Part shown: positions 1-64,000 of the stretch, piece by piece
Numbering within the stretch: position 1 is the stretch's first letter
How the letters are laid out: every line of letters starts with the position of its first letter
IMG/VR virus record: IMGVR_UViG_3300028394_002328
Coordinates: 186,001 to 250,000 of that record
DNA length: 64,000 nucleotides
Source: a virus
Strand: one strand, 5' to 3'
Notes under the pieces: generated by a model
The model's input: the letters and a program-made list of their open reading frames with translations, nothing else
Database searches by the model: none
Told to the model about the DNA's origin: nothing
Made by a program: the position numbers and the translations under genes

Positions 1-66
1 CCCTTCATTCCTGATACTATGCCCGATGAAATCTCTGAAACTATTTTGCGACACAGAACTGTGTAA
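1..66 (+). CDS. C-terminal end of an unidentified protein (partial)
   Basis: An open frame runs in from the left edge and stops at TAA 64-66, giving 21 residues ending ILRHRTV. It precedes clpA by 20 bases with a ribosome site between. Too little is visible to identify the protein. Confidence 0.45.
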   Translation, partial: PFIPDTMPDEISETILRHRTV

Positions 67-86
67 ATATTTAAAAGGAAACTAAT

Positions 87-2351
87 GTGAGTAATTCACC
101 CGAAATTGAAACTATCATTGAAAGGGCTATTGCCTTTGCTAAAGAAAAAAATCATCAATATTGCACAGTAGAACATCTGTTATTGTCTCTTATTAACTTT
201 CCACCATTCAAAAAGTGTTTAGTTAATTTTGGTGCAGATATTGATACAATGAACGATGAAGTGAATGCATATCTTAACGGAATGCATGCCATTGAATCTA
301 AAAATAATGAAACTACTCCAAGAAAAACCAATAGTTTAGAGCGTGTTATTAACCGTAGCGTAACACAAGTATTGTTTACAGGTCGTCGCCAAGTAACAAC
401 TATTGACCTTTATCTTAGTATTGCTAGCGAGGGTAATAGCCATGCTCATTATTTCTTGTTGAAATATGGTATTAATAAGGCTGAGTTCGTTCAACACTGG
501 CAGAAAACATATAAGGGTCAAGAATATACAGGTAATTTGTCTGACCAACAAGCAGATGAAATCTTAGAAGAATATACTATCAATCTTACTACACTAGCCA
601 AAGAAAATAAACTAGAACCTGTTATTGGTCGTAGCAAAGAACTTGATGATATTATCAATGTATTGGCTAAACGGTTTAAGTCAAATGTACTAATGGTAGG
701 TGACCCAGGTGTAGGTAAAACTGCTATTGTTGAAGGTCTAGCACAGGCTATCAACAATGGAGATATCCCCCAGTTTCTCAATGGTTATCAATTGTATTCA
801 CTTGAGATTGGTAGTCTACTTGCTGGTAGTAAATATCGCGGTGACTTTGAAGAAAAAGTCAAACATGTTATTGACGCACTTAACACCAAAAAGAAAGCAA
901 TTCTCTTTATTGATGAAGCACATACTATGCAGGGTGCGGGTGGTGCTAGCAATGGTAGTGTAGACTTTGCTAATATGATTAAGCCAGCAATTACTAAAGG
1001 TACACTTAAGGTTATTGCTAGTACTACTTGGGAAGAGTTTTACGAAAGTTTTGAAAAAGATCGGGCGCTAATGCGTAGGTTCTATCGTATTGGTATTGAT
1101 GAGCCAAGTCAGGATAGTACTGTTCGTATCTTGTCAGGATTAAGCACTAGGTTGAATGATTTCCATCAAGTAGAAATCACTGATGAAGCAATCAAAGCCG
1201 CAGTAGAAAGTTCAGGCCGTTATATTCATGACCGTAAAAATCCTGATAAGTCTATTGATTTGCTTGATGCAGCCTGTGCTAAACAGCGTGTATTGGGTAA
1301 TGAAGGTGCGGTAATTACTAAAGAACTTATCTTTGAACAAGTAGAAAAATATACTGGAGTACCTGCTGATAAACTAAAAGGTGATAATTTCAGTAAGATT
1401 CAGAACTTGGAAATTAATATCAAAGGTAAACTCTACGGTCAAAATGAAACCGTTGAAAAAGTCCTTGAGCGAGTATATGTTAGTTTTGCAGGTATTGGTA
1501 ATGATACTAAGCCTACAGCAAGTTTCTTGTTCTTAGGCCCAACTGGTACAGGTAAAACTGAACTTGCGAAATTGTTAGGTAAGAACCTTGATATGCCTTT
1601 ACTTAAGTATGACATGACCGAATATGGAGAAAAACATAGCGTTAGCAGTTTGATTGGACCTCCCCCAGGTTATGTTGGGTTTGGTGATAGTCAAGTATCA
1701 GGTGGTCGTTTGATTAACGATTTGAGTAAGAACCCACATAGTATTCTATTGTTTGATGAGGTAGAAAAAGCTCACCCAGATATTTTTAATATCTTTTTAC
1801 AAATGCTAGACGAAGGACGTATTACCGGTAGTAATGGTAAAGAAGTAAGTTGTAAGAATACTATTATTATCATGACCAGTAACTTGGGATCGAGTGATAG
1901 TGAACGCAATAACATTGGCTTTGGTGATCAAGAAAAAACAGGTGAAGATGACCGAGCGTTGAAAGAATTCTTCAAGCCTGAGTTTAGAAATCGTTTGGAT
2001 CTAGTATGTAAGTTTAACAAACTAGATATGTTGAGCATTAAGAAAATTGTTATTAAGTTTACCGAAGAACTTAAAAAGAGTCTTATTGATAAACATAACA
2101 TCACACTTAAACTTACTGAGCCAGTTATCACTTATTTGGCTGAAACAGGTTATGATAAGAAAATGGGTGCTCGTCCACTAGCCCGTAAGATTGATGAATT
2201 GATTCGTGTACCATTGAGTAAAAAGATTCTATTCAACAATATTAAAAATGCTAATGTTACAGCGGTATTAGAAGATTCTGAAATTGTATTCAACACTGTT
2301 CAAAAACTAGCAGCCAAGGTAAATGAGGATGGAATCATTGAAGTCAACTAA
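87..2351 (+). CDS. clpA: ATP-dependent Clp protease ATP-binding subunit ClpA
   Basis: AAA+ unfoldase that feeds substrates to ClpP. The 754 residues match the usual ClpA length. An N-domain (about 1-140) is followed by D1 with Walker A GDPGVGKT (near 205) and Walker B ILFIDEAH (near 272), then D2 with Walker A GPTGTGKT (near 484) and Walker B ILLFDEVEK. The ClpB/Hsp104 middle domain is absent. An IGF tripeptide near residue 609 sits where ClpA carries its ClpP-docking loop, so it should work with the ClpP encoded at 62605, and the N-domain with the ClpS at 59591. The start is GTG at 87, with AAGGAA upstream; an ATG overlapping it at 85 is followed directly by a stop. Confidence 0.95.
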   Translation: MSNSPEIETIIERAIAFAKEKNHQYCTVEHLLLSLINFPPFKKCLVNFGADIDTMNDEVNAYLNGMHAIESKNNETTPRKTNSLERVINRSVTQVLFTGRRQVTTIDLYLSIASEGNSHAHYFLLKYGINKAEFVQHWQKTYKGQEYTGNLSDQQADEILEEYTINLTTLAKENKLEPVIGRSKELDDIINVLAKRFKSNVLMVGDPGVGKTAIVEGLAQAINNGDIPQFLNGYQLYSLEIGSLLAGSKYRGDFEEKVKHVIDALNTKKKAILFIDEAHTMQGAGGASNGSVDFANMIKPAITKGTLKVIASTTWEEFYESFEKDRALMRRFYRIGIDEPSQDSTVRILSGLSTRLNDFHQVEITDEAIKAAVESSGRYIHDRKNPDKSIDLLDAACAKQRVLGNEGAVITKELIFEQVEKYTGVPADKLKGDNFSKIQNLEINIKGKLYGQNETVEKVLERVYVSFAGIGNDTKPTASFLFLGPTGTGKTELAKLLGKNLDMPLLKYDMTEYGEKHSVSSLIGPPPGYVGFGDSQVSGGRLINDLSKNPHSILLFDEVEKAHPDIFNIFLQMLDEGRITGSNGKEVSCKNTIIIMTSNLGSSDSERNNIGFGDQEKTGEDDRALKEFFKPEFRNRLDLVCKFNKLDMLSIKKIVIKFTEELKKSLIDKHNITLKLTEPVITYLAETGYDKKMGARPLARKIDELIRVPLSKKILFNNIKNANVTAVLEDSEIVFNTVQKLAAKVNEDGIIEVN

Positions 2352-3021
2352 GTCAATTATTGATAAGTACGAAGAACGGGATCATTACTATTATAACAAG
2401 TTTAAGTATCGGGCTAAATTTCATCTAAAAGGTATCAGGGTATCTATATACTGTGATGATAAAATAGAGTTACCTAATAGGCTAGATAGACCTCGATCTA
2501 AATTTTTTAAAGATTGGTCTGAAATTAACATTCAGCCAATTGAAAATTGGATAGATTGGCGCAATCTTAATAAACCAACTAAACTTATGACTTACCGTAT
2601 TGAGGGTAATAATATTAGTGTGTTTAGTAATGATTTAACTTTACTTGAATCATTGAAAACTTTAGGTGAAGAAATAGATATTCAATATACTGAAGTTAAA
2701 AATGTTTTAACTTATGTAGGTACTAAAACTTTTGTAAGAGATCCAAAGCATAAGTTTCGTATTCATCTTAAAGCAGTCAAGGTAGATAATAATGTATTAG
2801 ATAATTTGCGTAGTATGATTACTAATAATACATCTTTATACCCTAGTAAAGGATTTGAACATTGGCTATCTATAATGCCGCGAACATGGCGACATAAATA
2901 TACCAATGCGGCACATTTCATAGATTATGATGATGAAAGTATGTTGACTTATCTACTAATAGTACATGGCAATATATTTGGTAAAAAATATAAACTAGAA
3001 AAACGGCAACAGGCTGAATAG
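2323..3021 (+). CDS. Conserved-looking hypothetical phage protein, 232 aa
   Basis: Not recognised. It overlaps the end of clpA by 29 bases, so translation is probably coupled; ATG 2323 or 2329 could serve as start. The protein is basic and shows two similar stretches, KYRAKFHLKG near residue 28 and KFRIHLKAVKV near 146, suggesting a duplicated small domain. A tyrosine/aspartate-rich FIDYDDES segment lies near the C-terminus. No catalytic motif is visible. Confidence 0.75.
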   Translation: MRMESLKSTKSIIDKYEERDHYYYNKFKYRAKFHLKGIRVSIYCDDKIELPNRLDRPRSKFFKDWSEINIQPIENWIDWRNLNKPTKLMTYRIEGNNISVFSNDLTLLESLKTLGEEIDIQYTEVKNVLTYVGTKTFVRDPKHKFRIHLKAVKVDNNVLDNLRSMITNNTSLYPSKGFEHWLSIMPRTWRHKYTNAAHFIDYDDESMLTYLLIVHGNIFGKKYKLEKRQQAE

Positions 3022-3024
3022 AAT

Positions 3025-3032
3025 GATAAATA
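3025..3032 (+). promoter_or_regulatory. T4-type late promoter GATAAATA
   Basis: GATAAATA lies 20 bases upstream of the next ATG. It differs from the T4 late consensus TATAAATA by one base and recurs before other virion or packaged-protein genes in the window. Confidence 0.55.
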
Positions 3033-3051
3033 CTCTACAAACGGAGTGTTT

Positions 3052-3222
3052 ATGGCAAAGATTGTTGAGGATGCAATTGTAATCAAGTTTAGTAAAATTG
3101 TCAAAGACCATGAAGGCAAAGATGTTGTAGTTATTGCTAATAGAGAAATTCAGCAAGCACTAGAGCAGGTTGCTCAAGAACTTGTCGGCGATTCTATTGT
3201 AGTAGAAGTGGTTTCAGCGTAA
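3052..3222 (+). CDS. Small hypothetical protein, 56 aa
   Basis: ATG 3052 follows an ACGGAG ribosome site and the GATAAATA promoter. The stop overlaps the next start (TAATG). It begins MAKIVEDAIVIKF and alternates strands and helix (EIQQALEQVAQELV). No family is recognised. Position and late promoter suggest a virion or morphogenesis role (inference). Confidence 0.7.
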   Translation: MAKIVEDAIVIKFSKIVKDHEGKDVVVIANREIQQALEQVAQELVGDSIVVEVVSA

Positions 3223-3608
3223 TGAGCCAGGCTACTACACTTATTCTGTTACCTGAAACTGCCTATGTTAATCCAGGCAATGGTGCCCCATACACCGTAA
3301 CAGGCACTTCTAATCCAGCGGCTGCATATTACTTAGGCAACCGTGATTTACAAACAGTAGCCGTTAAATTAACTCAGGTAACAGGTAACATTGTTATTGA
3401 GGCTAGTCTAGCCACTAGTCCTACAAGTAGTGATTGGTTTCAAGTTTATATGCTAGTAGCAAATGCTAATGCTGCGCCTAACACAGCACCTGAATTAGCA
3501 AGCAATGCTAGCGTATATACAAACATCGAAGGGAATTTTGTTTACATGAGAGCCAAGATTGAAGATTTCAACTCTGGTATCTTACACTATGTAAAATTAA
3601 GTTATTAA
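3222..3608 (+). CDS. Putative virion protein, beta-rich, 128 aa
   Basis: No cysteine or catalytic motif is seen. The sequence is rich in Thr, Asn, Ala and Val with alternating strand patterns (TVAVKLTQVTGNIVIEASLA) and ends in an aromatic strand HYVKLSY, typical of small beta-sandwich tail or neck proteins of T4-like phages. Coupled by TAATG to the preceding gene under the same late promoter. The structural role is inferred from composition and position. Confidence 0.6.
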   Translation: MSQATTLILLPETAYVNPGNGAPYTVTGTSNPAAAYYLGNRDLQTVAVKLTQVTGNIVIEASLATSPTSSDWFQVYMLVANANAAPNTAPELASNASVYTNIEGNFVYMRAKIEDFNSGILHYVKLSY

Positions 3609-3634
3609 AAAACTGTAACAATAAGGAGATACAC

Positions 3635-3874
3635 ATGTCAACAGTTGATCAATTGAAAGAGCATTTTGATTCATTTTTAGCAGAGGATGCTAAATTTGAA
3701 AGTGGTAATGCCGCTGCAGGAACTCGTGCCCGTAAAGCACTGCAAGAAGTAGCAAAACTAGTTAAACAACGCCGTGGTGAAATCACTGAAGTTAAGAATG
3801 CTAGAAAAGAAGCTAAAACAGCGGTAGTTGAAGAAGTAAAGCCAGCTAAAGCTAAAAAAGCAAAAGCCGCTTAA
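3635..3874 (+). CDS. Histone H1/Hc1-like basic protein
   Basis: 79 residues. The N-terminal half contains an EDAKFESGN and AAGTRARKALQE pattern followed by KLVKQRR, which resembles the Hc1 histone-like family. The C-terminus is a Lys/Ala tail (KPAKAKKAKAA) like H1-type linker histones. Probable role: DNA binding or compaction, during infection or in the packaged genome. It has a good AAGGAG ribosome site. The family call rests on motif resemblance only. Confidence 0.7.
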   Translation: MSTVDQLKEHFDSFLAEDAKFESGNAAAGTRARKALQEVAKLVKQRRGEITEVKNARKEAKTAVVEEVKPAKAKKAKAA

Positions 3875-3877
3875 TAA

Positions 3878-4567
3878 ATGAAAACTTTGGTAGTAATTTC
3901 GGGTGGTTTCCATCCTTTTCATGCAGGACATATGGCATTGTATAACACTGCCAAAAAAACATTTCCTGATGCCGATGTAGTAGTCGGTGCTACTAATGTA
4001 CAAAAAGATAGACCATTTCCTTTTAAGGTTAAACAGAAATTAGCACAAGTATCAGGTGTTCCTCCTAAAAACTTTGTAGAAGTTACAAGACAGTTTTCAT
4101 CACAAGATCCTGAGATTGCTAAAAGAATCGGTGATCCTGAAGATACTATATTAATTTTTGTTCGTAGTGAAAAAGATAAAAACGAAGCACCTTTACCGTG
4201 GAGTTTAAATCCTGATGGTTCAGTGCCTGTTGGTAAAAGAACAGGTAAGCCATTAAGCAACTACTTACTACCTTATAAAGGAAATGAAAACAATTTAGAA
4301 CCATTGACTAAACATGCTTATATGGCATATTTACCTACAGTAGAGTTTGGACCTGGTATTACTAGTGCTACAGAGATTCGTAATGCATGGCCCACATTAA
4401 ATGATAAGCGTAAAACCGCAATGGTTATGAGTCTTTATCCTGCAACACAAAAGAATCCTGCATTAGCAGCCAATGTTGTTGCTATGTTAGATCAGGTTAT
4501 GGGTGCTGCTGATACTGCTGACACACTAAATGAAGATATAAATCAAGATTATTTAGAAGAAAAATAA
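3878..4567 (+). CDS. HxGH-type nucleotidyltransferase (cytidylyltransferase/NMNAT-like)
   Basis: The N-terminus ISGGFHPFHAGH contains the HxGH nucleotide-binding motif of the nucleotidylyltransferase superfamily, and ITSATEIR near residue 165 matches its (I/S)SxTxxR motif. These enzymes transfer NMP to a phosphate acceptor (NMNAT, CoaD, FAD synthetase and relatives). The substrate cannot be told here. At 229 residues it is longer than CoaD; the insert (about 90-150) and an acidic C-terminal tail are additional. It starts three bases after the Hc1-like gene with no strong ribosome site of its own. Confidence 0.8.
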   Translation: MKTLVVISGGFHPFHAGHMALYNTAKKTFPDADVVVGATNVQKDRPFPFKVKQKLAQVSGVPPKNFVEVTRQFSSQDPEIAKRIGDPEDTILIFVRSEKDKNEAPLPWSLNPDGSVPVGKRTGKPLSNYLLPYKGNENNLEPLTKHAYMAYLPTVEFGPGITSATEIRNAWPTLNDKRKTAMVMSLYPATQKNPALAANVVAMLDQVMGAADTADTLNEDINQDYLEEK

Positions 4568-4617
4568 TTTGACAGTATCCTCGTACAGTAAATAACTGTA
4601 TCATTTATGAGGATCAC

Positions 4618-5520
4618 ATGTCAGAAGAAAAAACAGTCCCTGTAGAAGAACTACAGGAAATTGCCGAGCAGGCACAACAAGAACAAACATCAGAAGAGAA
4701 GCCAGCAGAGCAAGCTCCACAAGCCGGTCAGGTTCAAGTTAATGTAGACTTCTTGCGTACTACAAGAGTTCATATTTCAATGCCATGCTATGGTGGTATG
4801 CTTACTGAATCTACATTTATGAGTTTCATTAAGTGGGCTAATACTGCTAGACAACTTGGCATTGATTGGACATTGGAAACAATGGTCAATGAAAGTCTTA
4901 TCAGCCGTGCAAGAAACACATTGACTGCTAAGTTTCTAGATATGCCTGATGCTACACATTTATTCTTTGTTGACGCAGATATTGGTTGGGAACCATGGCA
5001 TCTACTAGTATTGCTTAACCGTGATAAAGATGTTATTGGTGGATTGTATCCAATGAAAACTATGCCCATCAAATGGGTAGTTAATGGATTTGAAGGTGCT
5101 GAAGAAGGACCCGATGGATTACAAGAAGTTAGTAAAGCAGGTACAGGATTCTTGTTAATGAAGAAACATGTATTTGAAAAGTTAAAAACTCATCCAGCAG
5201 TTAAACAATACAAGAATGATATTGGACTTGATCCAAAATATGATCAGCACTTGAAAACTTATTTTGATACAGCGGTTCGTCAAAATCGTTATTATTCTGA
5301 GGATTGGACCTTCTGCGAAAATTGGCGTGATTTAGGTGGAAAGATTTGGGTAGACAAGCGTGTATTACTACGCCATAGTGGTAGTTATGTTTTCTGTATG
5401 GAAAATCAAGAACACTTACTTAAGACTGTTGGACCAATGTTCTTAGAACAACAAATGGCAACAGGATTAAAACTAATTGACAAAGACGGTAAAGAAGTTA
5501 CATCAATTAAGCCAGCATAA
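4618..5520 (+). CDS. GT-A fold glycosyltransferase-like protein
   Basis: After an acidic Gln/Glu-rich N-terminus (1-45) the protein has the beta-strand HISMPCYGG, an Arg-rich SLISRARNTL segment and the acidic FFVDADIGW (near 118), which matches the DxD metal/sugar-nucleotide site of GT-A enzymes. GTGFLLM and YSEDWTFCENWRD later resemble their acceptor-side elements. It may decorate virion proteins or DNA; the acceptor is unknown. The gene ends at a strong terminator. Confidence 0.7.
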   Translation: MSEEKTVPVEELQEIAEQAQQEQTSEEKPAEQAPQAGQVQVNVDFLRTTRVHISMPCYGGMLTESTFMSFIKWANTARQLGIDWTLETMVNESLISRARNTLTAKFLDMPDATHLFFVDADIGWEPWHLLVLLNRDKDVIGGLYPMKTMPIKWVVNGFEGAEEGPDGLQEVSKAGTGFLLMKKHVFEKLKTHPAVKQYKNDIGLDPKYDQHLKTYFDTAVRQNRYYSEDWTFCENWRDLGGKIWVDKRVLLRHSGSYVFCMENQEHLLKTVGPMFLEQQMATGLKLIDKDGKEVTSIKPA

Positions 5521-5544
5521 AAAGGGGGCTTAAGCCCCTTTTTT
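5518..5544 (+). terminator. Rho-independent terminator
   Basis: A perfect palindrome GGGGCTTAAGCCCC is followed by six T and begins right after the stop codon of the glycosyltransferase gene. Confidence 0.85.
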
Positions 5545-5558
5545 AATAATTGAGTCCA

Positions 5559-5566
5559 GATAAATA
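5559..5566 (+). promoter_or_regulatory. T4-type late promoter GATAAATA
   Basis: GATAAATA ends 5 bases before ATG 5572, just beyond a terminator. The spacing leaves almost no leader, so the mRNA may start within a few bases of the start codon. Confidence 0.6.
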
Positions 5567-5571
5567 TATAC

Positions 5572-6564
5572 ATGGACATTAAAACACTAGAATCATTTAA
5601 GTTATCGGATGCAGTAACATTCCATAACCAATTAAATCCTAAATTATTTGTAGGTCAAAAATTACTACCACAGGTAAAAAAGCAATTATTATTAATCGCA
5701 AAGGATTTCACTGATAATTTAGGTATACAAAACTTAAACATTAAAGATATTACTGTATCAGGATCCAACGCAGCATATAGTTATACACCACATAGTGATT
5801 TAGATTTACATATTATAGTAGATATGAGTAATATGAACAATGATGATGTATACCGTGAGTTGTTTAATGCCAAGAAAACTATTTACAATGATTCACATAA
5901 CATTACTGTACATGGTATTCCTGTAGAGTTATATGTACAAGATGAAGCCGAACCTGTAAAAAGTTTAGGTGAGTATAGTTTATTACAAGATAAATGGTTA
6001 AGATATCCCACTAAGCGCAGAGCAAACTTAGACCAAAACGCAACTAAAGCCAAATTTGACAAATTAGAAAAATTAATTCATTTAGCATTAAGATCAAAAA
6101 ACTTAAAAAAAATATTAGAAGTATTAAAGACTATCAAGCGATATAGACAAGCAGGGTTAGAGAAAGGTGGTGAATTTGGTCCTGAGAATTTAGCGTTTAA
6201 AGCATTGCGTAGTCAGGGGCTAATTACTAAACTATACGCATTAAGGGATCGGTTACATAGTGAAAAGTTAACGATTGAAACTATGTATCAGGATATAGAT
6301 GAAGATTCTCCAATGCAATTTGCTGCTGAAAAGACACCACCAATAAATCCATATGGTGGACTAAAAGATAGACAGTATCGCGGGGGAATATCAGAAGCAA
6401 GTGGGTATATTCCAAGTGAAAAAGAGAAAAATGATCCTCGGTGGAAAACCGGATTAACGGTGGATGTGAAACCTAATTCTATTAAAAAGAATGCCAAAGC
6501 ATTTGGGTTTAATACTAGTAGAGCGGGTATTCCACCTACATTAAAACCTTCAGGTGAAATATGA
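5572..6564 (+). CDS. Pol beta-type nucleotidyltransferase, candidate packaged protein
   Basis: 330 residues. The core holds SGSNAAYSYTPHSDLDLHI (about 63-81), the GS...DxD signature of the DNA polymerase beta nucleotidyltransferase superfamily (GrpB, MNT and OAS-like enzymes), with a further acidic strand at VELYVQDE. A Lys-rich helical domain follows. The C-terminus is separate: an ISEASGYIP junction leads into a segment with DPRW, LTVDVKP and NAKAFGF. ISE followed by A resembles a (L/I)xE prohead-protease site. The N-terminus MDIKTLESF is a weak match to the capsid-targeting pattern. Substrate unknown. Confidence 0.75.
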   Translation: MDIKTLESFKLSDAVTFHNQLNPKLFVGQKLLPQVKKQLLLIAKDFTDNLGIQNLNIKDITVSGSNAAYSYTPHSDLDLHIIVDMSNMNNDDVYRELFNAKKTIYNDSHNITVHGIPVELYVQDEAEPVKSLGEYSLLQDKWLRYPTKRRANLDQNATKAKFDKLEKLIHLALRSKNLKKILEVLKTIKRYRQAGLEKGGEFGPENLAFKALRSQGLITKLYALRDRLHSEKLTIETMYQDIDEDSPMQFAAEKTPPINPYGGLKDRQYRGGISEASGYIPSEKEKNDPRWKTGLTVDVKPNSIKKNAKAFGFNTSRAGIPPTLKPSGEI

Positions 6565-6770
6565 CAGTAACATTCTCAGGTGGAGTTAGAATAGCAGGTG
6601 GAACCACATTCTCTCCTCCCGTATCTTCATTGCCAATTAAAAGTGTTATCTTTTCGGATATGGAAGTAATCTCAACATCGTTATTAATGCTAAATACAAG
6701 ATTAACAACTACATTGAGTATTACACCGGCAAAAAGTTATGCTCAATCAATATTATTCGGGAGCGATTAA
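6561..6770 (+). CDS. Small hypothetical virion protein, 69 aa
   Basis: ATGA overlap with the preceding gene. The protein is Thr/Ser-rich and hydrophobic, starting MTVTFSGGVRIAGG, an opening resembling those of neighbouring adhesin genes. No known domain. Probably a small tail or adhesin-associated protein by position. Confidence 0.6.
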   Translation: MTVTFSGGVRIAGGTTFSPPVSSLPIKSVIFSDMEVISTSLLMLNTRLTTTLSITPAKSYAQSILFGSD

Positions 6771-7142
6771 ATGGCCAATCCAAATATTCTAGCGGCAACA
6801 ACTATAACAGGGAATACCACCTATTTGATTCCCGCTAATACAAGTGTCAATACATGGACCGCATTGACACCATCAGCAAATACTGTACATAAAATTGAAA
6901 ATATAACTGTTTCAAATGTTACTGGTAATGCAGTACCAATAACTCTTTCAATTAATAGTGCTATTAGTGGTGGTGGTACAGCGTATAGAATAGCATATCA
7001 AATTAGTGTACCATCAAATGCGTCATTGATTCTAACAGATAAAACTACATCATTTTATGTAACAGAAACTCAGAGTGTGGTAGCCACAGTAGGAACAGCC
7101 AGCGCACTGGAATTAGTAGCAAGTTACGAAGCTATAACCTAA
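6771..7142 (+). CDS. Putative tail/receptor-binding beta protein, 123 aa
   Basis: Composition (Thr, Asn, Ser, Ala, Val) and repeated beta strands such as VHKIENITVSNVTGNAVPI suggest a single beta-sandwich. It is the first of a co-directional series of adhesin-like genes that runs to 16575. No cysteine and no catalytic motif. Confidence 0.6.
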   Translation: MANPNILAATTITGNTTYLIPANTSVNTWTALTPSANTVHKIENITVSNVTGNAVPITLSINSAISGGGTAYRIAYQISVPSNASLILTDKTTSFYVTETQSVVATVGTASALELVASYEAIT

Positions 7143-7149
7143 TCTAACA

Positions 7150-8013
7150 ATGTCACAGCGTTATACTGGCGGAATACTTTCAGCAGCATTAACTGGTTTG
7201 AATTCGCCAGTTACCACTGTTGAGTATTTGGTTGTCGCTGGTGGTGGCGGGGGTGGACGTGAAACTAATACTTCGGGTGTCGGTGGCGGTGGTGGTGCGG
7301 GTGGTTTACTAACTGCAACAGGGTTTTCTATAACAGTTGGAACTTCTTACACCGTTACGATTGGTGCTGGCGGTGCAGGGCTAAATACTTCGACAGGTGC
7401 AGTTGGAAACAACGGCTCTAATTCTGTTTTTGGTTCTATTACCGCAATTGCTGGTGGTGGCGGTGGAGGAACGACTTTACAAGCGGGTAATACTGGCGGT
7501 TCAGGTGGTGGTGGATCAATTTTTGGCGGTGGAGGTGCGGCTGGAACGGCTGGACAAGGTAATGCTGGCGGAACACACAACACAACTTATAACTCTGCTG
7601 GTGGTGGTGGTGGCGCAGGTTCAGTAGGCGGTAATGCTGGCGCTTATGGTGGTGGCTCTGGTGGGACAGGATTAAGTTCATCCATATCTGGCACACAAGT
7701 TCAGTACGCTGGCGGCGGCGGCGGCGCTACTACTTTAACAAACGCTTCTTTGGGTGGTGGTGGCGGGGGTGGTAATGGTGCGCTCTACTCAGCATCATCG
7801 TTCGGTGGTGGTGGTTTAGCCAATACAGGTGGTGGTGGCGGTGGGGGTTCAAATGGCCCTGCACCATCAGGCTCAGGAGGCTCTGGCATAGTCATCATCC
7901 GTTACCCATCATATCTAGCCTCGGCAACATCAACGACTGGAAGCCCACAAACATACATAGATGGCAGTTGGCGAGTGTATGTATGGGTAAGTAGTGGTAC
8001 AATAACTTTTTAA
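7150..8013 (+). CDS. Glycine-rich tail adhesin
   Basis: 287 residues. After a short N-terminus it carries one glycine-rich module opening with VEYLVVAGGGGGG and closing with GSGIVIIRYP, then a short beta tail ending SSGTITF. Such modules are known from phage receptor-binding adhesins, where polyglycine helices pack in a bundle and exposed loops bind the host. The closing motif, the VYVWVSSGTITF end and several DNA stretches recur in the neighbouring genes, which would favour recombination. Confidence 0.75.
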   Translation: MSQRYTGGILSAALTGLNSPVTTVEYLVVAGGGGGGRETNTSGVGGGGGAGGLLTATGFSITVGTSYTVTIGAGGAGLNTSTGAVGNNGSNSVFGSITAIAGGGGGGTTLQAGNTGGSGGGGSIFGGGGAAGTAGQGNAGGTHNTTYNSAGGGGGAGSVGGNAGAYGGGSGGTGLSSSISGTQVQYAGGGGGATTLTNASLGGGGGGGNGALYSASSFGGGGLANTGGGGGGGSNGPAPSGSGGSGIVIIRYPSYLASATSTTGSPQTYIDGSWRVYVWVSSGTITF

Positions 8014-8023
8014 GAATATAACA

Positions 8024-10084
8024 ATGGCACAAGGATTATTCACTCTCAGACAGCAAGTACAGGGCATAGTTCAAAAGGCTTGGATTGCGCCCGCAGGCAC
8101 TTCTGCTGGTGTGTTCAATGGTACTAGCCAGTATTTGACTGTTCCTTATAGTTCAGCGTTTAACTTTGGGACTGGTGATTTTACTATTGAGGGCTGGATT
8201 AACCTAAGTTCTTTAAGTGTAAATTACTATGTTCTTGCTGGAACTTGGACTACTGGAACTTCAGACGAGTGGCTAATACAAATTCAAAACAATAATACTA
8301 TTAGATTTTTAACAACCGCTGGAACAAGTTTTTATTCGGCTACTATAACAACTGGAGTGTGGTATCATATTGCAGGTGTTAGAAGCGGGTCAACAATAAC
8401 ACTGTATGTGAATGGTGCAAGCGTTGGCAGTTATACTAATGCAAATAGTATAGGATCGGTTAGCAAGACTGTTTACATTGGTGCACAAGAAACAGCAATT
8501 TGGTATGTGAATGGTTACATTAGTAACTTCCGTATCGTAAAAGGTACCGCACTTTATACGTCTAATTTTGCAATTCCATCAGCCCCACTGAGAAATATAA
8601 CAGGCACTTCGTTACTAACTCTACAAAACGCTACAATTGTTGATAATAGTAGTAACGCATCCACAATTACAAACGTTGGGTCTGCGACCACTTCAACTAT
8701 ATCGCCAACGGCAATCCCAGTTAATGGACTCTCGCCCCCAGCAGTAGACTACCTTGTAGTTGCTGGTGGTGGAGGTGCGTCACAAGGTGGCGGTGGTGCA
8801 GGAGGATTACTTCAAGGATCTATACCAGTTACGACTGGTTCTGCTCTCACAGTAACAGTTGGTGGTGGTGGCGGTGCTTATACACAAGGACAAAATTCAG
8901 TTTTTTCAAGCATCGTAGCCATTGGCGGCGGGGCAGCGGCTAGTGGTACAGGTGGCTCTGGAGGTGGCGGGAATAATTCAACAGGACAACAGGGTACGTT
9001 CGGTCAAGGCAATACTGGTGGAGCAGGTAGCGCAACAGCAAGTCCGTATGCTGGTGGGGGTGGAGGAGGTGCTGGAACAGTTGGATTAAACGCAATTTCA
9101 ACAGTCGCGGGAAATGGTGGTGCAGGAATTGCGTCTGCTATTTCTGGAACTATTACAACTTATGCTGGTGGAGGTGGAGGAGGTGGGCCGACTAATGGTA
9201 CAGGTGGTGTAGGTGGAGGTGGCAATGGTGATGCAGATGGTACAGTAAACAGAGGAGGAGGTGGCGGCGGCGGATACGCAGGAGGTCCAAAATCAGGTGG
9301 CTCCGGTATTGTCATCCTAAGTTACCCTGATATATACGCTGGAGCAGCCGCAACTACTGGTAGCCCAACAGTCAGCACCAGCGGGTCGGGGAGTTTATTG
9401 CCGGGAAGCACATCAAGTTGGATCTACTACGCGGCTCAATCCGGGTTTGCTTTTGGCACTGGTGATTTTACGATTGAGTTTTGGACTAATTTTTATAGTA
9501 CGACCAGCGGCGCTAGTGGAACGAGTTATCTTTTAGATTTCCGTGGCGCTAGTAATCCGGCTAATTCTTCACTTGGTATTTTTCAAAACAGCGGTGGACT
9601 GCAATTATTTACGCAATCAGGACTTAATCCTAATTACGGAACGCCATCAATTAACACTTGGTTAAACATAGCGGTATCTAGGGTTAGCGGAACATTGTAT
9701 TGGTTTGTAAACGGAAGTCTTGTTAGTTCCGGAGCAGACACCACTAATTACACCGTTGGCTCAACTGGCCCGTCTTTTATGGGGTCGAGTTATTATAACA
9801 ACTACGGCTTGCAAGGTTACATGAGTAATATTCGTGTAATAAAAGGCACTGGATTATACACCTCTAATTATACTGCAACCACAACGCCTTATACTGCTGT
9901 TACAAATACGCAATTGCTTTTGAATACGGTTTCCGGCGGTTATTTAGCAGATGGGTCTACAAACTCTTACGCCGCATCAGTAGCAGGAACTGTGGCATGG
10001 AATCAACTCTCACCATTCGCAACTGGTTTAGGATACAAGAACCGTGTGTACACATACACGGGTAGCGGTTCAATAACCTTCTAA
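8024..10084 (+). CDS. Tail adhesin with LamG, glycine-rich and LamG domains
   Basis: 686 residues. A LamG/concanavalin-like domain (about 25-225) shows FNGTSQYLTV, GTGDFTIEGW, WYHIAGVRSG and ISNFRIVKGTALY. A glycine-rich module follows (about 240-440), opening VDYLVVAGGGG and closing GSGIVILSYP. A second LamG domain (about 470-650) has GTGDFTIEFW and MSNIRVIKGTGLY. The C-terminus YTGSGSITF is shared with sister genes. LamG domains usually bind glycans, so surface polysaccharide binding is inferred. Confidence 0.78.
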   Translation: MAQGLFTLRQQVQGIVQKAWIAPAGTSAGVFNGTSQYLTVPYSSAFNFGTGDFTIEGWINLSSLSVNYYVLAGTWTTGTSDEWLIQIQNNNTIRFLTTAGTSFYSATITTGVWYHIAGVRSGSTITLYVNGASVGSYTNANSIGSVSKTVYIGAQETAIWYVNGYISNFRIVKGTALYTSNFAIPSAPLRNITGTSLLTLQNATIVDNSSNASTITNVGSATTSTISPTAIPVNGLSPPAVDYLVVAGGGGASQGGGGAGGLLQGSIPVTTGSALTVTVGGGGGAYTQGQNSVFSSIVAIGGGAAASGTGGSGGGGNNSTGQQGTFGQGNTGGAGSATASPYAGGGGGGAGTVGLNAISTVAGNGGAGIASAISGTITTYAGGGGGGGPTNGTGGVGGGGNGDADGTVNRGGGGGGGYAGGPKSGGSGIVILSYPDIYAGAAATTGSPTVSTSGSGSLLPGSTSSWIYYAAQSGFAFGTGDFTIEFWTNFYSTTSGASGTSYLLDFRGASNPANSSLGIFQNSGGLQLFTQSGLNPNYGTPSINTWLNIAVSRVSGTLYWFVNGSLVSSGADTTNYTVGSTGPSFMGSSYYNNYGLQGYMSNIRVIKGTGLYTSNYTATTTPYTAVTNTQLLLNTVSGGYLADGSTNSYAASVAGTVAWNQLSPFATGLGYKNRVYTYTGSGSITF

Positions 10085-10094
10085 GGATAATATT

Positions 10095-11015
10095 ATGAGT
10101 CAAACTTTATTAGGAGGTTTTCTAAGCGCAACATTTAATCCCATGACGGATCAAAAGACTAGCACGGTGGAATACCTTGTTGTTGCTGGTGGCGGTGGGG
10201 CACAAACTGGTGGTGGAGGTGCTGGTGGATTATTAACTGCGGCTGGTTTTGCTGTTGCGGCAGGTTCTGCGTTAACTATTACTGTTGGCAGTGGTGGACC
10301 GTCAGCGACAAATGGGAGCAATTCGGTATTTAGTTCAATTACTGCAATTGGCGGTGGTGCTGGTGGTGCTCAAGAGTCTAATGGAAGTTCTGGCGGTTCT
10401 GGAGGCGGTGGTGGGCAATGGTATAGTGTTGCCGGGCCTTATACTGGAGGTGCTGGAACATCAGGACAAGGATTTGCTGGTGGGACAGGCAATCCAGCAG
10501 CATACAATCCTAATACTCAAGCCTTTGGTGGTGGCGGGGGAGGTGGTGCTGGTTCTGTTGGGGGAAGTATTGTTGCTGGTGTTTATTGCAAAGGTAATGG
10601 CGGTGCTGGAATATGTTCATCTATAACAGGTACTTCTATATTCTACGCAGGTGGTGGCGGGGGTAGATCGTATATTGGTAATGTTGGTGATCCTTGGGGC
10701 GGTGGTAATGGTGGTGCAGGAGGCGGTGGCGGTTCTAGCACAAATGGCGCAGGACTTGGTGGTATTACAAGATCAACCAACAATGGGCAAGATAGCGTAG
10801 CTAGTGGCAGAGGTGGTAATGGAGGGGCAAACTCAGGCGGCGGAGGTGGAGGGGCAAACTCAGGAACTAACGGGTCTGGCGGTTCCGGCATAGTCATCAT
10901 TCGTTATCCAAGAAATCTAGCACCACCTGTAAGCACAACAGGCAATCCACAAATTTTATACAACAATGGATATCAGATATATATTTGGACCAGTAGTGGT
11001 TCAATAACTTTCTAA
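10095..11015 (+). CDS. Glycine-rich tail adhesin
   Basis: 306 residues with a single glycine-rich module from VEYLVVAGGGG (near 25) to GSGIVIIRYP (near 263), then the beta end IYIWTSSGSITF. It is closely related to the gene at 7150 in layout. Differences lie mainly in the loop inserts between glycine runs, for example around QWYSVAGPYTGG. Probably a variant receptor-binding module of the virion. Confidence 0.75.
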   Translation: MSQTLLGGFLSATFNPMTDQKTSTVEYLVVAGGGGAQTGGGGAGGLLTAAGFAVAAGSALTITVGSGGPSATNGSNSVFSSITAIGGGAGGAQESNGSSGGSGGGGGQWYSVAGPYTGGAGTSGQGFAGGTGNPAAYNPNTQAFGGGGGGGAGSVGGSIVAGVYCKGNGGAGICSSITGTSIFYAGGGGGRSYIGNVGDPWGGGNGGAGGGGGSSTNGAGLGGITRSTNNGQDSVASGRGGNGGANSGGGGGGANSGTNGSGGSGIVIIRYPRNLAPPVSTTGNPQILYNNGYQIYIWTSSGSITF

Positions 11016-11032
11016 AATAAGAGGAAAATAAA

Positions 11033-11389
11033 ATGGCACATTTTGCAAAAGTAGAAAACGGCATAGTCACTCAAGTGATTGTGATTGAGCGTGATGTTCT
11101 TGAATTAGGACATTGGGGTGATCCTAGTAGTTGGGTTCAAACCAGTTATAACACACAAGGTGGAGTACATACACAAGGTGGCACACCATTGCGTAAGAAT
11201 TACGCAGGCATCGGGTACACTTATGATAGTGAACGTGATGCTTTTATTCCACCTAAACCATATGCTAGTTGGGTATTAGATGAAGAAACATGTTTGTGGA
11301 ATCCACCTACACCTATGCCATCAGATGGTAAGATGTATACATGGGATGAAGAAACAACAAGTTGGACTGAAGTCGTAATACCAGCATAA
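11033..11389 (+). CDS. Small tail-associated protein, 118 aa
   Basis: It opens MAHFAKVENGIVTQVIVIE and is rich in Trp and Pro in its second half (SWVLDEETCLW, YTWDEETTSW), where two similar W-x-x-D/E-E-T units occur in tandem. I have seen this pattern in small tail-fibre-associated proteins of T4-like marine and freshwater phages, but no function is established. Located between adhesin genes with an AGAGG ribosome site. Confidence 0.6.
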   Translation: MAHFAKVENGIVTQVIVIERDVLELGHWGDPSSWVQTSYNTQGGVHTQGGTPLRKNYAGIGYTYDSERDAFIPPKPYASWVLDEETCLWNPPTPMPSDGKMYTWDEETTSWTEVVIPA

Positions 11390-11400
11390 GGATAATAGAG

Positions 11401-13116
11401 ATGCCAGCATACAGTGGAATGTGGACGCTGAGCCAAGTTGCTCAAGCAATTAGAAATAGTGATTGGACAGGTGTCCCTCCTACTGTAGTAGAGTATTTGA
11501 TTGTTGCTGGCGGTGGTGGTGCGGGAAGTCAATTAGCTGGCGGCGGTGGCGCAGGTGGATTGCTTGCTGGCTATGCAGGCATAACTTTGGGTACTTCATA
11601 CTTTGTGACCGTAGGTGCTGGTGGTACTGGTACTTCTGGGCAATCTAGTACAGGCACAAATGGAGAAAATTCTGTTTTTGACTCTACAACTTCTGGTGCT
11701 TTTACAGGGCGAATTGTTGCAACGGGTGGCGGAGTTGGTGCATCTTTAGTCGCTGTTGGCGGTATAGCACCGGGTGGAAATGGCGCATCGGGTGGTTCTG
11801 GTGGCGGTGGCGCTACGCAGTATGTTACTGGTTTGGGCGCTTCTGGCATCTCTGGACAAGGAAATGCTGGTGCAAATGGAAGTGCTTATGCTGGTGCTGG
11901 CGGTGGCGGTGGCGGTGCAGGAACCAATGGTTTAGTAGCAAATACAACTACAGGTGGCAATGGCGGTGCAGGAATAGCGTCTGCCATATCTGGAACTGTT
12001 ACTACTTATGCTGGCGGTGGTGGCGGCGGCGCTAACGCTACTGGGGGAGCAGGTGGCGTAGGAGGCGGTGGTACGGGCGGCGGGTCATCTGCCGCAGTTT
12101 ATGGAACTGCAAACACAGGCGGTGGTGCTGGTGGTGGTGCGGGGAGTGACGGTCGAGGCGGTAATGGCGGTTCAGGCATTGTAGTCATACGCTATTCAGG
12201 AGTTGTTCAATACTTTACTGGTGGAACGGTTACTTGCACAGGTGGCTATGTTATTCATACATTCACTTCTTCTGGTACACTAGCGCCAACAACTCCCGCA
12301 TACTTAGTAAACTTACCACCTAATACAGTAATTTTCTACAGTTCTGGAATATGGGTAGCACCAGCAGGTTCAACCTCAGTTGAATACTTGGTTGTAGCTG
12401 GAGGTGGAGGTGGTGGGTCTGGTGGAACAGGATCAGGTGGTGGTGGCGCAGGTGGATATCGTACCGCAACAGGACTTTCTGTTACTGCCGGTACTTCTTA
12501 TACTGTTACTGTTGGTGCTGGCGGAACAGGTGGATATGGAGCAACTACATCTCAAGCCGCAGGGGTCAGCGGAAATGATTCAATTTTTAGTTCTATAACA
12601 TCAACAGGTGGAGGTGGCGGTGGATCAGAAATATCTTCCCCAAGCATAAATTACGCTGGAAAGTCTGGTGGTTCTGGTGGTGGTCCAATTACTTCTGGAG
12701 CGGCTGGAGCAGGAAATACACCGTCAACAACACCATCTCAAGGAAACAATAGCGGAACTGCTAGTTCATCTGCCCCAAATTACGGAGGTGGTGGAGGCGG
12801 CGGTGCGGGTTCTGTTGGTGGTAATGGGTCCGAAACTGTAGGTGGTGCAGGTGGATCTGGCACAGCATCATCTTTATCAGGTACTTCAGTAACATATGCT
12901 GGTGGAGGCGGCGGCGGAACATATAACGGTGGTACAGGCGGATCGGGTGGATCAGGTGGAGGTGGTGCTGGTTCTGCTAGTGGATTAACAACTGGTAGTA
13001 ATGGTACTGCTAATTTAGGTGGGGGAGGAGGTGCCGGCGCTTATACACCAACCGGTACATATAGATCAAACGGTGGCAACGGTGGCAGCGGCATCGTAAT
13101 CATCAAGTGGAGTTAA
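11401..13116 (+). CDS. Tail adhesin with two glycine-rich modules
   Basis: 571 residues. Module 1 runs from VEYLIVAGGGGAG to GSGIVVIRYSG, module 2 from VEYLVVAGGGGGG (near 325) to GSGIVIIKWS at the C-terminus. They are joined by a beta segment containing VIHTFTSSGTL and SSGIWVAPAGST. The IWVAPAGS phrase resembles the WIAPAGT phrase at the start of the gene at 8024. The tandem modules look like a within-gene duplication that has since diverged. Confidence 0.75.
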   Translation: MPAYSGMWTLSQVAQAIRNSDWTGVPPTVVEYLIVAGGGGAGSQLAGGGGAGGLLAGYAGITLGTSYFVTVGAGGTGTSGQSSTGTNGENSVFDSTTSGAFTGRIVATGGGVGASLVAVGGIAPGGNGASGGSGGGGATQYVTGLGASGISGQGNAGANGSAYAGAGGGGGGAGTNGLVANTTTGGNGGAGIASAISGTVTTYAGGGGGGANATGGAGGVGGGGTGGGSSAAVYGTANTGGGAGGGAGSDGRGGNGGSGIVVIRYSGVVQYFTGGTVTCTGGYVIHTFTSSGTLAPTTPAYLVNLPPNTVIFYSSGIWVAPAGSTSVEYLVVAGGGGGGSGGTGSGGGGAGGYRTATGLSVTAGTSYTVTVGAGGTGGYGATTSQAAGVSGNDSIFSSITSTGGGGGGSEISSPSINYAGKSGGSGGGPITSGAAGAGNTPSTTPSQGNNSGTASSSAPNYGGGGGGGAGSVGGNGSETVGGAGGSGTASSLSGTSVTYAGGGGGGTYNGGTGGSGGSGGGGAGSASGLTTGSNGTANLGGGGGAGAYTPTGTYRSNGGNGGSGIVIIKWS

Positions 13117-13123
13117 ATATAAT

Positions 13124-14548
13124 ATGGGCATGACATTAACATCTGGACTATTAATAGGATCAGGAATAATTATTGAAGGGTTAACTGTACCTAATGCGCC
13201 CACTATTGGCACAGCAACGGCCACTGGTTCAACTACAGCAACAATATCTTTTACTGCACCTTCTTATAACGGTGGTGCATCTATCACTAGCTACACCGCA
13301 GTTAGTAGTCCAGGAAATATTACCGGTACATTAAGTCAAGCCGGTTCAGGCACTATTACTGTTACTGGACTATCCCAAAATACTAGTTATACATTTACTG
13401 TATATGCTACTAATAGAATTGGAAATAGCACAAACAGTAGCGCAAGCAATAGTATCACAACATTTACAGTACCTGGTGCACCTACTATTGGTACTGCTAC
13501 AACTACCGGTCCAACAACTGCTACAGTCACATTTACTGCACCTGCTAGTAATGGAGGTAGTACAATTACTAGTTATACAGCGGTTAGCAGCCCAGGAAAT
13601 ATTACCGGTACATTAAATCAAGCAGGTTCAGGTACAATTACAGTAAGTGGCTTAACCGCTAGTACTTCTTATACATTTACAGTGTACGCAACAAATGCCA
13701 TAGGTAATAGTGCTAATAGTAGTGCAAGTAATCAAATAACAACACAATCATCGACACCAACTTCAGTTGAATACTTGGTAGTTGCTGGTGGGGCAGGAGG
13801 TGGCGGAAATCATGGTGGTGGAGGCGGAGCCGGTGGTTATAGAACTTCAACTTTATCTGTTTCAGTATCTACCGCATATACTATAACAGTTGGCGCCGGT
13901 GGTGGGGCTAGTCAAATTGGTCAAAATTCCGTATTTTCTTCAATTACTGCTACAGGTGGGGGCTATGGAAGTACAGGTGGTGATGGATCATCTCCCCCAG
14001 CCGGAGGATCAGGTGGCGGTGGCAACGGCTACAACAATATAGTAGGTGGTGCCGGTAATACACCATCAACTTCTCCATCTCAAGGTAATAACGGCGGTAC
14101 AGGAGTTTATTATTATAACACTACTGGTGCTGGTGGTGGCGGAGCAGGTGCTGTCGGTGCAAACAGTGGTGACAATGTTGCTGGTGCAGGCGGTGCCGGT
14201 AGCGCATCATCTATTACTGGATCGTCAATTACTTATGCAGGTGGAGGTGGAGGTGGAGTTAGATTCTCTGGAACTGTTGGCGCTGGTGGTAGTGGTGGTG
14301 GAGGAGCAGGTGGAATAGAGTTTAACACTGGATCTGCTGGTACACCAAACACTGGTGGAGGTGGCGGAGGTGGCGGAGGCAATAATGGGGGCGGGGGTGC
14401 AGGTGGTTCTGGTATAGTTATTATTGCTTATCCTAATACATATACAGCGCCGGTATCAATATCTGGTGGTTTAACTTATGACCAACCCACTAGATCAGGT
14501 TATAGAGTGTATCGTTTCACACAAGGTACTGGTACTATTACTTGGTAA
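13124..14548 (+). CDS. Tail adhesin with two fibronectin III domains and a glycine-rich module
   Basis: 474 residues. Two tandem FN3 domains (about 25-115 and 116-206) are recognisable by P-x-APTIG, ATISFTAPSYNGG, ITSYTAV and TSYTFTVYATN; the two copies are very alike in protein and DNA, so the duplication is fairly recent. A glycine-rich module follows, from VEYLVVAGGAGGGG to GSGIVIIAYP, and the protein ends YRFTQGTGTITW. FN3 modules in virions often serve as weak carbohydrate-binding or spacer domains. Confidence 0.78.
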   Translation: MGMTLTSGLLIGSGIIIEGLTVPNAPTIGTATATGSTTATISFTAPSYNGGASITSYTAVSSPGNITGTLSQAGSGTITVTGLSQNTSYTFTVYATNRIGNSTNSSASNSITTFTVPGAPTIGTATTTGPTTATVTFTAPASNGGSTITSYTAVSSPGNITGTLNQAGSGTITVSGLTASTSYTFTVYATNAIGNSANSSASNQITTQSSTPTSVEYLVVAGGAGGGGNHGGGGGAGGYRTSTLSVSVSTAYTITVGAGGGASQIGQNSVFSSITATGGGYGSTGGDGSSPPAGGSGGGGNGYNNIVGGAGNTPSTSPSQGNNGGTGVYYYNTTGAGGGGAGAVGANSGDNVAGAGGAGSASSITGSSITYAGGGGGGVRFSGTVGAGGSGGGGAGGIEFNTGSAGTPNTGGGGGGGGGNNGGGGAGGSGIVIIAYPNTYTAPVSISGGLTYDQPTRSGYRVYRFTQGTGTITW

Positions 14549-14580
14549 AATAATAATCATCAGATGGAGTTAAATACAAT

Positions 14581-16575
14581 ATGCCAATAACAATTACAGG
14601 TGCAGCAGTTACAGGTGGAGCATTAATTACAGTAGCTGGCGATCCATATTTTCCATATGTTCCTTTATTATTGAACACAACAAGCACTAATACTCAAACA
14701 AATAACACTTTTTTAGATAACAGTACAAATAACTTCACGATTACTCGCAACGGAACTCCGACGCAGGGTTCTGTGACTCCGTATTGGCCTAATGGTCAGT
14801 GGAGTAATTATTTTAATGGTACCACGGATTATTTAAGCGTTCCTACTACTACTGCTTTACAGTTTGGCACAGGTGATTTTACTTTTGAATTTTGGATGTA
14901 TTTAAATTCAACCGTGAGCAATCTTGCTGAAATTTATAATACAGCCGACACTAACACTACAAATTACAGTCATTCAATAATTTGTAATTCTACAAATTTA
15001 GTGTTATATTTAAGTAGTACAGGAAGTTCTTGGAATATAGCGAGCGGCACTATTATAACTAGTAATGCTTCATTACTTAATACATGGGCCCATGTTGCTC
15101 TTGTAAGAAATGGAACGACATTTACAGTATATGTTAATGGGGTATCAAAAACTACAGTAACTTCTGCTTTGGCACTATTTTCTAACACTGGTAATATTAC
15201 TTTTGGGCATTTTCCAACTGGTTTTAATGATTACTTTCCGGGATATCTTTCAAATGTTCGTATTGTAAAAGGAACTGCAGTTTACACCGCCAACTTCACG
15301 CCACCGACAACCCCGCTTACCGCAATCACCAACACATCTCTTCTCACCTGCCAATCTAACCGTTTTATTGACAACAGTGCCAATGCTCTTGCAATCACAC
15401 TCAGCGGCACTCCCAAAGTCCAGGCATTCCAACCGTTTTCACCCTCCGCTTCGTACACCACTGCGGCGTATGGTGGAAGTGTGTATTTTAATGGGTCAAG
15501 CGATTATCTGTCGTTGACCAATTCAACGACATTAAACCCCGGAACGGGAAATTTCACACTTGAATATTGGGTGTATTTTAACGCACTAAATCAAGGAAAT
15601 ATATACGACGGGTCAATCAACGGAGTTTCTACAGCATTAAACGCATCCAGTCAATTTTCAGTTGGACAATCAAATGTAGCATATCTTTTGAATGACACTG
15701 TTGCGGCAGTTACAGGGCAATGGTATCACATTGCTATAGCAAGGTCTGGAACAACACTGTCACTATTCAAAAATGGAACAAGAGTAGCAACTGCAACAAA
15801 CTCTACTAATTTTGTTTCATCTACGGCAAATCGCATTGGCTGGAATGGAGTATCAATATATCTCAATGGATACGTCTCTAATTTGCGTTTTATTGTTGGT
15901 GGGACGCCTGTATATGACCCAACACAGACAACAATAACTGTTCCCACATCGCCAGTCAGTGCAAGTGCCACATTACTTGTCAATGGAACCAACGCAGGAA
16001 TTTACGACGCTGCGGTACAGAACAACGTGATTACAATCGGGGATGCTCAGGCCAGCACCACACAGTCTAAGTGGTCGCCAACGAGCATGAAGTTTGACGG
16101 AACCGGCGACTGGCTGACGGCTATTGACGGGCCGCAACTTCAGCTTGGTACGGGAGATTTTACAATTGACGGTTGGGTTTATTTGTCGGCAACTGGTGTT
16201 GCTTACGGGATTATTAGTAAAGGCACGGCGTCAACTGGGTGGTCTGTCAACGTCACTTCTGGCAACAAACTTCAGTTTAGCTATACCGCGTCTAACTTGA
16301 CCGGCGCTACCTCATTAGCTTCGGCTACTTGGTATTACTTTGCTGTTGTCCGGTCTGGAAGCGCAACCGAAAACTTAAAGGTCTATTTAAACGGAACGGC
16401 AGACGCTACCAGCGGCGGCGCTGTAACGGACAATTTTAATCAAACCAGCATTTTGTATGTTGGCGCAGACCGTGTTGGTGGAAGCGCACTAAACGGGTAT
16501 CTCCAAGACTTACGAATTACCAAAGGCGTTGCTCGCACTATCACAACACCAACATCAGCGTTCCCAACACAATAA
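14581..16575 (+). CDS. Tail adhesin with three LamG-like domains
   Basis: 664 residues. Three concanavalin/LamG units are seen: about 80-240 (FNGTTDYLSV, GTGDFTFEFW, LSNVRIVKGTAVY), about 295-455 (FNGSSDYLSL, GTGNFTLEYW, VSNLRFIVGG) and about 500-660 (FDGTGDWLTA, GTGDFTIDGW, LQDLRITKGVA). Likely glycan-binding. From about 15280 onward the codons become clearly richer in C and G at third positions than in the first part and the neighbours, suggesting that the second and third domains came from another source. Confidence 0.78.
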   Translation: MPITITGAAVTGGALITVAGDPYFPYVPLLLNTTSTNTQTNNTFLDNSTNNFTITRNGTPTQGSVTPYWPNGQWSNYFNGTTDYLSVPTTTALQFGTGDFTFEFWMYLNSTVSNLAEIYNTADTNTTNYSHSIICNSTNLVLYLSSTGSSWNIASGTIITSNASLLNTWAHVALVRNGTTFTVYVNGVSKTTVTSALALFSNTGNITFGHFPTGFNDYFPGYLSNVRIVKGTAVYTANFTPPTTPLTAITNTSLLTCQSNRFIDNSANALAITLSGTPKVQAFQPFSPSASYTTAAYGGSVYFNGSSDYLSLTNSTTLNPGTGNFTLEYWVYFNALNQGNIYDGSINGVSTALNASSQFSVGQSNVAYLLNDTVAAVTGQWYHIAIARSGTTLSLFKNGTRVATATNSTNFVSSTANRIGWNGVSIYLNGYVSNLRFIVGGTPVYDPTQTTITVPTSPVSASATLLVNGTNAGIYDAAVQNNVITIGDAQASTTQSKWSPTSMKFDGTGDWLTAIDGPQLQLGTGDFTIDGWVYLSATGVAYGIISKGTASTGWSVNVTSGNKLQFSYTASNLTGATSLASATWYYFAVVRSGSATENLKVYLNGTADATSGGAVTDNFNQTSILYVGADRVGGSALNGYLQDLRITKGVARTITTPTSAFPTQ

Positions 16576-16619
16576 ATAATTAGTTCTTGGTAAACTAAGT
16601 ATCGTTCATAACAGGTTAA

Positions 16620-16627
16620 GATAAATA
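16620..16627 (+). promoter_or_regulatory. T4-type late promoter GATAAATA
   Basis: GATAAATA sits 24 bases upstream of ATG 16652. A second partial match (AATAAATA) is at the stop codon of the preceding gene near 16571. Confidence 0.55.
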
Positions 16628-16651
16628 CTTAATCTAGTACGGAATACTGTT

Positions 16652-17770
16652 ATGAAAATTAATCAAATTATCTTAGAAACGTCTGCTGGTGCTACTGGTT
16701 CAGGATCGGTAGCCACTGTTGCTAAACCTATGGGAGAAACACAAAGTAGATACCCAGAGGTAAAAGGTCTAAAGCCAATAGATAAACTTAACGGTAAGAA
16801 AAAAGGTCCATATAGCAACTCTCTTTCAGAAAGTAAAGTAGCAGAAGCAAAACTGGAAGAAGATGATTTAATTATAGTTCCTGGACAAAGCAAAAGATTC
16901 AAGCCAGGACTAATTTCAAAAGCGGAAGATAGAACTGACCATGAAGTTGAAATGGCATTAAGTGACTTATATCAAGCATATAAGAATGCTAAAAAAACTT
17001 ATATGCTTCTAAAAAATAGAACCGAAGAAGAAGGTCTTGAAGGGTGGGTACAAGAAAAGATTATCAAGGCTAATGACTATCTAACTGCTATTCGTGAATA
17101 TTACGAACATCAGGCTATACAAAATGAAATGACTGGTGGAGTTATTGGTAATGGTATGGCAGGTGAAAGTGCTACTAAAAAAGTAAATCCATATGCTGTT
17201 GGTATGTCACAAGCAATGAAATCAACAGGTGACAAACCACCTTTGAAAAAGAGTACGATAGTCAAAGGTCATCATATAGCAAAAAAGATTAAACAACAAG
17301 ATATTGAAGAAGGTTGGAAAAGCAAACTAGCAGGCGCCGCTCTTGCTGGTGCTGCTGCTTTTGGCGGGGGCGGTGCTCATGCAGGTGGAATGTCATTGCC
17401 TCCCGCAGGATTGACACCAGCCCAAGCTCAAGAATTTACAAACGCCCAATTTGCAGGACAACAAGCAATAAATCAACATGCTGCTCAACAAGCAGGAAAA
17501 ATTGACTATCGCAAAGATGGTCCAATTACAAAAAGTTCATTAGGACATAAACTAGAATATGGTATTCCTGTAAATGCCAAAGGTGATTTTATCAATCCTA
17601 ATAGATTACCAAACATTCATGAATTGCCTAGGGACGAAATAGAAGCTATGGCTGAAGCATATCAAGCTTGGCTTAAAGACTATTTGAGTCGTTGGCCCAA
17701 TGCTAAACAACAGGCAGATGGATCAATGCAAGGTCTCAAACCAGGTCTTGCTCCGATGTACCCTAAATAA
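16652..17770 (+). CDS. Candidate packaged protein with capsid-targeting-like N-terminus
   Basis: 372 residues, no known enzyme domain. The N-terminus MKINQIILETSAG has the form of a T4 capsid-targeting sequence ending ILE, with a predicted cut before T. A second similar site is SKVAEAKLEE near 70. A helical middle (KNAKKTYMLLKNR) and an Ala/Gly-rich segment near 230 (SKLAGAALAGAAAFGGGG), which could be membrane-active or a flexible linker, precede a Gln/Ala-rich stretch. The C-terminal 90 residues look like a separate small domain. Confidence 0.65.
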   Translation: MKINQIILETSAGATGSGSVATVAKPMGETQSRYPEVKGLKPIDKLNGKKKGPYSNSLSESKVAEAKLEEDDLIIVPGQSKRFKPGLISKAEDRTDHEVEMALSDLYQAYKNAKKTYMLLKNRTEEEGLEGWVQEKIIKANDYLTAIREYYEHQAIQNEMTGGVIGNGMAGESATKKVNPYAVGMSQAMKSTGDKPPLKKSTIVKGHHIAKKIKQQDIEEGWKSKLAGAALAGAAAFGGGGAHAGGMSLPPAGLTPAQAQEFTNAQFAGQQAINQHAAQQAGKIDYRKDGPITKSSLGHKLEYGIPVNAKGDFINPNRLPNIHELPRDEIEAMAEAYQAWLKDYLSRWPNAKQQADGSMQGLKPGLAPMYPK

Positions 17771-17779
17771 TTTGATACT

Positions 17780-20290
17780 ATGGCCAATACTTTAAGAAAA
17801 TTTCAATACATATTAGAAGGTATTGATCAAGAACATTTAACTGATATTTTAGTTAAACGGTTAAAATCACGCTATCCTGATATCAGTACAAAATACGAAG
17901 AAGATGTATTACATGATGCGGCTATGGATGTTGCATCTTTTCACGCTGGTGCAGAAGAATTAGGCACTAGTGATATTGGGGCAATGATTAGAGAAGTCAT
18001 TAAAAATTTAGAAAGATTTAATGAGCGTGGTCAGGGTGAAAAAATGATTCCAAACTCAGTTAGAGGTTGGAGAATGAATGAAGAAACAGAACCTGAGCGT
18101 GTAGTTAGACAATTAAAAGCAGCAAAAAAGTATTTAGGTCAAGATCCTGAACCAAAAAAAGAACCTGAAGAGAAAGAAACAAACGAATCATACTGGGGCG
18201 GACCTAGTCCAGCACAATTGCGTTTTAATCGTGCTTTAAAAAAACAACAAAATAGTCCTGAAAATAAAGCAGATAGAGAAAAGTTTCAAAAAGAACTAGA
18301 CCGTATTATGCCTCCGCCGAAAAAAGAGCCTGAAGACAAAGAGGTGACTGAAGGTGCTGCGATATCAACTAGTGGAAAAACTGACTCAGGTTACACTTGG
18401 AAGTTTGAAGCAGGGCGTGAAGTGCCTTTTAAAACAGATATAGATGTAAACACATTTATTAGAGTAACTGATCCTGCTGGTAAGACTGTTGCTGGTGTTT
18501 GGGCAGATGTAGCGGGTGATTCACTAGTAGTTGAATATTCTCAAGTGTTTGATGAAGAGTTAAGAGGCAAAGGTCTTTATACAGATTTGTTAAAAAGTTT
18601 AAGTAAACAGTATGATGTAACATCAGATACAGATACGAATAATGCCGCTGTTAGCATTTATAAACGGTTAGGTGCAGATTATGATGCTCGCCAAGAAAAG
18701 CATACATTGCGTAAACAAGGTGTAGCGGAAGGCTCAGACCAAAATTATTTGTCTCAGATACCCAACTTGACTTGGAAACCAGTAAGCCGTAGTGTATGGA
18801 ATACTATACAAGACGAAGGACTCGATGAAGAACAAGATGCACCTAACCATACTGATTGGGTGATGGCCAATTTGACGATTAGTCCAAAAGATTCACAGGC
18901 ACTGCAAGCATTTGACAATGACGCTATTGAAGATTTCAACAGATTTGACATACATCTAAAATCCCGTTACCCTGGACTCACTGACTTAATTGATTATGAT
19001 AGAGGAACTGTAACTATTGTAAAGACAGTAACAGAGCAAGGTGTGGCGGAAGGCCGAAAAAAGAAAAACAAAAAAACTTCAAGATCCTTAGGCAGATATT
19101 TCTTCCCGGGCTATGGCTATTATGGTAGTGGAGAATCTGGTGAAGGCGGTGGTGATGGCGGCGGAGGAGAAAGTATGGCGGAAGGCACTAATGTTGACAT
19201 TGGTGGTATACAATTAAATGTTGTGGCTGATGGAGCTGAGGTAATCATTCGTCCATCTGTAGATGGATATCAAGCTGGTTATGCAGTATTTGACCGTGAT
19301 GGTAGTACTCTAGTACCTGCTGATCTTGCTATAGATGAAGAGTTTCGTGGTCAAGGCATCGCTAAAACCATTTACGATTATGTAAAGAGTCTTGGATTTA
19401 CTATTCGTCGCAGTAGTGATCAAACCAAAGCTGGTAAACACTTTTGGGATAAAAATCGCGGAGAAGATAGTCAAGTATGGGAGCAAACAATGACACTAGA
19501 AGAACTTGATGAGGCATGTTGGAAAGGTTATCATAAAGAAGGCATGAAGACCATGTTTGGCAAACGCTATCCTAACTGTGTGAAGAACACTAATGAAGAC
19601 CACCAACAATGTCCTGAATGCGGTGGTCCAATGTTTAGTGAAGAAATGATTAACGAAAAGAAAGATGCTTGCTACTATAAAGTTAAGAGCCGTTATAAAG
19701 TATGGCCCAGTGCGTATGCCAGTGGTGCATTAGTAAAGTGTCGCAAAAAAGGTGCTAGCAACTGGGGCAATAGCACAAAAAATGAAAGTTCTATATTAGA
19801 AGGTCTAGAACAAACTGATGAAAACTTACATAAATGGTTCAAAGAGAAGTGGGTAAGATTTGGTCCTGATGGCAAGATACGCGGTGATTGTGCTAGAGGA
19901 GATGATAGTGAGGGTAAACCAAAATGTTTACCACAAAGTAAAGCACAGAATTTAGGTAAGAAGGGTCGTGCTAGTGCGGCTGCTAGAAAGCGTAGAGAAG
20001 ATCCAAACCCCGAGCGTAGTGGTAAAGCAATCAATGTTGCTACTAAAAAGAAAACTTCCGAGAGTTCAATTCTTCAAGGAATAAGTGAAACAAAAGGCTT
20101 ACCAATGCCAGGTTCGTATGAACAAGAAAATAAACCTTTTCTTAGAAAAGGTGAACAGAAACTTATGGCTCTTACTACTGAACAAGAAGAATTAGATGAG
20201 AAGTGGAGTAATAAGTATAAGAGAAGTATTAATTGTAACAATCCAAAAGGATTTTCACAAAAGGCTCATTGCCAAGGAAAAAAGAAATGA
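17780..20290 (+). CDS. Multi-domain polyprotein with two GNAT domains and repeated QGVAE sites
   Basis: 836 residues built like beads on a string. The N-terminus has YILEG. About 185-310 is a GNAT acetyltransferase-like domain (EELRGKGLYTDLLKSL). RKQGVAEG near 311 is followed by an unknown domain, then EQGVAEG near 420 and a glycine-rich linker. A second GNAT-like domain lies at about 470-570 (EEFRGQGIAKTIYDYVK). After that come a CWKGYHKEGMKTMFGKRYPNC unit, a C-x2-C pair (CPECGG), a segment with SRYKVWPSAYASG, a basic segment with GRASAAARKRRED and a C-terminal Lys/Cys-rich unit. Further (I/V)xE sites occur at SSILEG and SMAEG. I infer cleavage at these sites into small packaged proteins. 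Confidence 0.7.
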   Translation: MANTLRKFQYILEGIDQEHLTDILVKRLKSRYPDISTKYEEDVLHDAAMDVASFHAGAEELGTSDIGAMIREVIKNLERFNERGQGEKMIPNSVRGWRMNEETEPERVVRQLKAAKKYLGQDPEPKKEPEEKETNESYWGGPSPAQLRFNRALKKQQNSPENKADREKFQKELDRIMPPPKKEPEDKEVTEGAAISTSGKTDSGYTWKFEAGREVPFKTDIDVNTFIRVTDPAGKTVAGVWADVAGDSLVVEYSQVFDEELRGKGLYTDLLKSLSKQYDVTSDTDTNNAAVSIYKRLGADYDARQEKHTLRKQGVAEGSDQNYLSQIPNLTWKPVSRSVWNTIQDEGLDEEQDAPNHTDWVMANLTISPKDSQALQAFDNDAIEDFNRFDIHLKSRYPGLTDLIDYDRGTVTIVKTVTEQGVAEGRKKKNKKTSRSLGRYFFPGYGYYGSGESGEGGGDGGGGESMAEGTNVDIGGIQLNVVADGAEVIIRPSVDGYQAGYAVFDRDGSTLVPADLAIDEEFRGQGIAKTIYDYVKSLGFTIRRSSDQTKAGKHFWDKNRGEDSQVWEQTMTLEELDEACWKGYHKEGMKTMFGKRYPNCVKNTNEDHQQCPECGGPMFSEEMINEKKDACYYKVKSRYKVWPSAYASGALVKCRKKGASNWGNSTKNESSILEGLEQTDENLHKWFKEKWVRFGPDGKIRGDCARGDDSEGKPKCLPQSKAQNLGKKGRASAAARKRREDPNPERSGKAINVATKKKTSESSILQGISETKGLPMPGSYEQENKPFLRKGEQKLMALTTEQEELDEKWSNKYKRSINCNNPKGFSQKAHCQGKKK

Positions 20291-20333
20291 AAGATTATGA
20301 TTTTTATTGGAACAGAAAAGGATACCCAAAGAT

Positions 20334-20774
20334 ATGTTAGTAGATAATTTAAAAGTACTGTTAGCTAGTACACAAGCGTTTGCTATCAAGTCACAAAACT
20401 TTCATTGGAATGTTGAAGGCAGTAATTTCCCACAATATCACGAATTCTTTAATACATTATATGAAGATGTAAATGCTACCATAGATCCAATTGCCGAGTA
20501 TATTAGAATCCTAGGTCATTACACACCAGGCAGTTTATCTAGATATGCTGAATTAAGTATTATTCAAGACCAAACAAAGATTCCTCGTGCTCAATTAATG
20601 TTTGCTGAATTATTACAAGATTGTCACACATTAAGCCAATTAGTTGTTAATATGTTTGATGAAGCAACAAATGAGCGTCAACAAGGCATTGCTAATTACA
20701 TGGCTGAACTACAAGACTTGTATGGTAAAAAAGCTTGGTTTATTAATTCCACACTTAAAACTGAGCGTGAGTAA
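20334..20774 (+). CDS. dps: Dps-family ferritin-like protein
   Basis: 146 residues from ATG 20334; a TTG at 20307 would add nine. The motif KSQNFHWNVEGSNFPQYHEF followed by LYEDVNATIDPIAE matches the Dps ferroxidase region (His in FHWN, acidic residues in the D/E-x-x-A stretch). Dps proteins form dodecamers that oxidise and store iron and shield DNA from oxidative damage. AAAAGGA lies 11 bases upstream of the ATG, which favours it. The stop overlaps the next start (TAATG). It lies within a run of candidate packaged proteins but lacks the leader peptide. Confidence 0.88.
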   Translation: MLVDNLKVLLASTQAFAIKSQNFHWNVEGSNFPQYHEFFNTLYEDVNATIDPIAEYIRILGHYTPGSLSRYAELSIIQDQTKIPRAQLMFAELLQDCHTLSQLVVNMFDEATNERQQGIANYMAELQDLYGKKAWFINSTLKTERE

Positions 20775-21547
20775 TGAGACTTAATGAATTTGTGGTTGAC
20801 GAAGAAATAGTACAAGATGCTATTGTTAGAATACCACAGACTGAAATATTCAGTCAAGGTGATGATTATATCGGTCAATTAGAACGAGCGGCTAGCACAC
20901 AAATAAGTGCGATGTTTAAAAAGTTAAAGCCTGTACCTGATGATCAGGATTTAAGATATGGTATTATTCCAAAAGATGACGTTGGTCAATATCATGTTAT
21001 TATAGTTAATAACACTGATAGAATAATTGGTGACTTAGTATTATCTCCAGTAAAAGATTTTCCATTACAACCTGCATATACTGTAGAGTTCGTTACTGTC
21101 GCAGAAGAATATCGTGGCATGGGTGTCGGTAATCTATTATATAAGATAGCACTTAGAGATCAGGGAATACAATTAATAGCAGGCGAAAGCCAAACAGTAG
21201 GTGGTCGTAGAAATTGGATCAGTTTAAGTAAAACACCCGGTGTTATGATATCAGGGTGGGGTTGGGTCAATGTAAGTGAACAGGCTAATAGTAATCCTGA
21301 ACTAGTTAAAATTCAAAAGAAATTTGAAAAGTCAATGACAAAAGCAGGAGCAAAAAGTTTAGGTGTAAATAAAGGCCCTTCGAATACACTGTCTCGTGCG
21401 ATTAATAAACATTGGTATTTGTTCCCAGTACATGCTGGTGAAAAAGAATTTAAAGCAATCAATAACTCAATAAAGATTTATTATAATGATGTGTACAATC
21501 TTCCATTTTTATACAAGGTTGGATTGTTAGCAAATTGGGGTAATTAA
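20774..21547 (+). CDS. GNAT-like acetyltransferase, candidate packaged protein
   Basis: 257 residues. The GNAT motif A is visible as VTVAEEYRGMGVGNLLYKIAL (about 97-117; E-Y-R-G-x-G-V-G binds acetyl-CoA pyrophosphate). The N-terminus MRLNEFVVDEE resembles the capsid-targeting peptides of its neighbours (MRxxEFxxxE). The C-terminal 90 residues are a Lys-rich helical extension. The acceptor is unknown. Confidence 0.75.
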   Translation: MRLNEFVVDEEIVQDAIVRIPQTEIFSQGDDYIGQLERAASTQISAMFKKLKPVPDDQDLRYGIIPKDDVGQYHVIIVNNTDRIIGDLVLSPVKDFPLQPAYTVEFVTVAEEYRGMGVGNLLYKIALRDQGIQLIAGESQTVGGRRNWISLSKTPGVMISGWGWVNVSEQANSNPELVKIQKKFEKSMTKAGAKSLGVNKGPSNTLSRAINKHWYLFPVHAGEKEFKAINNSIKIYYNDVYNLPFLYKVGLLANWGN

Positions 21548-21554
21548 CTAAATA
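21548..21554 (+). promoter_or_regulatory. Possible late promoter CTAAATA
   Basis: CTAAATA ends 5 bases before ATG 21560. It is a weaker variant of the GATAAATA element and is listed because of its position before a candidate packaged-protein gene. Confidence 0.35.
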
Positions 21555-21559
21555 ATAAT

Positions 21560-23290
21560 ATGAGAGCATTAGAATTTTTAAACGAAACCCAAGTCTTGGA
21601 CGAAATAGATATGAGTCCAAGCTCATTAAAGCAGTTAGCAGCAGGCACCGGTGCCATGGCAGGTATGGAATTTGAAATGTATGTGCCTGATGTTGCAGGA
21701 GGTGAAGATGAAGATTCAAGCCCAGAACCTGATTATGATGAAGATCAACCTGCAAGAAGTCTTGACCAAATATATGAATTTTTTGAAGCCGATGGTGAGT
21801 GGAATAGCCCATTTGAAGTTGGTAGATTACATAGCAAATTACAAGAAGAATATACAGAATGGGTAAGTGAAAAAATAAGTGAAGATTGGGATCATTCTCC
21901 AACCGAACATGTATATCAATGGGCAAAAGAAAATATTGAATATGAAGATAGAGATGAACTTGAAAAAATAGTTGAAAAGGCTGTAGAAGAAGGTCATGGT
22001 AATGAAATATATGATCAAGCGGATGAGGCTTTTAGAGAATCTATGCTTGAAGAATATATGAATGATGACTCAAATGAAAGAGAGTTTTTAAGAGATTCAG
22101 GCATTAGATTCATGAGTGATATTGAATCAGGCTATGACATTACTTGGCCATATTGGACATATCCAGAGGTTGGAGGTGAAAGAACTATAAAACAAGTTGC
22201 TTTACAGTTTATGACAGACTTAGGTCTTAACAACATAGCGGTAAGTGATAGTTACCACGGTTCTTATTATATGTCAAGCGGAGGCAACGATTGGACACCT
22301 ATTGGCCGTAGTAAACCAAATGATACTTACACTATAGAGCCAGATGGTAGTCTTACATCAAAGAAAGAACCCAGTGATTCAGGTTTAGAATTTGTAAGTA
22401 ATCCATTGCCCTTAGATGAAATGATCAATAGTTTAAATGAAGTAGTTCAATGGGCTAGAACAAATATTTGTTATACTAATAGAAGTACAGGTTTACACAT
22501 GAATGTAAGTGTACCTGGGTGCAGCCGTGAAAAATTAGACTATGTAAAACTTGCGCTATTATTAGGTGATGAATATGTATTAGACCAATTTGGTCGTTCA
22601 GCAAATAGTTTCGCAAAAAGTGCAATGAGTAGTTTACAGTCTAGAGCCACTTATATGCAAAGTGAACCGGAGTTACTTACCTTTTTTGATGAAATGAGAA
22701 AGGGTTTAAGTGTAGAGGCAGCAAAACTTATTCATAGTGGAAATACTAGCAAATATGTTAGTATTAATACTAAAGAGGGTTATATTGAATTTCGCAGCCC
22801 AGGTGGCGATTGGTTAAATGAAGATATACCTAAATTAGAAAATACACTATTAAGATTTGTAGTAGCATTAGATGCCGCTTGTGACCCACAAAAATATCGT
22901 ACAGAATATCTTAAAAAATTATATAAATTATTAAAACCTACAACTAAAGGCGATGCACTTGATGTTTTTGCCAAGTATTCATCTGGACAATTACAGAAAC
23001 AAGACTTAATAACTTTACTTAAAAGAGCAAGAGGTATACAAAAACCTATTCAGCCTATTCAAGCAAAAGTAAGTGCTGGCCCTGCTGAACCTGCATTTGG
23101 TCAACCACCAAGTAGGATGCCTGAATATCAAATTTATGACAGTAGAACTGGTGAAGAATATGAACTTTTTCAGGCATACGATGATGAAGCCGCGTTGAGT
23201 CGTTTAGATGATTATCGCCGCATGGCTAGAAATAGTGCTAGTTCGCTAGATCCTAATAGGTTTGTTCTCCGTCATGTGGTAAATGGATAA
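21560..23290 (+). CDS. Amidoligase-like enzyme (COOH-NH2 ligase family), candidate packaged protein
   Basis: 576 residues. MRALEFLNETQVLDE is a capsid-targeting-like leader (LNE, cut before T). The enzyme core begins GMEFEMYVPD near 33, like the G-x-E-x-E strand of the putative amidoligase family, followed by an acidic helical insert. LEFVSNPLPL, TGLHMNVSVPG (near 312) and YIEFRSPGGDWL (near 410) match the later strands (hN-x-S and EFR) of the glutamine synthetase/glutamate-cysteine ligase fold. Such enzymes join carboxylates to amines, often modifying peptides. About 30 C-terminal residues form an extra small domain. Target unknown. Confidence 0.65.
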   Translation: MRALEFLNETQVLDEIDMSPSSLKQLAAGTGAMAGMEFEMYVPDVAGGEDEDSSPEPDYDEDQPARSLDQIYEFFEADGEWNSPFEVGRLHSKLQEEYTEWVSEKISEDWDHSPTEHVYQWAKENIEYEDRDELEKIVEKAVEEGHGNEIYDQADEAFRESMLEEYMNDDSNEREFLRDSGIRFMSDIESGYDITWPYWTYPEVGGERTIKQVALQFMTDLGLNNIAVSDSYHGSYYMSSGGNDWTPIGRSKPNDTYTIEPDGSLTSKKEPSDSGLEFVSNPLPLDEMINSLNEVVQWARTNICYTNRSTGLHMNVSVPGCSREKLDYVKLALLLGDEYVLDQFGRSANSFAKSAMSSLQSRATYMQSEPELLTFFDEMRKGLSVEAAKLIHSGNTSKYVSINTKEGYIEFRSPGGDWLNEDIPKLENTLLRFVVALDAACDPQKYRTEYLKKLYKLLKPTTKGDALDVFAKYSSGQLQKQDLITLLKRARGIQKPIQPIQAKVSAGPAEPAFGQPPSRMPEYQIYDSRTGEEYELFQAYDDEAALSRLDDYRRMARNSASSLDPNRFVLRHVVNG

Positions 23291-23305
23291 CAAAAGGAGT
23301 ATATT

Positions 23306-23743
23306 ATGAAAAAAATTATAGCAATCGCATTATTGGTAATATCAACTACGGTTGACGCACAAAAAACACCACAAGGTGTTATATACGATTTCCCTATTAC
23401 TAGAGTATTAGATGGTGATACAGTAGCATTTCAGGCTACATTTTTACCACCTCCACTTAAACAAGAACTTAGTATAAGAGTATTTGGTGTAGATACTCCT
23501 GAAAAAGGATTTAGAGCCAAATGTCCACAAGAAGATCAAAGAGGACAGGCTGCTTCCGCATTTACAAAAGATTTAGTATCTCATGCACAAAAACGCCAAG
23601 TTGTTATCATGGACTGGGATAAATTTGGTGGGCGTGTATTAGGCGATGTAATCCTTGATGGTAAGAGTTTACGTGAACAACTTATTACAAATAATTATGC
23701 TAGAGCATACTTTGGCGAAGCAAAACAATCTTGGTGTAATTAA
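23306..23743 (+). CDS. Secreted thermonuclease-like (SNase) protein
   Basis: 145 residues. A signal peptide (MKKIIAIALLVISTTVDA) is followed by the staphylococcal nuclease fold: strand ITRVLDGDTVAF, RVFGVDTPEKG with the catalytic Arg and Asp, and KFGGRVLGDV with the second Arg region. It cleaves DNA or RNA with Ca2+ and should be exported to the periplasm. AAAGGAG lies 8 bases from the start. A secreted nuclease could degrade competing DNA at the cell surface or support lysis or scavenging; both are inferences. Confidence 0.82.
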   Translation: MKKIIAIALLVISTTVDAQKTPQGVIYDFPITRVLDGDTVAFQATFLPPPLKQELSIRVFGVDTPEKGFRAKCPQEDQRGQAASAFTKDLVSHAQKRQVVIMDWDKFGGRVLGDVILDGKSLREQLITNNYARAYFGEAKQSWCN

Positions 23744-23748
23744 TATAA

Positions 23749-24324
23749 ATGATAACTGAATCATTCGTTGGTGAAACTGCGGTTATGGAGTTATATAAAA
23801 AACTCCCTGGCCTATCCAAACACAACTATAATACCATTGATAAATTAATGCGGATAATTGCACAAAAGCATGAACTTAGTAGTGATGCATTGAATGATTT
23901 ATTTGTGAAAAAATTTAATCGTAGTCCTGATAGTTGGGTTAAAGGAAAATTAGACGAATCTGATGTTGAATGTGATTTAGAACAAGAAGTAGAAAAGTTT
24001 GTAGATTGGGCTGCTAAAAAGTTGAATTTACAAACCACTCCCAAAATTGAACTAAGCATGGATACTGAAGAAGCACAAACTAATCATCATACTGGTAGCC
24101 ATACTGATGGTGATAACAGTGTTTGGGTATATGCTAAAAACCGTAATTTGGTTGACATACTAAGAACGGTATTTCACGAATTGGTTCATGTCAGACAAGG
24201 TGAATTGAATATGATTAAACCGGGATCTAGTTACCCTGGCAGCCCAATAGAAGTCATGGCAGATTGTTTAGCTGGCAAGTATATTAAGATATACGGTGAA
24301 AAGAATCACCATATTTTCCAATGA
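23749..24324 (+). CDS. Zinc metallopeptidase-like protein, candidate packaged protein
   Basis: 191 residues. FHELVHVRQGELN (near 141-153) contains the HExxH zinc-protease motif, and VMADCLAGKY about 30 residues later could supply the third ligand region. The leader MITESFVGE offers ITE and VGE sites. The N-terminal 100 residues are a Lys/Asp-rich helical domain. If packaged it would act immediately on entry. Start ATG 23749 lacks a strong ribosome site and probably depends on the upstream gene. Confidence 0.7.
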   Translation: MITESFVGETAVMELYKKLPGLSKHNYNTIDKLMRIIAQKHELSSDALNDLFVKKFNRSPDSWVKGKLDESDVECDLEQEVEKFVDWAAKKLNLQTTPKIELSMDTEEAQTNHHTGSHTDGDNSVWVYAKNRNLVDILRTVFHELVHVRQGELNMIKPGSSYPGSPIEVMADCLAGKYIKIYGEKNHHIFQ

Positions 24325-24725
24325 GACATTTTGAATTTATTACCGAACAGAAATCAATCACACAACATACCGAAGGTGGTTCGTTAGAAGGGTATGTTAT
24401 GTCTACAGATAAACCCAATATTAATAACTACTTACAAAGTCAAGGTGCAACACCTGAGTTAATAGACAATATCGCAAAACGGTATAAAACTTTGGGGTTA
24501 ATAAGAAACATGTATGTAGATGATGATTATCGTGGTCAAGGCATTGGTAATGATTTAGTAAGCAACGCAATTGATGATGCTGCTAATAACGGCGCAGAAG
24601 CCATTATATTAATCTCAGATACCGACGAAGATAACCCATTTGATTTAACAAAATGGTATGAGGGTTTTGGGTTTGAAGTAGTGGGTACGGCGGGTAATAA
24701 CCCTGTAATGATACTTGATCTTTAA
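24321..24725 (+). CDS. GNAT-like acetyltransferase, candidate packaged protein
   Basis: 134 residues. After the leader MRHFEFITEQKS (ITE, cut before Q) comes a standard GNAT core: RNMYVDDDYRGQGIGNDLVSNAI (motif A, R/Q-x-x-G-x-G) and LTKWYEGFGFEVVGT (motif B with the typical YxxxGF). The start overlaps the protease stop by ATGA. It closely parallels the second GNAT unit of the polyprotein at 17780 (EEFRGQGIAK). Confidence 0.78.
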   Translation: MRHFEFITEQKSITQHTEGGSLEGYVMSTDKPNINNYLQSQGATPELIDNIAKRYKTLGLIRNMYVDDDYRGQGIGNDLVSNAIDDAANNGAEAIILISDTDEDNPFDLTKWYEGFGFEVVGTAGNNPVMILDL

Positions 24726-24743
24726 GTCATCTTGTGTTATCAT
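24715..24743 (+). promoter_or_regulatory. Possible sigma70 promoter
   Basis: TTGATC at 24715, 17 bases, TATCAT at 24738. Transcription would begin at about the ATG of the next gene, giving a leaderless or near-leaderless mRNA, which lowers confidence. Confidence 0.35.
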
Positions 24744-24749
24744 ACACAG

Positions 24750-25343
24750 ATGCTTAAATTACTTTTTCCATTACCCAAAAAATTGACCGTTGCTTGTAGC
24801 GGCGGTGTAGATAGTATGGCTGTATTAGATTTCTTGCGTAGAAATCATGAGGTTACTGTGGCCTTTTATCATCATAGTACACCTAACAGCGATGCTGCAT
24901 ATCAATTTGTAGCCAATTATTGTAGTGAACATGATTTACCACTATTCTTTGGAAAACTAAACGAATCCAAACCCAAAGAATTAAGTCAAGAAGAGTTTTG
25001 GAGAAATAAGCGTTACGATTTTCTTCGTGGATTTGACACGGTAATTACAGCACATCATTTAGATGATTGTGTAGAAACATATATTTGGTCATCATTACAC
25101 GGAAAAGCAAAACTCCCACATAGATATGTCCGTGGAAATGTTATGCGACCATTTTTAACTACTCCAAAAACAGAATTCATTTCATGGTGTGAACGACACC
25201 ATGTTAAATGGAGTGAGGATATCAGCAATAAAGACACTAATTATACTAGAAATTATATCAGACACGAACTAATGCCACATGCATTAAAGGTTAATCCTGG
25301 ATTAAGAACTACTGTTAAAAAAATTGTTGAGCGAGGTGGTTAA
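24750..25343 (+). CDS. tilS: TilS-like PP-loop ATPase
   Basis: 197 residues. ACSGGVDSMAVL is the SGGxDS PP-loop that adenylates tRNA, HHLDDCVETY the second conserved motif, and SNKDTNYTRNYIRHELMP the TilS signature. TilS makes lysidine at C34 of tRNA-Ile(CAU). The C-terminal TilS domains of the full bacterial enzyme are absent, so only the catalytic half is present. A TTG at 24732 falls inside the putative -10 box, so ATG 24750 was chosen. It lies near queuosine-type genes but is not QueC: the YTRNxIRHELMP motif is specific to TilS. Confidence 0.8.
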   Translation: MLKLLFPLPKKLTVACSGGVDSMAVLDFLRRNHEVTVAFYHHSTPNSDAAYQFVANYCSEHDLPLFFGKLNESKPKELSQEEFWRNKRYDFLRGFDTVITAHHLDDCVETYIWSSLHGKAKLPHRYVRGNVMRPFLTTPKTEFISWCERHHVKWSEDISNKDTNYTRNYIRHELMPHALKVNPGLRTTVKKIVERGG

Positions 25344-25367
25344 ATTAAACCTAGTATTGCATTATTC

Positions 25368-25985
25368 ATGAATCATCCAGAATGCAGTGTATTATGTTGC
25401 TCTGGAATGTACGAAGCATTATCATGTGACTTTAATATAGAAATATTGCCGTTTAAAGATGTTAAATTAAAAAAACTTAAGAAGTATCACATTGTAGCCT
25501 TTCCTGGTGGTATTGGCGATAGCGATTCGTTTGAACATCTACTTAAAAACCGTGCTGATGATGTAACCGAATATATTCATAACGGTGGTAGGTACTTGGG
25601 CATTTGCATGGGAGCATACTGGGCAGGCAAATACTATTTTAAGTTGCTTGATGATGTAGAACCAGTACAATATATCAAACGCCGTAAAAGCGATATTAAA
25701 CGAAGTTATGCAACCATAGCAGATGTATTATGGAATGATGAACCACAATCAATGTACTTTTATGATGGGTGTGCATTGATAGGTGACCAAAATAAAATGA
25801 GTATTGTGTCAACCTATGCCAATGGTGATCCAATGGCTATCTACCAAAAACGAATTGGTTTGATTGGGTGCCACCCTGAAAGTATGCCAAGTTGGTACGA
25901 CAGACCCTATCTACAATCATATTGGCATGAATTTGCCCATCATAAACTACTATTATCATTTGTCAACAACTTAATGAAAGCGTAA
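25368..25985 (+). CDS. Class I glutamine amidotransferase-like protein (BPL_N type)
   Basis: 205 residues. FPGGIGDSDSF and YLGICMGAYWAG give the nucleophile-elbow Cys, and GCHPES gives the His/Glu of a class I GATase triad; the arrangement resembles the N-terminal domain of biotin-protein-ligase-like proteins. A hydrophobic strand (KPSIALF) is encoded in frame just before ATG 25368, after a TAA at 25341, so the first strand of the fold may be translated from a non-ATG start. It may act with the amidoligase at 21560 (inference). Confidence 0.65.
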   Translation: MNHPECSVLCCSGMYEALSCDFNIEILPFKDVKLKKLKKYHIVAFPGGIGDSDSFEHLLKNRADDVTEYIHNGGRYLGICMGAYWAGKYYFKLLDDVEPVQYIKRRKSDIKRSYATIADVLWNDEPQSMYFYDGCALIGDQNKMSIVSTYANGDPMAIYQKRIGLIGCHPESMPSWYDRPYLQSYWHEFAHHKLLLSFVNNLMKA

Positions 25986-26009
25986 TTGACCCGTAATTAC
26001 GCAAAAAGT

Positions 26010-26038
26010 TTGACTTTGTTACGCACATACTGTATACT
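26010..26038 (+). promoter_or_regulatory. Sigma70-type promoter
   Basis: TTGACT, 17 bases, TATACT, placed 24 bases before the ATG of the DsbA-like gene and heading the replication block. Confidence 0.75.
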
Positions 26039-26061
26039 AAATTACTTCACAAGGAGAATCT

Positions 26062-26322
26062 ATGACTGCACGAACTTTTAGCGCAGAAGCAAAAATTAAG
26101 CTTACCCAAATGATCAACGAAGGCATGGCTACCATGCATGAAATTGATACACTAAACGGTGGCTTGAATGATACCATTAAAGCAGTAGCCGAAGAACTAG
26201 AGATTAAGGCTAGCACATTGAAGAAAGCAGTAAAAATTGCTCATAAGGCTAGTTTGGGTCAGACTAACAAAGACCATGACGAACTCAATACGATTTTGGA
26301 GACGGTTGGCAAAACCCTATGA
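26062..26322 (+). CDS. dsbA: DsbA-like double-stranded DNA-binding protein
   Basis: 86 residues, all-helical. Blocks DTLNGGLNDTIKAVAEELEI, LKKAVKIAHKASLG and HDELNTILETVGKTL resemble the small dsDNA-binding protein DsbA of T4-like phages, which binds near late promoters. An AAGGAG ribosome site is present and the gene is coupled by ATGA to the DNA polymerase. The assignment is by remembered motif and gene position. Confidence 0.65.
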   Translation: MTARTFSAEAKIKLTQMINEGMATMHEIDTLNGGLNDTIKAVAEELEIKASTLKKAVKIAHKASLGQTNKDHDELNTILETVGKTL

Positions 26323-29033
26323 GTTATGTAGACGCTATACATGACCGCAATGGCGACAAGATATTTGTCGTAGAACGGACTACCCAAGGTACAAGGACTT
26401 TTAAAGAGTACCCTGCTAACTATACATTTTATTACAGCGATCCTAAGGGCAAATATCGTAGTCTTTATGGCGATCCTGTAAACAAATTCAGTACAAGAAA
26501 ACGTGCTGAGTTTGAAAAGGAGCGTAGGATTCATTCAGGTAAGAAATTATTTGAAAGTGATATCAATGTAGTCTTTCGCTGCCTTTCAGAGAATTATCTG
26601 AAAATTGATCCTCCTAAGTTGCATACATGCTTCTTTGACATTGAGGTTGATTTTGATCCTGAAAAGGGCTTTAGTCCCACTAGTGATCCATTCAACCCTG
26701 TAACAGCAATTAGTATGTATTTGGATTGGCTAGACCAATTGTTTACTCTATGTATTGCTCCTAAACATATGTCCGAAGAAACGGCACAAGAAATTGTAGG
26801 AGAATTTGATAACACTATCCTTTTTAAAAGTGAAAAGGAAATGTTTGATATGTTCTTTCAGTTGATTGACAATGCCGATGTTCTAACTGGTTGGAACTCA
26901 GAAGGATACGACATACCCTACATGATCAATCGTGTTACTAGGGTAATGAGTAAAGATGATACCCGTAAGTTTTGTTTGATGGGTCAGATGCCTAAGCCAA
27001 GAACTTATGAAAGGTTTGGAAAAGAAGAGCAAACATATGACTTAGTTGGTCGTATTCACATGGACTATCTACAGTTGTACAAAAAATACAATTATGAAAG
27101 TCGCCATAGCTATAAACTAGACTCTATCGGTGAGATGGAAGTTGGTGAAAATAAAACACAATATGAAGGTACTCTTGACCAATTGTATAACAAGGACTTT
27201 AAAAAGTTCCTTGAGTATAACAGGCAGGATACTATGTTGTTGGTTAAGATTCACAACAAGTTGAAATTTCTAGATTTAGCAAATGCTCTAGCACATGAGA
27301 ACACAGTGCTATTGCCAACAGTGATGGGTTCAGTTGCAATGATTGAAATGGCAATCATGAACGAAGCCCATGAGCGTGGTTTAGTAGTCCCTGATAAAAA
27401 ACGAAAGGAAGGAAGTAATGATGAACAACAAGCGGCAGGTGCCTATGTTGCTACGCCCAAAAGGGGCATTCACGAATGGGTCGGAGCAGTTGACATTAAC
27501 AGTCTTTACCCGTCAGCAATCCGCGCTCTTAACATGGCCCCTGAGACCATTGTCGGTCAGGTCAGGCAATCACTCACTAACCAATACATGCAAGACAAAG
27601 GCAAAAGGTTAGCCAACGAAAAGAAACGTGCTAAAGAAGATGACGATGCCGTAACTGGTAGTATTCTATGGGAAGGCTTGTTTGGCTCACTAGAATATAC
27701 TGCTATTATGAACCAAGAACGCGGCACAATGCTTACACTAGACTATGAAGATGGTCGTAGTGAAGAAATGAGTGCGGCAGAGATTTGGAAATTAATCTTT
27801 GATAGTCACAAGCCTTGGATACTTAGTGCTAATGGTACTATATTTAAGTATGACCAAGAAGGTGTGATTCCTGGTCTACTATCACGTTGGTATAGTGATC
27901 GTAAGGTCATGCAAAAGAAACTTAGAGAATCTACTACTGACGAAGATAAAGAGTATTGGGATAAGCGTCAATTAGTGCGTAAGATTTTGCTTAACTCAGC
28001 ATACGGCGCACTATTAAACGAGCATTGTCGTTTCTATGACAAGCGTATCGGTCAAAGTGTTACTCTAAGCGGTAGACAGATTGTTAAGCATATGATGAGT
28101 ACCATCAATGAAACAATCACTGGTGAATATAACCACGATGGTTCTGCGATTGTCTATGGAGATACTGACAGTTGCTACTTTAGTGCTTATGCTAGTTTGC
28201 AACCACAAATAAAAGGTGGTGAATTAGAGTGGAATAAAGAAACTTGTATTGGCTTGTATGATGGTATTGCCGATCAGGCTAACGATTCATTTCCTGCTTT
28301 CATGGAACGAGCATTTCATGCTCCAAGAAAGAATGGAGAAATCATCAAGGCTGGCCGTGAATTGATTGGTGATCGTACACTGTTTATCACAAAGAAACGT
28401 TATGCTATCAATATCTTTGACAAAGAAGGTAAGCGCAAAGATAAAGACGGTAAAATGGGTGACGTTAAGGCTATGGGCCTTGATTTGAAACGAGCGGATA
28501 CTCCTAAATACATTCAAGACTTTTTGATGGACGTCTTGTGTATGGTATTGCAAGAGGGTAAAAGCCGCGAAGAAGTCATTGAAAAAATCAAAGAGTTTAA
28601 GAAAACACTAAGTGAACAGGACAGTTGGACTAAAGGATCTCCTAAAGGTGTAAACAAACTTACAACGTATGGAGACTTGGAAGCTAACAGTAAAACTGGT
28701 CGTGCTAATATGCCAGGACATGTTAGAGCGGCATTGAACTATAACTACTTACGCAGAGTTAATGGTGACAATTATTCTATGAAAATCGTTGATGGAATGA
28801 AGGTTATCGTTTGTAAACTAAAACAAAATGCGTTAGGGTTCACTAGTATTGCATATCCAACTGATGAATTAAGGTTACCTGCTTGGTTCTGTGAACTTCC
28901 ATTTGATGATAACGAAATGGAACGTACATTAGTAGATGAAAAAATAGAAAATTTGCTAGGTGTATTAGGTTGGGATTTGCGTAGTAATACTAATACTAAT
29001 TCAACATTTGACCAATTGTTTACATTTGGGTAA
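26319..29033 (+). CDS. DNA polymerase, family B (T4 gp43-like)
   Basis: 904 residues, the T4 gp43 size. The 3'-5' exonuclease shows FDIEVDF (near 107), WNSEGYDIPYMINR and YNRQDTMLL. The polymerase shows DINSLYPSAIRALNM (motif A, near 391), RKILLNSAYGALLN (motif B) and YGDTDSCYF (motif C, near 612), with KKRYAINI later. The protein ends STFDQLFTFG, the position and form of the clamp-binding peptide of T4-type polymerases. The sliding clamp gene follows. The first ATG overlaps the stop of the DsbA-like gene. Confidence 0.95.
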   Translation: MSYVDAIHDRNGDKIFVVERTTQGTRTFKEYPANYTFYYSDPKGKYRSLYGDPVNKFSTRKRAEFEKERRIHSGKKLFESDINVVFRCLSENYLKIDPPKLHTCFFDIEVDFDPEKGFSPTSDPFNPVTAISMYLDWLDQLFTLCIAPKHMSEETAQEIVGEFDNTILFKSEKEMFDMFFQLIDNADVLTGWNSEGYDIPYMINRVTRVMSKDDTRKFCLMGQMPKPRTYERFGKEEQTYDLVGRIHMDYLQLYKKYNYESRHSYKLDSIGEMEVGENKTQYEGTLDQLYNKDFKKFLEYNRQDTMLLVKIHNKLKFLDLANALAHENTVLLPTVMGSVAMIEMAIMNEAHERGLVVPDKKRKEGSNDEQQAAGAYVATPKRGIHEWVGAVDINSLYPSAIRALNMAPETIVGQVRQSLTNQYMQDKGKRLANEKKRAKEDDDAVTGSILWEGLFGSLEYTAIMNQERGTMLTLDYEDGRSEEMSAAEIWKLIFDSHKPWILSANGTIFKYDQEGVIPGLLSRWYSDRKVMQKKLRESTTDEDKEYWDKRQLVRKILLNSAYGALLNEHCRFYDKRIGQSVTLSGRQIVKHMMSTINETITGEYNHDGSAIVYGDTDSCYFSAYASLQPQIKGGELEWNKETCIGLYDGIADQANDSFPAFMERAFHAPRKNGEIIKAGRELIGDRTLFITKKRYAINIFDKEGKRKDKDGKMGDVKAMGLDLKRADTPKYIQDFLMDVLCMVLQEGKSREEVIEKIKEFKKTLSEQDSWTKGSPKGVNKLTTYGDLEANSKTGRANMPGHVRAALNYNYLRRVNGDNYSMKIVDGMKVIVCKLKQNALGFTSIAYPTDELRLPAWFCELPFDDNEMERTLVDEKIENLLGVLGWDLRSNTNTNSTFDQLFTFG

Positions 29034-29040
29034 ACTAGTA

Positions 29041-29069
29041 TTGACATTCGCAATAAATTCCACTATTAT
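29041..29069 (+). promoter_or_regulatory. Sigma70-type promoter of the clamp gene
   Basis: TTGACA, 17 bases, TATTAT. A perfect inverted repeat TTATACG-A-CGTATAA (29066-29080) overlaps the -10 and start region and shares its half-site with the operator-like palindrome at 45221. Confidence 0.75.
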
Positions 29070-29083
29070 ACGACGTATAAATG

Positions 29084-29091
29084 CCTAAATA
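29084..29091 (+). promoter_or_regulatory. Possible late promoter CCTAAATA
   Basis: CCTAAATA lies 21 bases before the clamp ATG, downstream of the sigma70 promoter, so the clamp may be made early and late. Weak match. Confidence 0.35.
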
Positions 29092-29112
29092 TTTTAAACA
29101 TAAAGGAAAAAC

Positions 29113-29844
29113 ATGAAAGATAATTTACAAGATTTAGTTGAACATACATATGGATTAGGTAAGCTAGACCTAATTAAAATCGTGGGTACTAAAACATCAA
29201 CACAGATGTTTGCATTGTCTGAGGACAAAAGCGTTATATTTTCAGGTAATTTTAAAACTCCAATTATTGAGTTTGATGGCACATTTGGTATGCCAAACTT
29301 AAGCAAACTCAAAACAATTTTGGGATTTGAAGATTATGATGAAAATGCTATCATTACAGTTTCTACACAAAAAACTGATGAAGGTGTACAGCCTAGTGCT
29401 ATTTTGTTTGAAACAAAAACTAGTGATTTCGTAAATAATTATAGGTTTATGAAGAAATCAGTAGTAGAAGATAAAATTAAAAGTGTTTCTTTTAAAGGTG
29501 CTACTTGGAACATAGAATTTGAGCCCACAGTAGCAGGTATTTTACGTTTGAAAAAACAGCATCAAGCCAATAGTGAAGAAGAAACTTTTACGGTTAAGGT
29601 TGAAAATGGTGATCTTAAAATTTACTTTGGAGATCCAACTACTCACTCAGGCAATTTTATATTTTATCCACAAGTAACAGGAACGTTGGCTAGATCAATG
29701 ATGTGGCCTATTAAAACTTTCTTGGCAATTATGGACTTGCCAGGTGACAAAACCGTAAGAATTTCTGATCAAGGTGTAGCTGAAATTGTCATTGACAGTG
29801 GACTTGCTATATACTACTATCGTTTACCGGCTCAAATTAAATGA
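29113..29844 (+). CDS. Sliding clamp (T4 gp45-like)
   Basis: 243 residues, close to the 228 of T4 gp45. It lies directly downstream of the family B polymerase. It has the acidic/hydrophobic strand pattern of a clamp (SEDKSVIFSGNFKTPIIEFDG, DGEF-like turns) and ends with alternating strands VRISDQGVAEIVIDSGLAIYYYRLPA typical of gp45 C-termini. The ring tethers polymerase and, in T4, activates late transcription. The AAAGGAAAAAC ribosome site is 5 bases from ATG. Confidence 0.85.
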   Translation: MKDNLQDLVEHTYGLGKLDLIKIVGTKTSTQMFALSEDKSVIFSGNFKTPIIEFDGTFGMPNLSKLKTILGFEDYDENAIITVSTQKTDEGVQPSAILFETKTSDFVNNYRFMKKSVVEDKIKSVSFKGATWNIEFEPTVAGILRLKKQHQANSEEETFTVKVENGDLKIYFGDPTTHSGNFIFYPQVTGTLARSMMWPIKTFLAIMDLPGDKTVRISDQGVAEIVIDSGLAIYYYRLPAQIK

Positions 29845-30173
29845 TTAGAATTAACCACTCAGGTGGTGTGCCGTTTTTTCAAAATGATACGTCATACAAT
29901 TTACCATCTTCAACTGGTGCTGTTCAATGGAACGGTAATAGTAAAAAATTTCAAGTAAGCAGCGGTGGTAGTTGGATAGATATTGAAAATTCAATAAATT
30001 TAAATGCTGACCATGACTACCTGATGGTTATGCGGTGGGCTAGAGAAAAAATGCATGAAGAACACGAACTAGAAAGGCTGGCAAAAGAAAATACTACTCT
30101 TAAAGATTTAGTTGACCAACTCAACTACACTAAAGAGCAGATTAAAGTAGTTACAACGCTCTTGAAAGCATAA
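29841..30173 (+). CDS. Hypothetical protein with beta N-domain and coiled coil, 110 aa
   Basis: The N-terminal 55 residues hold short beta strands (STGAVQWNGNSKKFQV, GGSWIDI), like the tip of a tail or fibre protein. Residues 65-110 form a heptad-like coiled coil (EEHELERLAKENTTLKDLVD). It overlaps the clamp stop and the DpdA start (TAATG), so it is made with replication proteins. Function unknown. Confidence 0.7.
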   Translation: MIRINHSGGVPFFQNDTSYNLPSSTGAVQWNGNSKKFQVSSGGSWIDIENSINLNADHDYLMVMRWAREKMHEEHELERLAKENTTLKDLVDQLNYTKEQIKVVTTLLKA

Positions 30174-31720
30174 TGGAACAAGTAAATCTATCAACATCAC
30201 ACAATCCCGATTGGGCACTATTCTTACCAGCAGTTAGTAGTTTTTATATTGCTGGCTTAGGTAAGCAACGCAATGGCGAACAGTATTTTGACTCAGCAAG
30301 AATTCCTAAAGGTTTTGGTGGTGATGTAGAAAAACTTAATTTTCTTAATAGCAAAGAAGGATTGTACTATTACAAGTGGGGCCTGTATAGTGCAGGTCAT
30401 GCTAACTTAGATACTACTAAAGTTGACTTCAACGAAAGTATTATCCGTGATCGTGAAGCAGGTACTTTCATGCTAGGTGACAGTGGGGGCTTTCAAATTC
30501 TAAAAGGTCAATGGCCTGCTGATTGGAAAGATCCTAACTGTCCCAAAGCAATGATTAAGCGTAAGGCAGTCCTTAATTGGATGGACACATACATGGACTA
30601 TGGTATGTGTCTTGATATTCCTTCGCAATCTCTACGCACATTTCACTTAAAAGATCCAAAGACAGGTAAGTCATTGCATGGCATCAGTACTATTCAAGAG
30701 GCTATTGATGCTACACATATCAATAACAAATATTTTATTGAGAACCGTAATGGTAACTGTAAGTTCTTAAATGTTCTACAGGGTCTTACTCATACTCAAA
30801 GTGATCAGTGGTATGAAGAGATGAAAAAATATTGTGATCCAAATATCTATCCCGAGAATCATTTCAATGGTTGGGCATTTGGGGGACAAAATAAAATTGA
30901 TATTCATCTTACTCTCAAACGTATCGTAGGCATTATTCATGACGGTCTTCTCCAAGAAGGTAAACATGATTTGATTCACTGTTTGGGTACAAGTATCTTG
31001 GAATATGCTGTATTGTTTACAGATATTCAACGAGCGGTTCGCAAATATCATAATCCAAAACTACAGATTACTTTTGACTGTGCCAGCCCATTCTTCAGTG
31101 CGGCTAAAGGACTAGCATATTTCAATACCAGTATTGAGCATAATAAAAAATGGTCCTATAGCATGGAAAAAACCGCAGAGAAAAAATCCTATGCTAATGA
31201 TACTCGCAAATTCCGTGATGCGGTATTACAAGATGGTATCCATAAAGTGTTTACAGATAGTCCTGTAACTGATAGAATGCTGTTAAAGGATCTGTGCTAT
31301 AGGGGTCAAGGATTCATTGGTCAACATGGTAAAGAAACAAAAACTAGTTGGGATACTCTAAGTTATACTCTACTTCAATCTCATAATGTATACCAGCATA
31401 TCTATGCTGTACAAGAGGCTAATCGCAGATATGAACAGGGTGTGATTCCAAAGATGATTATGAATGAAACTTTTGAGCGTATTCGTTTTAGTGAAATTGT
31501 AGATGAAATTTTCTCTCTCAACGACCGCCAAAAGAGTTTGGACTTAATTGATTATCATAGTAGATTTTGGATGCAGATGCAAAGTGGTAGTCAAGGGTTT
31601 AGTGGTAAGAAAACTGTAAACGCTAGAACTATGTTTGATCAATTGTTTACTACTGAAGAACCCAAAGAAGAAGTAATTGAAGATAGTGATGACTTAATGC
31701 TTGAGGTACTAGGAGATTAA
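30173..31720 (+). CDS. dpdA: DpdA-like DNA guanine transglycosylase with clamp-binding motif
   Basis: 515 residues. The TGT-fold signatures are LGDSGGFQIL (near 101-110, substrate-binding Asp), WAFGGQ (near 230) and TFDCASPFFSA (near 300-310, nucleophile Asp). DpdA enzymes swap guanine in DNA for a 7-deazaguanine, using a tRNA-guanine-transglycosylase chemistry. A typical TGT C-x-C-x2-C zinc site is not seen. Near the C-terminus, MFDQLFTTEE (about 487-496) repeats the FDQLFT of the polymerase C-terminus, followed by an acidic tail. FolE, QueD and QueE lie within 6 kb downstream. Confidence 0.85.
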   Translation: MEQVNLSTSHNPDWALFLPAVSSFYIAGLGKQRNGEQYFDSARIPKGFGGDVEKLNFLNSKEGLYYYKWGLYSAGHANLDTTKVDFNESIIRDREAGTFMLGDSGGFQILKGQWPADWKDPNCPKAMIKRKAVLNWMDTYMDYGMCLDIPSQSLRTFHLKDPKTGKSLHGISTIQEAIDATHINNKYFIENRNGNCKFLNVLQGLTHTQSDQWYEEMKKYCDPNIYPENHFNGWAFGGQNKIDIHLTLKRIVGIIHDGLLQEGKHDLIHCLGTSILEYAVLFTDIQRAVRKYHNPKLQITFDCASPFFSAAKGLAYFNTSIEHNKKWSYSMEKTAEKKSYANDTRKFRDAVLQDGIHKVFTDSPVTDRMLLKDLCYRGQGFIGQHGKETKTSWDTLSYTLLQSHNVYQHIYAVQEANRRYEQGVIPKMIMNETFERIRFSEIVDEIFSLNDRQKSLDLIDYHSRFWMQMQSGSQGFSGKKTVNARTMFDQLFTTEEPKEEVIEDSDDLMLEVLGD

Positions 31721-31721
31721 T

Positions 31722-31925
31722 ATGCCTTATAAAAATCGTATAGAAACTATTAAACAAAGTATCAAACTATTAGAATCTAGAATTTATTCATACAATGAAT
31801 ATGATGCGGAAACTGTATTTGATATGCGGCGTCAAGTACTTATTTTGAGTACTGAATTGAACAAACTTACTAAATTGCAATGGGAAGAAGAACACGACCG
31901 AGTTAACTTTGAGGATGACCATTAA
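31722..31925 (+). CDS. Small helical hypothetical protein, 67 aa
   Basis: Two predicted helices (IETIKQSIKLLESRI and MRRQVLILSTELNKLTKLQWEEEHDRV) with an acidic end. One base after the DpdA stop. The QWEEEHDRVNF ending recurs in small phage proteins I recall, without known function. Confidence 0.65.
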   Translation: MPYKNRIETIKQSIKLLESRIYSYNEYDAETVFDMRRQVLILSTELNKLTKLQWEEEHDRVNFEDDH

Positions 31926-32375
31926 ATGGAACAAGTATTGCTAGCAAAACAAGAAAAGCGTAATCGTATTAAAGATCAGGCTAAACGCATGATTTGGGTT
32001 ACTTTTCAAAAAGAAGGTATTCACTGTTACCCTTCTGCATCTATTGATGCTAATTTGGCAACAGGTGATGAATATGATGTAAGTTTTTTAGGAACTCCGC
32101 ATCGTCACATTTTTCATTTCAATGTGGCGATTCAAGTATTTCACAACGACAGGGATATTGAATTTATTCAGTTTAAGCGATGGTTAGAGAACCTTTATCG
32201 TGGCACACTTGAACTAAATTACAAAAGTTGTGAAATGATTAGTGATGACCTTTATCAGTCTATTGCTAATCGCTATCCCGACCGTGACATTCATATCACT
32301 ATTTCAGAAGATGGTGAGAACGGTGCCACAATTTACTATAATACAACTAAACCTTATCAACAACTTGCTATTTAA
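31926..32375 (+). CDS. Possible T-fold protein linked to 7-deazaguanine synthesis
   Basis: 149 residues. PHRHIFHFNVAIQV (His-rich strand), DIEFIQFKRWLENL (strand plus helix), then SCEMISDDLYQSIANRYP and IHITISEDGENGATIYY follow the order seen in tunnelling-fold enzymes (QueD, FolE, QueF), where an H-x-H strand is followed by D-F-x-x-L-K and a late Glu. It starts immediately after the previous stop, between dpdA and folE. I infer a T-fold member; a catalytic role is not shown. Confidence 0.5.
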   Translation: MEQVLLAKQEKRNRIKDQAKRMIWVTFQKEGIHCYPSASIDANLATGDEYDVSFLGTPHRHIFHFNVAIQVFHNDRDIEFIQFKRWLENLYRGTLELNYKSCEMISDDLYQSIANRYPDRDIHITISEDGENGATIYYNTTKPYQQLAI

Positions 32376-32385
32376 AGGAAATAAA

Positions 32386-32595
32386 ATGGCTAAAATTAAA
32401 TTTCAACCTAATCCCCGTGTTCATGCAATTTTCGATGACCTTGACAAGTACCGCGAATTTTGTGTAGATTATGGATTTAAATTTGATGAAGCAGACCTCT
32501 ACAGCACTAAAAGCTACGTCTATAGGCAATTCACTAAACATCTTTCAGGTAAAACTGTAAAGAGTATATGGGATATTGATACTAAGGCTAATTAA
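32386..32595 (+). CDS. Small hypothetical protein, 69 aa
   Basis: ATG 32386 follows AAAGGAA; an in-frame upstream ATG at 32242 lies inside the previous gene and lacks a ribosome site. Charged with aromatic residues (FDDLDKYREFCVDYGFKFDEADLY). The stop overlaps the glycosyltransferase start (TAATG). No family recognised. Confidence 0.65.
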   Translation: MAKIKFQPNPRVHAIFDDLDKYREFCVDYGFKFDEADLYSTKSYVYRQFTKHLSGKTVKSIWDIDTKAN

Positions 32596-33770
32596 TGCGT
32601 AAACTATTTTACATGGGTCTTGAGCCGTATAAGGCCCGATACACTCTACAACTACAAGAATGGAATGAACGTGTATTTAAGCGGCGTAAGATTAACTATG
32701 TAATCGTACCCGGCGAAACACTAACTACTGACCAATCTATTGTTACTGGTCAGGTCCTAGATGCACATGGTCGCACATACTTTGGTATGAGCCAATTAAT
32801 GAATCTAGTTAAGTTGATGAAGGCAGGTGAATGCAGTAATGAAGATGTTATATACTTTGAGGACATGTTTCAACCAGGAATCGAGAGTCTACCCTATATC
32901 CTCAATCAAATCAGTCCTGAGCATTGCCCTCGCATTTTTGTTCGCTGTCTTGCTCAGTCTATTGATCCAGATGATTTTGTTCATGTCTGGGGTATGTCAG
33001 AGTGGATGGGCCATTATGAAAAAATGGTTGACTCGTTCGTAGATGGTGTACTTGCTACTAACGAAGAAATGGTAATGCATATGAAGGTAGCAGGTTGGAG
33101 GGCTCCAATCTATAATATTTCAGGGCTTGCATTTGGTCGTGATGAAGTACAAAGCCGTGTTGAGCAAATTAAAAACTTCAATGATCGGCGTATGCGTGTA
33201 GTGTTCAGTTCACGTTGGGATCAGGAAAAACAACCTGATTTTTATATGGATCTGATTGAAGCATATCATGCCTCACATCCAAATCATAATACCGAATTTG
33301 TTATCTGTAGCGGTGGTAGTCTTAAGTCAAATAACCAATCTTACATGAGTAGGACTCGCAAATTTCAAGAAAAAGGTTTGCTAACGGTTTATGAAAACTT
33401 AGAAAAAAATGCTTATTATAATATCCTTAATGATAGTAGGGTTGTCTTTAATTGCGCCCTTCAAGATTGGGTTTCCAACACAGTCAGTGAAGCAGATAGT
33501 CTTGGGTGTAATGTTTTATTCCCTGCTTATCGGTCTTTCCCTGAGACTTTTTCTAATGACCATACAAGACTTTATGTACCTTGGTCAATAGAAGATGCAC
33601 TAGCAAAACTAGAAAAATTGTTGGCTAAACCTCACGTTAATATTGGTAAGATTAGTAAATATAATGATGGTACTATTGACCGTATTTGTGACATTCTACA
33701 AGATAAAGGTGATAGTATGTTGAGAATGTCTACTGACTATCGTAAATATCTCAGAGAAAATAAGTATTGA
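32595..33770 (+). CDS. GT-B fold glycosyltransferase
   Basis: 391 residues. The C-terminal half matches GT-B enzymes: MRVVFSSRWDQEKQPDFYMDLI (start of the nucleotide-sugar domain), FVICSGG, then DWVSNTVSEADSLGCNVLFP, where the E-x-x-x-x-G region normally contacts the sugar nucleotide. Its place between dpdA and folE makes DNA-base glycosylation conceivable, but glycosylation of another acceptor is equally possible. Confidence 0.7.
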   Translation: MRKLFYMGLEPYKARYTLQLQEWNERVFKRRKINYVIVPGETLTTDQSIVTGQVLDAHGRTYFGMSQLMNLVKLMKAGECSNEDVIYFEDMFQPGIESLPYILNQISPEHCPRIFVRCLAQSIDPDDFVHVWGMSEWMGHYEKMVDSFVDGVLATNEEMVMHMKVAGWRAPIYNISGLAFGRDEVQSRVEQIKNFNDRRMRVVFSSRWDQEKQPDFYMDLIEAYHASHPNHNTEFVICSGGSLKSNNQSYMSRTRKFQEKGLLTVYENLEKNAYYNILNDSRVVFNCALQDWVSNTVSEADSLGCNVLFPAYRSFPETFSNDHTRLYVPWSIEDALAKLEKLLAKPHVNIGKISKYNDGTIDRICDILQDKGDSMLRMSTDYRKYLRENKY

Positions 33771-33776
33771 TAAATA
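33769..33776 (+). promoter_or_regulatory. T4-type late promoter GATAAATA
   Basis: GATAAATA overlaps the stop of the glycosyltransferase gene, 61 bases before the folE ATG. An inverted repeat TGTCAC-N6-GTGACA (33781-33798) follows directly. Confidence 0.45.
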
Positions 33777-33837
33777 CTAATGTCACACAAAGGTGACAAA
33801 ATGTCAAAACAAAACCATCACAACGGAGGGTTATCAA

Positions 33838-34512
33838 ATGTCGTACAATAAAACCAAAACAGATCCTGAACTAGGACTATTAGTACATGAATATCTAGTA
33901 AAGATGGGAGTTGAAACTCCTGTTATTTCAAACGGTATTGATCGTAAAGAAAAGATTGATAAAATTGAGAATCATTTTCGTGAGATTATGGGGATTCTCG
34001 GCCTAGACTTAACTGATGATAGTCTAATAGAAACACCTAACCGTGTTGCTAAAATGTATGTAAATGAAATTTTTTGGGGACTCGATTTTGAAGCATTCCC
34101 AAAATGTACTACAGTAGACAATAAAATGCACTATAATGAAATGGTGGTTGAACGTAATATCAACGTTCAAAGTAACTGCGAACATCATTTTGTAATCATT
34201 GATGGATTAGCAACTGTAGCATATGTACCAAAAAGAAAGGTATTAGGTCTAAGTAAAATTAATCGCATTGTAGAATACTTTAGCAAGCGCCCACAAATTC
34301 AAGAACGGTTGACTGAACAGATTTTCTATGCACTACAATTTATCCTTGAAACAAATGATGTTGCGGTTATGATTGATGCCCAACATTATTGTGTCAAAAG
34401 CCGAGGTGTAGAAGATACAGGTAGTAGTACTGTTACTACTAGGCTTGGCGGTGGATTCAAATCTGATCCTGAAGTTCGTAATGAATTTTATCAGATTGCA
34501 AGGATGCGTTAA
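33838..34512 (+). CDS. folE: GTP cyclohydrolase I
   Basis: 224 residues. Family motifs are ETPNRVAKMYVNEIFWGL, SNCEHHFVIIDG with the zinc Cys and catalytic His, VLGLSKINRIVEYFSKRPQ and AQHYCVKSRGV with the second zinc Cys. It converts GTP to 7,8-dihydroneopterin triphosphate, the first step toward 7-deazaguanines. ATG 33838 follows AACGGAGGG; a GTG at 33793 in frame lies in an inverted repeat and was not chosen. A 16-codon frame (33801-33851) overlaps the start and could couple translation. Confidence 0.93.
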   Translation: MSYNKTKTDPELGLLVHEYLVKMGVETPVISNGIDRKEKIDKIENHFREIMGILGLDLTDDSLIETPNRVAKMYVNEIFWGLDFEAFPKCTTVDNKMHYNEMVVERNINVQSNCEHHFVIIDGLATVAYVPKRKVLGLSKINRIVEYFSKRPQIQERLTEQIFYALQFILETNDVAVMIDAQHYCVKSRGVEDTGSSTVTTRLGGGFKSDPEVRNEFYQIARMR

Positions 34513-34637
34513 TGTTAACTATATTGACCTTGATTGTAATTGTTGCTATAACTTATATTATGTTTTTTAAAACTACAATCAATAGTAATTGCAATGGAAA
34601 TTGCAATCAAGGTCGCAACTGTACATGTAAGGTATAA
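34512..34637 (+). CDS. Cys-rich membrane microprotein, 41 aa
   Basis: ATG 34512 overlaps the folE stop (TAATG). Residues 1-19 form a transmembrane helix (MLTILTLIVIVAITYIMFF) and the tail contains CNGNCNQGRNCTC, four closely spaced cysteines plausibly binding a metal or forming disulfides. CNQGR-C-x-C tails occur in other small phage proteins I recall; function unknown. Confidence 0.7.
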   Translation: MLTILTLIVIVAITYIMFFKTTINSNCNGNCNQGRNCTCKV

Positions 34638-34639
34638 AG

Positions 34640-34876
34640 ATGGGATTTAAAAAACCATTAGAATTAAGTACAGTCGTTTATCAGATTAGCGCGGCTGGAA
34701 GAGAACTAACTAGTCCATATAACGATGGATTTACACAATGGGAAATCAAAAAAGAATTATATTACATTAAGTTTCTTTTAGATGATATAATTGAACGATC
34801 TGGTACGTTTAATGGCGAAGAGGAATTCTTAAAAGAAGAATCTCAAAAAAGAATGATCAACATACTAAAAAGGTAA
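34640..34876 (+). CDS. Small hypothetical protein, 78 aa
   Basis: Helical and charged, with TSPYNDGFTQWEIKKELYYIK in the middle and a Glu/Lys-rich end. Starts 2 bases after the microprotein. No domain recognised. Confidence 0.65.
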   Translation: MGFKKPLELSTVVYQISAAGRELTSPYNDGFTQWEIKKELYYIKFLLDDIIERSGTFNGEEEFLKEESQKRMINILKR

Positions 34877-34880
34877 TAAA

Positions 34881-35084
34881 ATGAAAGAATTTGTGCTTAA
34901 AGATATGAATCAATACACAGTTAGAGTTAAGAAAAATAGGTGTTTGAGACCACAAGAGTTGACTCATATTGAGTTTATCCAAGAAAGTAAAAACGATAAA
35001 GGTGAAGTAGTAGATACTTCAACCTATCAATTTTTCTTAACTGACAGTGAAATTAAAACTCTAGTAGCCAATTTGGTTGAATAA
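34881..35084 (+). CDS. Small hypothetical protein, 67 aa
   Basis: Beta-rich N-terminus (FVLKDMNQYTVRVKK) and a short helical end TDSEIKTLVANLVE. Lies between folE and queD in the same operon. Function unknown. Confidence 0.65.
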   Translation: MKEFVLKDMNQYTVRVKKNRCLRPQELTHIEFIQESKNDKGEVVDTSTYQFFLTDSEIKTLVANLVE

Positions 35085-35085
35085 T

Positions 35086-35631
35086 ATGGCTAAGTTTTAT
35101 TCAACCAAAACTTATGGTAATGACAGAGGATTAAGTTGTTGTTTTAGACAATGGCGAGCTAAACACAGTCATTGTAGTACATTACATGGATACAGTATTG
35201 GTATTAAATTAGTATTTGAATGCGAAACATTGGATGACAAAAACTGGTGTATGGACTTTGGTGGACTAAAAGAATTCAAAGCATGGGCTGATTATATGTT
35301 TGACCATACACTAATTATTGCTGAAGATGATCCTCATCTAGAATTTTTCAAGCAAATGGCATTGATTGACACAAACTGGACTTTGCCCGAAACCGGTCCA
35401 GATGAAATGCGAGTTGATAGAAATAATTTCGAGCCATACCAAAGAGGCTCTCTATGTGATTTACGCATTGTAGAAGGTGTAGGTTGTGAGATGTTTGCTA
35501 AAATGGCATATGACAAAATGGCTGAGTTGTTAGACGGTGGTAATATGCGATATCCCATTAACCCTAATGTAAGAATTAAAAGCGCCGAGGTTTTCGAGCA
35601 TGGAGCCAACTCAGCTACCTACGAGGGTTAA
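35086..35631 (+). CDS. queD: 6-carboxytetrahydropterin synthase
   Basis: 181 residues from ATG 35086; a TTG at 35077 overlaps the previous gene. CFRQWRAKHSHCSTLHGYSI carries the QueD zinc/catalytic features (Cys and H-x-H), MDFGGLKEFKAWADYMFDHTLII is the D-F-G-x-L-K and DH motif, and a late Glu (SAEVFEHGANSATY) completes the T-fold. It turns dihydroneopterin triphosphate into CPH4. An insert around 90-130 makes it longer than the usual 120 residues. Confidence 0.88.
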   Translation: MAKFYSTKTYGNDRGLSCCFRQWRAKHSHCSTLHGYSIGIKLVFECETLDDKNWCMDFGGLKEFKAWADYMFDHTLIIAEDDPHLEFFKQMALIDTNWTLPETGPDEMRVDRNNFEPYQRGSLCDLRIVEGVGCEMFAKMAYDKMAELLDGGNMRYPINPNVRIKSAEVFEHGANSATYEG

Positions 35632-35782
35632 ACTTTGGCGATTATGGAGCAAGGCATTGGGAGAAAAGTCCGGTGCCACGGATCAAGAAAGTGACCTAAT
35701 AGCTTTGGTTAGAACTTGTATTGTGATATCATATATAATTACAAATATGTTTATCATAGCAGGGATTATACGACATTGGTAA
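35600..35782 (+). CDS. Small membrane protein, 60 aa
   Basis: Overlaps the end of queD by 32 bases in another frame. A basic N-terminus with RVKLWRLWSKALGEKSG is followed by one transmembrane helix (CIVISYIITNMFIIAGII) and RHW at the end. The layout resembles small inner-membrane proteins of T4-like phages with the same L-W-x-K-A-x-G-E-K pattern. It fills the 170-base space before the next gene. Confidence 0.6.
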   Translation: MEPTQLPTRVKLWRLWSKALGEKSGATDQESDLIALVRTCIVISYIITNMFIIAGIIRHW

Positions 35783-35800
35783 TTAATTTAGGAATTTAAA

Positions 35801-35989
35801 ATGAGTGATGTTAGAAATCGCATGGCAGAATTAATGGAACCTATTGACAAGCAAATTATGATGTGCGATAATAGGGAAGATTTGCTAATGTTAGCCTGTG
35901 CTATGTTGACTTCAGTTAAAACGATATTTGACCAAGAGTTAGGTAAAAAAGCCCGTATCCAATTATTTAAAGATTATATAGATGAGTAA
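35801..35989 (+). CDS. Small hypothetical protein, 62 aa
   Basis: Helical; DNREDLLMLACAMLTSVKTIFDQELGKKARIQLFKDYI. The stop lies 8 bases inside queE, implying coupled translation. Function unknown. Confidence 0.65.
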   Translation: MSDVRNRMAELMEPIDKQIMMCDNREDLLMLACAMLTSVKTIFDQELGKKARIQLFKDYIDE

Positions 35990-36833
35990 TATTAAGATAA
36001 GCGAACTGTTCTATTCCATACAAGGAGAAGGTCGTTATATGGGGGTGCCTAGTGTGTTCCTTCGCACATTTGGCTGTAATTTTACCTGTGATGGTTTTGG
36101 TATGCCACGCGGAGGAACAAGTATTGAACGAATTCAAGTTGGATTGTTACATGAAGGAAATCCTTATAAAAATTATAAAGATTTGCCCCTTGTAAGTACA
36201 GGTTGTGACAGTTATGCAAGTTGGGATCCAGCATTTAAAGATTTGAGTCCTGTACTTACTACTGATGCTATCGTTAATCGCATTATGGAAATTCTTCCAT
36301 ATAATGAATGGCGTGATGAACATTTGGTTATTACAGGTGGAGAACCATTGCTAGGTTGGCAAAAACAATATCCTGATCTATTAAATCATCTTAAAATGCA
36401 TGGTTTAAAAGAAATTACTTTTGAAACAAATGGTACTCAAAAACTAACTTCAGAATTTAAATCAGCATTAAAAGAATGGAGCAAATGGTACAATAGAGAA
36501 ATTACATTTAGTGTTAGTGCCAAACTGCCTTGTAGCGGTGAAATATGGGAAGATGCTATTAAACCTAAGGTAGTATGTGAATATGAACAATATGGCACTT
36601 CCTATCTAAAGTTTGTTATTGCTACAGAACAAGATTTTGCTGATGCCAAAAATGCTATTGCTGAATTTCGTGGTGCAGGATTTAAAGGACATGTATATCT
36701 AATGCCAATTGGTGGTGTGGAAAGTATTTACTCTATGAATAATAAAAATGTAGCCATGCTAGCAATGAAGCATGGACTAAGATACAGCGATAGACTCCAG
36801 GTACCTCTGTTCAAAAACGAATGGGGTACTTGA
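35982..36833 (+). CDS. queE: 7-carboxy-7-deazaguanine synthase, QueE-like radical SAM enzyme
   Basis: 283 residues. SELFYSIQGEGRYMGVPSVF is the QueE opening, and VITGGEPLLGWQ and ITFETNGTQ are radical SAM/QueE motifs. The cluster motif is unusual: FGCNFTC gives the first two cysteines, but the third is probably in STGCDSYASWDP about 40 residues later, after an insert, instead of two residues on. QueE converts CPH4 to 7-carboxy-7-deazaguanine (CDG), the last clearly encoded synthetic step here. Confidence 0.85.
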   Translation: MSNIKISELFYSIQGEGRYMGVPSVFLRTFGCNFTCDGFGMPRGGTSIERIQVGLLHEGNPYKNYKDLPLVSTGCDSYASWDPAFKDLSPVLTTDAIVNRIMEILPYNEWRDEHLVITGGEPLLGWQKQYPDLLNHLKMHGLKEITFETNGTQKLTSEFKSALKEWSKWYNREITFSVSAKLPCSGEIWEDAIKPKVVCEYEQYGTSYLKFVIATEQDFADAKNAIAEFRGAGFKGHVYLMPIGGVESIYSMNNKNVAMLAMKHGLRYSDRLQVPLFKNEWGT

Positions 36834-38173
36834 TGAGGACGTATGATAAACGAATTGGTTTTTTAGTTAGTTTCCAAACACTAGTACCTCATGGTGGTAT
36901 AGGACAATTCGCTAAAAGTTTCTGCGAATTGATGGATAGTCATAATATTAAAGTTGATATTATTACTGACAAAGAACCAAAAAATAATGAGTTTGTAAAC
37001 TCATTAAAAGCAAATATTGTTTATCCTACTGAGTCATTCACATACACAGATCATAGTAATATCTTTATGTATGGTGATACCTTTTGCTATGAACGAATGG
37101 CTAACTTTCGCAACGCAATAATTAAAGCCACAACCAATAACCTATATGACGCATTAATTTGTAACACATATGAAACTATACAAGTTGCTAGTACAATGGG
37201 TCTTGAAGATGTAATTCAAATCATTGCCTATACTCATTTAGAAAGTCAAATCTTTAAGGATACTAAAAATCCTTTCTTACATAGTACCAATGAAATGATG
37301 CGTAATCAATTAGAAATGAATGGATTGTATGTAGGAACACAAAGCAAATTCAATCAAATTTCAATGAGCAATAGCGCATGGCATCTACCTATTCCAATTA
37401 CTGAGCGTGGGTTACTAGAAGAACATCATAAACCACGTGAAGGTGTATTGTTTATTGGTCGTTGGGAAGAAGGTAAAAATCCCGAAACATATTTAGAGTT
37501 GATTGAAAAAACTAAGTTACCTGCGAGGGTAATGACTAATGCCAATGGTGCAAAAAAGTTTGAAGAACGCTTTAAAAAGATAGGCGTAACTGATTATAAA
37601 ATTGCTGTTAGTATTATTGGTAAAGAAAAAGTAGATTTCATTACTAGTTGTAGAGTAGCATTCAATCCTAGTACAGTAGAAAGTTATGGTATGGCTTTCT
37701 ATGAGCAACATATTCAATTACCTACAGTTGTTTTAGAAAATCAACGTTGGACTAATAACTTTGATAAAAATCATTTCTTTACTGTAAATAAAAAGAACAT
37801 GGTTGAAACTGTATTAGATTTATACAACAATGTTCCTGATGCTAAAACATGGTATGCTAATAATATATTAGAAGTATATCAGAGTAAAGAGAATGATGTA
37901 TTTCACAAATGGAATGAATGTTTTAACAAGTTTACTAGTAAACAATCAAACAGTAATACCGCAAAAATATGTGAAGAAACTACTGTAAAGTATATTGATT
38001 TTACTAATAGTTTAGGTCGTAGATTATTGTGTATTGACGATATTAAATCTGTATTGACAAACAAACATAAATTCCGTATAATATACACAGATAATGATAC
38101 ATACTTATCTAAAGATCCAACATTTGAACCAGTAGAGGAAGTAACAGGCTTAAGCCTATTTGAAGGATTATGA
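36833..38173 (+). CDS. GT-B (GT4-like) glycosyltransferase
   Basis: 446 residues from ATG 36833, which overlaps the queE stop (TGATG). N-terminal VPHGGIGQFAKSFCELM is the donor-domain glycine loop. EGVLFIGRWEEGKNPETYLELI opens the second Rossmann domain, and FNPSTVESYGMAFYEQHI is the E-x7-E region of GT4 enzymes. About 85 C-terminal residues are an extra Lys-rich extension ending in LSLFEGL. The acceptor is not known. Confidence 0.75.
   Translation: MRTYDKRIGFLVSFQTLVPHGGIGQFAKSFCELMDSHNIKVDIITDKEPKNNEFVNSLKANIVYPTESFTYTDHSNIFMYGDTFCYERMANFRNAIIKATTNNLYDALICNTYETIQVASTMGLEDVIQIIAYTHLESQIFKDTKNPFLHSTNEMMRNQLEMNGLYVGTQSKFNQISMSNSAWHLPIPITERGLLEEHHKPREGVLFIGRWEEGKNPETYLELIEKTKLPARVMTNANGAKKFEERFKKIGVTDYKIAVSIIGKEKVDFITSCRVAFNPSTVESYGMAFYEQHIQLPTVVLENQRWTNNFDKNHFFTVNKKNMVETVLDLYNNVPDAKTWYANNILEVYQSKENDVFHKWNECFNKFTSKQSNSNTAKICEETTVKYIDFTNSLGRRLLCIDDIKSVLTNKHKFRIIYTDNDTYLSKDPTFEPVEEVTGLSLFEGL
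38054..38082 (+). promoter_or_regulatory. Sigma70-type promoter inside the glycosyltransferase gene
   Basis: TTGACA, 17 bases, TATAAT, a consensus match within coding sequence, 88 bases upstream of the epimerase ATG. Confidence 0.55.
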
Positions 38174-38988
38174 AAAAAGTATTAATAACAGGTAGTTCAG
38201 GATACATTGGCAGTCATCTTACTAATCTATTAAAAGATGAATATGAAGTACATGGACTTGATCGTGTTGAACCACAAGTAGCACCACATACATTTTATCA
38301 TTGTGACATTAACCGTCAGTTTAACTTAGATGAAGAGTTTGATGCTGTAGTACATTTAGCCGCTCTAGTTAATGTAGGAGAAAGTGAAAAGCAACCTATT
38401 CAATACTACATTACTAACCTAAATGGTACTATGAATGTAGTTAATAAGATAAAAACTAAAAACTTTATTTTTTCTAGTACCGGTGCTGCACAAGACTGTA
38501 TAAGTGCATATGGTATTAGTAAGCGAGCGGCAGAAGATGTAGTAAGGTCGTATTCTGAAATGGTTAGTATGGACTATACTATCTTTAGATTTTATAATGT
38601 CATTGGTAGCACAGTAGTTAATCCTACTAACCCAGATGGGTTATTTTACAATTTAATTAAAGCTCGGGCGACTGGTCAATTTACTATACATGGTAGTGAT
38701 TATAATACTAGTGATGGCACTTGTGTTAGAGATTATGTTCATGTAGATGAGATTTGTAATTCTATTAAATTGGCAATTGAACGGCCAGCAAATCAAACAG
38801 AAGCATTAGGTCATGGTAAAGGATATACTGTTAAAGAAATGGTAACTATCTTTGAAAGTATTAATAATTGTAAAATCAATGTGAAGACAGGCCCTCGTAG
38901 AAAGGGTGATATTGAACATTATGTACTTAAGAACCCATCATCTTACATGCATGAGTTGTATAATATTGGTCAACTACTAAAGATTTAA
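38170..38988 (+). CDS. NAD-dependent epimerase/dehydratase
   Basis: 272 residues, extended short-chain dehydrogenase. ITGSSGYIGSHLTNLL is the N-terminal G-x2-G-x2-G NAD loop, VVHLAALVNVGES a standard strand, and SAYGISKRAAEDVV contains the YxxxK catalytic pair, with STGAAQD supplying the Ser/Thr. RFYNVIG and GTCVRDYVHVDE match UDP-glucose 4-epimerase-like enzymes. It probably makes a nucleotide sugar for the nearby glycosyltransferases. ATG overlaps the upstream stop. Confidence 0.85.
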   Translation: MKKVLITGSSGYIGSHLTNLLKDEYEVHGLDRVEPQVAPHTFYHCDINRQFNLDEEFDAVVHLAALVNVGESEKQPIQYYITNLNGTMNVVNKIKTKNFIFSSTGAAQDCISAYGISKRAAEDVVRSYSEMVSMDYTIFRFYNVIGSTVVNPTNPDGLFYNLIKARATGQFTIHGSDYNTSDGTCVRDYVHVDEICNSIKLAIERPANQTEALGHGKGYTVKEMVTIFESINNCKINVKTGPRRKGDIEHYVLKNPSSYMHELYNIGQLLKI

Positions 38989-38990
38989 AT

Positions 38991-40349
38991 TTACTTTAAA
39001 CCTGCACTGACCCAAGGATCAGCAATTACTAGAGTATCATCTCTCTGCATTACATTGCTATAATCATGTGCGATAATATCATTACTAAATCCTAATTTAG
39101 TACCGGTTGCTGTAACTGATTTAAGTGTTTTATAGAAATTAGTATATTGACGATATTGCGGATCTAATGGACTGCCTTCGTCAATACTATACATCATATC
39201 TATAATCATTTCATCATAGTCAGGATCTAATTCTTCTAATCGTTCCATAACTACCTGATCAAACTTTTCAACTCCCAATTGAATTGGTTGTTTAGTAGTT
39301 TCTATAAACTTAGGTAAGTGTGGGTTATTAGCATTTTTCTCGCAATAATTAAGAAATGCTAAGAATGGATTTTTAGCGGTAGAGATATCGCCATTCTCAG
39401 GTATTAATACTTTAATTACTGGACCTTCTTCTTTAGCAAAAACATGTGCGTCTGTACCATGACCGATATAACTATAGCCTAATTTATTCATATAATCATT
39501 AAGCATGTTGACATGTTTATTATAGTCAAACTCGGTTAATTCTTGCTCTTCAATTTTTCTAGCAACGATACCTTTATTCTTTATTAATTTCTCTTCATCC
39601 CACCTAACTGGGTTAATCATTGGATACAAGTATTTGGTATCGGTGGCTCCGATATCAAACAGACTTCTCGGTGGAACTAGATGTTGTTTTCTAAGTTTAT
39701 CAAACTTTTCAGCATCTACTACTATTGGTTCCCCAATAGTTACTTGACCAATCGCAACTGCAGGGCCATTACCAGTTCTAACAATACCAACCGTTCTACC
39801 AACATATGGTCTAAGACTGTCAGTTTTTCTAGATTCGTATTTCTTTTTGCCGTCAACAATTAAACTAGCATAGTCAGTATTGCCATCACTTCTGACATTG
39901 ATGCCAATAGTTGGTTTATTGTCTGTATTTTCTGTTATATTTTTTTCTGATGGCTTGACAATCTCTGCACTTGATAAATCTAATGGTCCTGCTATCCAAT
40001 ACTCATCAATATCATCAGATTCATACTTCCACGCATTAGGATCATAGTTAGCACTAGTCATACCCTTTGTTCGCATAAAAGTTTTATGTCCTGGTATTGG
40101 ATATATTTTATTAGATATTTTACTAGCATTAATTCTAATTAATGTATCTCCTGTCCATCTACTAATATGTTCTTTATCAGTAAAACTATTACCGGGTATC
40201 ATTTTCCCTTCTGATTCTATATAGTGAGCATAACCTCTTTTCACTGGTAATTTTTTAGAATCAATATACTTTTGAAATTGATTTCCTTCTACCCACTTAT
40301 ATAGATAGGTGGGTACTTGAACTGATTCTAATAACTCTTTAATACGCAT
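38991..40349 (-). CDS. Fusion of an ART-like(?) domain, ASCH domain and kinase-like domain; candidate packaged protein
   Basis: 452 residues. The leader MRIKELLESVQ has LLE with a predicted cut before S. Residues 12-130 include YLYKWVEGNQFQKYI, NSFTDKEHISRW and LIRINASKI, an arrangement reminiscent of ADP-ribosyltransferase-like toxins (low confidence). Residues about 145-235 resemble an ASCH RNA-binding domain (YASLIVDGKKKYESRK, GQVTIGEPIVV). After EEQELTE near 283, a protein-kinase-like domain shows YIGHGTDAHVF with a VIKV Lys strand and IAHDYSNVM...IADPW (HDxxxxN and DP). The gene follows the GP88-like gene with a 1-base overlap. Confidence 0.6.
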   Translation of the reverse strand: MRIKELLESVQVPTYLYKWVEGNQFQKYIDSKKLPVKRGYAHYIESEGKMIPGNSFTDKEHISRWTGDTLIRINASKISNKIYPIPGHKTFMRTKGMTSANYDPNAWKYESDDIDEYWIAGPLDLSSAEIVKPSEKNITENTDNKPTIGINVRSDGNTDYASLIVDGKKKYESRKTDSLRPYVGRTVGIVRTGNGPAVAIGQVTIGEPIVVDAEKFDKLRKQHLVPPRSLFDIGATDTKYLYPMINPVRWDEEKLIKNKGIVARKIEEQELTEFDYNKHVNMLNDYMNKLGYSYIGHGTDAHVFAKEEGPVIKVLIPENGDISTAKNPFLAFLNYCEKNANNPHLPKFIETTKQPIQLGVEKFDQVVMERLEELDPDYDEMIIDMMYSIDEGSPLDPQYRQYTNFYKTLKSVTATGTKLGFSNDIIAHDYSNVMQRDDTLVIADPWVSAGLK

Positions 40350-41950
40350 TAATGCTTCAATAATAGAGTGCCTAATACACCAGGGTCATTTGCCGTTAAA
40401 TCAGGCTCCCCGGGGGCAACAATAACATTCCACTTCATGGATTTATTATTTTTACCCTTAGTATTCCATTCATCATAACTTAGAATACTATTTTTGCTTA
40501 TACCATACTTATCGGCGAGGCGCTGTTTTAGTTCAGGTAATTCATCAGGTATTACTTGCCATTGACCTTCAGGTCCTTTAACTAAATTCTTTTTAGAATC
40601 CTTAACTAATAGGTCATAAAACAAACTACTAGGAACGATACGACTATTCTTAGTTGTGTCTAAGTTTGGATCATTTCTCTTAATTTGTTTTTCTTGGCTA
40701 GTACTTGCGCCTTCACTCCAATTAATAATAAAGTTGCTAGGCTTACTAGCCATTGCAGCCTTTGCTACTTTAGTATAAGCATAAAACTTAACATCAGGTA
40801 ATGAGTTTGCAAGGTCAAATGCCATGTCCATATACTCAGGGCTAAAGAAGTCTCCAGCATCATGCCAACGAATACTTACTGAATAACCACCTTTTTTACC
40901 CTTTGCTTCTTCTTTACTAATTTCTTGTGTTAGTTGTTCAAAGAACTCATCAGGATGATTTAGTAGATATGTAAGTATACGACCATCGCTTAACCACGGA
41001 CCAGCGAATTGAACTTTACCGCCCTTCATAGCAAAGCAATCTACTTTACAACTACCAGCACCTGGACATGTATTAACAACAATTAACTCATTTGTATTTT
41101 CATCTAGTGCGATACCAACTAGAGCAGCAAATCCAATGTTAAAAAATTGTTCTTGTGCTCCATCACTATGCTTCATCTTCTCATTCTTTTTAAGAAGTGA
41201 TTTTGGTCTTTCCTTTAACCCTGCTTTAATAGCGTCAGTATTATATTTTTTACCGTCAGCATTATAGTATCCAACTACTGAACTACGATGGACATAAGGT
41301 AAATTATATTTGTCTGTTTTCTTCTTTTCTTGATTACGAATACGGTCTAGATAATCTGTTAACTCTTGACCTTTTAATTCACGGGTGCTAGCAGGTAGTG
41401 CTGTTGCTTCCGCCACACCTTGTTCGTGTAGTTTTTTGTTAGGATCTCTAACATCAGGAAAATCCCATTTATTGGTTTGTGAAAATTCTTCTCTAGCTTC
41501 TCTTCTAGACATGCCATATATTTTTTCAAATTCTCGATCAGATAATTCAGGATCATCAAGGTCCATGTCTAACTCAGCCATCTTGCTTTCCGACACATTA
41601 ACTACGGGTTTATTTCCGTAAACTTTTCTATCTTTACCTATTATTCTTCCGGTTTCGCTTCTACTACCAATGTGCTTACTGGCTAAACTTTGACCAGGTT
41701 TTACTCTTACACGATTTGGCGGTAATTGTGTAATCTTTCCACCTTTATTTAAAAAGTCTGCTACAGCATCATCGGTTTCTTTACTAAAATCAGATTTCAT
41801 CTTGAAATCTTCATCTACTTCCTGTTCGGGTTCAGGTTCCTCACCTTGTGCGGATTTAGCAATAAATTGCTGAGGGGTCATTATTTGGATACCTTCAGGA
41901 GCACCTGGTAATTCTGGTTCAACTCCCTCAAATAATTCTTTAATATTCAT
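40349..41950 (-). CDS. GP88-like protein, candidate packaged protein
   Basis: 533 residues. The leader MNIKELFEGVE gives LFE with a predicted cut before G. A charged, disordered region (1-170) ends at HEQGVAEA (near 175), the same site type as in the polyprotein at 17780. The C-terminal 350 residues include NTCPGAGSCKVDCFAMKGGK, a four-part Cys cluster (C-x5-C-x3-C) matching the phage gene 88 family, and IRWHDAGDFFSPEYMDM. The cysteines may bind a metal or Fe-S cluster. It is transcribed opposite to its neighbours with the downstream fusion gene. Confidence 0.65.
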   Translation of the reverse strand: MNIKELFEGVEPELPGAPEGIQIMTPQQFIAKSAQGEEPEPEQEVDEDFKMKSDFSKETDDAVADFLNKGGKITQLPPNRVRVKPGQSLASKHIGSRSETGRIIGKDRKVYGNKPVVNVSESKMAELDMDLDDPELSDREFEKIYGMSRREAREEFSQTNKWDFPDVRDPNKKLHEQGVAEATALPASTRELKGQELTDYLDRIRNQEKKKTDKYNLPYVHRSSVVGYYNADGKKYNTDAIKAGLKERPKSLLKKNEKMKHSDGAQEQFFNIGFAALVGIALDENTNELIVVNTCPGAGSCKVDCFAMKGGKVQFAGPWLSDGRILTYLLNHPDEFFEQLTQEISKEEAKGKKGGYSVSIRWHDAGDFFSPEYMDMAFDLANSLPDVKFYAYTKVAKAAMASKPSNFIINWSEGASTSQEKQIKRNDPNLDTTKNSRIVPSSLFYDLLVKDSKKNLVKGPEGQWQVIPDELPELKQRLADKYGISKNSILSYDEWNTKGKNNKSMKWNVIVAPGEPDLTANDPGVLGTLLLKH

Positions 41951-41970
41951 GATAATTTTTCCGTAAATAG

Positions 41971-41999
41971 TTGACTTTATTGTGCAACGGTGTTACACT
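41971..41999 (+). promoter_or_regulatory. Sigma70-type promoter of the UvsE gene
   Basis: TTGACT, 17 bases, TACACT, in the divergent gap between the minus-strand GP88-like gene and uvsE. It places the transcription start downstream of the first possible GTG start at 41990. Confidence 0.6.
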
Positions 42000-42031
42000 A
42001 CATAGACTATTTATCACTTTGGACTTTTAAC

Positions 42032-43063
42032 TTGACAAATCAATCTATTAAACGTATTGGCTTTGCCTGCAAATTCTCAGAAATCAACAAGAAAGGAGAA
42101 ATCTCTAGCGTTGAAGGGCTTAACACAGGTGGCACTACACTTACCTTTCTTAAAAAAGCAAAACGTGAAGTAGCCGAACAAAAGATGTGGGATGTAATGG
42201 AAAAGAACATTACCAACACTCATAATTTGGTCAAACGTATTGCTACACTAGATCCTGCACTAAGAATGGTTAGGCTAACTAGTGATATGATGACTGGATA
42301 TACACATGGTGATTGGGAATACTTTTACAAACAAGGTGATGTTCGTAGGCGAATGGAAGAACTTTTTGCGCCAATTGGTGACACGGCAAGGGATAATGAT
42401 GTTAGGCTTTCTTTTCATCCAGGTCAGTTTACAGTTCTTGCAAGTGCTAGTGAAGAAATCATAAATAACTCTATAAAGGAATTTGAATATCATGTTGACA
42501 TGGCTCGGTGTATGGGATACGGCAAGGAATTCCAAGACATTAAAATCAACGTACACATCTCGGGTAAACGCGGTCCCCAAGGTATCAAGGACGTGGTTGG
42601 ACGCTTATCCCCCGAAGCAAGAAATTCAATCACCATTGAAAACGACGAAATCTCATGGGGTATCGAGGCTAGCCTAGAGTTGGTAGATACCTGTGCTTTG
42701 GTTTTCGATCTACATCATCATTGGGTAAAAACAGGCGAGTATATTAACGCAAATGATCCACGTATTCAAAAAATTATTGATAGCTGGCGCGGTATTAGGC
42801 CTACTCTTCACTACTCTGTTAGCCGTGAAGACTATCTTATTAATCATGCCCCAGACACCCTACCCAATCATCATGCACTGATTGAGTCTGGTAGTAATAA
42901 ACAAAAACTCAGGGCTCACAGCGACTATTATTGGAATGATGCGGTGAACGATTGGGCATTGACTTTCTATGATAAATTTGATATCATGTGCGAGAGCAAG
43001 GCGAAAAATCTAGCTAGTTTTAAACTACTTGATAGGTACAAACAAAAGGTAAGTTATGCTTGA
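42032..43063 (+). CDS. uvsE: UV damage endonuclease UvsE (UvdE family)
   Basis: 343 residues from TTG 42032 (MTNQSIKRIGFACKF); the frame is open back to GTG 41990, which lies before the predicted transcription start. Family features are RIGFACKF, EGLNTGGTT, RLSFHPGQFTVLAS with metal-binding His, ITIENDE and LVFDLHHHWV. UvsE nicks DNA 5' to UV photoproducts in a TIM-barrel, Mn2+-dependent reaction. A repair role for phage DNA in sunlit water fits, but is inference. The start codon is the uncertain part. Confidence 0.88.
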   Translation: MTNQSIKRIGFACKFSEINKKGEISSVEGLNTGGTTLTFLKKAKREVAEQKMWDVMEKNITNTHNLVKRIATLDPALRMVRLTSDMMTGYTHGDWEYFYKQGDVRRRMEELFAPIGDTARDNDVRLSFHPGQFTVLASASEEIINNSIKEFEYHVDMARCMGYGKEFQDIKINVHISGKRGPQGIKDVVGRLSPEARNSITIENDEISWGIEASLELVDTCALVFDLHHHWVKTGEYINANDPRIQKIIDSWRGIRPTLHYSVSREDYLINHAPDTLPNHHALIESGSNKQKLRAHSDYYWNDAVNDWALTFYDKFDIMCESKAKNLASFKLLDRYKQKVSYA

Positions 43064-43487
43064 TAAATTAAAGAAATTATTTCAGAAACAACCCGAACCA
43101 CAAGTTCAAGAACCAGTTAAGAAAGAACCTAAGCCTCGTGCTCCTAAGGAAGAAGTTAAACTTACTCCCAAAGAGTTGGCAACTAAAAATGGTGAACCTT
43201 ATGTTGGTATCATTAGTATTGAACTAGATCCAAACAATATTGGTAATGGTAGTTTTGAACTAGATTGGAATGATAAATTCATTATAAATCTTATAAAGGC
43301 TGGTTATAAAATTAAGGAAAATGATAAAGATAGTGAGATTATAGATAGATGGTTTCAAACAGTAGCACGAAATATTGCACTAGAAGTCTATGAACAACAA
43401 CAAGCCGATCCAGACATGAGAGGTATGGCAGATATGCGTAACATTAGAAGTAAAGATTTGGGCAACGGACGTAGCGAGGTAGCGTAA
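43056..43487 (+). CDS. Hypothetical protein, 143 aa
   Basis: The N-terminal 45 residues are Lys/Pro/Glu-rich and probably disordered. The rest is a compact domain with GNGSFELDWNDKFIINLIKAGY and IIDRWFQTVARNIALEVYEQQQADP. I recall this block from T4-like cyanophages, without a function. The start overlaps the uvsE stop. Confidence 0.7.
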   Translation: MLDKLKKLFQKQPEPQVQEPVKKEPKPRAPKEEVKLTPKELATKNGEPYVGIISIELDPNNIGNGSFELDWNDKFIINLIKAGYKIKENDKDSEIIDRWFQTVARNIALEVYEQQQADPDMRGMADMRNIRSKDLGNGRSEVA

Positions 43488-43493
43488 AAAGGC

Positions 43494-43521
43494 TTGCATT
43501 TAAATTTTTTTCGTGTATAAT
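43494..43521 (+). promoter_or_regulatory. Sigma70-type promoter
   Basis: TTGCAT, 16 bases, TATAAT, 57 bases before the ATG of the DGQHR-type gene, which has an AAAGGAG ribosome site. Confidence 0.7.
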
Positions 43522-43578
43522 TACTTTGTGCGTTGAATAATATTCTTTGCACAGTCATTTAACACAAAGGAGAAAAAA

Positions 43579-44784
43579 ATGACAACACCTACTTTTAAAT
43601 TTGCCTGGGTACCTAACTCAAAACAAGTCACTGTTACAGATCGTCCAATTAATGAGTTGGACAAACAGCCCGGATACATTGACCAACATAGCATTGAAGG
43701 ATTAGCCCAACTTTTTGTTGATAGTCCTGAGTATACCCAACTCAAACAACTTTTAGAAACAGCCGAGTTTAAACTCAGTCGTAAGGGCAAACCTCAACGA
43801 TACAGCCAAATGCCCAAAATGAAACGAATTGCTATTCGTCATTTGTTATCGGCTCTTGCTGTACAAAGGAAAATTAATTTCGATCACCTTGTTCGTATTA
43901 TCACAACTTGGGATAGCCGCCGACCTGCAACAATCAATGTTATCAAATTGCCTAAAAGCAACACATGTTATATCACCGACGGTCAGCACACGGTGCTTGC
44001 AATTGCCTTACGTGCCAAACTAGGTATGTTTCCTGATGTTGATCCTGCGGATTGGTTAGATATTGAAGTCAACTGTCAGGTAGTCGAGACCAGTGATTTT
44101 AGTTTTGCCCGTGAACATTTCTTAGGAATCAACGGCGAAGATAAACTCCCTATCATTCCATTCGAAAACCACAAAATTCATGTATTTGGCAAGCGCTTAG
44201 ATTCACCAGACAACGAAACACAAGAAAAGTATGAACTTGCTAATCGTATTCAAACTGAATTAGAAAGTTGGAATCTTATTCCGGTACACCCTGACAGTCC
44301 TGATCGTTTTAAGGCAGGTGCGGTAGTTCACAGCAACTTATTGTCTAAATTAGATGTACATGATGTTCGTTTCCTAGGTGAGAATCACTATACATATTGG
44401 CCTCAAGAACCTCTTGACCCTATTGAAATGTTGCCTTTCCAAGAACTTCGTAAGAAGCTTATCAAAGAAGGTGCTGATTTTACTACTACTGAATTCAAAG
44501 AATTCATGCGTGACTTGAATGCTTTGGTTAAAGAAGTTGCTGGAGGTTGGCCTGAATTTAAGAATCTTACACAATCGTTGTATCCAACATATTATAAAGA
44601 TGCTTTTGGTGATATACCTGCAGGGTGCCCTAAAGATGCATCACTAGTTTTGTTAATGCAACTGTATCTTAAGGCAGGCGGAACATACCAATATGTTCCT
44701 AAAAGCCTGTATACTCGATACTGCGAAAACAATTCTAACATGTTCAAACAACTTACCCCTGCACAAAAGGCAAAATTCAAATGA
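43579..44784 (+). CDS. DGQHR/ParB-like domain protein
   Basis: 401 residues. YITDGQHTVLAIAL (near 135) is the DGQH(R/T) motif, found in DndB-like DNA-modification regulators and ParB/sulfiredoxin-fold proteins. ATINVIKLPKSN upstream and FLGINGEDKLPIIPFENHK downstream fit that core. The C-terminal 200 residues are helical with no named domain. It may be a regulator or a nucleotide-hydrolysing ParB relative. Under its own promoter and coupled by ATGA to the next gene. Confidence 0.65.
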   Translation: MTTPTFKFAWVPNSKQVTVTDRPINELDKQPGYIDQHSIEGLAQLFVDSPEYTQLKQLLETAEFKLSRKGKPQRYSQMPKMKRIAIRHLLSALAVQRKINFDHLVRIITTWDSRRPATINVIKLPKSNTCYITDGQHTVLAIALRAKLGMFPDVDPADWLDIEVNCQVVETSDFSFAREHFLGINGEDKLPIIPFENHKIHVFGKRLDSPDNETQEKYELANRIQTELESWNLIPVHPDSPDRFKAGAVVHSNLLSKLDVHDVRFLGENHYTYWPQEPLDPIEMLPFQELRKKLIKEGADFTTTEFKEFMRDLNALVKEVAGGWPEFKNLTQSLYPTYYKDAFGDIPAGCPKDASLVLLMQLYLKAGGTYQYVPKSLYTRYCENNSNMFKQLTPAQKAKFK

Positions 44785-45206
44785 GTATGATGTTATATAT
44801 TGCAGAGGTGTACGGTAAAATTAAACCCGGTATCACTAAAAAAGCTAGATCCCGAATAATTTCATATGATAAAGGAAACAATAACCCCACAGTTCATCAT
44901 CTGTATGTTGCGGTAGATGGTTACGACGAACATGTAAAAAATTGTGAGAGTTATTTAATGAGGGAACTATTTTCCTTCTTAGAAAATCCTCAAGGTAATC
45001 ATAAACCAAGTGAATACGTGGATCCTAAATACACACACATAACCGCAGACTATGTGCGTCTTATAGTTGAAGATAGGATCAAATGTCATCCACTTAAGAT
45101 GAAACGGGTAAAGCAAGTTTTCTTGCCCATTACACGTTATAATATGAAAACTATTGTCGATGGAATAAAAAACTTTCCGGATAAATACCTAGAAGATATT
45201 TCTTGA
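44781..45206 (+). CDS. GIY-YIG/T5orf172-like protein (tentative)
   Basis: 141 residues. YIAEVYGKIKPGITKKARSRI resembles the opening of T5orf172-type GIY-YIG nucleases (strand, K-x-G-I-T, then Arg on a helix), and CESYLMREL could supply the Glu. The usual GIY tripeptide is not exact, so this is tentative. Homing or other nuclease activity is possible. Confidence 0.4.
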   Translation: MSMMLYIAEVYGKIKPGITKKARSRIISYDKGNNNPTVHHLYVAVDGYDEHVKNCESYLMRELFSFLENPQGNHKPSEYVDPKYTHITADYVRLIVEDRIKCHPLKMKRVKQVFLPITRYNMKTIVDGIKNFPDKYLEDIS

Positions 45207-45231
45207 CAATAAAACCAGGTAGTCGTATAAT
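45203..45231 (+). promoter_or_regulatory. Sigma70-type promoter of the exonuclease gene
   Basis: TTGACA, 17 bases, TATAAT; overlaps the stop of the preceding gene. Confidence 0.8.
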
Positions 45232-45243
45232 TATTATACGACT
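45221..45243. promoter_or_regulatory. Operator-like palindrome over the -10 box
   Basis: A perfect 10-base inverted repeat, AGTCGTATAA and TTATACGACT, separated by TTA, covers the -10 and transcription start. The inner half-site CGTATAA also forms the palindrome over the clamp-gene start at 29066-29080, suggesting a shared DNA-binding regulator. Confidence 0.6.
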
Positions 45244-45257
45244 ACTTAAGGACCTAT

Positions 45258-46262
45258 ATGAATTACGCACTCATTGATACCGCAAATACCTTCTTCCGTG
45301 CTCGGCATATTGCTAGTCGCAATAGTACTGTTGAGGAGAAAGTGGGTATGGCCCTGCATCTTACATTAGCAAGTGTAAATCAGGTCGTTAAAAAATTTAA
45401 AATCGACCACGTAGTCGTATGTCTAGAAGGTCGCAGTTGGCGTAAGGATTACTACAAACCTTATAAAGCTAATCGCAAGTTAGATGAATCTGCTATGACT
45501 GAAGCAGATGTAGCCGAAAACAAAATGTTTTGGGAAACGTATGATATGTTTACTACATTCATGCGTGAAAAAACTAATGTCAGTGTACTCAGGCACGAAC
45601 GGGCTGAAGCTGACGATATCATTGCCCGTTTTGTTCATTTACATCCCGATGATACGCATTACATTATTTCTTCTGACACTGATTATATCCAACTTATTAG
45701 TGAAAACGTACATCAGTACAACGGTATCACTAACCAACTTATCACTACCGAGGGATACCATGATGAGAAAGGACGTCTTGTAATAGATAAGAAAACAAAA
45801 GAACCTAAACTATTAGGTGATCCTAAATTTCATCTATTTGAAAAATGTATGCGAGGTGATTCAAGCGACAATGTATTTTCAGCGTACCCCGGCGTCCGTA
45901 CTAAAGGTAGTAAAAATAAGGTTGGATTGATTGAGGCATATGCCGACCGTACAAAGCAAGGGTTTCATTGGAATAACATGATGCTTCAACGTTGGGTAGA
46001 TCATGAGGGTGTTGAAAATCGGGTTAGGGATTGTTATGAACGTAATCGTACCCTAATTGACTTGACAGCACAGCCCGAAGATATTAAAATATCGGTTGAT
46101 GATAGAATCAAAAAAGATGTTCGTACTACTACAACCTCTCAGGTAGGTGCTCACTTTATGAAATTTTGTGGCAAGTATGAATTGACTAAAATTAGTGAAC
46201 AAGCAGAAACATATGCTAAGTGGTTAAACTCGCCTTACAACGGTCATCTCACTCAAATCTAA
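45258..46262 (+). CDS. 5'-3' exonuclease / flap nuclease (T4 RNase H-like)
   Basis: 334 residues, near the T4 RNase H length. Acidic metal-binding motifs are ALIDTANTFFRARH, VVCLEGRSWRKDYYKPYKANR, RAEADDIIARF, IISSDTDYIQL and KCMRGDSSDNVFSAYPGV, the FEN/PIN-fold pattern that removes RNA primers and flaps. The G-V-R-T-K-G segment corresponds to the helix-hairpin-helix region. It has its own strong promoter and probable operator. Confidence 0.88.
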   Translation: MNYALIDTANTFFRARHIASRNSTVEEKVGMALHLTLASVNQVVKKFKIDHVVVCLEGRSWRKDYYKPYKANRKLDESAMTEADVAENKMFWETYDMFTTFMREKTNVSVLRHERAEADDIIARFVHLHPDDTHYIISSDTDYIQLISENVHQYNGITNQLITTEGYHDEKGRLVIDKKTKEPKLLGDPKFHLFEKCMRGDSSDNVFSAYPGVRTKGSKNKVGLIEAYADRTKQGFHWNNMMLQRWVDHEGVENRVRDCYERNRTLIDLTAQPEDIKISVDDRIKKDVRTTTTSQVGAHFMKFCGKYELTKISEQAETYAKWLNSPYNGHLTQI

Positions 46263-46274
46263 GGAATTTTCAAA

Positions 46275-46520
46275 ATGAGTAAAGAAATCACTATCAATGG
46301 TCTTACCGACAAACAAGTAGCAATGCTAGATATCATGTGGGGACTGGGCTCCCAAGAAGAATTCAATGATTGGGTAGCTACCTTGTCAACCGATGACCGT
46401 GAACTAGCAGAGCAGTTGTATTGGCTTTTGCTTATTGAAATTGCTGAAAGCGATACCGATGAAGATTATACAGAAGCAAATGAAGTGCTAAAGGCTTTTA
46501 TGCTTAATAAAAAGGAATAA
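46275..46520 (+). CDS. Small acidic hypothetical protein, 81 aa
   Basis: Starts MSKEITINGLTDKQVAMLD, helical and acidic, ends LNKKE. First of a tight series of small unknown genes downstream of the exonuclease. An AAGGAATTTTC ribosome site precedes ATG. Confidence 0.65.
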   Translation: MSKEITINGLTDKQVAMLDIMWGLGSQEEFNDWVATLSTDDRELAEQLYWLLLIEIAESDTDEDYTEANEVLKAFMLNKKE

Positions 46521-46521
46521 C

Positions 46522-46980
46522 ATGTCTGAAATTGTAGCTAAACCTATTGTTAAGGATCAATATTGGGTCATCACTGATGGTGATAAAAAAATTGGTAATG
46601 TGATCGCCAATGGTTCAGGATTTGATGTTAAAATGAATGGGTCTCAGACTCATTACAAAACTACCACTGAACTCAAGCGTACAACCAATATTGAATTCCA
46701 AACACTAAAATCTAACAAAACTAAAATCCAACTTCCTTTCGCTAACTATCCCACAACTGGAAAGATTTACAACTCTATTTTAGATATTAAGCGAAAACTT
46801 CATATCTATACTAAGACGCCCAAAAGCAAGTGTTTTCATGCAGCCGGTTGGTTCGTTCTAAATCATACAGGAGAAAACGAAGTAGTATTTTGTCCTAAGT
46901 ATATTTTTGTACAACGGTATCCATATATGGGTCCCTTCAAAACTAAATTGGACGCTGAACACCAGATAAATAATCAATGA
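46522..46980 (+). CDS. Hypothetical phage protein, 152 aa
   Basis: Beta-rich start (QYWVITDGDKKIGNVIANGSGF), basic middle and aromatic end (YIFVQRYPYMGPF). The pattern recurs in T4-like phages as a protein of unknown function. Overlaps the next start by 4 bases. Confidence 0.65.
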   Translation: MSEIVAKPIVKDQYWVITDGDKKIGNVIANGSGFDVKMNGSQTHYKTTTELKRTTNIEFQTLKSNKTKIQLPFANYPTTGKIYNSILDIKRKLHIYTKTPKSKCFHAAGWFVLNHTGENEVVFCPKYIFVQRYPYMGPFKTKLDAEHQINNQ

Positions 46981-47183
46981 TTTATATTAAAAGGTTCATT
47001 GACAAAGTGTCTGTAGTAGAAAGCAAACAAAATAAAGATTTTGTTATGCCTCTCATTGAGGCTAGAGGCCTTCGTGATGAACTGGCTAAAATTTTAGTAG
47101 AGTATTACGAAAAAAATACTGACAAAAAGCCAGTTGATGAACCAGTAATACAAATTGAATTAAAAGCTGGATCATTCAAATGA
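46977..47183 (+). CDS. Small hypothetical protein, 68 aa
   Basis: Contains DFVMPLIEARGLRDELAKILVEYYE, an amphipathic helical block, and ends in an acidic-to-Lys tail. ATGA overlaps on both sides, so it belongs to a coupled operon. Function unknown. Confidence 0.65.
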   Translation: MIYIKRFIDKVSVVESKQNKDFVMPLIEARGLRDELAKILVEYYEKNTDKKPVDEPVIQIELKAGSFK

Positions 47184-47479
47184 GTAGAACACAGCCCAAA
47201 GTCTTGCTAGAAATAGTAGATAAGACAACTTACAAATGCGACCAAATCGTAGAAGCTAGTGGTATTTGGGCTGTGTTTTACGAGGGACAACCAATTAATC
47301 TCAAGTCACAACACTACTTGGATAGTGAGTCTACTCCTAAGTATAAAAAGACTAGCTTTAGTAATCCAGGTCACGCAAGAAACCTTTGTCGTAAATTGAA
47401 TGTACAATTCAAAACAGACAAATTTACCGTTGTGTTTATGAACAACGGGAGAACAGTTTATCCTGATGATCAGGCATAA
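47180..47479 (+). CDS. Hypothetical protein, 99 aa
   Basis: Mixed alpha/beta, basic, with FSNPGHARNLCRKLNVQF and FTVVFMNNGR. Overlaps its neighbours by 4 and 14 bases. No domain recognised. Confidence 0.65.
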   Translation: MSRTQPKVLLEIVDKTTYKCDQIVEASGIWAVFYEGQPINLKSQHYLDSESTPKYKKTSFSNPGHARNLCRKLNVQFKTDKFTVVFMNNGRTVYPDDQA

Positions 47480-47870
47480 GACTACTAAAAAAATAATTAC
47501 AGAAACGGTATTAAAAGAAATACCACAACATTTACATATCTACCATGAAATCCCAGTTGAAGACCTAATGTTCAAGTGGTGGATGACAGGTAGACAAGAA
47601 GGACTAAGATTAACTGATGAAGGTATGGTAGCATTTCAATTGGCTGAAATATCTCATTATGATTATGAATTTAAACAAGAAGGGCAAAGTTGGCATAGTT
47701 TTGTACTTGAAGTAAACAAAAAAATTAAATGTCCATATTACTTGGGTGTAAATAAAACTGAAACGAAAAAACTTCCCTACATCAGACTGTATGACAGTAA
47801 GGTTGCTATGATGGTAGGATTATATGGCAACTTACATGAATATTTAAATTCTATAAAGGTGAGACAATGA
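47466..47870 (+). CDS. Hypothetical protein, 134 aa
   Basis: Starts at ATG 47466, overlapping the previous gene by 14 bases. It contains FKWWMTGRQEGLRLTDEGM and CPYYLGVNKTETKKLPYIRLYDS. No catalytic motif; perhaps a small DNA- or protein-binding fold. Confidence 0.65.
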   Translation: MIRHKTTKKIITETVLKEIPQHLHIYHEIPVEDLMFKWWMTGRQEGLRLTDEGMVAFQLAEISHYDYEFKQEGQSWHSFVLEVNKKIKCPYYLGVNKTETKKLPYIRLYDSKVAMMVGLYGNLHEYLNSIKVRQ

Positions 47871-48013
47871 CCGAAGAAAACAAACCAAAAAAACCAACTG
47901 TCACTTTGCCAGTTAAAAAAACCTCACAGTTTAATCAACCCAAAATTCCTAAACCAAACACGAAAGGGTTTGGCGGAACTAACGTAGTTCGCAGAACTGG
48001 GCGTGGACGATAA
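47867..48013 (+). CDS. Basic Arg/Gly-tailed microprotein, 48 aa
   Basis: Overlaps the previous stop (ATGA). Rich in Lys and Pro, ending GFGGTNVVRRTGRGR, an RG-type nucleic-acid-binding tail. Probably disordered; RNA or DNA contact is inference. Confidence 0.6.
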   Translation: MTEENKPKKPTVTLPVKKTSQFNQPKIPKPNTKGFGGTNVVRRTGRGR

Positions 48014-48109
48014 AATAATTGTCAACGAAATCTGTAACTCAAGCGTTAATAGATATAGATACACGATGTATCTAAACTCTCTTTCATTTAACTTATAAAG
48101 GAAATACAA

Positions 48110-48322
48110 ATGAAAACAATCGCAACTTTGATCGCTGGACTTTTCGCTGTTACTGCTTTTGCTGCTGAGCCTGCTAAGGCCCCAGCCGCAGCTCCTGCTG
48201 CTGCTCCTGCTGCTGATATTAAGCTTCCAGCTAAGAAAGACGAGAAAAAAAGTGAAGGTGCACCTGCTGCCAAGGCAGACGCAAAGGCTGCTACGCCAGC
48301 TGCCGCGCCCGCAGGTAAGTAA
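48110..48322 (+). CDS. Exported Ala/Pro/Lys-rich small protein, 70 aa
   Basis: A clear signal peptide MKTIATLIAGLFAVTAFA precedes an Ala/Pro/Lys low-complexity tail (KAPAAAPAAAPAADIK). After cleavage a small disordered periplasmic or surface protein remains. An AAAGGAAATACAA ribosome site precedes it. Codon use (GCT, GCA, GCC alanine runs) is unlike the neighbours, and similar secreted Ala/Lys-rich proteins occur in proteobacteria, so transfer from a host is possible. Confidence 0.6.
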   Translation: MKTIATLIAGLFAVTAFAAEPAKAPAAAPAAAPAADIKLPAKKDEKKSEGAPAAKADAKAATPAAAPAGK

Positions 48323-48323
48323 T

Positions 48324-48506
48324 TTTTGTTTAGATGATGATGGCGATGGTATCACTATTGAAGACTTGGACTTACAATCAGGATACCGTCGACACATTAT
48401 CACACCAAAAAAGATAATAGTATCTGAACTTGATGAATATATTAAATTCAGATTACTATTATCTAGGTACTTAGCACTTAGGAAGTACGATACGAAATGG
48501 GGATAA
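48324..48506 (+). CDS. Open frame without a clear start, possible frameshift extension
   Basis: In the +1 frame relative to the exported protein, an open frame runs past its stop to 48506, with DDDGDGITIEDLDLQSGYRRH and ELDEYIKFRLLLSRYLALRKYD, protein-like in composition. No ATG in this frame precedes the conserved-looking part. It ends at a terminator. It could be read by a shift at the GGT-AAG-TAA end of the upstream gene or from a rare start. Confidence 0.35.
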   Translation, partial: FCLDDDGDGITIEDLDLQSGYRRHIITPKKIIVSELDEYIKFRLLLSRYLALRKYDTKWG

Positions 48507-48520
48507 TATCCCCATTTTTT
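48496..48520 (+). terminator. Rho-independent terminator
   Basis: AATGGGGATA, one base, TATCCCCATT form a perfect stem running into six T. Confidence 0.8.
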
Positions 48521-48607
48521 AACTAGCTAATTGTTGCACTGCAATATGTTAGGACTAAATACATTAGTAGAAACCATAAGTGACTACTAAATAAAAGGAA
48601 ACATATA

Positions 48608-48760
48608 ATGTTAACACTAATTGACAAGTTTATTAATTTATTGGATCGGTTTACCTCACATAAAACAGATTTAGAAAGATTTATTATTGCACACAATCCA
48701 TGTCACGGTGGTGATGTAGATAATCTTATCCGTCAATTCACATACGGAAGAAAGGCCTAA
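48608..48760 (+). CDS. Small hypothetical protein, 50 aa
   Basis: ATG 48608 follows AAAAGGAAACA. Helical, with LIDKFINLLDRF, then AHNPCHGGDVDNLIRQF with one His-Cys-His cluster. First of four tiny genes in a row. Confidence 0.6.
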   Translation: MLTLIDKFINLLDRFTSHKTDLERFIIAHNPCHGGDVDNLIRQFTYGRKA

Positions 48761-48761
48761 T

Positions 48762-48857
48762 ATGAAAATCATCAACAAATTTTATGAGTGGTTAGCCGTT
48801 TGGAGCGAAGTCGTTTATAATTATCGTAAACGCAATAACATTCATCACTACTATTAA
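48762..48857 (+). CDS. Microprotein, 31 aa
   Basis: Starts one base after the previous stop. Aromatic and basic: KFYEWLAVWSEVVYNYRKR, an amphipathic helix that may bind a membrane. Supported only by tight packing in the series. Confidence 0.45.
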   Translation: MKIINKFYEWLAVWSEVVYNYRKRNNIHHYY

Positions 48858-48860
48858 ACT

Positions 48861-48938
48861 ATGGACATGATAAACTTTATTATCGCATTACGCCATTTTT
48901 TAAAGTTTGATCCTAAAGATTTTGAGGTTCATCCATAA
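48861..48938 (+). CDS. Microprotein, 25 aa
   Basis: Reads MDMINFIIALRHFLKF then an acidic end. The stop overlaps the next start (TAATG). Coding status rests on spacing alone. Confidence 0.35.
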   Translation: MDMINFIIALRHFLKFDPKDFEVHP

Positions 48939-48997
48939 TGTGGCCCGTTACAGATGAAGAATGGGAACAATTAAATTTCCCTGAGAAATTTAAATAA
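48938..48997 (+). CDS. Microprotein, 19 aa (doubtful)
   Basis: MWPVTDEEWEQLNF, coupled by TAATG to the previous frame and ending at the next late promoter. Short enough to be chance. Confidence 0.3.
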   Translation: MWPVTDEEWEQLNFPEKFK

Positions 48998-49005
48998 GAT
49001 AAATA
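48998..49005 (+). promoter_or_regulatory. T4-type late promoter GATAAATA
   Basis: GATAAATA ends 7 bases before ATG 49013, similar in placement to the copy before 5572. Confidence 0.55.
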
Positions 49006-49012
49006 TTACATT

Positions 49013-49264
49013 ATGATTAATCCCTTTCTAGCATGGACTACCCCTTCCACATCATTAACTCCAGAGTTTTTTATTGATTCATTGCAAGGGGTTAAACGGG
49101 ATCTAACTAATAGAATGATCACGGATCCTAAGATGAATAGGGCCGCTCATAACTATATTAATAGCCAAACCGAGTTTGCCAAAATGTTAGTCTCTAACAC
49201 TGTTGAACTTGGAAAATATTCTATGGATTGTATTTCAGAGAGGTACTTTCCAAAGAAGGACTAA
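49013..49264 (+). CDS. Hypothetical late protein, 83 aa
   Basis: Helical C-terminal part (FAKMLVSNTVELGKYSMDCI) after a Pro/Thr-rich start (FLAWTTPSTSLTPEFF). The leader is too short for a normal ribosome site, as the late promoter is only 7 bases away. Unknown function; a minor virion component is possible. Confidence 0.6.
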   Translation: MINPFLAWTTPSTSLTPEFFIDSLQGVKRDLTNRMITDPKMNRAAHNYINSQTEFAKMLVSNTVELGKYSMDCISERYFPKKD

Positions 49265-49306
49265 TCCACCTAATGGATCGACATTACACACACATAGGAG
49301 AAAAAA

Positions 49307-49573
49307 ATGTCAGACTACACACCAAAACTTCCCGAAGTTAAATTTAACCGCAATGGTTATGAAATCCGCACAGAAATCCTCGATATGGCCAAAAGCCTTA
49401 TGATGGAGGAATACCACGCTAAATTCCACGGTTGGGAAATCTCGGCACAGCGTGATGAAAAGTCAGGCACTGTTATTACCACAGTTGGTATGCCACAGTT
49501 TCCTGGACTTGAGCAGGTATTATCAACGGCAGAAAAGATGTATGCCTTCGTTAACGCAGGCGCTAAGAAGTAA
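49307..49573 (+). CDS. Hypothetical protein, 88 aa
   Basis: Strong GGAG ribosome site. It contains VKFNRNGYEIRTEILDMAKSL and GTVITTVGMPQFPGLEQVL. Codon use is somewhat richer in C and G than the neighbours, as in highly expressed genes, and the gene ends at a strong terminator. Function unknown. Confidence 0.7.
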   Translation: MSDYTPKLPEVKFNRNGYEIRTEILDMAKSLMMEEYHAKFHGWEISAQRDEKSGTVITTVGMPQFPGLEQVLSTAEKMYAFVNAGAKK

Positions 49574-49589
49574 GGGTAAATAAACCCAA

Positions 49590-49614
49590 AGCCCCCGAAA
49601 GGGGGTATTTTTTT
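49590..49614 (+). terminator. Rho-independent terminator
   Basis: GCCCCCGAAAGGGGGT stem-loop with GAAA loop followed by a T run. Confidence 0.88.
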
Positions 49615-49617
49615 GGC

Positions 49618-49646
49618 TTGACAATTAATTTTTATGGTGTTACAAT
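49618..49646 (+). promoter_or_regulatory. Sigma70-type promoter
   Basis: TTGACA, 17 bases, TACAAT, immediately beyond the terminator and 26 bases before ATG 49673. Confidence 0.75.
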
Positions 49647-49672
49647 TATAAATATCCTAAAGGGGATTTATA

Positions 49673-49963
49673 ATGAGTACCGAAGAAGATAAGTTCAAGC
49701 ATTCCAAACGTTTACTTAAAGATGAAAATGCTGTAAAAAAACAAGTTAAGATTGCCAAAGAACATGGTGTTCCTATCAAAGACTCTCATAAATTTGCCAA
49801 ACAACATGCATTAAATTGCGGTAATCCAAAATGTGTAATGTGCGCTAATCCTAGAAAAACCTTTAATGAATTAACATTGCAAGAACGCCGCATGTTTCAG
49901 GATATTGATAAAGAAACTGATAAACATAGTAACGGTTTAAAAACTAAAGACACTGACAAATAA
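49673..49963 (+). CDS. Small Cys-cluster protein, 96 aa
   Basis: LNCGNPKCVMCANPRK (C-x4-C-x2-C) forms a probable zinc site with nearby His (KFAKQHALNC). The flanks are basic and helical. I recall the FAKxHALNCGNPxCxMC block from several phages and bacteria without a known function. Own promoter and AAAGGGGAT ribosome site. Confidence 0.7.
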   Translation: MSTEEDKFKHSKRLLKDENAVKKQVKIAKEHGVPIKDSHKFAKQHALNCGNPKCVMCANPRKTFNELTLQERRMFQDIDKETDKHSNGLKTKDTDK

Positions 49964-49981
49964 TTATTTAGGAGATAACAA

Positions 49982-50371
49982 ATGGCAACTTGGAAACTAT
50001 CAACCGCGTCAAAGAAAAATGCTGTAGAAAAGCAATATTGGACTAAAGAGGGTGTCACTATTATCCGAGAAGAAGGTTATCGTTGGGGAACCTTCTATTG
50101 TGAAAGTGATGAACAGCCTAATATTGACCTTGACAATGAAAATGGGTATGATCTTACTAATTCCGACTATGATTGGGAGTTAGACAATCTTGATGATGGT
50201 TGTTGGGTTGAGTGGGATTTCCCTGAGGATATGGATGAAGAGGAACAAGAACAATTTCTTGCATTATGTGAAGAGGATTATATTGAAGGCCTAGAAGGTG
50301 ATGGATGGATCAATGATAATACTGAATACTTGTTCTATGGTCCATTAGAATTGGAAGAGATTGATGAATGA
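49982..50371 (+). CDS. Very acidic hypothetical protein, 129 aa
   Basis: Strongly acidic C-terminal two thirds (NLDDGCWVEWDFPEDMDEEEQ) with many Trp and Tyr, a composition seen in DNA-mimic or inhibitor proteins, though no such role is shown. The N-terminus is basic. AGGAGATAACAA precedes ATG. Confidence 0.6.
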   Translation: MATWKLSTASKKNAVEKQYWTKEGVTIIREEGYRWGTFYCESDEQPNIDLDNENGYDLTNSDYDWELDNLDDGCWVEWDFPEDMDEEEQEQFLALCEEDYIEGLEGDGWINDNTEYLFYGPLELEEIDE

Positions 50372-50489
50372 ATCAATTGGGTTTTTAAAATATTTAAATA
50401 ATCCTATTATTATGTTATCCGCATTTGGAATAACCGCATTAATATTAATTGCTTCTTTAATCTACATTATTAAGGATTCTATGTCATGA
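50364..50489 (+). CDS. Single-pass membrane microprotein, 41 aa
   Basis: Overlaps the previous gene by 8 bases. One transmembrane helix (IIMLSAFGITALILIASLIYII) with a Lys-Asp end. Coupled by ATGA to the next small frame. Confidence 0.5.
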   Translation: MNESIGFLKYLNNPIIMLSAFGITALILIASLIYIIKDSMS

Positions 50490-50569
50490 TTTCAGATAAA
50501 CATGTAATGGGCTTTATTTTATTTGGATATGCTATAGTGTTGTGTATGATACTCATGGGGATCGTCTAA
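50486..50569 (+). CDS. Membrane microprotein, 27 aa
   Basis: MISDKHVMG then a hydrophobic helix FILFGYAIVLCMILMGIV. Paired with the preceding membrane microprotein by ATGA. Confidence 0.4.
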   Translation: MISDKHVMGFILFGYAIVLCMILMGIV

Positions 50570-50586
50570 CAGACCGATCCTGACGG

Positions 50587-50615
50587 TTGACAATAATTGG
50601 GCACGGCTATATAAT
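50587..50615 (+). promoter_or_regulatory. Strong sigma70 promoter with shared leader
   Basis: TTGACA, 17 bases, TATAAT. The leader from the -10 onward (50610-50645) nearly repeats that at 63765-63800, ending in AACGGAG. Confidence 0.85.
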
Positions 50616-50648
50616 AGAATCTTAGACAGTTAGATAACGGAGTACGCA

Positions 50649-50843
50649 ATGGTAACCCAAGCACAATACACAAACTCGGTAGACTTCTTCAGCCTGTTCG
50701 AAGCCGACACTTTTTCTATGGAAATGTCGGATGATACGACGGGAAACTGGGAAGGTTACATTGGCATCGGTGGAGAATTGGTACAGGCTGCAGGCTTCGA
50801 TGCTATCACCGGTAATGGCTGGTACGACGATACACTGATTTGA
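50649..50843 (+). CDS. Small acidic hypothetical protein, 64 aa
   Basis: Contains VDFFSLFEADTFSMEMSDDTTGNWEGYIGIGGE; acidic and aromatic. Single gene between two consensus promoters, so likely made in large amounts early. Function unknown; host-directed role inferred from context only. Confidence 0.65.
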   Translation: MVTQAQYTNSVDFFSLFEADTFSMEMSDDTTGNWEGYIGIGGELVQAAGFDAITGNGWYDDTLI

Positions 50844-50868
50844 CAATAATTGGTTTCGGCTATATAAT
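50840..50868 (+). promoter_or_regulatory. Strong sigma70 promoter
   Basis: TTGACA, 17 bases, TATAAT, followed by a leader with AACGGAG. Begins inside the previous stop codon region. The first bases after the -35 (ATAATTGG) repeat those at 50593. Confidence 0.85.
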
Positions 50869-50899
50869 ATACACATACACTGAGAAAACGGAGTAACAA

Positions 50900-51574
50900 A
50901 TGGCTCGCTATCAACGCCCAGTTCTGAATCTTGATGCTGACACTGTTTGGTCGGCTGCTTGTGCGGCTCAACGTATCAACGGTGAGTATGTCAAGGCTGT
51001 TACCTCTTATGTGACTAACGAGGACATTCTTCCCGAGTCTGAGCAGACTCCTCCTAAAGAAATCAACCGCGATATTATCAACCGTTTGGTTGCCGATCCG
51101 AGTCTGATCACCGATGCTGACCGTGTTCAGGCTGAGGCTGTTCGTAAGTACTACAAAGCGTTTACTTTCAAAATCCTTCAAGGTAAGATGTTGTCGGAGT
51201 TTGACAACAACGCAATGGTTATCTCTAACCGCGATGTTATCGAATCCAACTATGATGTTGCGGTGATCGCAAGTCTCCCTGCTTCGTATGAGCGGGCCGT
51301 CAAGCGTGACAATCTTAACCGTAAGATTGACAGTGCGTCGGGTGGATTTGTTGGTCGTGTTGGTGATAAAGTTAAACTCACTGTTGAGGTTATTCGTAGT
51401 GTGTTTAGCCAGCAGTGGAACGTGTTCTTTATCACTGGTATCACTACTGACGATCAGCCGGTGTTCTTCAGCTATCGTGAAACTATCCCAACTGGCAAGA
51501 CAATTGTTGCTCAGGGTACAGTTAAGGCTCACCGTGATAACACTACCCAACTCAATCGGGTGAAACTTGTCTAA
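50900..51574 (+). CDS. Hypothetical early protein, 224 aa
   Basis: N-terminal helical part (TVWSAACAAQRINGEY) and a C-terminal beta-rich part from 150 on (GDKVKLTVEVIRSVFS, NVFFITGITTDDQPVFF, GTVKAHRDNTTQLNRVKLV) that could be an OB-like fold. C/G-ending codons are commoner than in the neighbours. A 264-codon frame on the other strand is its shadow. Strong promoter and GGAG site. Confidence 0.75.
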   Translation: MARYQRPVLNLDADTVWSAACAAQRINGEYVKAVTSYVTNEDILPESEQTPPKEINRDIINRLVADPSLITDADRVQAEAVRKYYKAFTFKILQGKMLSEFDNNAMVISNRDVIESNYDVAVIASLPASYERAVKRDNLNRKIDSASGGFVGRVGDKVKLTVEVIRSVFSQQWNVFFITGITTDDQPVFFSYRETIPTGKTIVAQGTVKAHRDNTTQLNRVKLV

Positions 51575-51660
51575 GTTAGAAAGGACAATTCAATTGGTAG
51601 GAATCATCACTATGGTGATTTCTATCACTTACTTGCTAAATCATTATATTGGTAAGTGCA

Positions 51661-51668
51661 TATAAATA
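51661..51668 (+). promoter_or_regulatory. T4 late promoter, exact TATAAATA
   Basis: Exact match to the T4 late consensus, 39 bases upstream of ATG 51708. Confidence 0.6.
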
Positions 51669-51707
51669 TTTTTTGTGAAATTCAAACACAAACAAGTAGA
51701 GGATAAA

Positions 51708-52112
51708 ATGGGTCTTGATATGTATGCTTATGTTGGGAACCCCGGACAACGTGACGATTATTGGTATAAGAGTTTGGATAGGGATTCTACTGTTAATAAG
51801 CCCCGTGACATTGCATATTGGCGTAAACATCCTAATCTACATGGTTGGATGGAACAACTTTGGGTTAGCAAAGGTAAACCTGGAAGAAAGCATGACGATT
51901 CCGATTTCAATGGAATTGAACTTGAACTGACTTGGGAAGATGTTGACGCACTTGAACGGGCAGTTAAACACGGCATGCTTCCTTCTACCAATGGTTTTTT
52001 CTTTGGAAATCCCTCAGATGATGTATACTACGAACGGGATTTGGAATTCTGTATCAATGCTAAGACAGAATTGTTCCTAGGGTTGAGAGTTTTTTACAAT
52101 TCAAGTTGGTAA
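51708..52112 (+). CDS. Hypothetical phage protein, 134 aa
   Basis: MGLDMYAYVG and IAYWRKHPNLHGWMEQLW are landmarks of a small phage protein family I recall, with unknown function. An in-frame GTG 51675 lies in the leader; ATG 51708 after AGAGGATAAA is preferred. Many Trp, Tyr and His residues. Confidence 0.7.
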   Translation: MGLDMYAYVGNPGQRDDYWYKSLDRDSTVNKPRDIAYWRKHPNLHGWMEQLWVSKGKPGRKHDDSDFNGIELELTWEDVDALERAVKHGMLPSTNGFFFGNPSDDVYYERDLEFCINAKTELFLGLRVFYNSSW

Positions 52113-52114
52113 TT

Positions 52115-52459
52115 ATGGCAGGCTACAACGCAATACTAGAACTTCGCAGACTAGAATCAGAATTAGATCAAATTGGTCTTATGCTTACGGCACCTAAACA
52201 TGGTTGGGGCAGTGACATGAGTGACCGCGCAGGGGTTCAGCCCAAAGACGCAGATAGTCTACCTATCTACTGCCGTGATGCTGAAGTTATGTGCGGTTCA
52301 TTAAGTGAAATTCGTATTTGGTTGAATGGCATTCAATGGGCTCGCAAGTATGACCAAATGTTGTTTGGTCAAAAACATGACAAGAACCGTGAACGCAAAG
52401 AACAAGATGAACGCAATCGCCAATTGGTGAGTATTATCACTAAAGGAGAAAAAGAATGA
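52115..52459 (+). CDS. Hypothetical protein, 114 aa
   Basis: Helical, basic C-terminus (KHDKNRERKEQDERNRQLV). ATG 52115 is two bases after the previous stop; a TTG at 52106 is the only longer alternative. Overlaps the ligase start by 4 bases. Confidence 0.65.
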   Translation: MAGYNAILELRRLESELDQIGLMLTAPKHGWGSDMSDRAGVQPKDADSLPIYCRDAEVMCGSLSEIRIWLNGIQWARKYDQMLFGQKHDKNRERKEQDERNRQLVSIITKGEKE

Positions 52460-53784
52460 GCGCAAGTTGGATTAACAAACTGAATGAGAGTGATAGCCGA
52501 CTGTACAAGGAAGATATTATTCGACAAGCCCTCGAGGCAAGTGTCCTTGGTAGTACTAATGCTGTTAATTTTTTGACATTGACTAAGGTCTGCTACAATC
52601 CTTATGTAACATTTGGTGTTCGTCAAATCCCAAGTACAGAAGGTATTACTGGTGCTGAAAATCCTTGGGAAGAGTTTAATGACCTTCTACACAATCTTGG
52701 TCAACGAGGTCTAACTGGTAATGCTGCTAGGGACGCTATTGAAGATATGAGCCTTAGGTTTGATAGCGAAGAATGGAATACATTCTGTGCTCCTGTACTT
52801 AGGCGAGACCTTCGTGCAGGTGTATCAGAAAAAACGATTAACAAAATCTGTAAGAAAACAGATTACGAAATCCCTGTTTTTGCTTGCCAATTGGCTGCTA
52901 ATAGCGAAGGTCGCCCTGAAATGAAGGGTGTCAAACGCCTTGAGCCTAAGTTGGATGGTGTCAGGGTACTAATGATGGTTATGGTATCTGATACGGGAAA
53001 TGCAGTATTTTCGTATAGTCGTAATGGTAAACTGTTTGAAAACTTCACCCATATTGAAAATCAGATTGGTGAGTACTTACCAAAATTGATTAGGCATAAC
53101 CGTTCATTGATGAAGGGTTTTGTACTTGACGGTGAGGTTATTGGAAATTCTTTCCAAGAATTGATGCGTCAGGCTCGCCGTAAAGAAAATGTACAAGCTA
53201 CTGATTCAGTATTCAACATTTTTGATATAATCCCAATTGATGATTTTCGTCGAGGATATTGGAACGCTCAACTTGAAAAGCGTATTGAGATGCTAGAATA
53301 CATGCGTCCTGTAATTGATGTATTGCCCAACGTAGAGTTGCTTCCGCACATTATGGTAGACCTTGATACCAGTGAAGGTAAAGACCAACTTATGCGTTAT
53401 GCTAAGGATCAAGTCAATGCAGGGTTCGAGGGTATTATGATTAAGGATGTTGGTGCTCCTTACGAATGCAAGCGTAATACATTTTGGATGAAGTGGAAGC
53501 CAACTATTACAGTTGATTTAGAGGTGATCGGTGTTGAAGAGGGTACTGGAAGAAATGTAGGACGACTTGGAGCACTGGTTTGCTCAGGCGTAGATGATGG
53601 GAAATTTATCACAGTCAATGTGGGTAGTGGCTTTAGCGACGGTGATAGAGATGATTATTGGACTAATCGGAATTTTATCATTGGTCGCACTTGTGAAATC
53701 TTGTGTGATGTAATTACACAAAACCAAGATGGTACATATAGTTTGCGTTTCCCACGCTTTATTCGGTTTAGGGATGATAAATGA
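52456..53784 (+). CDS. ATP-dependent DNA ligase (T4 gp30-like)
   Basis: 442 residues, about T4 ligase size. Motif I LEPKLDGVRV gives the AMP-accepting Lys near 165; further motifs are VFSYSRNGK, FVLDGEVIG, EGIMIKDVGAPYECKR and FWMKWKP, then an OB-fold C-domain. It seals nicks during replication and repair. Start by ATGA overlap, with AAAGGAG upstream. Confidence 0.92.
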   Translation: MSASWINKLNESDSRLYKEDIIRQALEASVLGSTNAVNFLTLTKVCYNPYVTFGVRQIPSTEGITGAENPWEEFNDLLHNLGQRGLTGNAARDAIEDMSLRFDSEEWNTFCAPVLRRDLRAGVSEKTINKICKKTDYEIPVFACQLAANSEGRPEMKGVKRLEPKLDGVRVLMMVMVSDTGNAVFSYSRNGKLFENFTHIENQIGEYLPKLIRHNRSLMKGFVLDGEVIGNSFQELMRQARRKENVQATDSVFNIFDIIPIDDFRRGYWNAQLEKRIEMLEYMRPVIDVLPNVELLPHIMVDLDTSEGKDQLMRYAKDQVNAGFEGIMIKDVGAPYECKRNTFWMKWKPTITVDLEVIGVEEGTGRNVGRLGALVCSGVDDGKFITVNVGSGFSDGDRDDYWTNRNFIIGRTCEILCDVITQNQDGTYSLRFPRFIRFRDDK

Positions 53785-53999
53785 GTAAAGAAGCCATGCG
53801 TGAGGCTCTAGAAGCATTAGAGTGGATGCGTGTGGCTTTCAAACAAAACAGTCAGGGCAGACAAGTTGCTGATTCGGCAATAGAAGCATTGAAAATGGCA
53901 CTTGGGCCTGAGGTTTTGGAATTTGACATACTTGACAAGTACGACCAAGTAATTTACAATACAGGAAACATTAAAGGAAATTTTACAAATGAAAATTAG
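53781..53999 (+). CDS. Small helical hypothetical protein, 72 aa
   Basis: EAMREALEALEWMRVAFKQNSQGRQVADSAIEALKMAL is an amphipathic helical pair. Coupled by ATGA to the ligase gene and overlapping the next gene by 11 bases. Function unknown. Confidence 0.65.
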   Translation: MSKEAMREALEALEWMRVAFKQNSQGRQVADSAIEALKMALGPEVLEFDILDKYDQVIYNTGNIKGNFTNEN

Positions 54000-54384
54000 C
54001 GAATTATCAGAATCACTCGACCTTATTCAATTAGCAACCATTAGTGATAAAGCACTTGATGATGTTTATCATTATGGACGAAGTACTCCTGGCAAGAACT
54101 TTGGATGGCTCGCTAATTTAGAATCAGCAAAAGCGGCACTGAAACTTATCCAACAAGGTGCTACCGATGTTGATGTTATTGCCGATGCTATTCACGATGG
54201 TTGGAATATTACTGCCATGGCAGATTACAACGGTGAGTTGGATCTAGACACTCCTACACCCGATGAAAAGAAATTGAAACGGTATAAGTTGGCACAACAG
54301 AGTTATGCACAACTTCCTGAAGAAGAGAAAGAAAAAGACCGAGTAGTTGCTCGGGCATTGTTAAAAGCATTAAAAGGAATTTAA
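53989..54384 (+). CDS. Candidate packaged protein, 131 aa
   Basis: The leader MKISELSESLDL contains LSE followed by S, matching the capsid-targeting pattern. The rest is helical, with AADYNGELDL-like acidic turns (DTPTPDEKK) and a Lys/Glu-rich end. No enzymatic motif. It is the only member of this set within the small-gene region. Confidence 0.55.
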   Translation: MKISELSESLDLIQLATISDKALDDVYHYGRSTPGKNFGWLANLESAKAALKLIQQGATDVDVIADAIHDGWNITAMADYNGELDLDTPTPDEKKLKRYKLAQQSYAQLPEEEKEKDRVVARALLKALKGI

Positions 54385-54385
54385 A

Positions 54386-55696
54386 ATGGTAACATTAGTT
54401 AAACATGAATGGCATCAAGTTGATTCACAATTTGCCTTTGAGTTAGACTCTGATAAACTCAGCGAAATTTATCCTGAGTTAGAGGAAGAAGAAATTGAAG
54501 CAATGATGGCACAGATTGAAGCCGGCGAAGTTAGCGTTGAAGAAATTGTTAACGAAGCGTGGGACAATGATGTAGAAATTGAATGGGATCGCCAATATGA
54601 TGATTGGTGGACCGATCGTAAGGGTGGGTATGATATTACCTATGAACTAGGTAACGAAAAAAGTTGGCATACTCCTGCAGAGGAAGCACCTGATACAACT
54701 AAATGTACTAAGTGTCGTTGGACTGGTAAAAACTACGAAACACGCACTCAGCACCATCGTGTTGACGGCACAGTAATTGAAAATTATCACTCTACTGAAG
54801 AAGTATCGGATCACACCAGTGATGTATGCCCAATGTGTGACAGTTCAGTTGAGTTGACCGAAGCAGGTGTAGCAGAAGAAGAAAAACGCAAAGCACAAAA
54901 AGAAAAATGGGCAAAAGCCAGAGAGGAAAAAGAAATGGCTGTTGAAAAAGAAAACATTGATCTTGACGGAGGTTTGAGTGCCGTTAATGAACAAGAAGAA
55001 ATCACCGATGAAGAAGAAGAATTGGTAGCGCCGGCGTGGCCGTTCCCTGAAGTTGAAGTACTTCCTAACTATCCTGCAGGTGAGTATGCTATTCGTATTT
55101 GGGGTCGTACCCGTGAAATTGGTGTAGGTACTATCTCTAAAGAACAGTATGAACACTGGAGTGATTCAGACCATGAGGATGATCTTAGTGATGCACTAAA
55201 TGAAAGTTATGACTATGATGAAAACGAAACTCCTGAAAATGCTCGGTTTAATCATGCCTACTATGAATACCAAGATGTAAAATCATTTTGGGGTTTTGAT
55301 GAAGATGATACTCATATGACTATCACCAATAGTGATAATGAGGAAATCTATGACGGTACCCTAGAAGATTTCATTTATCAGGCACACGGTGATAGATTTT
55401 CACGTTGGGAAGCCACTGAAGAAGAGGAAGAATTATATACTGAAGATTTGGGTACAGGTTACTTTGTAATGTGGACTCAAGGTGGTAAGGGCAGTTGTAT
55501 TCAGACTTCAATTGAAACTGAAGGTAAAGAATTCGATCCACGCAAACTAAGTTATAAAACTTGGGATGTTCAAGGAAGTTCTGTGGTACATCGGTTGATG
55601 TATGACGGGTATGAACTTGAAGATGAGGGCATGGACTCACATAAAGACAACTGGCGTGGTCAATGGAGCGAATTCTCGGTTCATCATAATGCATGA
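54386..55696 (+). CDS. Acidic zinc-ribbon-containing hypothetical protein, 436 aa
   Basis: N-terminal acidic helices (IYPELEEEEIEAMMAQIEAGE), a zinc-ribbon-like region near 110-150 (CTKCRWTG ... CPMCDSS, with HH between), a charged coiled stretch (EEKRKAQKEKWAKAREEKE), then an acidic Trp-rich C-terminal domain. The negative charge is extreme. It could be a DNA mimic or a scaffold; neither is shown. Confidence 0.65.
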   Translation: MVTLVKHEWHQVDSQFAFELDSDKLSEIYPELEEEEIEAMMAQIEAGEVSVEEIVNEAWDNDVEIEWDRQYDDWWTDRKGGYDITYELGNEKSWHTPAEEAPDTTKCTKCRWTGKNYETRTQHHRVDGTVIENYHSTEEVSDHTSDVCPMCDSSVELTEAGVAEEEKRKAQKEKWAKAREEKEMAVEKENIDLDGGLSAVNEQEEITDEEEELVAPAWPFPEVEVLPNYPAGEYAIRIWGRTREIGVGTISKEQYEHWSDSDHEDDLSDALNESYDYDENETPENARFNHAYYEYQDVKSFWGFDEDDTHMTITNSDNEEIYDGTLEDFIYQAHGDRFSRWEATEEEEELYTEDLGTGYFVMWTQGGKGSCIQTSIETEGKEFDPRKLSYKTWDVQGSSVVHRLMYDGYELEDEGMDSHKDNWRGQWSEFSVHHNA

Positions 55697-55895
55697 TTTT
55701 GTAGGAAAGTCTTATGTTTTCCCTGACGGTGATAGCATCACCGTCACTCAAGTTAAGGTTCGTGACGGTAACGAAGAATGGGTGACATATCAAACAAAGC
55801 AAGGACCCGGTGTCCCTCGCAAGTTAGTTATGTCATTACATGAATTCAATAACACATATGGATATCTGTTTAAAGGTGAGGACAATAACAAGTGA
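55689..55895 (+). CDS. Small hypothetical protein, 68 aa
   Basis: ATG 55689 overlaps the previous gene by 8 bases. Beta-rich (SYVFPDGDSITVTQVKVRDG) with an MSLHEFNNTYGYLF end. An in-frame ATG at 55602 lies deep in the previous gene and was rejected. Confidence 0.65.
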   Translation: MHDFVGKSYVFPDGDSITVTQVKVRDGNEEWVTYQTKQGPGVPRKLVMSLHEFNNTYGYLFKGEDNNK

Positions 55896-55916
55896 TAATT
55901 TAAACCATTAAGTAAC

Positions 55917-55924
55917 AATAAATA
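55917..55924 (+). promoter_or_regulatory. Possible late promoter AATAAATA
   Basis: AATAAATA ends 6 bases before ATG 55931 and continues ACTTA, like several GATAAATACT copies in the window. Confidence 0.4.
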
Positions 55925-55930
55925 CTTACT

Positions 55931-57487
55931 ATGCTTAAAAGAATATTCACTCTTACCAACCTCACACTATTAACTGCGCTGACACTAAGCACTATTGCAG
56001 CTTGGTATAGTATTCTAGGATTAACAGCAATCTTTGCGGCTGCTGTTATTCCCATTATTATAATGGGTAGCGCACTAGAAATATCAAAGGTTGTTACCAC
56101 TGTTTGGTTGCACAAATACTGGCCTAAAGTAAAATGGACTATGCGTGTCTATCTTGTAGCTGCCGTCATAGCACTTGCTTTCTTAACCAGTATGGGAATC
56201 TTTGGCTTCTTAAGTAAAGCACATAGTGATCAGGGCCTAGTATCAGGTGACGTGGCTGCTAAGATAGCAATTTATGATGAAAAAATTAAAACAGCAAGGG
56301 AAAATATAGATGTTAACCGTAAGGCGCTTAAACAACTTGATGAATCAGTGGACCAAGTTATGGGTCGAAGTACGGATGAGAAAGGTGCCGATAAAGCCGT
56401 GGCTCTACGTAGGAATCAACAAAAAGAGCGTGGGCGTCTCCTTGCTGAAATTGAAGCCGAACAGAAAAAAATTAGTAGTCTTAATGAAGAAAGGGCACCC
56501 ATTGCTGCCGAAATACGCAAAGTAGAAGCGGAAGTTGGCCCAATCAAATACATAGCCGCTCTTATCTACGGTGATAACCCTGATGCTAACCTACTTGAAA
56601 GAGCAGTACGATGGGTAATTATTCTTATTGTAAGTGTGTTTGATCCATTAGCACTAACTCTTGTATTAGCGGCAAATGGTAGTAGGGTGTGGGATAGAGA
56701 AGAACCTAAAGTAGAAGAAAAACCCGAAGAAGAACCTGAGTATGAACCAGATGATGGTCCACTTACCGAAGAGCAAATAGAACAAGTTGAAGAAACGGTA
56801 GAGAAACCTGTAATAGATGAGTACGCTTATTTGAAAAAGCCGTGGAAAGGGTTTACATCTGGTTCTACAGTTGGATTAGTCTCTAAACCTGAAGAAAAGA
56901 TTGAAGAACAGCCTGAAGAAATCCCTTGTTTCAAATGCGGAACGACTTTAATGAATGCCCCAGGTATTGGATTGTTCTGTCCAAATCTAAAGTGTGATGT
57001 TAGAGATGGTCCTTTTGAAGAGGAAGAATCAGTTGAACTAATAGTAGAACCTAAGGCAGAGTCAATAACAATTGAAACTACAGGGGTGACTAAAGAAAAA
57101 CCATATAGAGAAATTGATGAAGATTATGTGTTAACTAGTGACGGAAAACACATTCGTAAGGAAGCATTAAAAGAAATGCGTCCTGATTTATTCACTATCA
57201 AAGCCGATATGGCTAATCAGATTAGTACGAACTTTGGAGCACAATTTCCAAAGTTCTCTAATAAGGGCGATGTATTTGTAAGAGTAGATATATTACCTAA
57301 TAAGGTATACAAATTTGATGGTAACAAATGGATAGAGATAAACAAAGAGTTATCCGATTCATACTTGTATGACCAAGCATATATTCAATTTTTAATTTCA
57401 AAAATAGATTCGGGAGAATATGAAGTTGATTTATTATCTGATAACGAAAAGGCACAGATTGCATCGTACCTAAGTTCATCTAAATAA
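55931..57487 (+). CDS. Multi-pass membrane protein with coiled coil and zinc ribbon
   Basis: 518 residues. Three N-terminal transmembrane helices (about 8-27, 30-50, 72-97), a long charged coiled coil (about 115-205), a fourth helix (near 225-250, VIILIVSVFDPLALTLVLA), an acidic linker, a C4 zinc ribbon (CFKCGTTLMNAPGIGLFCPNLKC) and a mixed C-terminal domain. Similar membrane-coil-membrane proteins occur in large T4-like phages; role unknown, possibly at the host inner membrane. Confidence 0.7.
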   Translation: MLKRIFTLTNLTLLTALTLSTIAAWYSILGLTAIFAAAVIPIIIMGSALEISKVVTTVWLHKYWPKVKWTMRVYLVAAVIALAFLTSMGIFGFLSKAHSDQGLVSGDVAAKIAIYDEKIKTARENIDVNRKALKQLDESVDQVMGRSTDEKGADKAVALRRNQQKERGRLLAEIEAEQKKISSLNEERAPIAAEIRKVEAEVGPIKYIAALIYGDNPDANLLERAVRWVIILIVSVFDPLALTLVLAANGSRVWDREEPKVEEKPEEEPEYEPDDGPLTEEQIEQVEETVEKPVIDEYAYLKKPWKGFTSGSTVGLVSKPEEKIEEQPEEIPCFKCGTTLMNAPGIGLFCPNLKCDVRDGPFEEEESVELIVEPKAESITIETTGVTKEKPYREIDEDYVLTSDGKHIRKEALKEMRPDLFTIKADMANQISTNFGAQFPKFSNKGDVFVRVDILPNKVYKFDGNKWIEINKELSDSYLYDQAYIQFLISKIDSGEYEVDLLSDNEKAQIASYLSSSK

Positions 57488-57520
57488 ATTACCAAATAAC
57501 TTTAATTTTTCCAATAATTA

Positions 57521-57540
57521 TGACATAATTTATTGTGTCA
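57521..57540. promoter_or_regulatory. Inverted repeat upstream of clpX
   Basis: TGACATAA and TTGTGTCA flank 4 bases; seven of eight positions pair. It lies 25 bases before the clpX ATG, next to a possible -10 (CATAAT), so could be an operator. Confidence 0.4.
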
Positions 57541-57565
57541 CAAATTCTTTCAAGATATATACTTC

Positions 57566-58765
57566 ATGACCTTAGAAAATAAAATCACCCACTGCACTTT
57601 TTGTGGAAGCCACAAAGAAGTTGTAAAAAAGTTAATTGTCAGCGAATCGGTTGCAATTTGCAGTGATTGCATTGAACTATGTAATCAACTAATCAATGAT
57701 GATTCTTCAGTTGAATCTGAAAAAATAGAACATCAAACCTATGATGCTATTCAAATTAAAGAGTATTTGGATCAGCATATCATAGGACAAGCTGATGCTA
57801 AAATGATTCTCAGTGTTGCTATAGCAAATCACTTTAAACGAATTACACATCCTCCTGAAGATTTAGAAATCCAAAAGGGAAATGTGTTACTAATTGGTCC
57901 TACTGGATCAGGTAAAACGTTACTAGCAAAAACTGTAGCAAAGTTTTTGAATGTACCATTTGTAGTTGCTGATGCTACATCATTAACAGAAGCAGGTTAC
58001 GTTGGTGATGATGTTGAAAGTATGATTAGTATGTTAGTTAATTCAGCCGGCGGTGATGTTAAAAAAGCAGAACGCGGTATTGTATTCATTGACGAAATTG
58101 ATAAGATTGCCCGTAAAGGTGAATCTACTAGCATTACCCGTGATGTATCGGGGGAAGGTGTTCAACAAGCACTACTTAAATTAGTAGAGGGTACTATATG
58201 TCGTATTCCTGCAGGTGGTGGTAGAAAACATCCCGGTGGTGATATGTTAGAAGTTAATACTAAAAACATTTTATTCATTTCAGGTGGTGCATTTGTAGGC
58301 CTATATGATATTATTAAATCAAGGGTCAAGGGCACTAGAATTGGTTTCGGTGCTAATGTTATTGCCAACCATGAAGATATTGAACTAAATTTAGTTTCGC
58401 CCGATGATTTAACTAAGTTTGGAATGATTCCTGAGTTCATTGGTAGATTTACTACATCAGTTGTTCTAACTGATTTAGATAGGGATGAACTACTTAAGGT
58501 ATTAACAGAAATCAAAAATAACTATATAAACCAATACCAATATCTATTTTCACTAGATAATATTGATTTGAATTTTGATACCGAAGCATTAGAGCAAATA
58601 GTAGATAATTGCCTAGAACTTAAAACAGGTGCTCGTGGTCTACATACTGAAATTGAACGGTGCTTAATGCCACATATGTATAATGCTCGCAAATACCATG
58701 ATCATGGTATAACCGTGATAAATATTAGTCAGGACATGGTGATTAATCCACAACCATTAGTATGA
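57566..58765 (+). CDS. clpX: ATP-dependent Clp protease ATP-binding subunit ClpX
   Basis: 399 residues from ATG 57566; a TTG at 57533 in frame is less likely. An N-terminal zinc-binding domain (CTFCGS and CSDCIELC) precedes one AAA+ module: Walker A GPTGSGKT (near 110), Walker B GIVFIDEIDKI, pore-loop region GGRKHPGGD and sensor-2 KTGARGLHTEIE. RIGFGANV carries the IGF loop that docks on ClpP. The full domain set suggests it can pair with phage or host ClpP. Confidence 0.95.
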   Translation: MTLENKITHCTFCGSHKEVVKKLIVSESVAICSDCIELCNQLINDDSSVESEKIEHQTYDAIQIKEYLDQHIIGQADAKMILSVAIANHFKRITHPPEDLEIQKGNVLLIGPTGSGKTLLAKTVAKFLNVPFVVADATSLTEAGYVGDDVESMISMLVNSAGGDVKKAERGIVFIDEIDKIARKGESTSITRDVSGEGVQQALLKLVEGTICRIPAGGGRKHPGGDMLEVNTKNILFISGGAFVGLYDIIKSRVKGTRIGFGANVIANHEDIELNLVSPDDLTKFGMIPEFIGRFTTSVVLTDLDRDELLKVLTEIKNNYINQYQYLFSLDNIDLNFDTEALEQIVDNCLELKTGARGLHTEIERCLMPHMYNARKYHDHGITVINISQDMVINPQPLV

Positions 58766-58983
58766 GTTCAAAGGGCAGAAAAGTATTAGTACAAGACGGT
58801 AATGTAGAAAAGGCGCTAAGAAAATTTAAAAAGAAAATTAGCGAAGATGGCCTGCTCCAAGAAGTTCAAGACCGTAGATTTTATAATAAGCCAACCGAAA
58901 AAAGAAAAGTTGCTAAAGCCCAAGCAAAGAAACGTTGGAAAAGATTTTTAAATAGTCAAGAAATTCCTAAGAAACTTTTTTAA
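58762..58983 (+). CDS. rpsU: Ribosomal protein bS21
   Basis: 73 residues. VEKALRKFKKKISEDGLLQE, then YNKPTEKRKVAKAQAKKRWKR are the bS21 landmarks (K-F-K-K, G-L-L, K-P-x-x-x-R). bS21 sits at the 30S platform near the anti-Shine-Dalgarno sequence and aids initiation. Phage copies are known and are thought to exchange into host ribosomes to favour viral mRNAs. It is coupled by ATGA to clpX. Confidence 0.85.
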   Translation: MSSKGRKVLVQDGNVEKALRKFKKKISEDGLLQEVQDRRFYNKPTEKRKVAKAQAKKRWKRFLNSQEIPKKLF

Positions 58984-59018
58984 CCAAAATAGTAGAATTT
59001 TTTACGAAAATTATTTAT

Positions 59019-59026
59019 GATAAATA
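59019..59026 (+). promoter_or_regulatory. T4-type late promoter GATAAATA
   Basis: GATAAATACT, 63 bases before the hsp20 ATG, immediately upstream of a hairpin. Confidence 0.5.
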
Positions 59027-59029
59027 CTG

Positions 59030-59057
59030 TTGTAGATGCCGATAGTCGGGTCTACAA
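59030..59057 (+). promoter_or_regulatory. 5' leader hairpin of the hsp20 mRNA
   Basis: TTGTAGA pairs with TCTACAA, and CCGA with TCGG inside, giving a two-part stem at the expected 5' end of the late transcript, 30 bases before ATG. It could stabilise the mRNA or respond to temperature. Confidence 0.45.
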
Positions 59058-59089
59058 TCAGTCATCTTGCTTATTAAAGGAGAAAACAA

Positions 59090-59536
59090 ATGACAAATAC
59101 ATTATCCCTTCGTTCCCTTGACATTCCGTCACTTCATAAGTTTGGTATCGGTTTCGATACAATGTTTGATGAACTTATGAGACAAACTTCCGCACAACAA
59201 CAAACAAATTATCCACCATACAATGTTGTGAAACATAGTGAGGATAAGTTTACCATTGAATTGGCAGTTGCTGGTTTTAAAAATGGTGACATTGATGTTA
59301 CTGTAGAAAAGAATCAACTAACCGTCAAGGGTGAAAAAGCAGTTAATTTGGATGAAACAGTTGAATATCTACATCGTGGTATTAGTGCCCGTAATTTCAT
59401 TAGAACTTGGACGCTAGCCGATCATGTTGAAGTAACTGGTGCTGTTGTATCTGATGGTATGTTGACTATCAATTTAGAACGTCAAATTCCTGAAGAGCAA
59501 AAACCCAAGAAGATTGCTATTACCTACACTAAATAG
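59090..59536 (+). CDS. Small heat shock protein Hsp20
   Basis: 148 residues. The N-terminus FDTMFDELM is followed by an alpha-crystallin domain from YPPYNVVKHSEDKFTIELAVAGF to GMLTINLERQIPEE, and KKIAITYTK carries the I-x-I C-terminal anchor. IbpA-like. A holdase that keeps unfolded proteins soluble, plausibly virion or host proteins destined for Clp. It has an AAAGGAG ribosome site and a structured leader. Confidence 0.92.
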   Translation: MTNTLSLRSLDIPSLHKFGIGFDTMFDELMRQTSAQQQTNYPPYNVVKHSEDKFTIELAVAGFKNGDIDVTVEKNQLTVKGEKAVNLDETVEYLHRGISARNFIRTWTLADHVEVTGAVVSDGMLTINLERQIPEEQKPKKIAITYTK

Positions 59537-59549
59537 TATAGTAGCGTAT

Positions 59550-59571
59550 GTGTGCAGCATCCGCTGCACAC
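59550..59571 (+). terminator. Stem-loop between hsp20 and clpS
   Basis: GTGTGCAGC, loop ATCC, GCTGCACAC form a perfect 9-base stem followed by ATTTTA. Weak T tract, so a partial terminator or processing site. Confidence 0.55.
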
Positions 59572-59590
59572 ATTTTATGAGAGAACTAAA

Positions 59591-59896
59591 ATGTCCAAAG
59601 CCGATACTAAAATCAAAATTAAACCAAACTTGGGTCTTAAAGAACCGCCCCTTTTCAAAATCATTTACATGAATGATGATGTTACATCTATGGAATTTGT
59701 AATCAATTCTTTGGTTGATTATTTTAACTATAGTAATGAATCTGCCGCTTCAATTACAGATAGCATTCATGAACATGGTAGTGCGGTAGTTGCTATTTTA
59801 CCCTATGAAATCGCAGAGCAAAAGGGCATTGAAGTAACACTAGATGCAAGAACACATGGTTATCCTCTTCAAATCAAAGTAGAGGTTGAGTCTTAA
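59591..59896 (+). CDS. clpS: ATP-dependent Clp protease adaptor ClpS
   Basis: 101 residues from ATG 59591; a GTG at 59552 lies in the hairpin. FKIIYMNDDVTSMEFVINSLVDYF matches the ClpS N-degron-binding pocket region (Y-x-N-D-D-x-T-x-x-x-F-V), and SIHEHGSAVVAILPYEIAEQK the conserved H-x-x-G and A segment. ClpS delivers N-end-rule substrates to ClpA. The 3' end overlaps the convergent gene by 4 bases. Confidence 0.9.
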   Translation: MSKADTKIKIKPNLGLKEPPLFKIIYMNDDVTSMEFVINSLVDYFNYSNESAASITDSIHEHGSAVVAILPYEIAEQKGIEVTLDARTHGYPLQIKVEVES

Positions 59897-60573
59897 ATTT
59901 CTATATCAATTCTTTTAGCCCAATAAGGGCTACTATTATTATATGGATTATTAAAATAGTTGACACTATTCAATGTAGTGTCAACTATTTTTCCATATGT
60001 ACCAAATCCCCAATGTGAAACCTTAGATTCCATATCTGCTAATAGTGTAATTACTAACTCAGGAACACCTTTAAGATTTTTAGGGGTTTCTCCAAAATAC
60101 AAATCATTACTAGGCACAGCACTAGTTAACACGAATATTTTTTTCACATCCAAATGTTTTTGTAACTTTTGTATTGAATTTTTTAGATATACTAAATCAC
60201 TATAACGGTTGATCTCTACTGATTCAGTAACCGAATCAGTATGCCATCCATTAGCACCCAATATAGCAATACCATCAATCAACACAACATGATGGTATAA
60301 TAACGCAACACTAGTAATCTTATTACAAATATTAGCTATTTCATGTGTTCTTTTTTCTATAGATTCTGCATTCTCATATTCTAGTGCACCAGGTATATAA
60401 AATATACCTTGATAGAAGTTTGATAGGTATTTAAGGGTGTTTAATAAAACACCCATGTCAGAACTTACATTACCGGCTACTACGCAATATAGACTAGTAG
60501 CCTTATCTTCCCAATTAAAACTATCTTCCGATGAAAGATTTAAATCACTGATTAAATCAAACCCTATCTTCAC
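59893..60573 (-). CDS. Metallophosphoesterase-fold protein with degenerate active site
   Basis: 226 residues. The layout follows small calcineurin-type phosphoesterases, but metal ligands seem replaced: ISDLNL for the usual SDLHL, VVAGNVSSD for AGD-x, PGALEYE for PGNHEYY, TSAVPS in place of TH-x-P and HWGFGTY in place of the W-x-H-G-H-x-H strand. I infer a pseudoenzyme that keeps the fold. It overlaps the gene at 60570 by 4 bases on the minus strand. Confidence 0.6.
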   Translation of the reverse strand: MKIGFDLISDLNLSSEDSFNWEDKATSLYCVVAGNVSSDMGVLLNTLKYLSNFYQGIFYIPGALEYENAESIEKRTHEIANICNKITSVALLYHHVVLIDGIAILGANGWHTDSVTESVEINRYSDLVYLKNSIQKLQKHLDVKKIFVLTSAVPSNDLYFGETPKNLKGVPELVITLLADMESKVSHWGFGTYGKIVDTTLNSVNYFNNPYNNSSPYWAKRIDIEI

Positions 60574-60896
60574 TTCGCTACAGTCATTTTAGGTTTTTTT
60601 GCTCTAGGCTTAGCAGCAGGTTTAGGCTGTTCGGCAGTTGTAGATTCTACCGTAGCTTTTTTAGCTCTTGTTCTTTTTGGTTTAGCAACTACTTCAGGTT
60701 GCTCTACTGTTTCTACTACGGCAGGAGTTTCTACTACAGACTCGCTAACAGTAGCAACAGGTACAGTAGGTTCAGTAACAGGCCATGCATTAGCTTCTTC
60801 AACTGGAGCAATCTTAGATGCTTCTCTGCTTCTAAAGTATAACAGGCATCCAATAATACCTATCACTACAACCAAAACAATAATTACTTCCATCAT
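60570..60896 (-). CDS. Membrane-anchored Ala/Lys-rich protein, 108 aa
   Basis: Begins MMEVIIVLVVVIGIIGCLLYF, a single transmembrane anchor, then a Val/Pro/Glu spacer and a basic KPKRTRAKK and KPRAKKPK tail like H1 histones. AGGAG is 4 bases before ATG (60896); the frame continues to 60911. It probably lines the inner membrane with a DNA-binding tail (inference). Confidence 0.65.
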   Translation of the reverse strand: MMEVIIVLVVVIGIIGCLLYFRSREASKIAPVEEANAWPVTEPTVPVATVSESVVETPAVVETVEQPEVVAKPKRTRAKKATVESTTAEQPKPAAKPRAKKPKMTVAK

Positions 60897-60962
60897 ATAT
60901 CTCCTAAACAAGTATTTAACATAACCTCTACCAAATCTAATATTATTTAATTAGGTAAGAAG

Positions 60963-60970
60963 AATAAATA
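60963..60970 (+). promoter_or_regulatory. Possible late promoter AATAAATA
   Basis: AATAAATACT ends 7 bases before ATG 60978, the same spacing as at 5559 and 48998. Confidence 0.45.
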
Positions 60971-60977
60971 CTAAACT

Positions 60978-62555
60978 ATGCGTGATTTACTAAACCTCAT
61001 CCAAACCCTATCTGAAGCTAGCACTCTGAGTGCATCGGAGATTATAAATCGGACCGGTAGATTTGAAAAATTCATATCAATGATTGCTAATCAACAGCCG
61101 TTTTATACTATTGATCAAGAATCGGTGATTGCTGACCCTTCCGAAGCAGACCGTTTCCAACAATTATATGATAATGGCAAATTTTCAGGTACTCTTAAAA
61201 TTAAATTAGAAGATGGTAGGCAAATTCTATTAAGTCAATTGTTAAAAACCTCTGATTTAGGAGGACAGGCTAAAACAGGTGAAGAGGGTGAAGAAACTGG
61301 TAAAGAATCAGCTTTATTAAAACCTTCTCAGATTAAAATCACTGACAAAGACATTCCTGCTAGTCAATTAGGAGAAACAATTATTAATAACAGTGTGCTG
61401 CAATCTACTGATTATGGAAGATTAGTCATTGAAATGGCTGAAACTATTATGAATGGTGGGAACCCAGTTATCTCCAAAGATGTTCCTTCCAAGATTAAAG
61501 ATAGTATTGTTGACTACGCAGGTGAGTATTTAGGTGTGTTGGCACTAGTATCGGGTACTTCCCGTTTCCCTAGAAAGAAGGGTTTTACTGAATGGCTAGG
61601 AAGTGATGTATCTGAGTTAATTATTAATTTTCCAGGTAAAGCTAATACTAACATAGCCGATAGCTATGCCAGCATTTCTAACGATAAAACAAATCACAAA
61701 ATTAATATTTCAAGTAAAGGTCAAGGTGGCGGTGCTCCTCCAAGTGTAAGTGGATTAAAGGTACCTGATGAAATTAGAAATAATCCTGATTATCTTGGTG
61801 CAGTAGGTTTCATTGATTTATGTGATAATGGCACTAAAAAGGTTCCCGCTAAAATATCTTTACCATCACCTAGAACTATTAGCTCCGTCTTTGCTGCTAT
61901 GAATTTATTAAATGAAGTAGCACCCGAATCTATCCCGCAGAAATTTAAATCAGTGTTACCGTGGGATGTTAATAAAATTACAAAAGATGTAAAACAAAGC
62001 ATCGAAGATTTTAAAAAAAATGTGCAGCCATCTAGGCCTAATTCTTATCCAGGTAAGATGCCAGGCTATGATATATTTTTTAATGACATTAAATTTCAAA
62101 AACCAAGTAGCGACGGTGGAAAGTTAACTCATGCAGTTAAATTAGCAGTGATGAATGCAGTAAACGAAGGCCAAGCTATTCCTGAATTCCAAGATGTGGT
62201 ATTATCCATTTTAGATATGAACTTCATTCAGCAATACGCAGACTTTGATCCTAAGAGTAGAATAATGAGCTTTGCTACACAATGGCCTGCTAAACTTGAA
62301 GGAAAAATTACATTAGAATCTAAATCAGGAGGAACTGATCCAACTAAAGGTGGATTCAGTTTTAAATTAGCCAATACAGCACCTAAAACTGATTTGGAAG
62401 AGCCTGATGAACTAGGGGCAGGCGTCGAACCTGATGATGGTGTTATAGGTACGGTATCCGATTTGTCTACATCATCAATGGATATTGTTAATCCAAAAAG
62501 AAGAGAGCCAAAAGAACCTAAACCATCAGGAGATGTTGGGCGTAAAAAACGTTGA
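60978..62555 (+). CDS. Candidate packaged protein, 525 aa, possible nuclease-like core
   Basis: The leader MRDLLNLIQTLSEAS carries LSE followed by A. The middle (about 195-260) has SYASISNDKTNHKINISSKGQGGGAPPS, where D and S-S-K lie as in some PD-(D/E)xK restriction-like folds; tentative. The C-terminus (from about 465) is acidic, then Lys/Pro/Arg-rich, probably disordered. About 14 bases separate it from a late promoter, and the stop overlaps the clpP promoter. Confidence 0.55.
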   Translation: MRDLLNLIQTLSEASTLSASEIINRTGRFEKFISMIANQQPFYTIDQESVIADPSEADRFQQLYDNGKFSGTLKIKLEDGRQILLSQLLKTSDLGGQAKTGEEGEETGKESALLKPSQIKITDKDIPASQLGETIINNSVLQSTDYGRLVIEMAETIMNGGNPVISKDVPSKIKDSIVDYAGEYLGVLALVSGTSRFPRKKGFTEWLGSDVSELIINFPGKANTNIADSYASISNDKTNHKINISSKGQGGGAPPSVSGLKVPDEIRNNPDYLGAVGFIDLCDNGTKKVPAKISLPSPRTISSVFAAMNLLNEVAPESIPQKFKSVLPWDVNKITKDVKQSIEDFKKNVQPSRPNSYPGKMPGYDIFFNDIKFQKPSSDGGKLTHAVKLAVMNAVNEGQAIPEFQDVVLSILDMNFIQQYADFDPKSRIMSFATQWPAKLEGKITLESKSGGTDPTKGGFSFKLANTAPKTDLEEPDELGAGVEPDDGVIGTVSDLSTSSMDIVNPKRREPKEPKPSGDVGRKKR

Positions 62556-62579
62556 CAAAGAATAAAATTCCTGTATAAT
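62552..62579 (+). promoter_or_regulatory. Sigma70-type promoter of clpP
   Basis: TTGACA, 16 bases, TATAAT, 25 bases upstream of ATG 62605. Confidence 0.82.
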
Positions 62580-62604
62580 AGTTATTATTTTACAAAGGAA
62601 TTTT

Positions 62605-63195
62605 ATGAGTTTAGTCCCAATTGTACTTGAGCAAACATCCCGCGGCGAACGCAGTTATGATATCTATAGTCGGCTGTTGCGTGACCGTGTAATTCTCCTA
62701 GAAGGGGAAGTTCATGACCAAATGGCAAATCTGATTGTTGCTCAATTACTTTACCTTGAAAGTGAAGATAGCAATAAGGATATTAATCTTTACATTAACT
62801 CACCGGGTGGATCAGTTACCGCAGGTATGGCTATCTATGATACTATTCAATTTATTACACCTGATGTTTCAACCATTGTTATGGGACAGGCATGTAGTAT
62901 GGGTAGTTTGTTAGCACAAGCAGGTGCTAAAAATAAACGGTTGATTTTACCTAATGCTCGCCATATGATTCATCAACCAAGCGGTGGTGCACGTGGTCAG
63001 GCTACTGATATGGAAATTCAAGTAAAAGAAATCCTTGAAATGAAGCGTAATCTTACCAACATCTATGTTAAACACAATTCAAAGGGAAAGACTTTTGAGG
63101 AGTTGACTAGGGATATGGAACGAGACCGATTCATGTCCGGTGAAGAAGCGGTTGAGTATGGACTAGCCGACCGTATCATTGACAAGCGGCCGTAA
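62605..63195 (+). CDS. clpP: ATP-dependent Clp protease proteolytic subunit ClpP
   Basis: 196 residues, standard size. The catalytic triad is visible: Ser in [10 protein letters not shown] (near 98), His in [10 protein letters not shown] (near 123) and Asp in [12 protein letters not shown] (near 172). The handle helix region [15 protein letters not shown] is present. It forms the two-ring peptidase chamber for ClpA and ClpX. No obvious pro-peptide. The own strong promoter suggests earlier or separate expression from clpX/clpS. Confidence 0.95.
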
Positions 63196-63197
63196 AT

Positions 63198-63226
63198 TTG
63201 ACAATAAATGGGCAGTGATGTATAAT
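63198..63226 (+). promoter_or_regulatory. Strong sigma70 promoter
   Basis: TTGACA, 17 bases, TATAAT. The -35 is followed by ATAAATGG, a phrase shared with the copy at 63464. Confidence 0.85.
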
Positions 63227-63257
63227 GAAATTATACGCTAAGAAAACGGAGAAACAA

Positions 63258-63467
63258 ATGGAATTTGAATCAATTGTTGTCAACACGATCAAACCATTGC
63301 TGGGCTCAGGAGAGCAAGTAGATTTCAGTTATGGCACACTGTTCGTAAATTGTGCCGAAGACACAGCCCGTTGTATTTTTCACACACTTTGTGACAACTT
63401 CGGCGGAGTCAACAAGGTCCGCATCAGCAAGTGTGGTGAAGAATTCGCCTTCGATTTTGTCGCTTGA
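63258..63467 (+). CDS. Small hypothetical early protein, 69 aa
   Basis: ATG 63258 follows AACGGAGAAACAA; the in-frame ATG at 63225 overlaps the -10 box. Contains LGSGEQVDFSYGTLFVNCAEDTA and three Cys. Function unknown; one of several single-gene units with consensus promoters. Confidence 0.65.
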   Translation: MEFESIVVNTIKPLLGSGEQVDFSYGTLFVNCAEDTARCIFHTLCDNFGGVNKVRISKCGEEFAFDFVA

Positions 63468-63492
63468 CAATAAATGGTTTTGGATCTATAAT
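63464..63492 (+). promoter_or_regulatory. Strong sigma70 promoter
   Basis: TTGACA, 17 bases, TATAAT, overlapping the previous stop codon. Confidence 0.85.
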
Positions 63493-63522
63493 ACTTGTAT
63501 TGAATCAACAAAAGGTCACAAA

Positions 63523-63723
63523 ATGACACAGTTTATTGCTAAAGGTTACATTGAAAACGGTGACTCAGCCATTCTTTGGAGAATGGCCGACTATCACTAT
63601 CAACTGGAAGTTGGGTTTGGAACACCTAGACAACGGTCCATTGATTTGACGGATACCGAGTACTACGATGCTTATTGTATGTTGCAGGCAATTTGTATGG
63701 ATAAAGTGGAAGTTGTTGCGTAA
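63523..63723 (+). CDS. Small hypothetical early protein, 66 aa
   Basis: ATG 63523 lies 31 bases after the -10. Contains GDSAILWRMADYHYQLEVGFG and DTEYYDAYCMLQAI. A longer in-frame start (63352) lies in the previous gene upstream of the promoter and was rejected. Function unknown. Confidence 0.65.
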   Translation: MTQFIAKGYIENGDSAILWRMADYHYQLEVGFGTPRQRSIDLTDTEYYDAYCMLQAICMDKVEVVA

Positions 63724-63741
63724 AAACAACATTACCAAAGG

Positions 63742-63770
63742 TTGACAATAAATCAGGTTCCCTGTATAAT
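63742..63770 (+). promoter_or_regulatory. Strong sigma70 promoter with shared leader
   Basis: TTGACA, 17 bases, TATAAT; leader nearly identical to that at 50610. Confidence 0.87.
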
Positions 63771-63800
63771 AGAATCTTAGACAGTTAAACAACGGAGTTC
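63765..63800 (+). repeat. Duplicated -10/leader element (second copy at 50610-50645)
   Basis: From the -10 box through TAGAATCTTAGACAGTTA and on to ACGGAGT, the two copies differ at only a few positions although the coding regions behind them are unrelated. It may be a mobile regulatory module or a selected RNA leader. Confidence 0.6.
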
Positions 63801-63803
63801 AAA

Positions 63804-64000
63804 ATGCGTACACCAACTATCATCAACGGTCTGAAAAACTCTCAAAAATTCCGTGTGATTTTCAAGGGCGATGGCTCTGAAAATGACGTTGGACTTTACA
63901 TGACGGTAAAGCAAATGTCTGAAATGTTTGCTACGACCAACGCCCGCTCATTGTGTTATGAAGCCCTTGAGATGTTGGTTTCTGAGCGCAAATATATGAA
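63804..64000 (+). CDS. Hypothetical early protein (partial, runs off the window)
   Basis: ATG 63804 follows AACGGAGTTCAAA. Visible part begins MRTPTIINGLKNSQKFRVIF and contains GLYMTVKQMSEMFATTNARSL. Open at the right edge. No family recognised. Confidence 0.6.
   Translation, partial: MRTPTIINGLKNSQKFRVIFKGDGSENDVGLYMTVKQMSEMFATTNARSLCYEALEMLVSERKYM

Follow-up and report, generated by a model that had tools for sequence, protein, structure and literature searches.

A set of otherwise unrelated proteins in the genome of a jumbo phage begin with a short peptide that is likely to be a capsid targeting sequence of the T4 type, and the larger of these cargo proteins appear to be mosaic polyproteins whose internal sites are probably cut by the prohead protease. 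The DNA analysed, a stretch of 64,000 nucleotides (the window), corresponds to bases 186001–250000 of an uncultivated virus record totalling 335,035 bases. Its source is a 335-kb T4-like jumbo phage with its own gp21-type prohead protease, the record holding, on the minus strand, a T4-type head cluster of portal-like, gp68-like, gp21 protease, gp22-like scaffold and gp23 genes. By portal DNA and scaffold protein, the nearest named phages are the jumbo phages PA5oct, RaK2-like, XaC1 and Atu_ph07, with a scaffold identity of only about 33–37%; the GP88 protein, used as a query for isolate relatives, returned distant matches only, and close relatives are plentiful among public viral contigs. The window phage (G000) and four relatives (G001–G004) form the five-genome set used below, with gene starts from a simple in-house caller (332 genes in the window phage's genome).

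In the mechanism we propose, the cargo proteins would be made late in infection and dock to the prohead scaffold through the N-terminal leader; the gp21-type protease would then cut after the leader Glu, and the trimmed enzymes would stay in the head and be delivered with the DNA. The modules of the mosaics are parted by (V/I/L/M)xE sites, mostly QGVAE↓G (arrows mark sites), which the same protease probably cuts, so that one leader could bring several effector domains. The near-fixed word behind this linker would also provide about 20 bp of shared DNA for in-frame module exchange. At the level of sequence, the leader, the protease, the linker, the shuffling of modules and the equivalence of linker and leader sites are established.

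Leader peptides and their bearers

The earlier note on this DNA had assigned a leader of the form M-(R/K/N)-x-x-E-(F/L)-(I/L)-x-E to a group of proteins, named here by the lower coordinate of their genes. Every ORF it named is present where it had been placed, 38991 and 40349 being the low ends of minus-strand genes; the form itself holds exactly only in 21560 and 24321, the remaining starts being relaxed, weak or siteless. The cargo run opens with 16652–17770 (plus strand; leader MKINQIILE↓TSA at 16652–16678), which has a TATAAATA-like late promoter 32 nt upstream. Its protein carries, directly after IEE, a signal-peptide-like stretch, GWKSKLAGAALAGAAAFGGGGAHAGG (17312–17389, plus), a type of element that recurs in G002 proteins after VDE and VEE. 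The gene at 17780–20290 (plus; leader MANTLRKFQYILE↓GID) encodes a mosaic cargo protein of 836 aa with a GNAT domain, a DUF5872-like stretch and several small Cys/Lys-rich modules in common with cyanophages. Also on the plus strand are a GNAT protein (20774–21547), an Amidoligase_2 protein (21560–23290; leader MRALEFLNE, second site LDE↓IDMSP), a small protein (23749–24324) and a further GNAT protein (24321–24725; leader MRHFEFITE↓QKS). The small protein had been counted among the full leaders, but its start, MITESFVGE, is weak only. Two starts had been called weaker: that of 20774 (MRLNEFVVDE) is indeed weak, and that of the NTase-type protein at 5572–6564 (plus; GSNAAxxYTPxSDIDLH), MDIKTLESF, is without a cut site. 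The cargo run also includes, at 23306–23743, a leaderless homolog of staphylococcal nuclease that has an apparent Sec signal.

On the minus strand, a protein with a kinase-like C-terminal part (38991–40349; leader MRIKELLE↓SVQ) adjoins a GP88-domain protein (40349–41950; leader MNIKELFE↓GVE). The plus strand further holds a small protein at 53989–54384 (leader MKISELSE↓SLD), with a RyR-like match under the curated cut-off, and the protein at 60978–62555 (leader MRDLLNLIQTLSE↓AST), for which a fold search gave no usable match and whose residues 1–12 are folded without confidence in the predicted structure. Relaxed leaders ending in (L/I)xE or LE/FE are found in six window proteins (16652, 17780, 38991, 40349, 53989 and 60978). 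DUF, kinase and methyltransferase matches under curated cut-offs were not taken as identifications.

Leader genes continue beyond the window, at genome positions 74969, 75358, 130380, 255477, 258123, 275019 and 278981. As had been claimed for GNATs, amidoligase, kinase and GP88, the peptide heads unrelated proteins, to which HAD, NT5C phosphatase, superoxide dismutase and GH19 can be added. The Fe/Mn superoxide dismutase at genome 258123–258677 (L012:9123–9677) has an N-terminal extension, MRDIITLLEE, that is retained in a relative (G002 121601).

Of 1738 gene starts in the five genomes, 29 carry the strict motif M[RKN]xx[ED][FILVY][LIVF]xE, as does only 1 of the 8759 internal methionines (P about 5e-22). 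A relaxed pattern finds 18 genes in the window phage's genome alone, where shuffling predicts 4.9 (at most 14 in any of 2000 shuffles) and internal Mets predict 3.9. The leader is about 8–13 residues long and ends in an aliphatic-x-E site; its consensus is M-R-A-x-E-F-(I/L)-T-E, most often followed by A or S. Position 9 is Glu and position 7 is I, L or V in 13, 11 and 5 cases, respectively, the I/L share being the informative part because the pattern itself imposes the Glu and an aliphatic residue. In the window, the strict motif is absent from DNA polymerase B, the 5'-3' exonuclease, DNA ligase and ClpA/X/P, the ligase showing a loose KLNE at residue 11. The ClpA/B-like, ClpX-like and ClpP proteins are encoded at 87–2351, 57566–58765 and 62605–63195, and a run of tail-fibre-like proteins, with glycine-rich VEYLVVAGGGG stretches in common, at 7150–13116. 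Upstream of many genes in all five genomes, TATAAATA-like late promoters cluster in two fixed zones before the start codon (about −17 to −10 and −36 to −22), of which the near class would yield almost leaderless late mRNAs.

Prohead protease, linkers and module shuffling

The prohead protease anticipated by the earlier note is encoded in the genome (PF03420, E 6.7e-29): this S77 protease matches the T4 gp21 structure 5JBL (E 2.3e-14), and its gene is placed among the gp68-like, gp22-like and gp23 genes. T4 gp21 is described as cleaving after L/I-x-E, and for packaging the ten N-terminal residues of IPIII are enough (PMC9026906). In 19 relatives, the major capsid propeptide ends in LLAE, LLSE, LKE, LME or LAE before the mature part (read as LLAE↓S, LKE↓N, LME↓T and LAE↓A); judging from the sequence conservation of these ends, the capsid processing site of the clade is LxE, the same type of site that closes the leader.

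In the large cargo proteins, QGVAE↓G serves as the linker between modules, and the DNA behind it is a near-fixed word of ~20 nt, AGCAAGGTGTGGCGGAAGGC. Copies encoding QGVAE↓G lie at 18716–18732 (CAAGGTGTAGCGGAAGG) and 19037–19053 (CAAGGTGTGGCGGAAGG), both on the plus strand; a third (41406–41422, minus strand, 1 mismatch) reads QGVAE↓A and immediately precedes the GP88 module. Among word copies with up to 2 mismatches, 289 of 296 are read through in frame as QGVAEG, and most of the remaining seven end immediately behind the linker. When up to 3 mismatches are allowed, all 11 copies in the five genomes (11/11) fall in genes that start leader-like or with a peptide ending in IKE/INE, reversed controls giving 0; by regex, 28 of 88 linker proteins clearly have a leader, many others being near misses. 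The Ala codon of the linker is GCG in 17 of 18 copies, these having been found by protein search, versus 7% genome-wide (P 4.5e-19), and codon use in the linker is therefore constrained at the DNA level. A 17-mer of the word matches at least 120 viral stretches, while the 20-mer gave 3 matches in 257 Gb of bacterial genomes, about chance; the word is almost confined to phages. Sequences flanking its copies are unrelated, the invariance within the word in this comparison being by construction, since the loci were fetched with it. A general enrichment of GV[ATSN]E was considered and rejected, with a total over all proteins of 79 versus 82 expected; the motif is notable only by its concentration in leader-headed mosaics.

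Modules are shuffled between proteins. At least 19 module clusters occur with two or more different left neighbours, although these counts are rough because, under blind segmentation, multidomain segments chained into one large cluster. The amidoligase module of 21560 follows other leaders in relatives, or closes a fusion of ~1450 aa whose N-terminal module is a homolog of 5572 and which holds peptidase modules; the G001 fusion contains M48, and Pfam finds no peptidase domain in window 17780 or 40349. The module GINVRSDGNxDYASLIVDG follows NITE↓ in 38991, and QGVAE↓ or a leader in other proteins. Hundreds of cyanophage records contain modules of 17780. Small phages also have a match of this kind: Prochlorococcus P-SCSP1 records of about 37.8 kb match the C-terminal part of the G002 mosaic protein (DUF6321 area), and such modules are therefore not limited to T4-like phages.

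For the stretch after each QGVAE, homologs were sought elsewhere and the residues preceding the same boundary were read wherever these were not GVAE. Such a boundary has an [LIVMF]xE site ending no more than 4 residues away in 123 of 227 cases, compared with an average of 44 and a maximum of 62 for positions drawn at random from the same proteins; the replacements include leaders themselves (MRATEFITE↓DWNK, MNINDIITE↓SQQKCP). As far as homologous boundaries can tell, linker and leader end in the same kind of site, and it is chiefly on the strength of this equivalence that cutting of the linkers is expected, even with Val at P3. An alternative accepts T4-like head targeting but takes QGVAEG for a mere flexible linker spread by recombination, the mosaics staying whole as multidomain effectors. 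Val at P3 does fall outside the L/I-x-E rule of T4 gp21 (PMC9026906) and counts against cutting, and recombination alone could explain the conservation of the word in DNA; yet we consider this alternative improbable, given that unrelated aliphatic-x-E sites, leaders included, replace the linker far above chance, and that the Tat-type export signals located behind a site in two proteins would be useless if uncut.

The first of these two proteins, G004 103509–104144 (L167:3509–4144), begins with the leader MRATEFVTE, directly followed by MDRRGFLRG and then by a GH19 domain. When the whole protein is scored, MDRRGFLRG passes the Pfam cut-off for a Tat signal; we treat this placement as a lead because an internal ATG could also start the protein. 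In the second, G001 66378–70778, an internal Tat signal comes after IEE (L148 near 9700–9900). Read from after the site, both exceed the NCBIfam Tat cut-off; a third candidate, G001 56241, is below it. The signal-like stretches of the GWKSKLAGAALAGAAAFGGGGAHAGG and GWKSxLAGAALAGA type match neither Tat nor other signal models, and only two Tat-type cases are thus put forward. If cargo polyproteins are cut, cutting would bare these Tat signals (in the GH19 protein G004 103509 and in G001 66378) and could direct injected enzymes to the periplasm. It is conceivable, if still rather doubtful, that a widespread family of giant phages shares such cargo, that is, leader-borne polyproteins cut at their linkers into small effectors, exchanged through a 20-nt word and in some cases exposing a Tat signal.

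Leader proteins in virions of related phages

A published virion proteome with coordinates is available for S-CREM2 (PMC10665884 Table 3). By the values in that table, 5 of 52 mass-spec-positive genes have a strict-rule leader versus 0 of 139 undetected ones (p 0.0013, a value that is indicative because the rule was written after several of these sequences had been seen). The match in gp17 (MKQIIIHE), one of these five, could be due to chance; leaders are also carried by non-structural proteins of the virion, namely SAM hydrolase (MKDFDSFLE), kinase (VKRFDAFLTE), cytidylyltransferase (MKNFSSFLTE) and small gp13 (MKDLHSFLTE), and a Cas9-like virion protein has LRFASFMAE at residues 17–25. Two further proteins detected by mass spectrometry are related to window proteins: gp156 is a homolog of 5572 (37.5% over 208 aa) and gp160 has a module in common with the 17780 protein (about 53%). 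Similarly, the S-SM1 cytidylyltransferase, which starts MKKFSAFLNE, was detected in virions (PMC3037559). The S-CREM2 authors point out that detection in purified virions could include carry-over (PMC10665884). In CBB (RaK2-like), taken as a positive control, no leader was seen on the few mass-spec-positive proteins examined. By analogy, these tabulated virion data from relatives support the reading of the leader as a mark of head cargo. The original proposal of a T4-like capsid-targeting peptide thus draws support from the gp21-type protease, from the unrelated bearers and from what these virion tables report.

The leader might instead be a docking or regulatory peptide used in the infected cell, for example to bind a host protein or a phage compartment, and have no part in packaging. 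Nothing direct speaks for this, except that the bearers are enzymes and not structural parts; the over-representation of leader proteins in the S-CREM2 virion table, the one leader protein reported from S-SM1 virions and the capsid protease site at the end of the leader make it very improbable. Shared descent, through recent duplication of an N-terminal segment without retained function, could account for the ATG AGA GCN that opens several leaders, but is barely credible where leader codons differ synonymously and upstream DNA is unrelated, a combination that indicates selection on the leader peptide, and where the last leader Glu (E13) of the 60978 family is invariant in 12 homologs of 47–91% identity while the surrounding leader varies.

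Comparison with known systems

The interpretation of the leader as a T4-type targeting sequence invites comparison with the internal proteins and Alt of T-even phages, which likewise have an N-terminal leader of about ten residues, an (L/I)xE site, a gp21-type protease, unrelated mature parts and likely delivery with the DNA. In contrast, the cargo set here is larger and more enzymatic, and it has longer mosaics in which internal sites recur and a DNA linker is shared, features that PMC9026906 and PMC12373910 do not describe for T4. In phiKZ and SPN3US, many internal head proteins (ejection proteins) are also processed after Glu by a gp21 relative; their cut motif differs, with a P4 preference and Ser at P1', and their propeptides are mostly long, features that the leaders described here do not show. 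Closer in kind are the virion enzymes of cyanophages, including S-SM1 T4-GC190 and the SAM hydrolase, kinase, Cas9-like protein and cytidylyltransferase of S-CREM2, a phage with modules in common with 5572 and 17780. They have the same type of leader, which offers an explanation for the presence of enzymes in cyanophage virions; the portions of those reports considered here make no mention of it.

Little has been learned of what phages inject in addition to their DNA, and a readable leader and linker would allow head cargo to be predicted from sequence only, phage by phage. The linker further suggests how such an arsenal may be assembled, with cut sites doubling as recombination points. A literature search, with subscription papers and preprints outside its reach, found no description of polyprotein cargo with a DNA-level linker, and it is the polyprotein form and this linker that go beyond known internal proteins. 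For polyvalent proteins, which occur in phages and conjugative elements, an embedded peptidase has been proposed to bring about release (Iyer et al. 2017, PMC5512222). As here, these are predicted injected proteins that each unite several effector domains, with extensive mosaicism and GNAT, kinase and peptidase domains, the latter present in some relatives of the window phage (G001 fusion, M48). Unlike them, the proteins described here have a T4-type leader and prohead-protease-like sites, and the window mosaics are without a recognised peptidase domain. Overall, the system would combine head cargo of the T4 type with the concept of polyvalent proteins (PMC5512222).

Follow-up and report, generated by a model that had tools for sequence, protein, structure and literature searches.

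Enzymes that modify DNA are known to be recruited to a replication clamp, as is the case for the eukaryotic DNMT1, which is brought to PCNA by a PIP-type motif. Among phages, the alpha-glucosyltransferase of T4 is said to bind gp45, a finding credited to Sommer in 2004.

The same T4 enzyme pulls down gp45, and the share of glucosylation is set mainly by promoter strength and expression rather than by clamp affinity, so that an enzyme can bind the clamp without its level of modification being governed by this contact (PMC13216743). The T4 polymerase, gp55 and gp33 bind gp45 by C-terminal peptides of hydrophobic and acidic residues; these can be exchanged among the three proteins and are also functional when internal (PMC2988020), and the peptide of RB69 gp43 has been seen on gp45 (PDB 1b8h; PMC3012046). 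Late transcription in T4 uses the same clamp surface (PMC2988020). As for base exchange, the DpdA and DpdA2 enzymes of phages such as 9g and nt-1 put 7-deazaguanine into DNA (PMC6884629). Our search of the literature, whose coverage of subscription papers was poor, returned no description of a link between DpdA and a sliding clamp, nor of how DpdA finds its targets or when in infection it works.

The locus described here lies in a stretch of 64,000 nucleotides, i.e., the window, which corresponds to positions 186001-250000 of the 335,035-base phage record IMGVR_UViG_3300028394_002328; its features are collected in Table 1. The reading that we favor, with a probability of about 0.82, is that the DpdA of this phage would dock on the phage clamp through an FxxLF motif, in the same pocket as the polymerase peptide, as suggested by sequence comparison and structure models.

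Table 1. Features of the polymerase-clamp-DpdA locus and of the modification gene cluster (window positions), with the ends of a zinc-ribbon-like protein in three other phage records.
Feature	Position	Strand	Basis or remark
Family B DNA polymerase, 904 aa	26319..29033	+	Pfam DNA_pol_B 6.5e-43; PHROG 262 DNA polymerase 4.3e-198
Polymerase C-terminal clamp peptide STFDQLFTFG	29001..29030 (FDQLF core 29007-29021)	+	Position and form as in the gp43 clamp-binding C-terminus (PMC2988020, PMC3012046)
Predicted sliding clamp, PCNA/gp45 fold, 243 aa	29113..29844	+	AlphaFold2 and Foldseek
Small ORF between clamp and DpdA, 110 aa	29841..30173	+	No family by Pfam or PHROG
DpdA-like 7-deazaguanine DNA transglycosylase, 515 aa	30173..31720	+	Foldseek, hhalign, motifs, neighboring genes
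DSGGFQ motif, DpdA residues 103-108	30479..30496	+	Invariant in alignment A4
FDC motif, putative catalytic Asp302	31073..31081	+	D302 invariant in A4; FDC paired by hhalign with the DpdA2 ISYDS motif
SGSQGFSGKK segment preceding FDQLF, DpdA residues 471-480	31583..31612	+	Low model confidence at 473-483
Candidate clamp-binding motif FDQLF, DpdA residues 488-492	31634..31648	+	Conservation and proteome rank
Acidic IEDSDD after the motif, DpdA residues 502-507	31676..31693	+	51 to 59 of 60 close relatives per position
FolE (GTP cyclohydrolase I)	33793..34512	+	Pfam 5.4e-61
QueD-like	35077..35631	+	Pfam PTPS 9.8e-15; PHROG 2389
QueE-like radical SAM enzyme	35982..36833	+	PHROG 2076 1.8e-51
Glycosyltransferase-like protein after QueE, 450 aa, candidate second clamp client	36821..38173	+	Weak Pfam GT group 1 match
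LSLFEGL, candidate clamp peptide ending the glycosyltransferase	38150..38170	+	Conservation of LF
Zinc-ribbon-like protein, end GLDDFFV	ACP17 record 88633-89394
Zinc-ribbon-like protein, end GLEDFFG	Moby record 40582-41343
Zinc-ribbon-like protein, end GLETFFA	ZZ01 record 7844-8554

The DpdA-like ORF has no sequence match in Pfam, PHROG, PADLOC or PDB, and the accepted DpdA2 proteins of nt-1 and ZZ01 likewise lack a Pfam match. Its AlphaFold model is of low confidence (mean pLDDT 57.6), and the best 32 Foldseek matches of this low-confidence model in PDB are all tRNA-guanine transglycosylases (TGTs; E 5.5e-5 to 6e-3, TM about 0.3-0.45), while a profile-profile alignment with DpdA2 by hhalign gives a probability of 94.7 and an E value of 6e-8. 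The DSGGFQ motif, which we take to be the TGT substrate motif, is invariant as DSGG-Q in DpdA2 too. Together with the FDC motif and with the presence of FolE, QueD and QueE within 6 kb of the gene, these matches identify the protein, by comparison and modeling, as a divergent DpdA with a putative role in exchanging guanine for 7-deazaguanine in DNA. It shares with the described enzymes of 9g and nt-1 (PMC6884629) the TGT fold and genes that adjoin FolE, QueD and QueE, but it forms a separate divergent branch, similar to DpdA2 at the profile level only, and it has about 34% identity with a protein of PA5oct that is annotated as hypothetical.

The ORF that separates the polymerase and DpdA genes, in which the sequence-only reading had seen a clamp gene, has no Pfam match, no PDB sequence match and no named family, and it is the fold that bears this assignment out. 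Its AlphaFold2 model (pLDDT 88.7) finds sliding clamps in all of its best 50 PDB matches by Foldseek, nearly all of them PCNA (E 3e-10, TM about 0.7), and its matches in a viral structure library include annotated phage sliding clamps. The protein is, accordingly to its predicted fold, a PCNA/gp45-type clamp, which would form a trimeric ring on DNA. A homologue with 34% identity to it is PA5oct gp170 (L101 10912-11658), which is annotated as a structural protein from mass spectrometry and, because of this homology, is probably a clamp as well. The small ORF that follows the clamp gene overlaps both it and the DpdA gene by a few bases each.

The C-terminus of the polymerase reads ...NTNSTFDQLFTFG, and the C-terminal region of DpdA reads ...NARTMFDQLFTTEEPKEEVIEDSDDLMLEVLGD. 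The two carry the same peptide, as had been noticed from the sequence: the polymerase ends in STFDQLFTFG, and MFDQLF stands in the tail of DpdA, with F488 lying 28 residues from the C-terminus. The accompanying claim, that T4-type polymerases bind the clamp by a C-terminal peptide of this form, agrees with the literature, where it is an established clamp-binding epitope in T4 and RB69 (PMC2988020, PMC3012046). At the DNA level, TTTGACCAATTGTTTAC at 29007-29023 in the polymerase gene and TTTGATCAATTGTTTAC at 31634-31650 in the DpdA gene are alike in 16 of 17 bases, so the near identity described earlier stands, with its first coordinate moved from 29005 to 29007. A degenerate codon pattern for FDQLFT has exactly two matches in the window, i.e., these two genes (none in 100 shuffles), and exactly two in the whole record. 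Likewise, FDQLF is present in the polymerase and DpdA only, among the 374 ORFs of the phage, with 0.03 expected by residue shuffling, and no other tail in the proteome resembles the polymerase peptide as closely as that of DpdA (27 vs 18 for the next). The loose pattern F[DNES].[LMIF]F occurs instead 8 times in the proteome vs 9 expected, hence no more rarely than by chance, and for this reason the argument is built on the strict motif only, together with where it lies and how well it is conserved.

Conservation was examined in 80 IMG/VR loci with 79-100% identity, which yielded 60 distinct complete DpdAs. The motif F[DNE]x[LF]F is found in the last 80 residues of all 60, vs an average of 0.57 and a maximum of 4 in shuffled tails, and in none of them does it occur outside the tail; its absence from close relatives, named by the sequence-only reading as the outcome that would speak against it, was thus looked for and not seen. 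Columns F488, L491 and F492 are nearly invariant, positions 493-501 drift, Leu491 is spelled by six different codons, and the distance of the motif from the end of DpdA goes from 25 to 45 residues. The polymerases end in F[DNE]xLF followed by 1-3 residues in 58 of 58 distinct relatives, and in most relatives the pair reads FDDLF(S/T)FG in the polymerase and FDQLF(E/D) in DpdA. The 16 shared bases in the window phage would suit a recent gene conversion or recombination between the two genes, leaving two copies without selection; this explanation was rejected, and we give it next to no probability, because the likeness ends at the motif and because the relatives differ in DNA, often in residues (FDDLF vs FDQLF), and use six Leu codons. 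The identical FDQLFT with its near-identical DNA is, therefore, a local coincidence peculiar to the lineage of the window phage, and what the alignments indicate as conserved is the FxxLF core, F[D/N/E]x[L/F]F, at the protein level rather than through DNA copying.

In two relatives, L045 and L049, the tail has been remodeled: SLNNNF is found at the site of the ancestral motif, and a new copy, MFNELFQLGT, stands at the C-terminus. This lineage thus lost the ancestral copy and gained a new one. Another relative, L052, combines FDEFF with a terminal LDLFEFN.

The pairing recurs in more distant phages. In PA5oct (34% identity) the polymerase ends in ...HFDSLFGW and DpdA has ...SFNSLFDVD, and in Vibrio phage 2.275.O the two proteins read ...NNTDLFDW and ...NNNDLFGW, each at the exact C-terminus; both phages keep the order polymerase-clamp-DpdA, with the homology of the clamp confirmed. 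Regarding phages with T4-type clamps, whose DpdA homologues the earlier reading had singled out as worth checking, the motif of DpdA2 matches that of the phage's own polymerase in the T4-like phages X1 (polymerase SLESLFG, DpdA SLEELFG), ACP17 (SLDDLFE, TLDELFE), Moby, with Ps15 alike (SLEDLFGW, SLDDLFG), and BUCT-ZZ01 (TLDDFFS, SLDSFFD). These matched pairs are not all independent, as the DpdA2 examples have the terminal position in common. When every ORF tail of a proteome was scored by its likeness to the peptide of its own polymerase, with the polymerase itself not counted, the DpdA tail took first place in five phages (the window phage, X1, ACP17, Moby and 2.275.O) and fifth place in PA5oct. 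It came third in the relative G001 and also in ZZ01, where the SSB protein and the glycosyltransferase scored higher. That a five-residue motif should resemble another by chance might be expected from the frequency of the loose pattern (8 found, 9 expected), but the conservation in 60 of 60 relatives vs 0.57 expected, the ranks of DpdA in several proteomes and the matched pairs in several lineages make such an accident extremely improbable.

Weaker and negative cases are present too. The DpdA2 of KVP40 (L230 2998-4377) has a weaker internal copy, DLSAFFG(G), in an insertion, while its polymerase ends in TLESFFG, and L[DES]xFFG is matched by these two proteins only among 391 ORFs; the LSAFFG insertion is common to KVP40, F86 and 1.081.O, and nt-1 is without it. 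The motif was not found in the DpdA2 of nt-1, the most thoroughly studied DpdA2 and at first sight a counterexample, from a phage that has a T4-type clamp and makes dG+ with this enzyme (PMC6884629), so the motif is not obligatory. In pf16 it is degenerate (VTLDLMCA), and in Phosso, where the polymerase has TTFNDLFTF, the DpdA end is only a weak VEGLF, and the ORF preceding its DpdA is a candidate clamp by position only, which is why Phosso was left out of the supporting cases. A zinc-ribbon-like protein (253 aa in ACP17 and Moby) without a known link to the clamp also has a clamp-peptide-like end (Table 1); it may be a further protein that binds the clamp, or else it cautions that ends of this kind can come about for other reasons.

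Phages with bacterial-type clamps present a different ending. The DpdA of 9g (L243 3007-3960) ends in LQDLFDE, and its relatives (L316-L325) end in VQELF, IQELF, VMELF, AQELF, IQGLF, IMELF, QMELF, QQGLFV, EQRLF and RQRRLF, i.e., Q-x(x)-LF or a close variant, of general form x(x)LF, at the C-terminus. Bacterial clamp-binding peptides resemble these ends, and most of the 9g-type records have a beta-clamp gene within a few hundred bases of DpdA, but the LF ends could be structural instead. No such tail was found in the DpdAs of the actinobacteriophages Hedgerow and Nicole72.

The tail motif might, instead of binding the clamp, serve another partner or fold back to contact the rest of DpdA, perhaps where a TGT-type dimer would form; the resemblance to the polymerase end would then be a convergence on the common amphipathic FxxLF form. 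The blocks SGSQGxSGKK and IEDSDD near the motif are also conserved in the close relatives, so that clamp binding may not be the only function of the tail, and AlphaFold places a short low-confidence helix at residues 488-491; on the other hand, the motif changes position (28 residues from the end, at the exact C-terminus, or in an internal loop), and in L049 it disappeared and was acquired anew. Its form also varies with that of the polymerase in the same phage, being FF in ZZ01 and KVP40, LFG in X1 and in Moby, LFE in ACP17 and LF-x-W in 2.275.O. A fold-back contact would neither move nor track the polymerase, and we regard this alternative as improbable. The comparisons and models support the view that the DpdA motif is under selection to imitate the peptide of the polymerase.

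The proposed docking would work as follows. The C-terminal tail of DpdA, for which the poor model (mean pLDDT 57.6) does no more than suggest disorder or flexibility, would carry FxxLF as a short linear motif, which would enter the pocket of the clamp used by the C-terminal peptide of the polymerase. The clamp would then act as a tool belt for polymerase and DpdA, occupied by both simultaneously or in alternation, and once the polymerase passes or releases, the trimeric ring would carry DpdA along the newly made duplex, where it would swap guanine for the 7-deazaguanine made by FolE, QueD and QueE. Because DpdA and polymerase share their tag and the pairing is repeated in unrelated phages, the enzyme that swaps the base probably travels with the replication machinery; that the exchange occurs just behind the fork is plausible, and somewhat better than an even bet.

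A tether that is not for exchange behind the fork has to be weighed as well: DpdA would be on the clamp, and this would raise its local concentration or link it to clamp-activated late transcription or repair, with modification spread over all the duplex and hardly dependent on the tether. This would agree with T4 alpha-glucosyltransferase, which binds gp45 and yet has its glucosylation share decided by expression rather than affinity (PMC13216743), with nt-1, which modifies its DNA with a motif-less DpdA2 (PMC6884629), and with the use of the same clamp surface in T4 late transcription (PMC2988020). The conservation of the motif across very different phages argues, indirectly, that the tether has some effect on fitness, and we consider exchange uncoupled from the fork rather unlikely.

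Compared with the described systems, clamp docking of DpdA has in common with T4 alpha-glucosyltransferase that a phage base-modifying enzyme would be on the phage's own gp45/PCNA-type clamp, but the T4 enzyme transfers glucose to hmC whereas DpdA exchanges the base, and the DpdA site is a short motif that copies the polymerase end and is kept across several phage groups. With the C-termini of T4 gp43, gp55 and gp33, whose peptides can replace one another, it shares a short peptide of hydrophobic and acidic residues in a flexible tail; these proteins serve replication and late transcription, and the motif of the window DpdA, about 25 residues before the end, is not terminal. DNMT1 differs in methylating cytosine, in being eukaryotic and in not being homologous to DpdA. 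The T4 enzyme on gp45 is already known, while our search returned no such description for DpdA, whose binding to the clamp is very likely.

DpdA may not be the only modifying enzyme involved. The glycosyltransferase-like protein encoded after QueE has LF within its last seven residues in every one of 80 complete relatives, which represent 56 distinct tails, while its other residues drift, and because this end is kept in all 80 it may be a second modifying enzyme riding the clamp. Its ZZ01 homologue, which adjoins DpdA2, FolE, QueD and QueE, ends in SLEDFFND, next to TLDDFFS in the ZZ01 polymerase. A second glycosyltransferase-like ORF (32595-33770), with a homologue in the ZZ01 cluster, and a sugar-nucleotide epimerase (38170-38988) flank the FolE, QueD and QueE genes of the window. 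These flanking sugar genes hint at a glycosylated base, and a sugar-decorated 7-deazaguanine would be the natural guess for the product. QueC was not found in the record of the window phage, despite the presence of FolE, QueD, QueE and DpdA, nor in G001, PA5oct, ZZ01 or ACP17, and for this reason DpdA may insert the product of QueE or a compound made from that product. A PP-loop protein at 24732-25343 of the window might play a part here.

A broader proposal, which we hold tentatively and at slightly less than even odds, is that clamp tethering would be general for the DpdAs of phages with their own clamp, with the motif matched to that clamp, namely F/LxxLF or FF for PCNA/gp45-type clamps and a terminal Q-x(x)-LF for the bacterial-type clamps of 9g-like phages. 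In the family of the window phage, the glycosyltransferase would sit on the same clamp, and base exchange and sugar addition would form a replication-linked assembly line that leads to glycosylated 7-deazaguanine.

If the clamp tether is true, its motif would offer a simple means of finding other clamp-riding modification enzymes in phages, such as the glycosyltransferase of the window, and the exchange of 7-deazaguanine would be coupled to replication, so that protection of new phage DNA would follow its synthesis almost at once.
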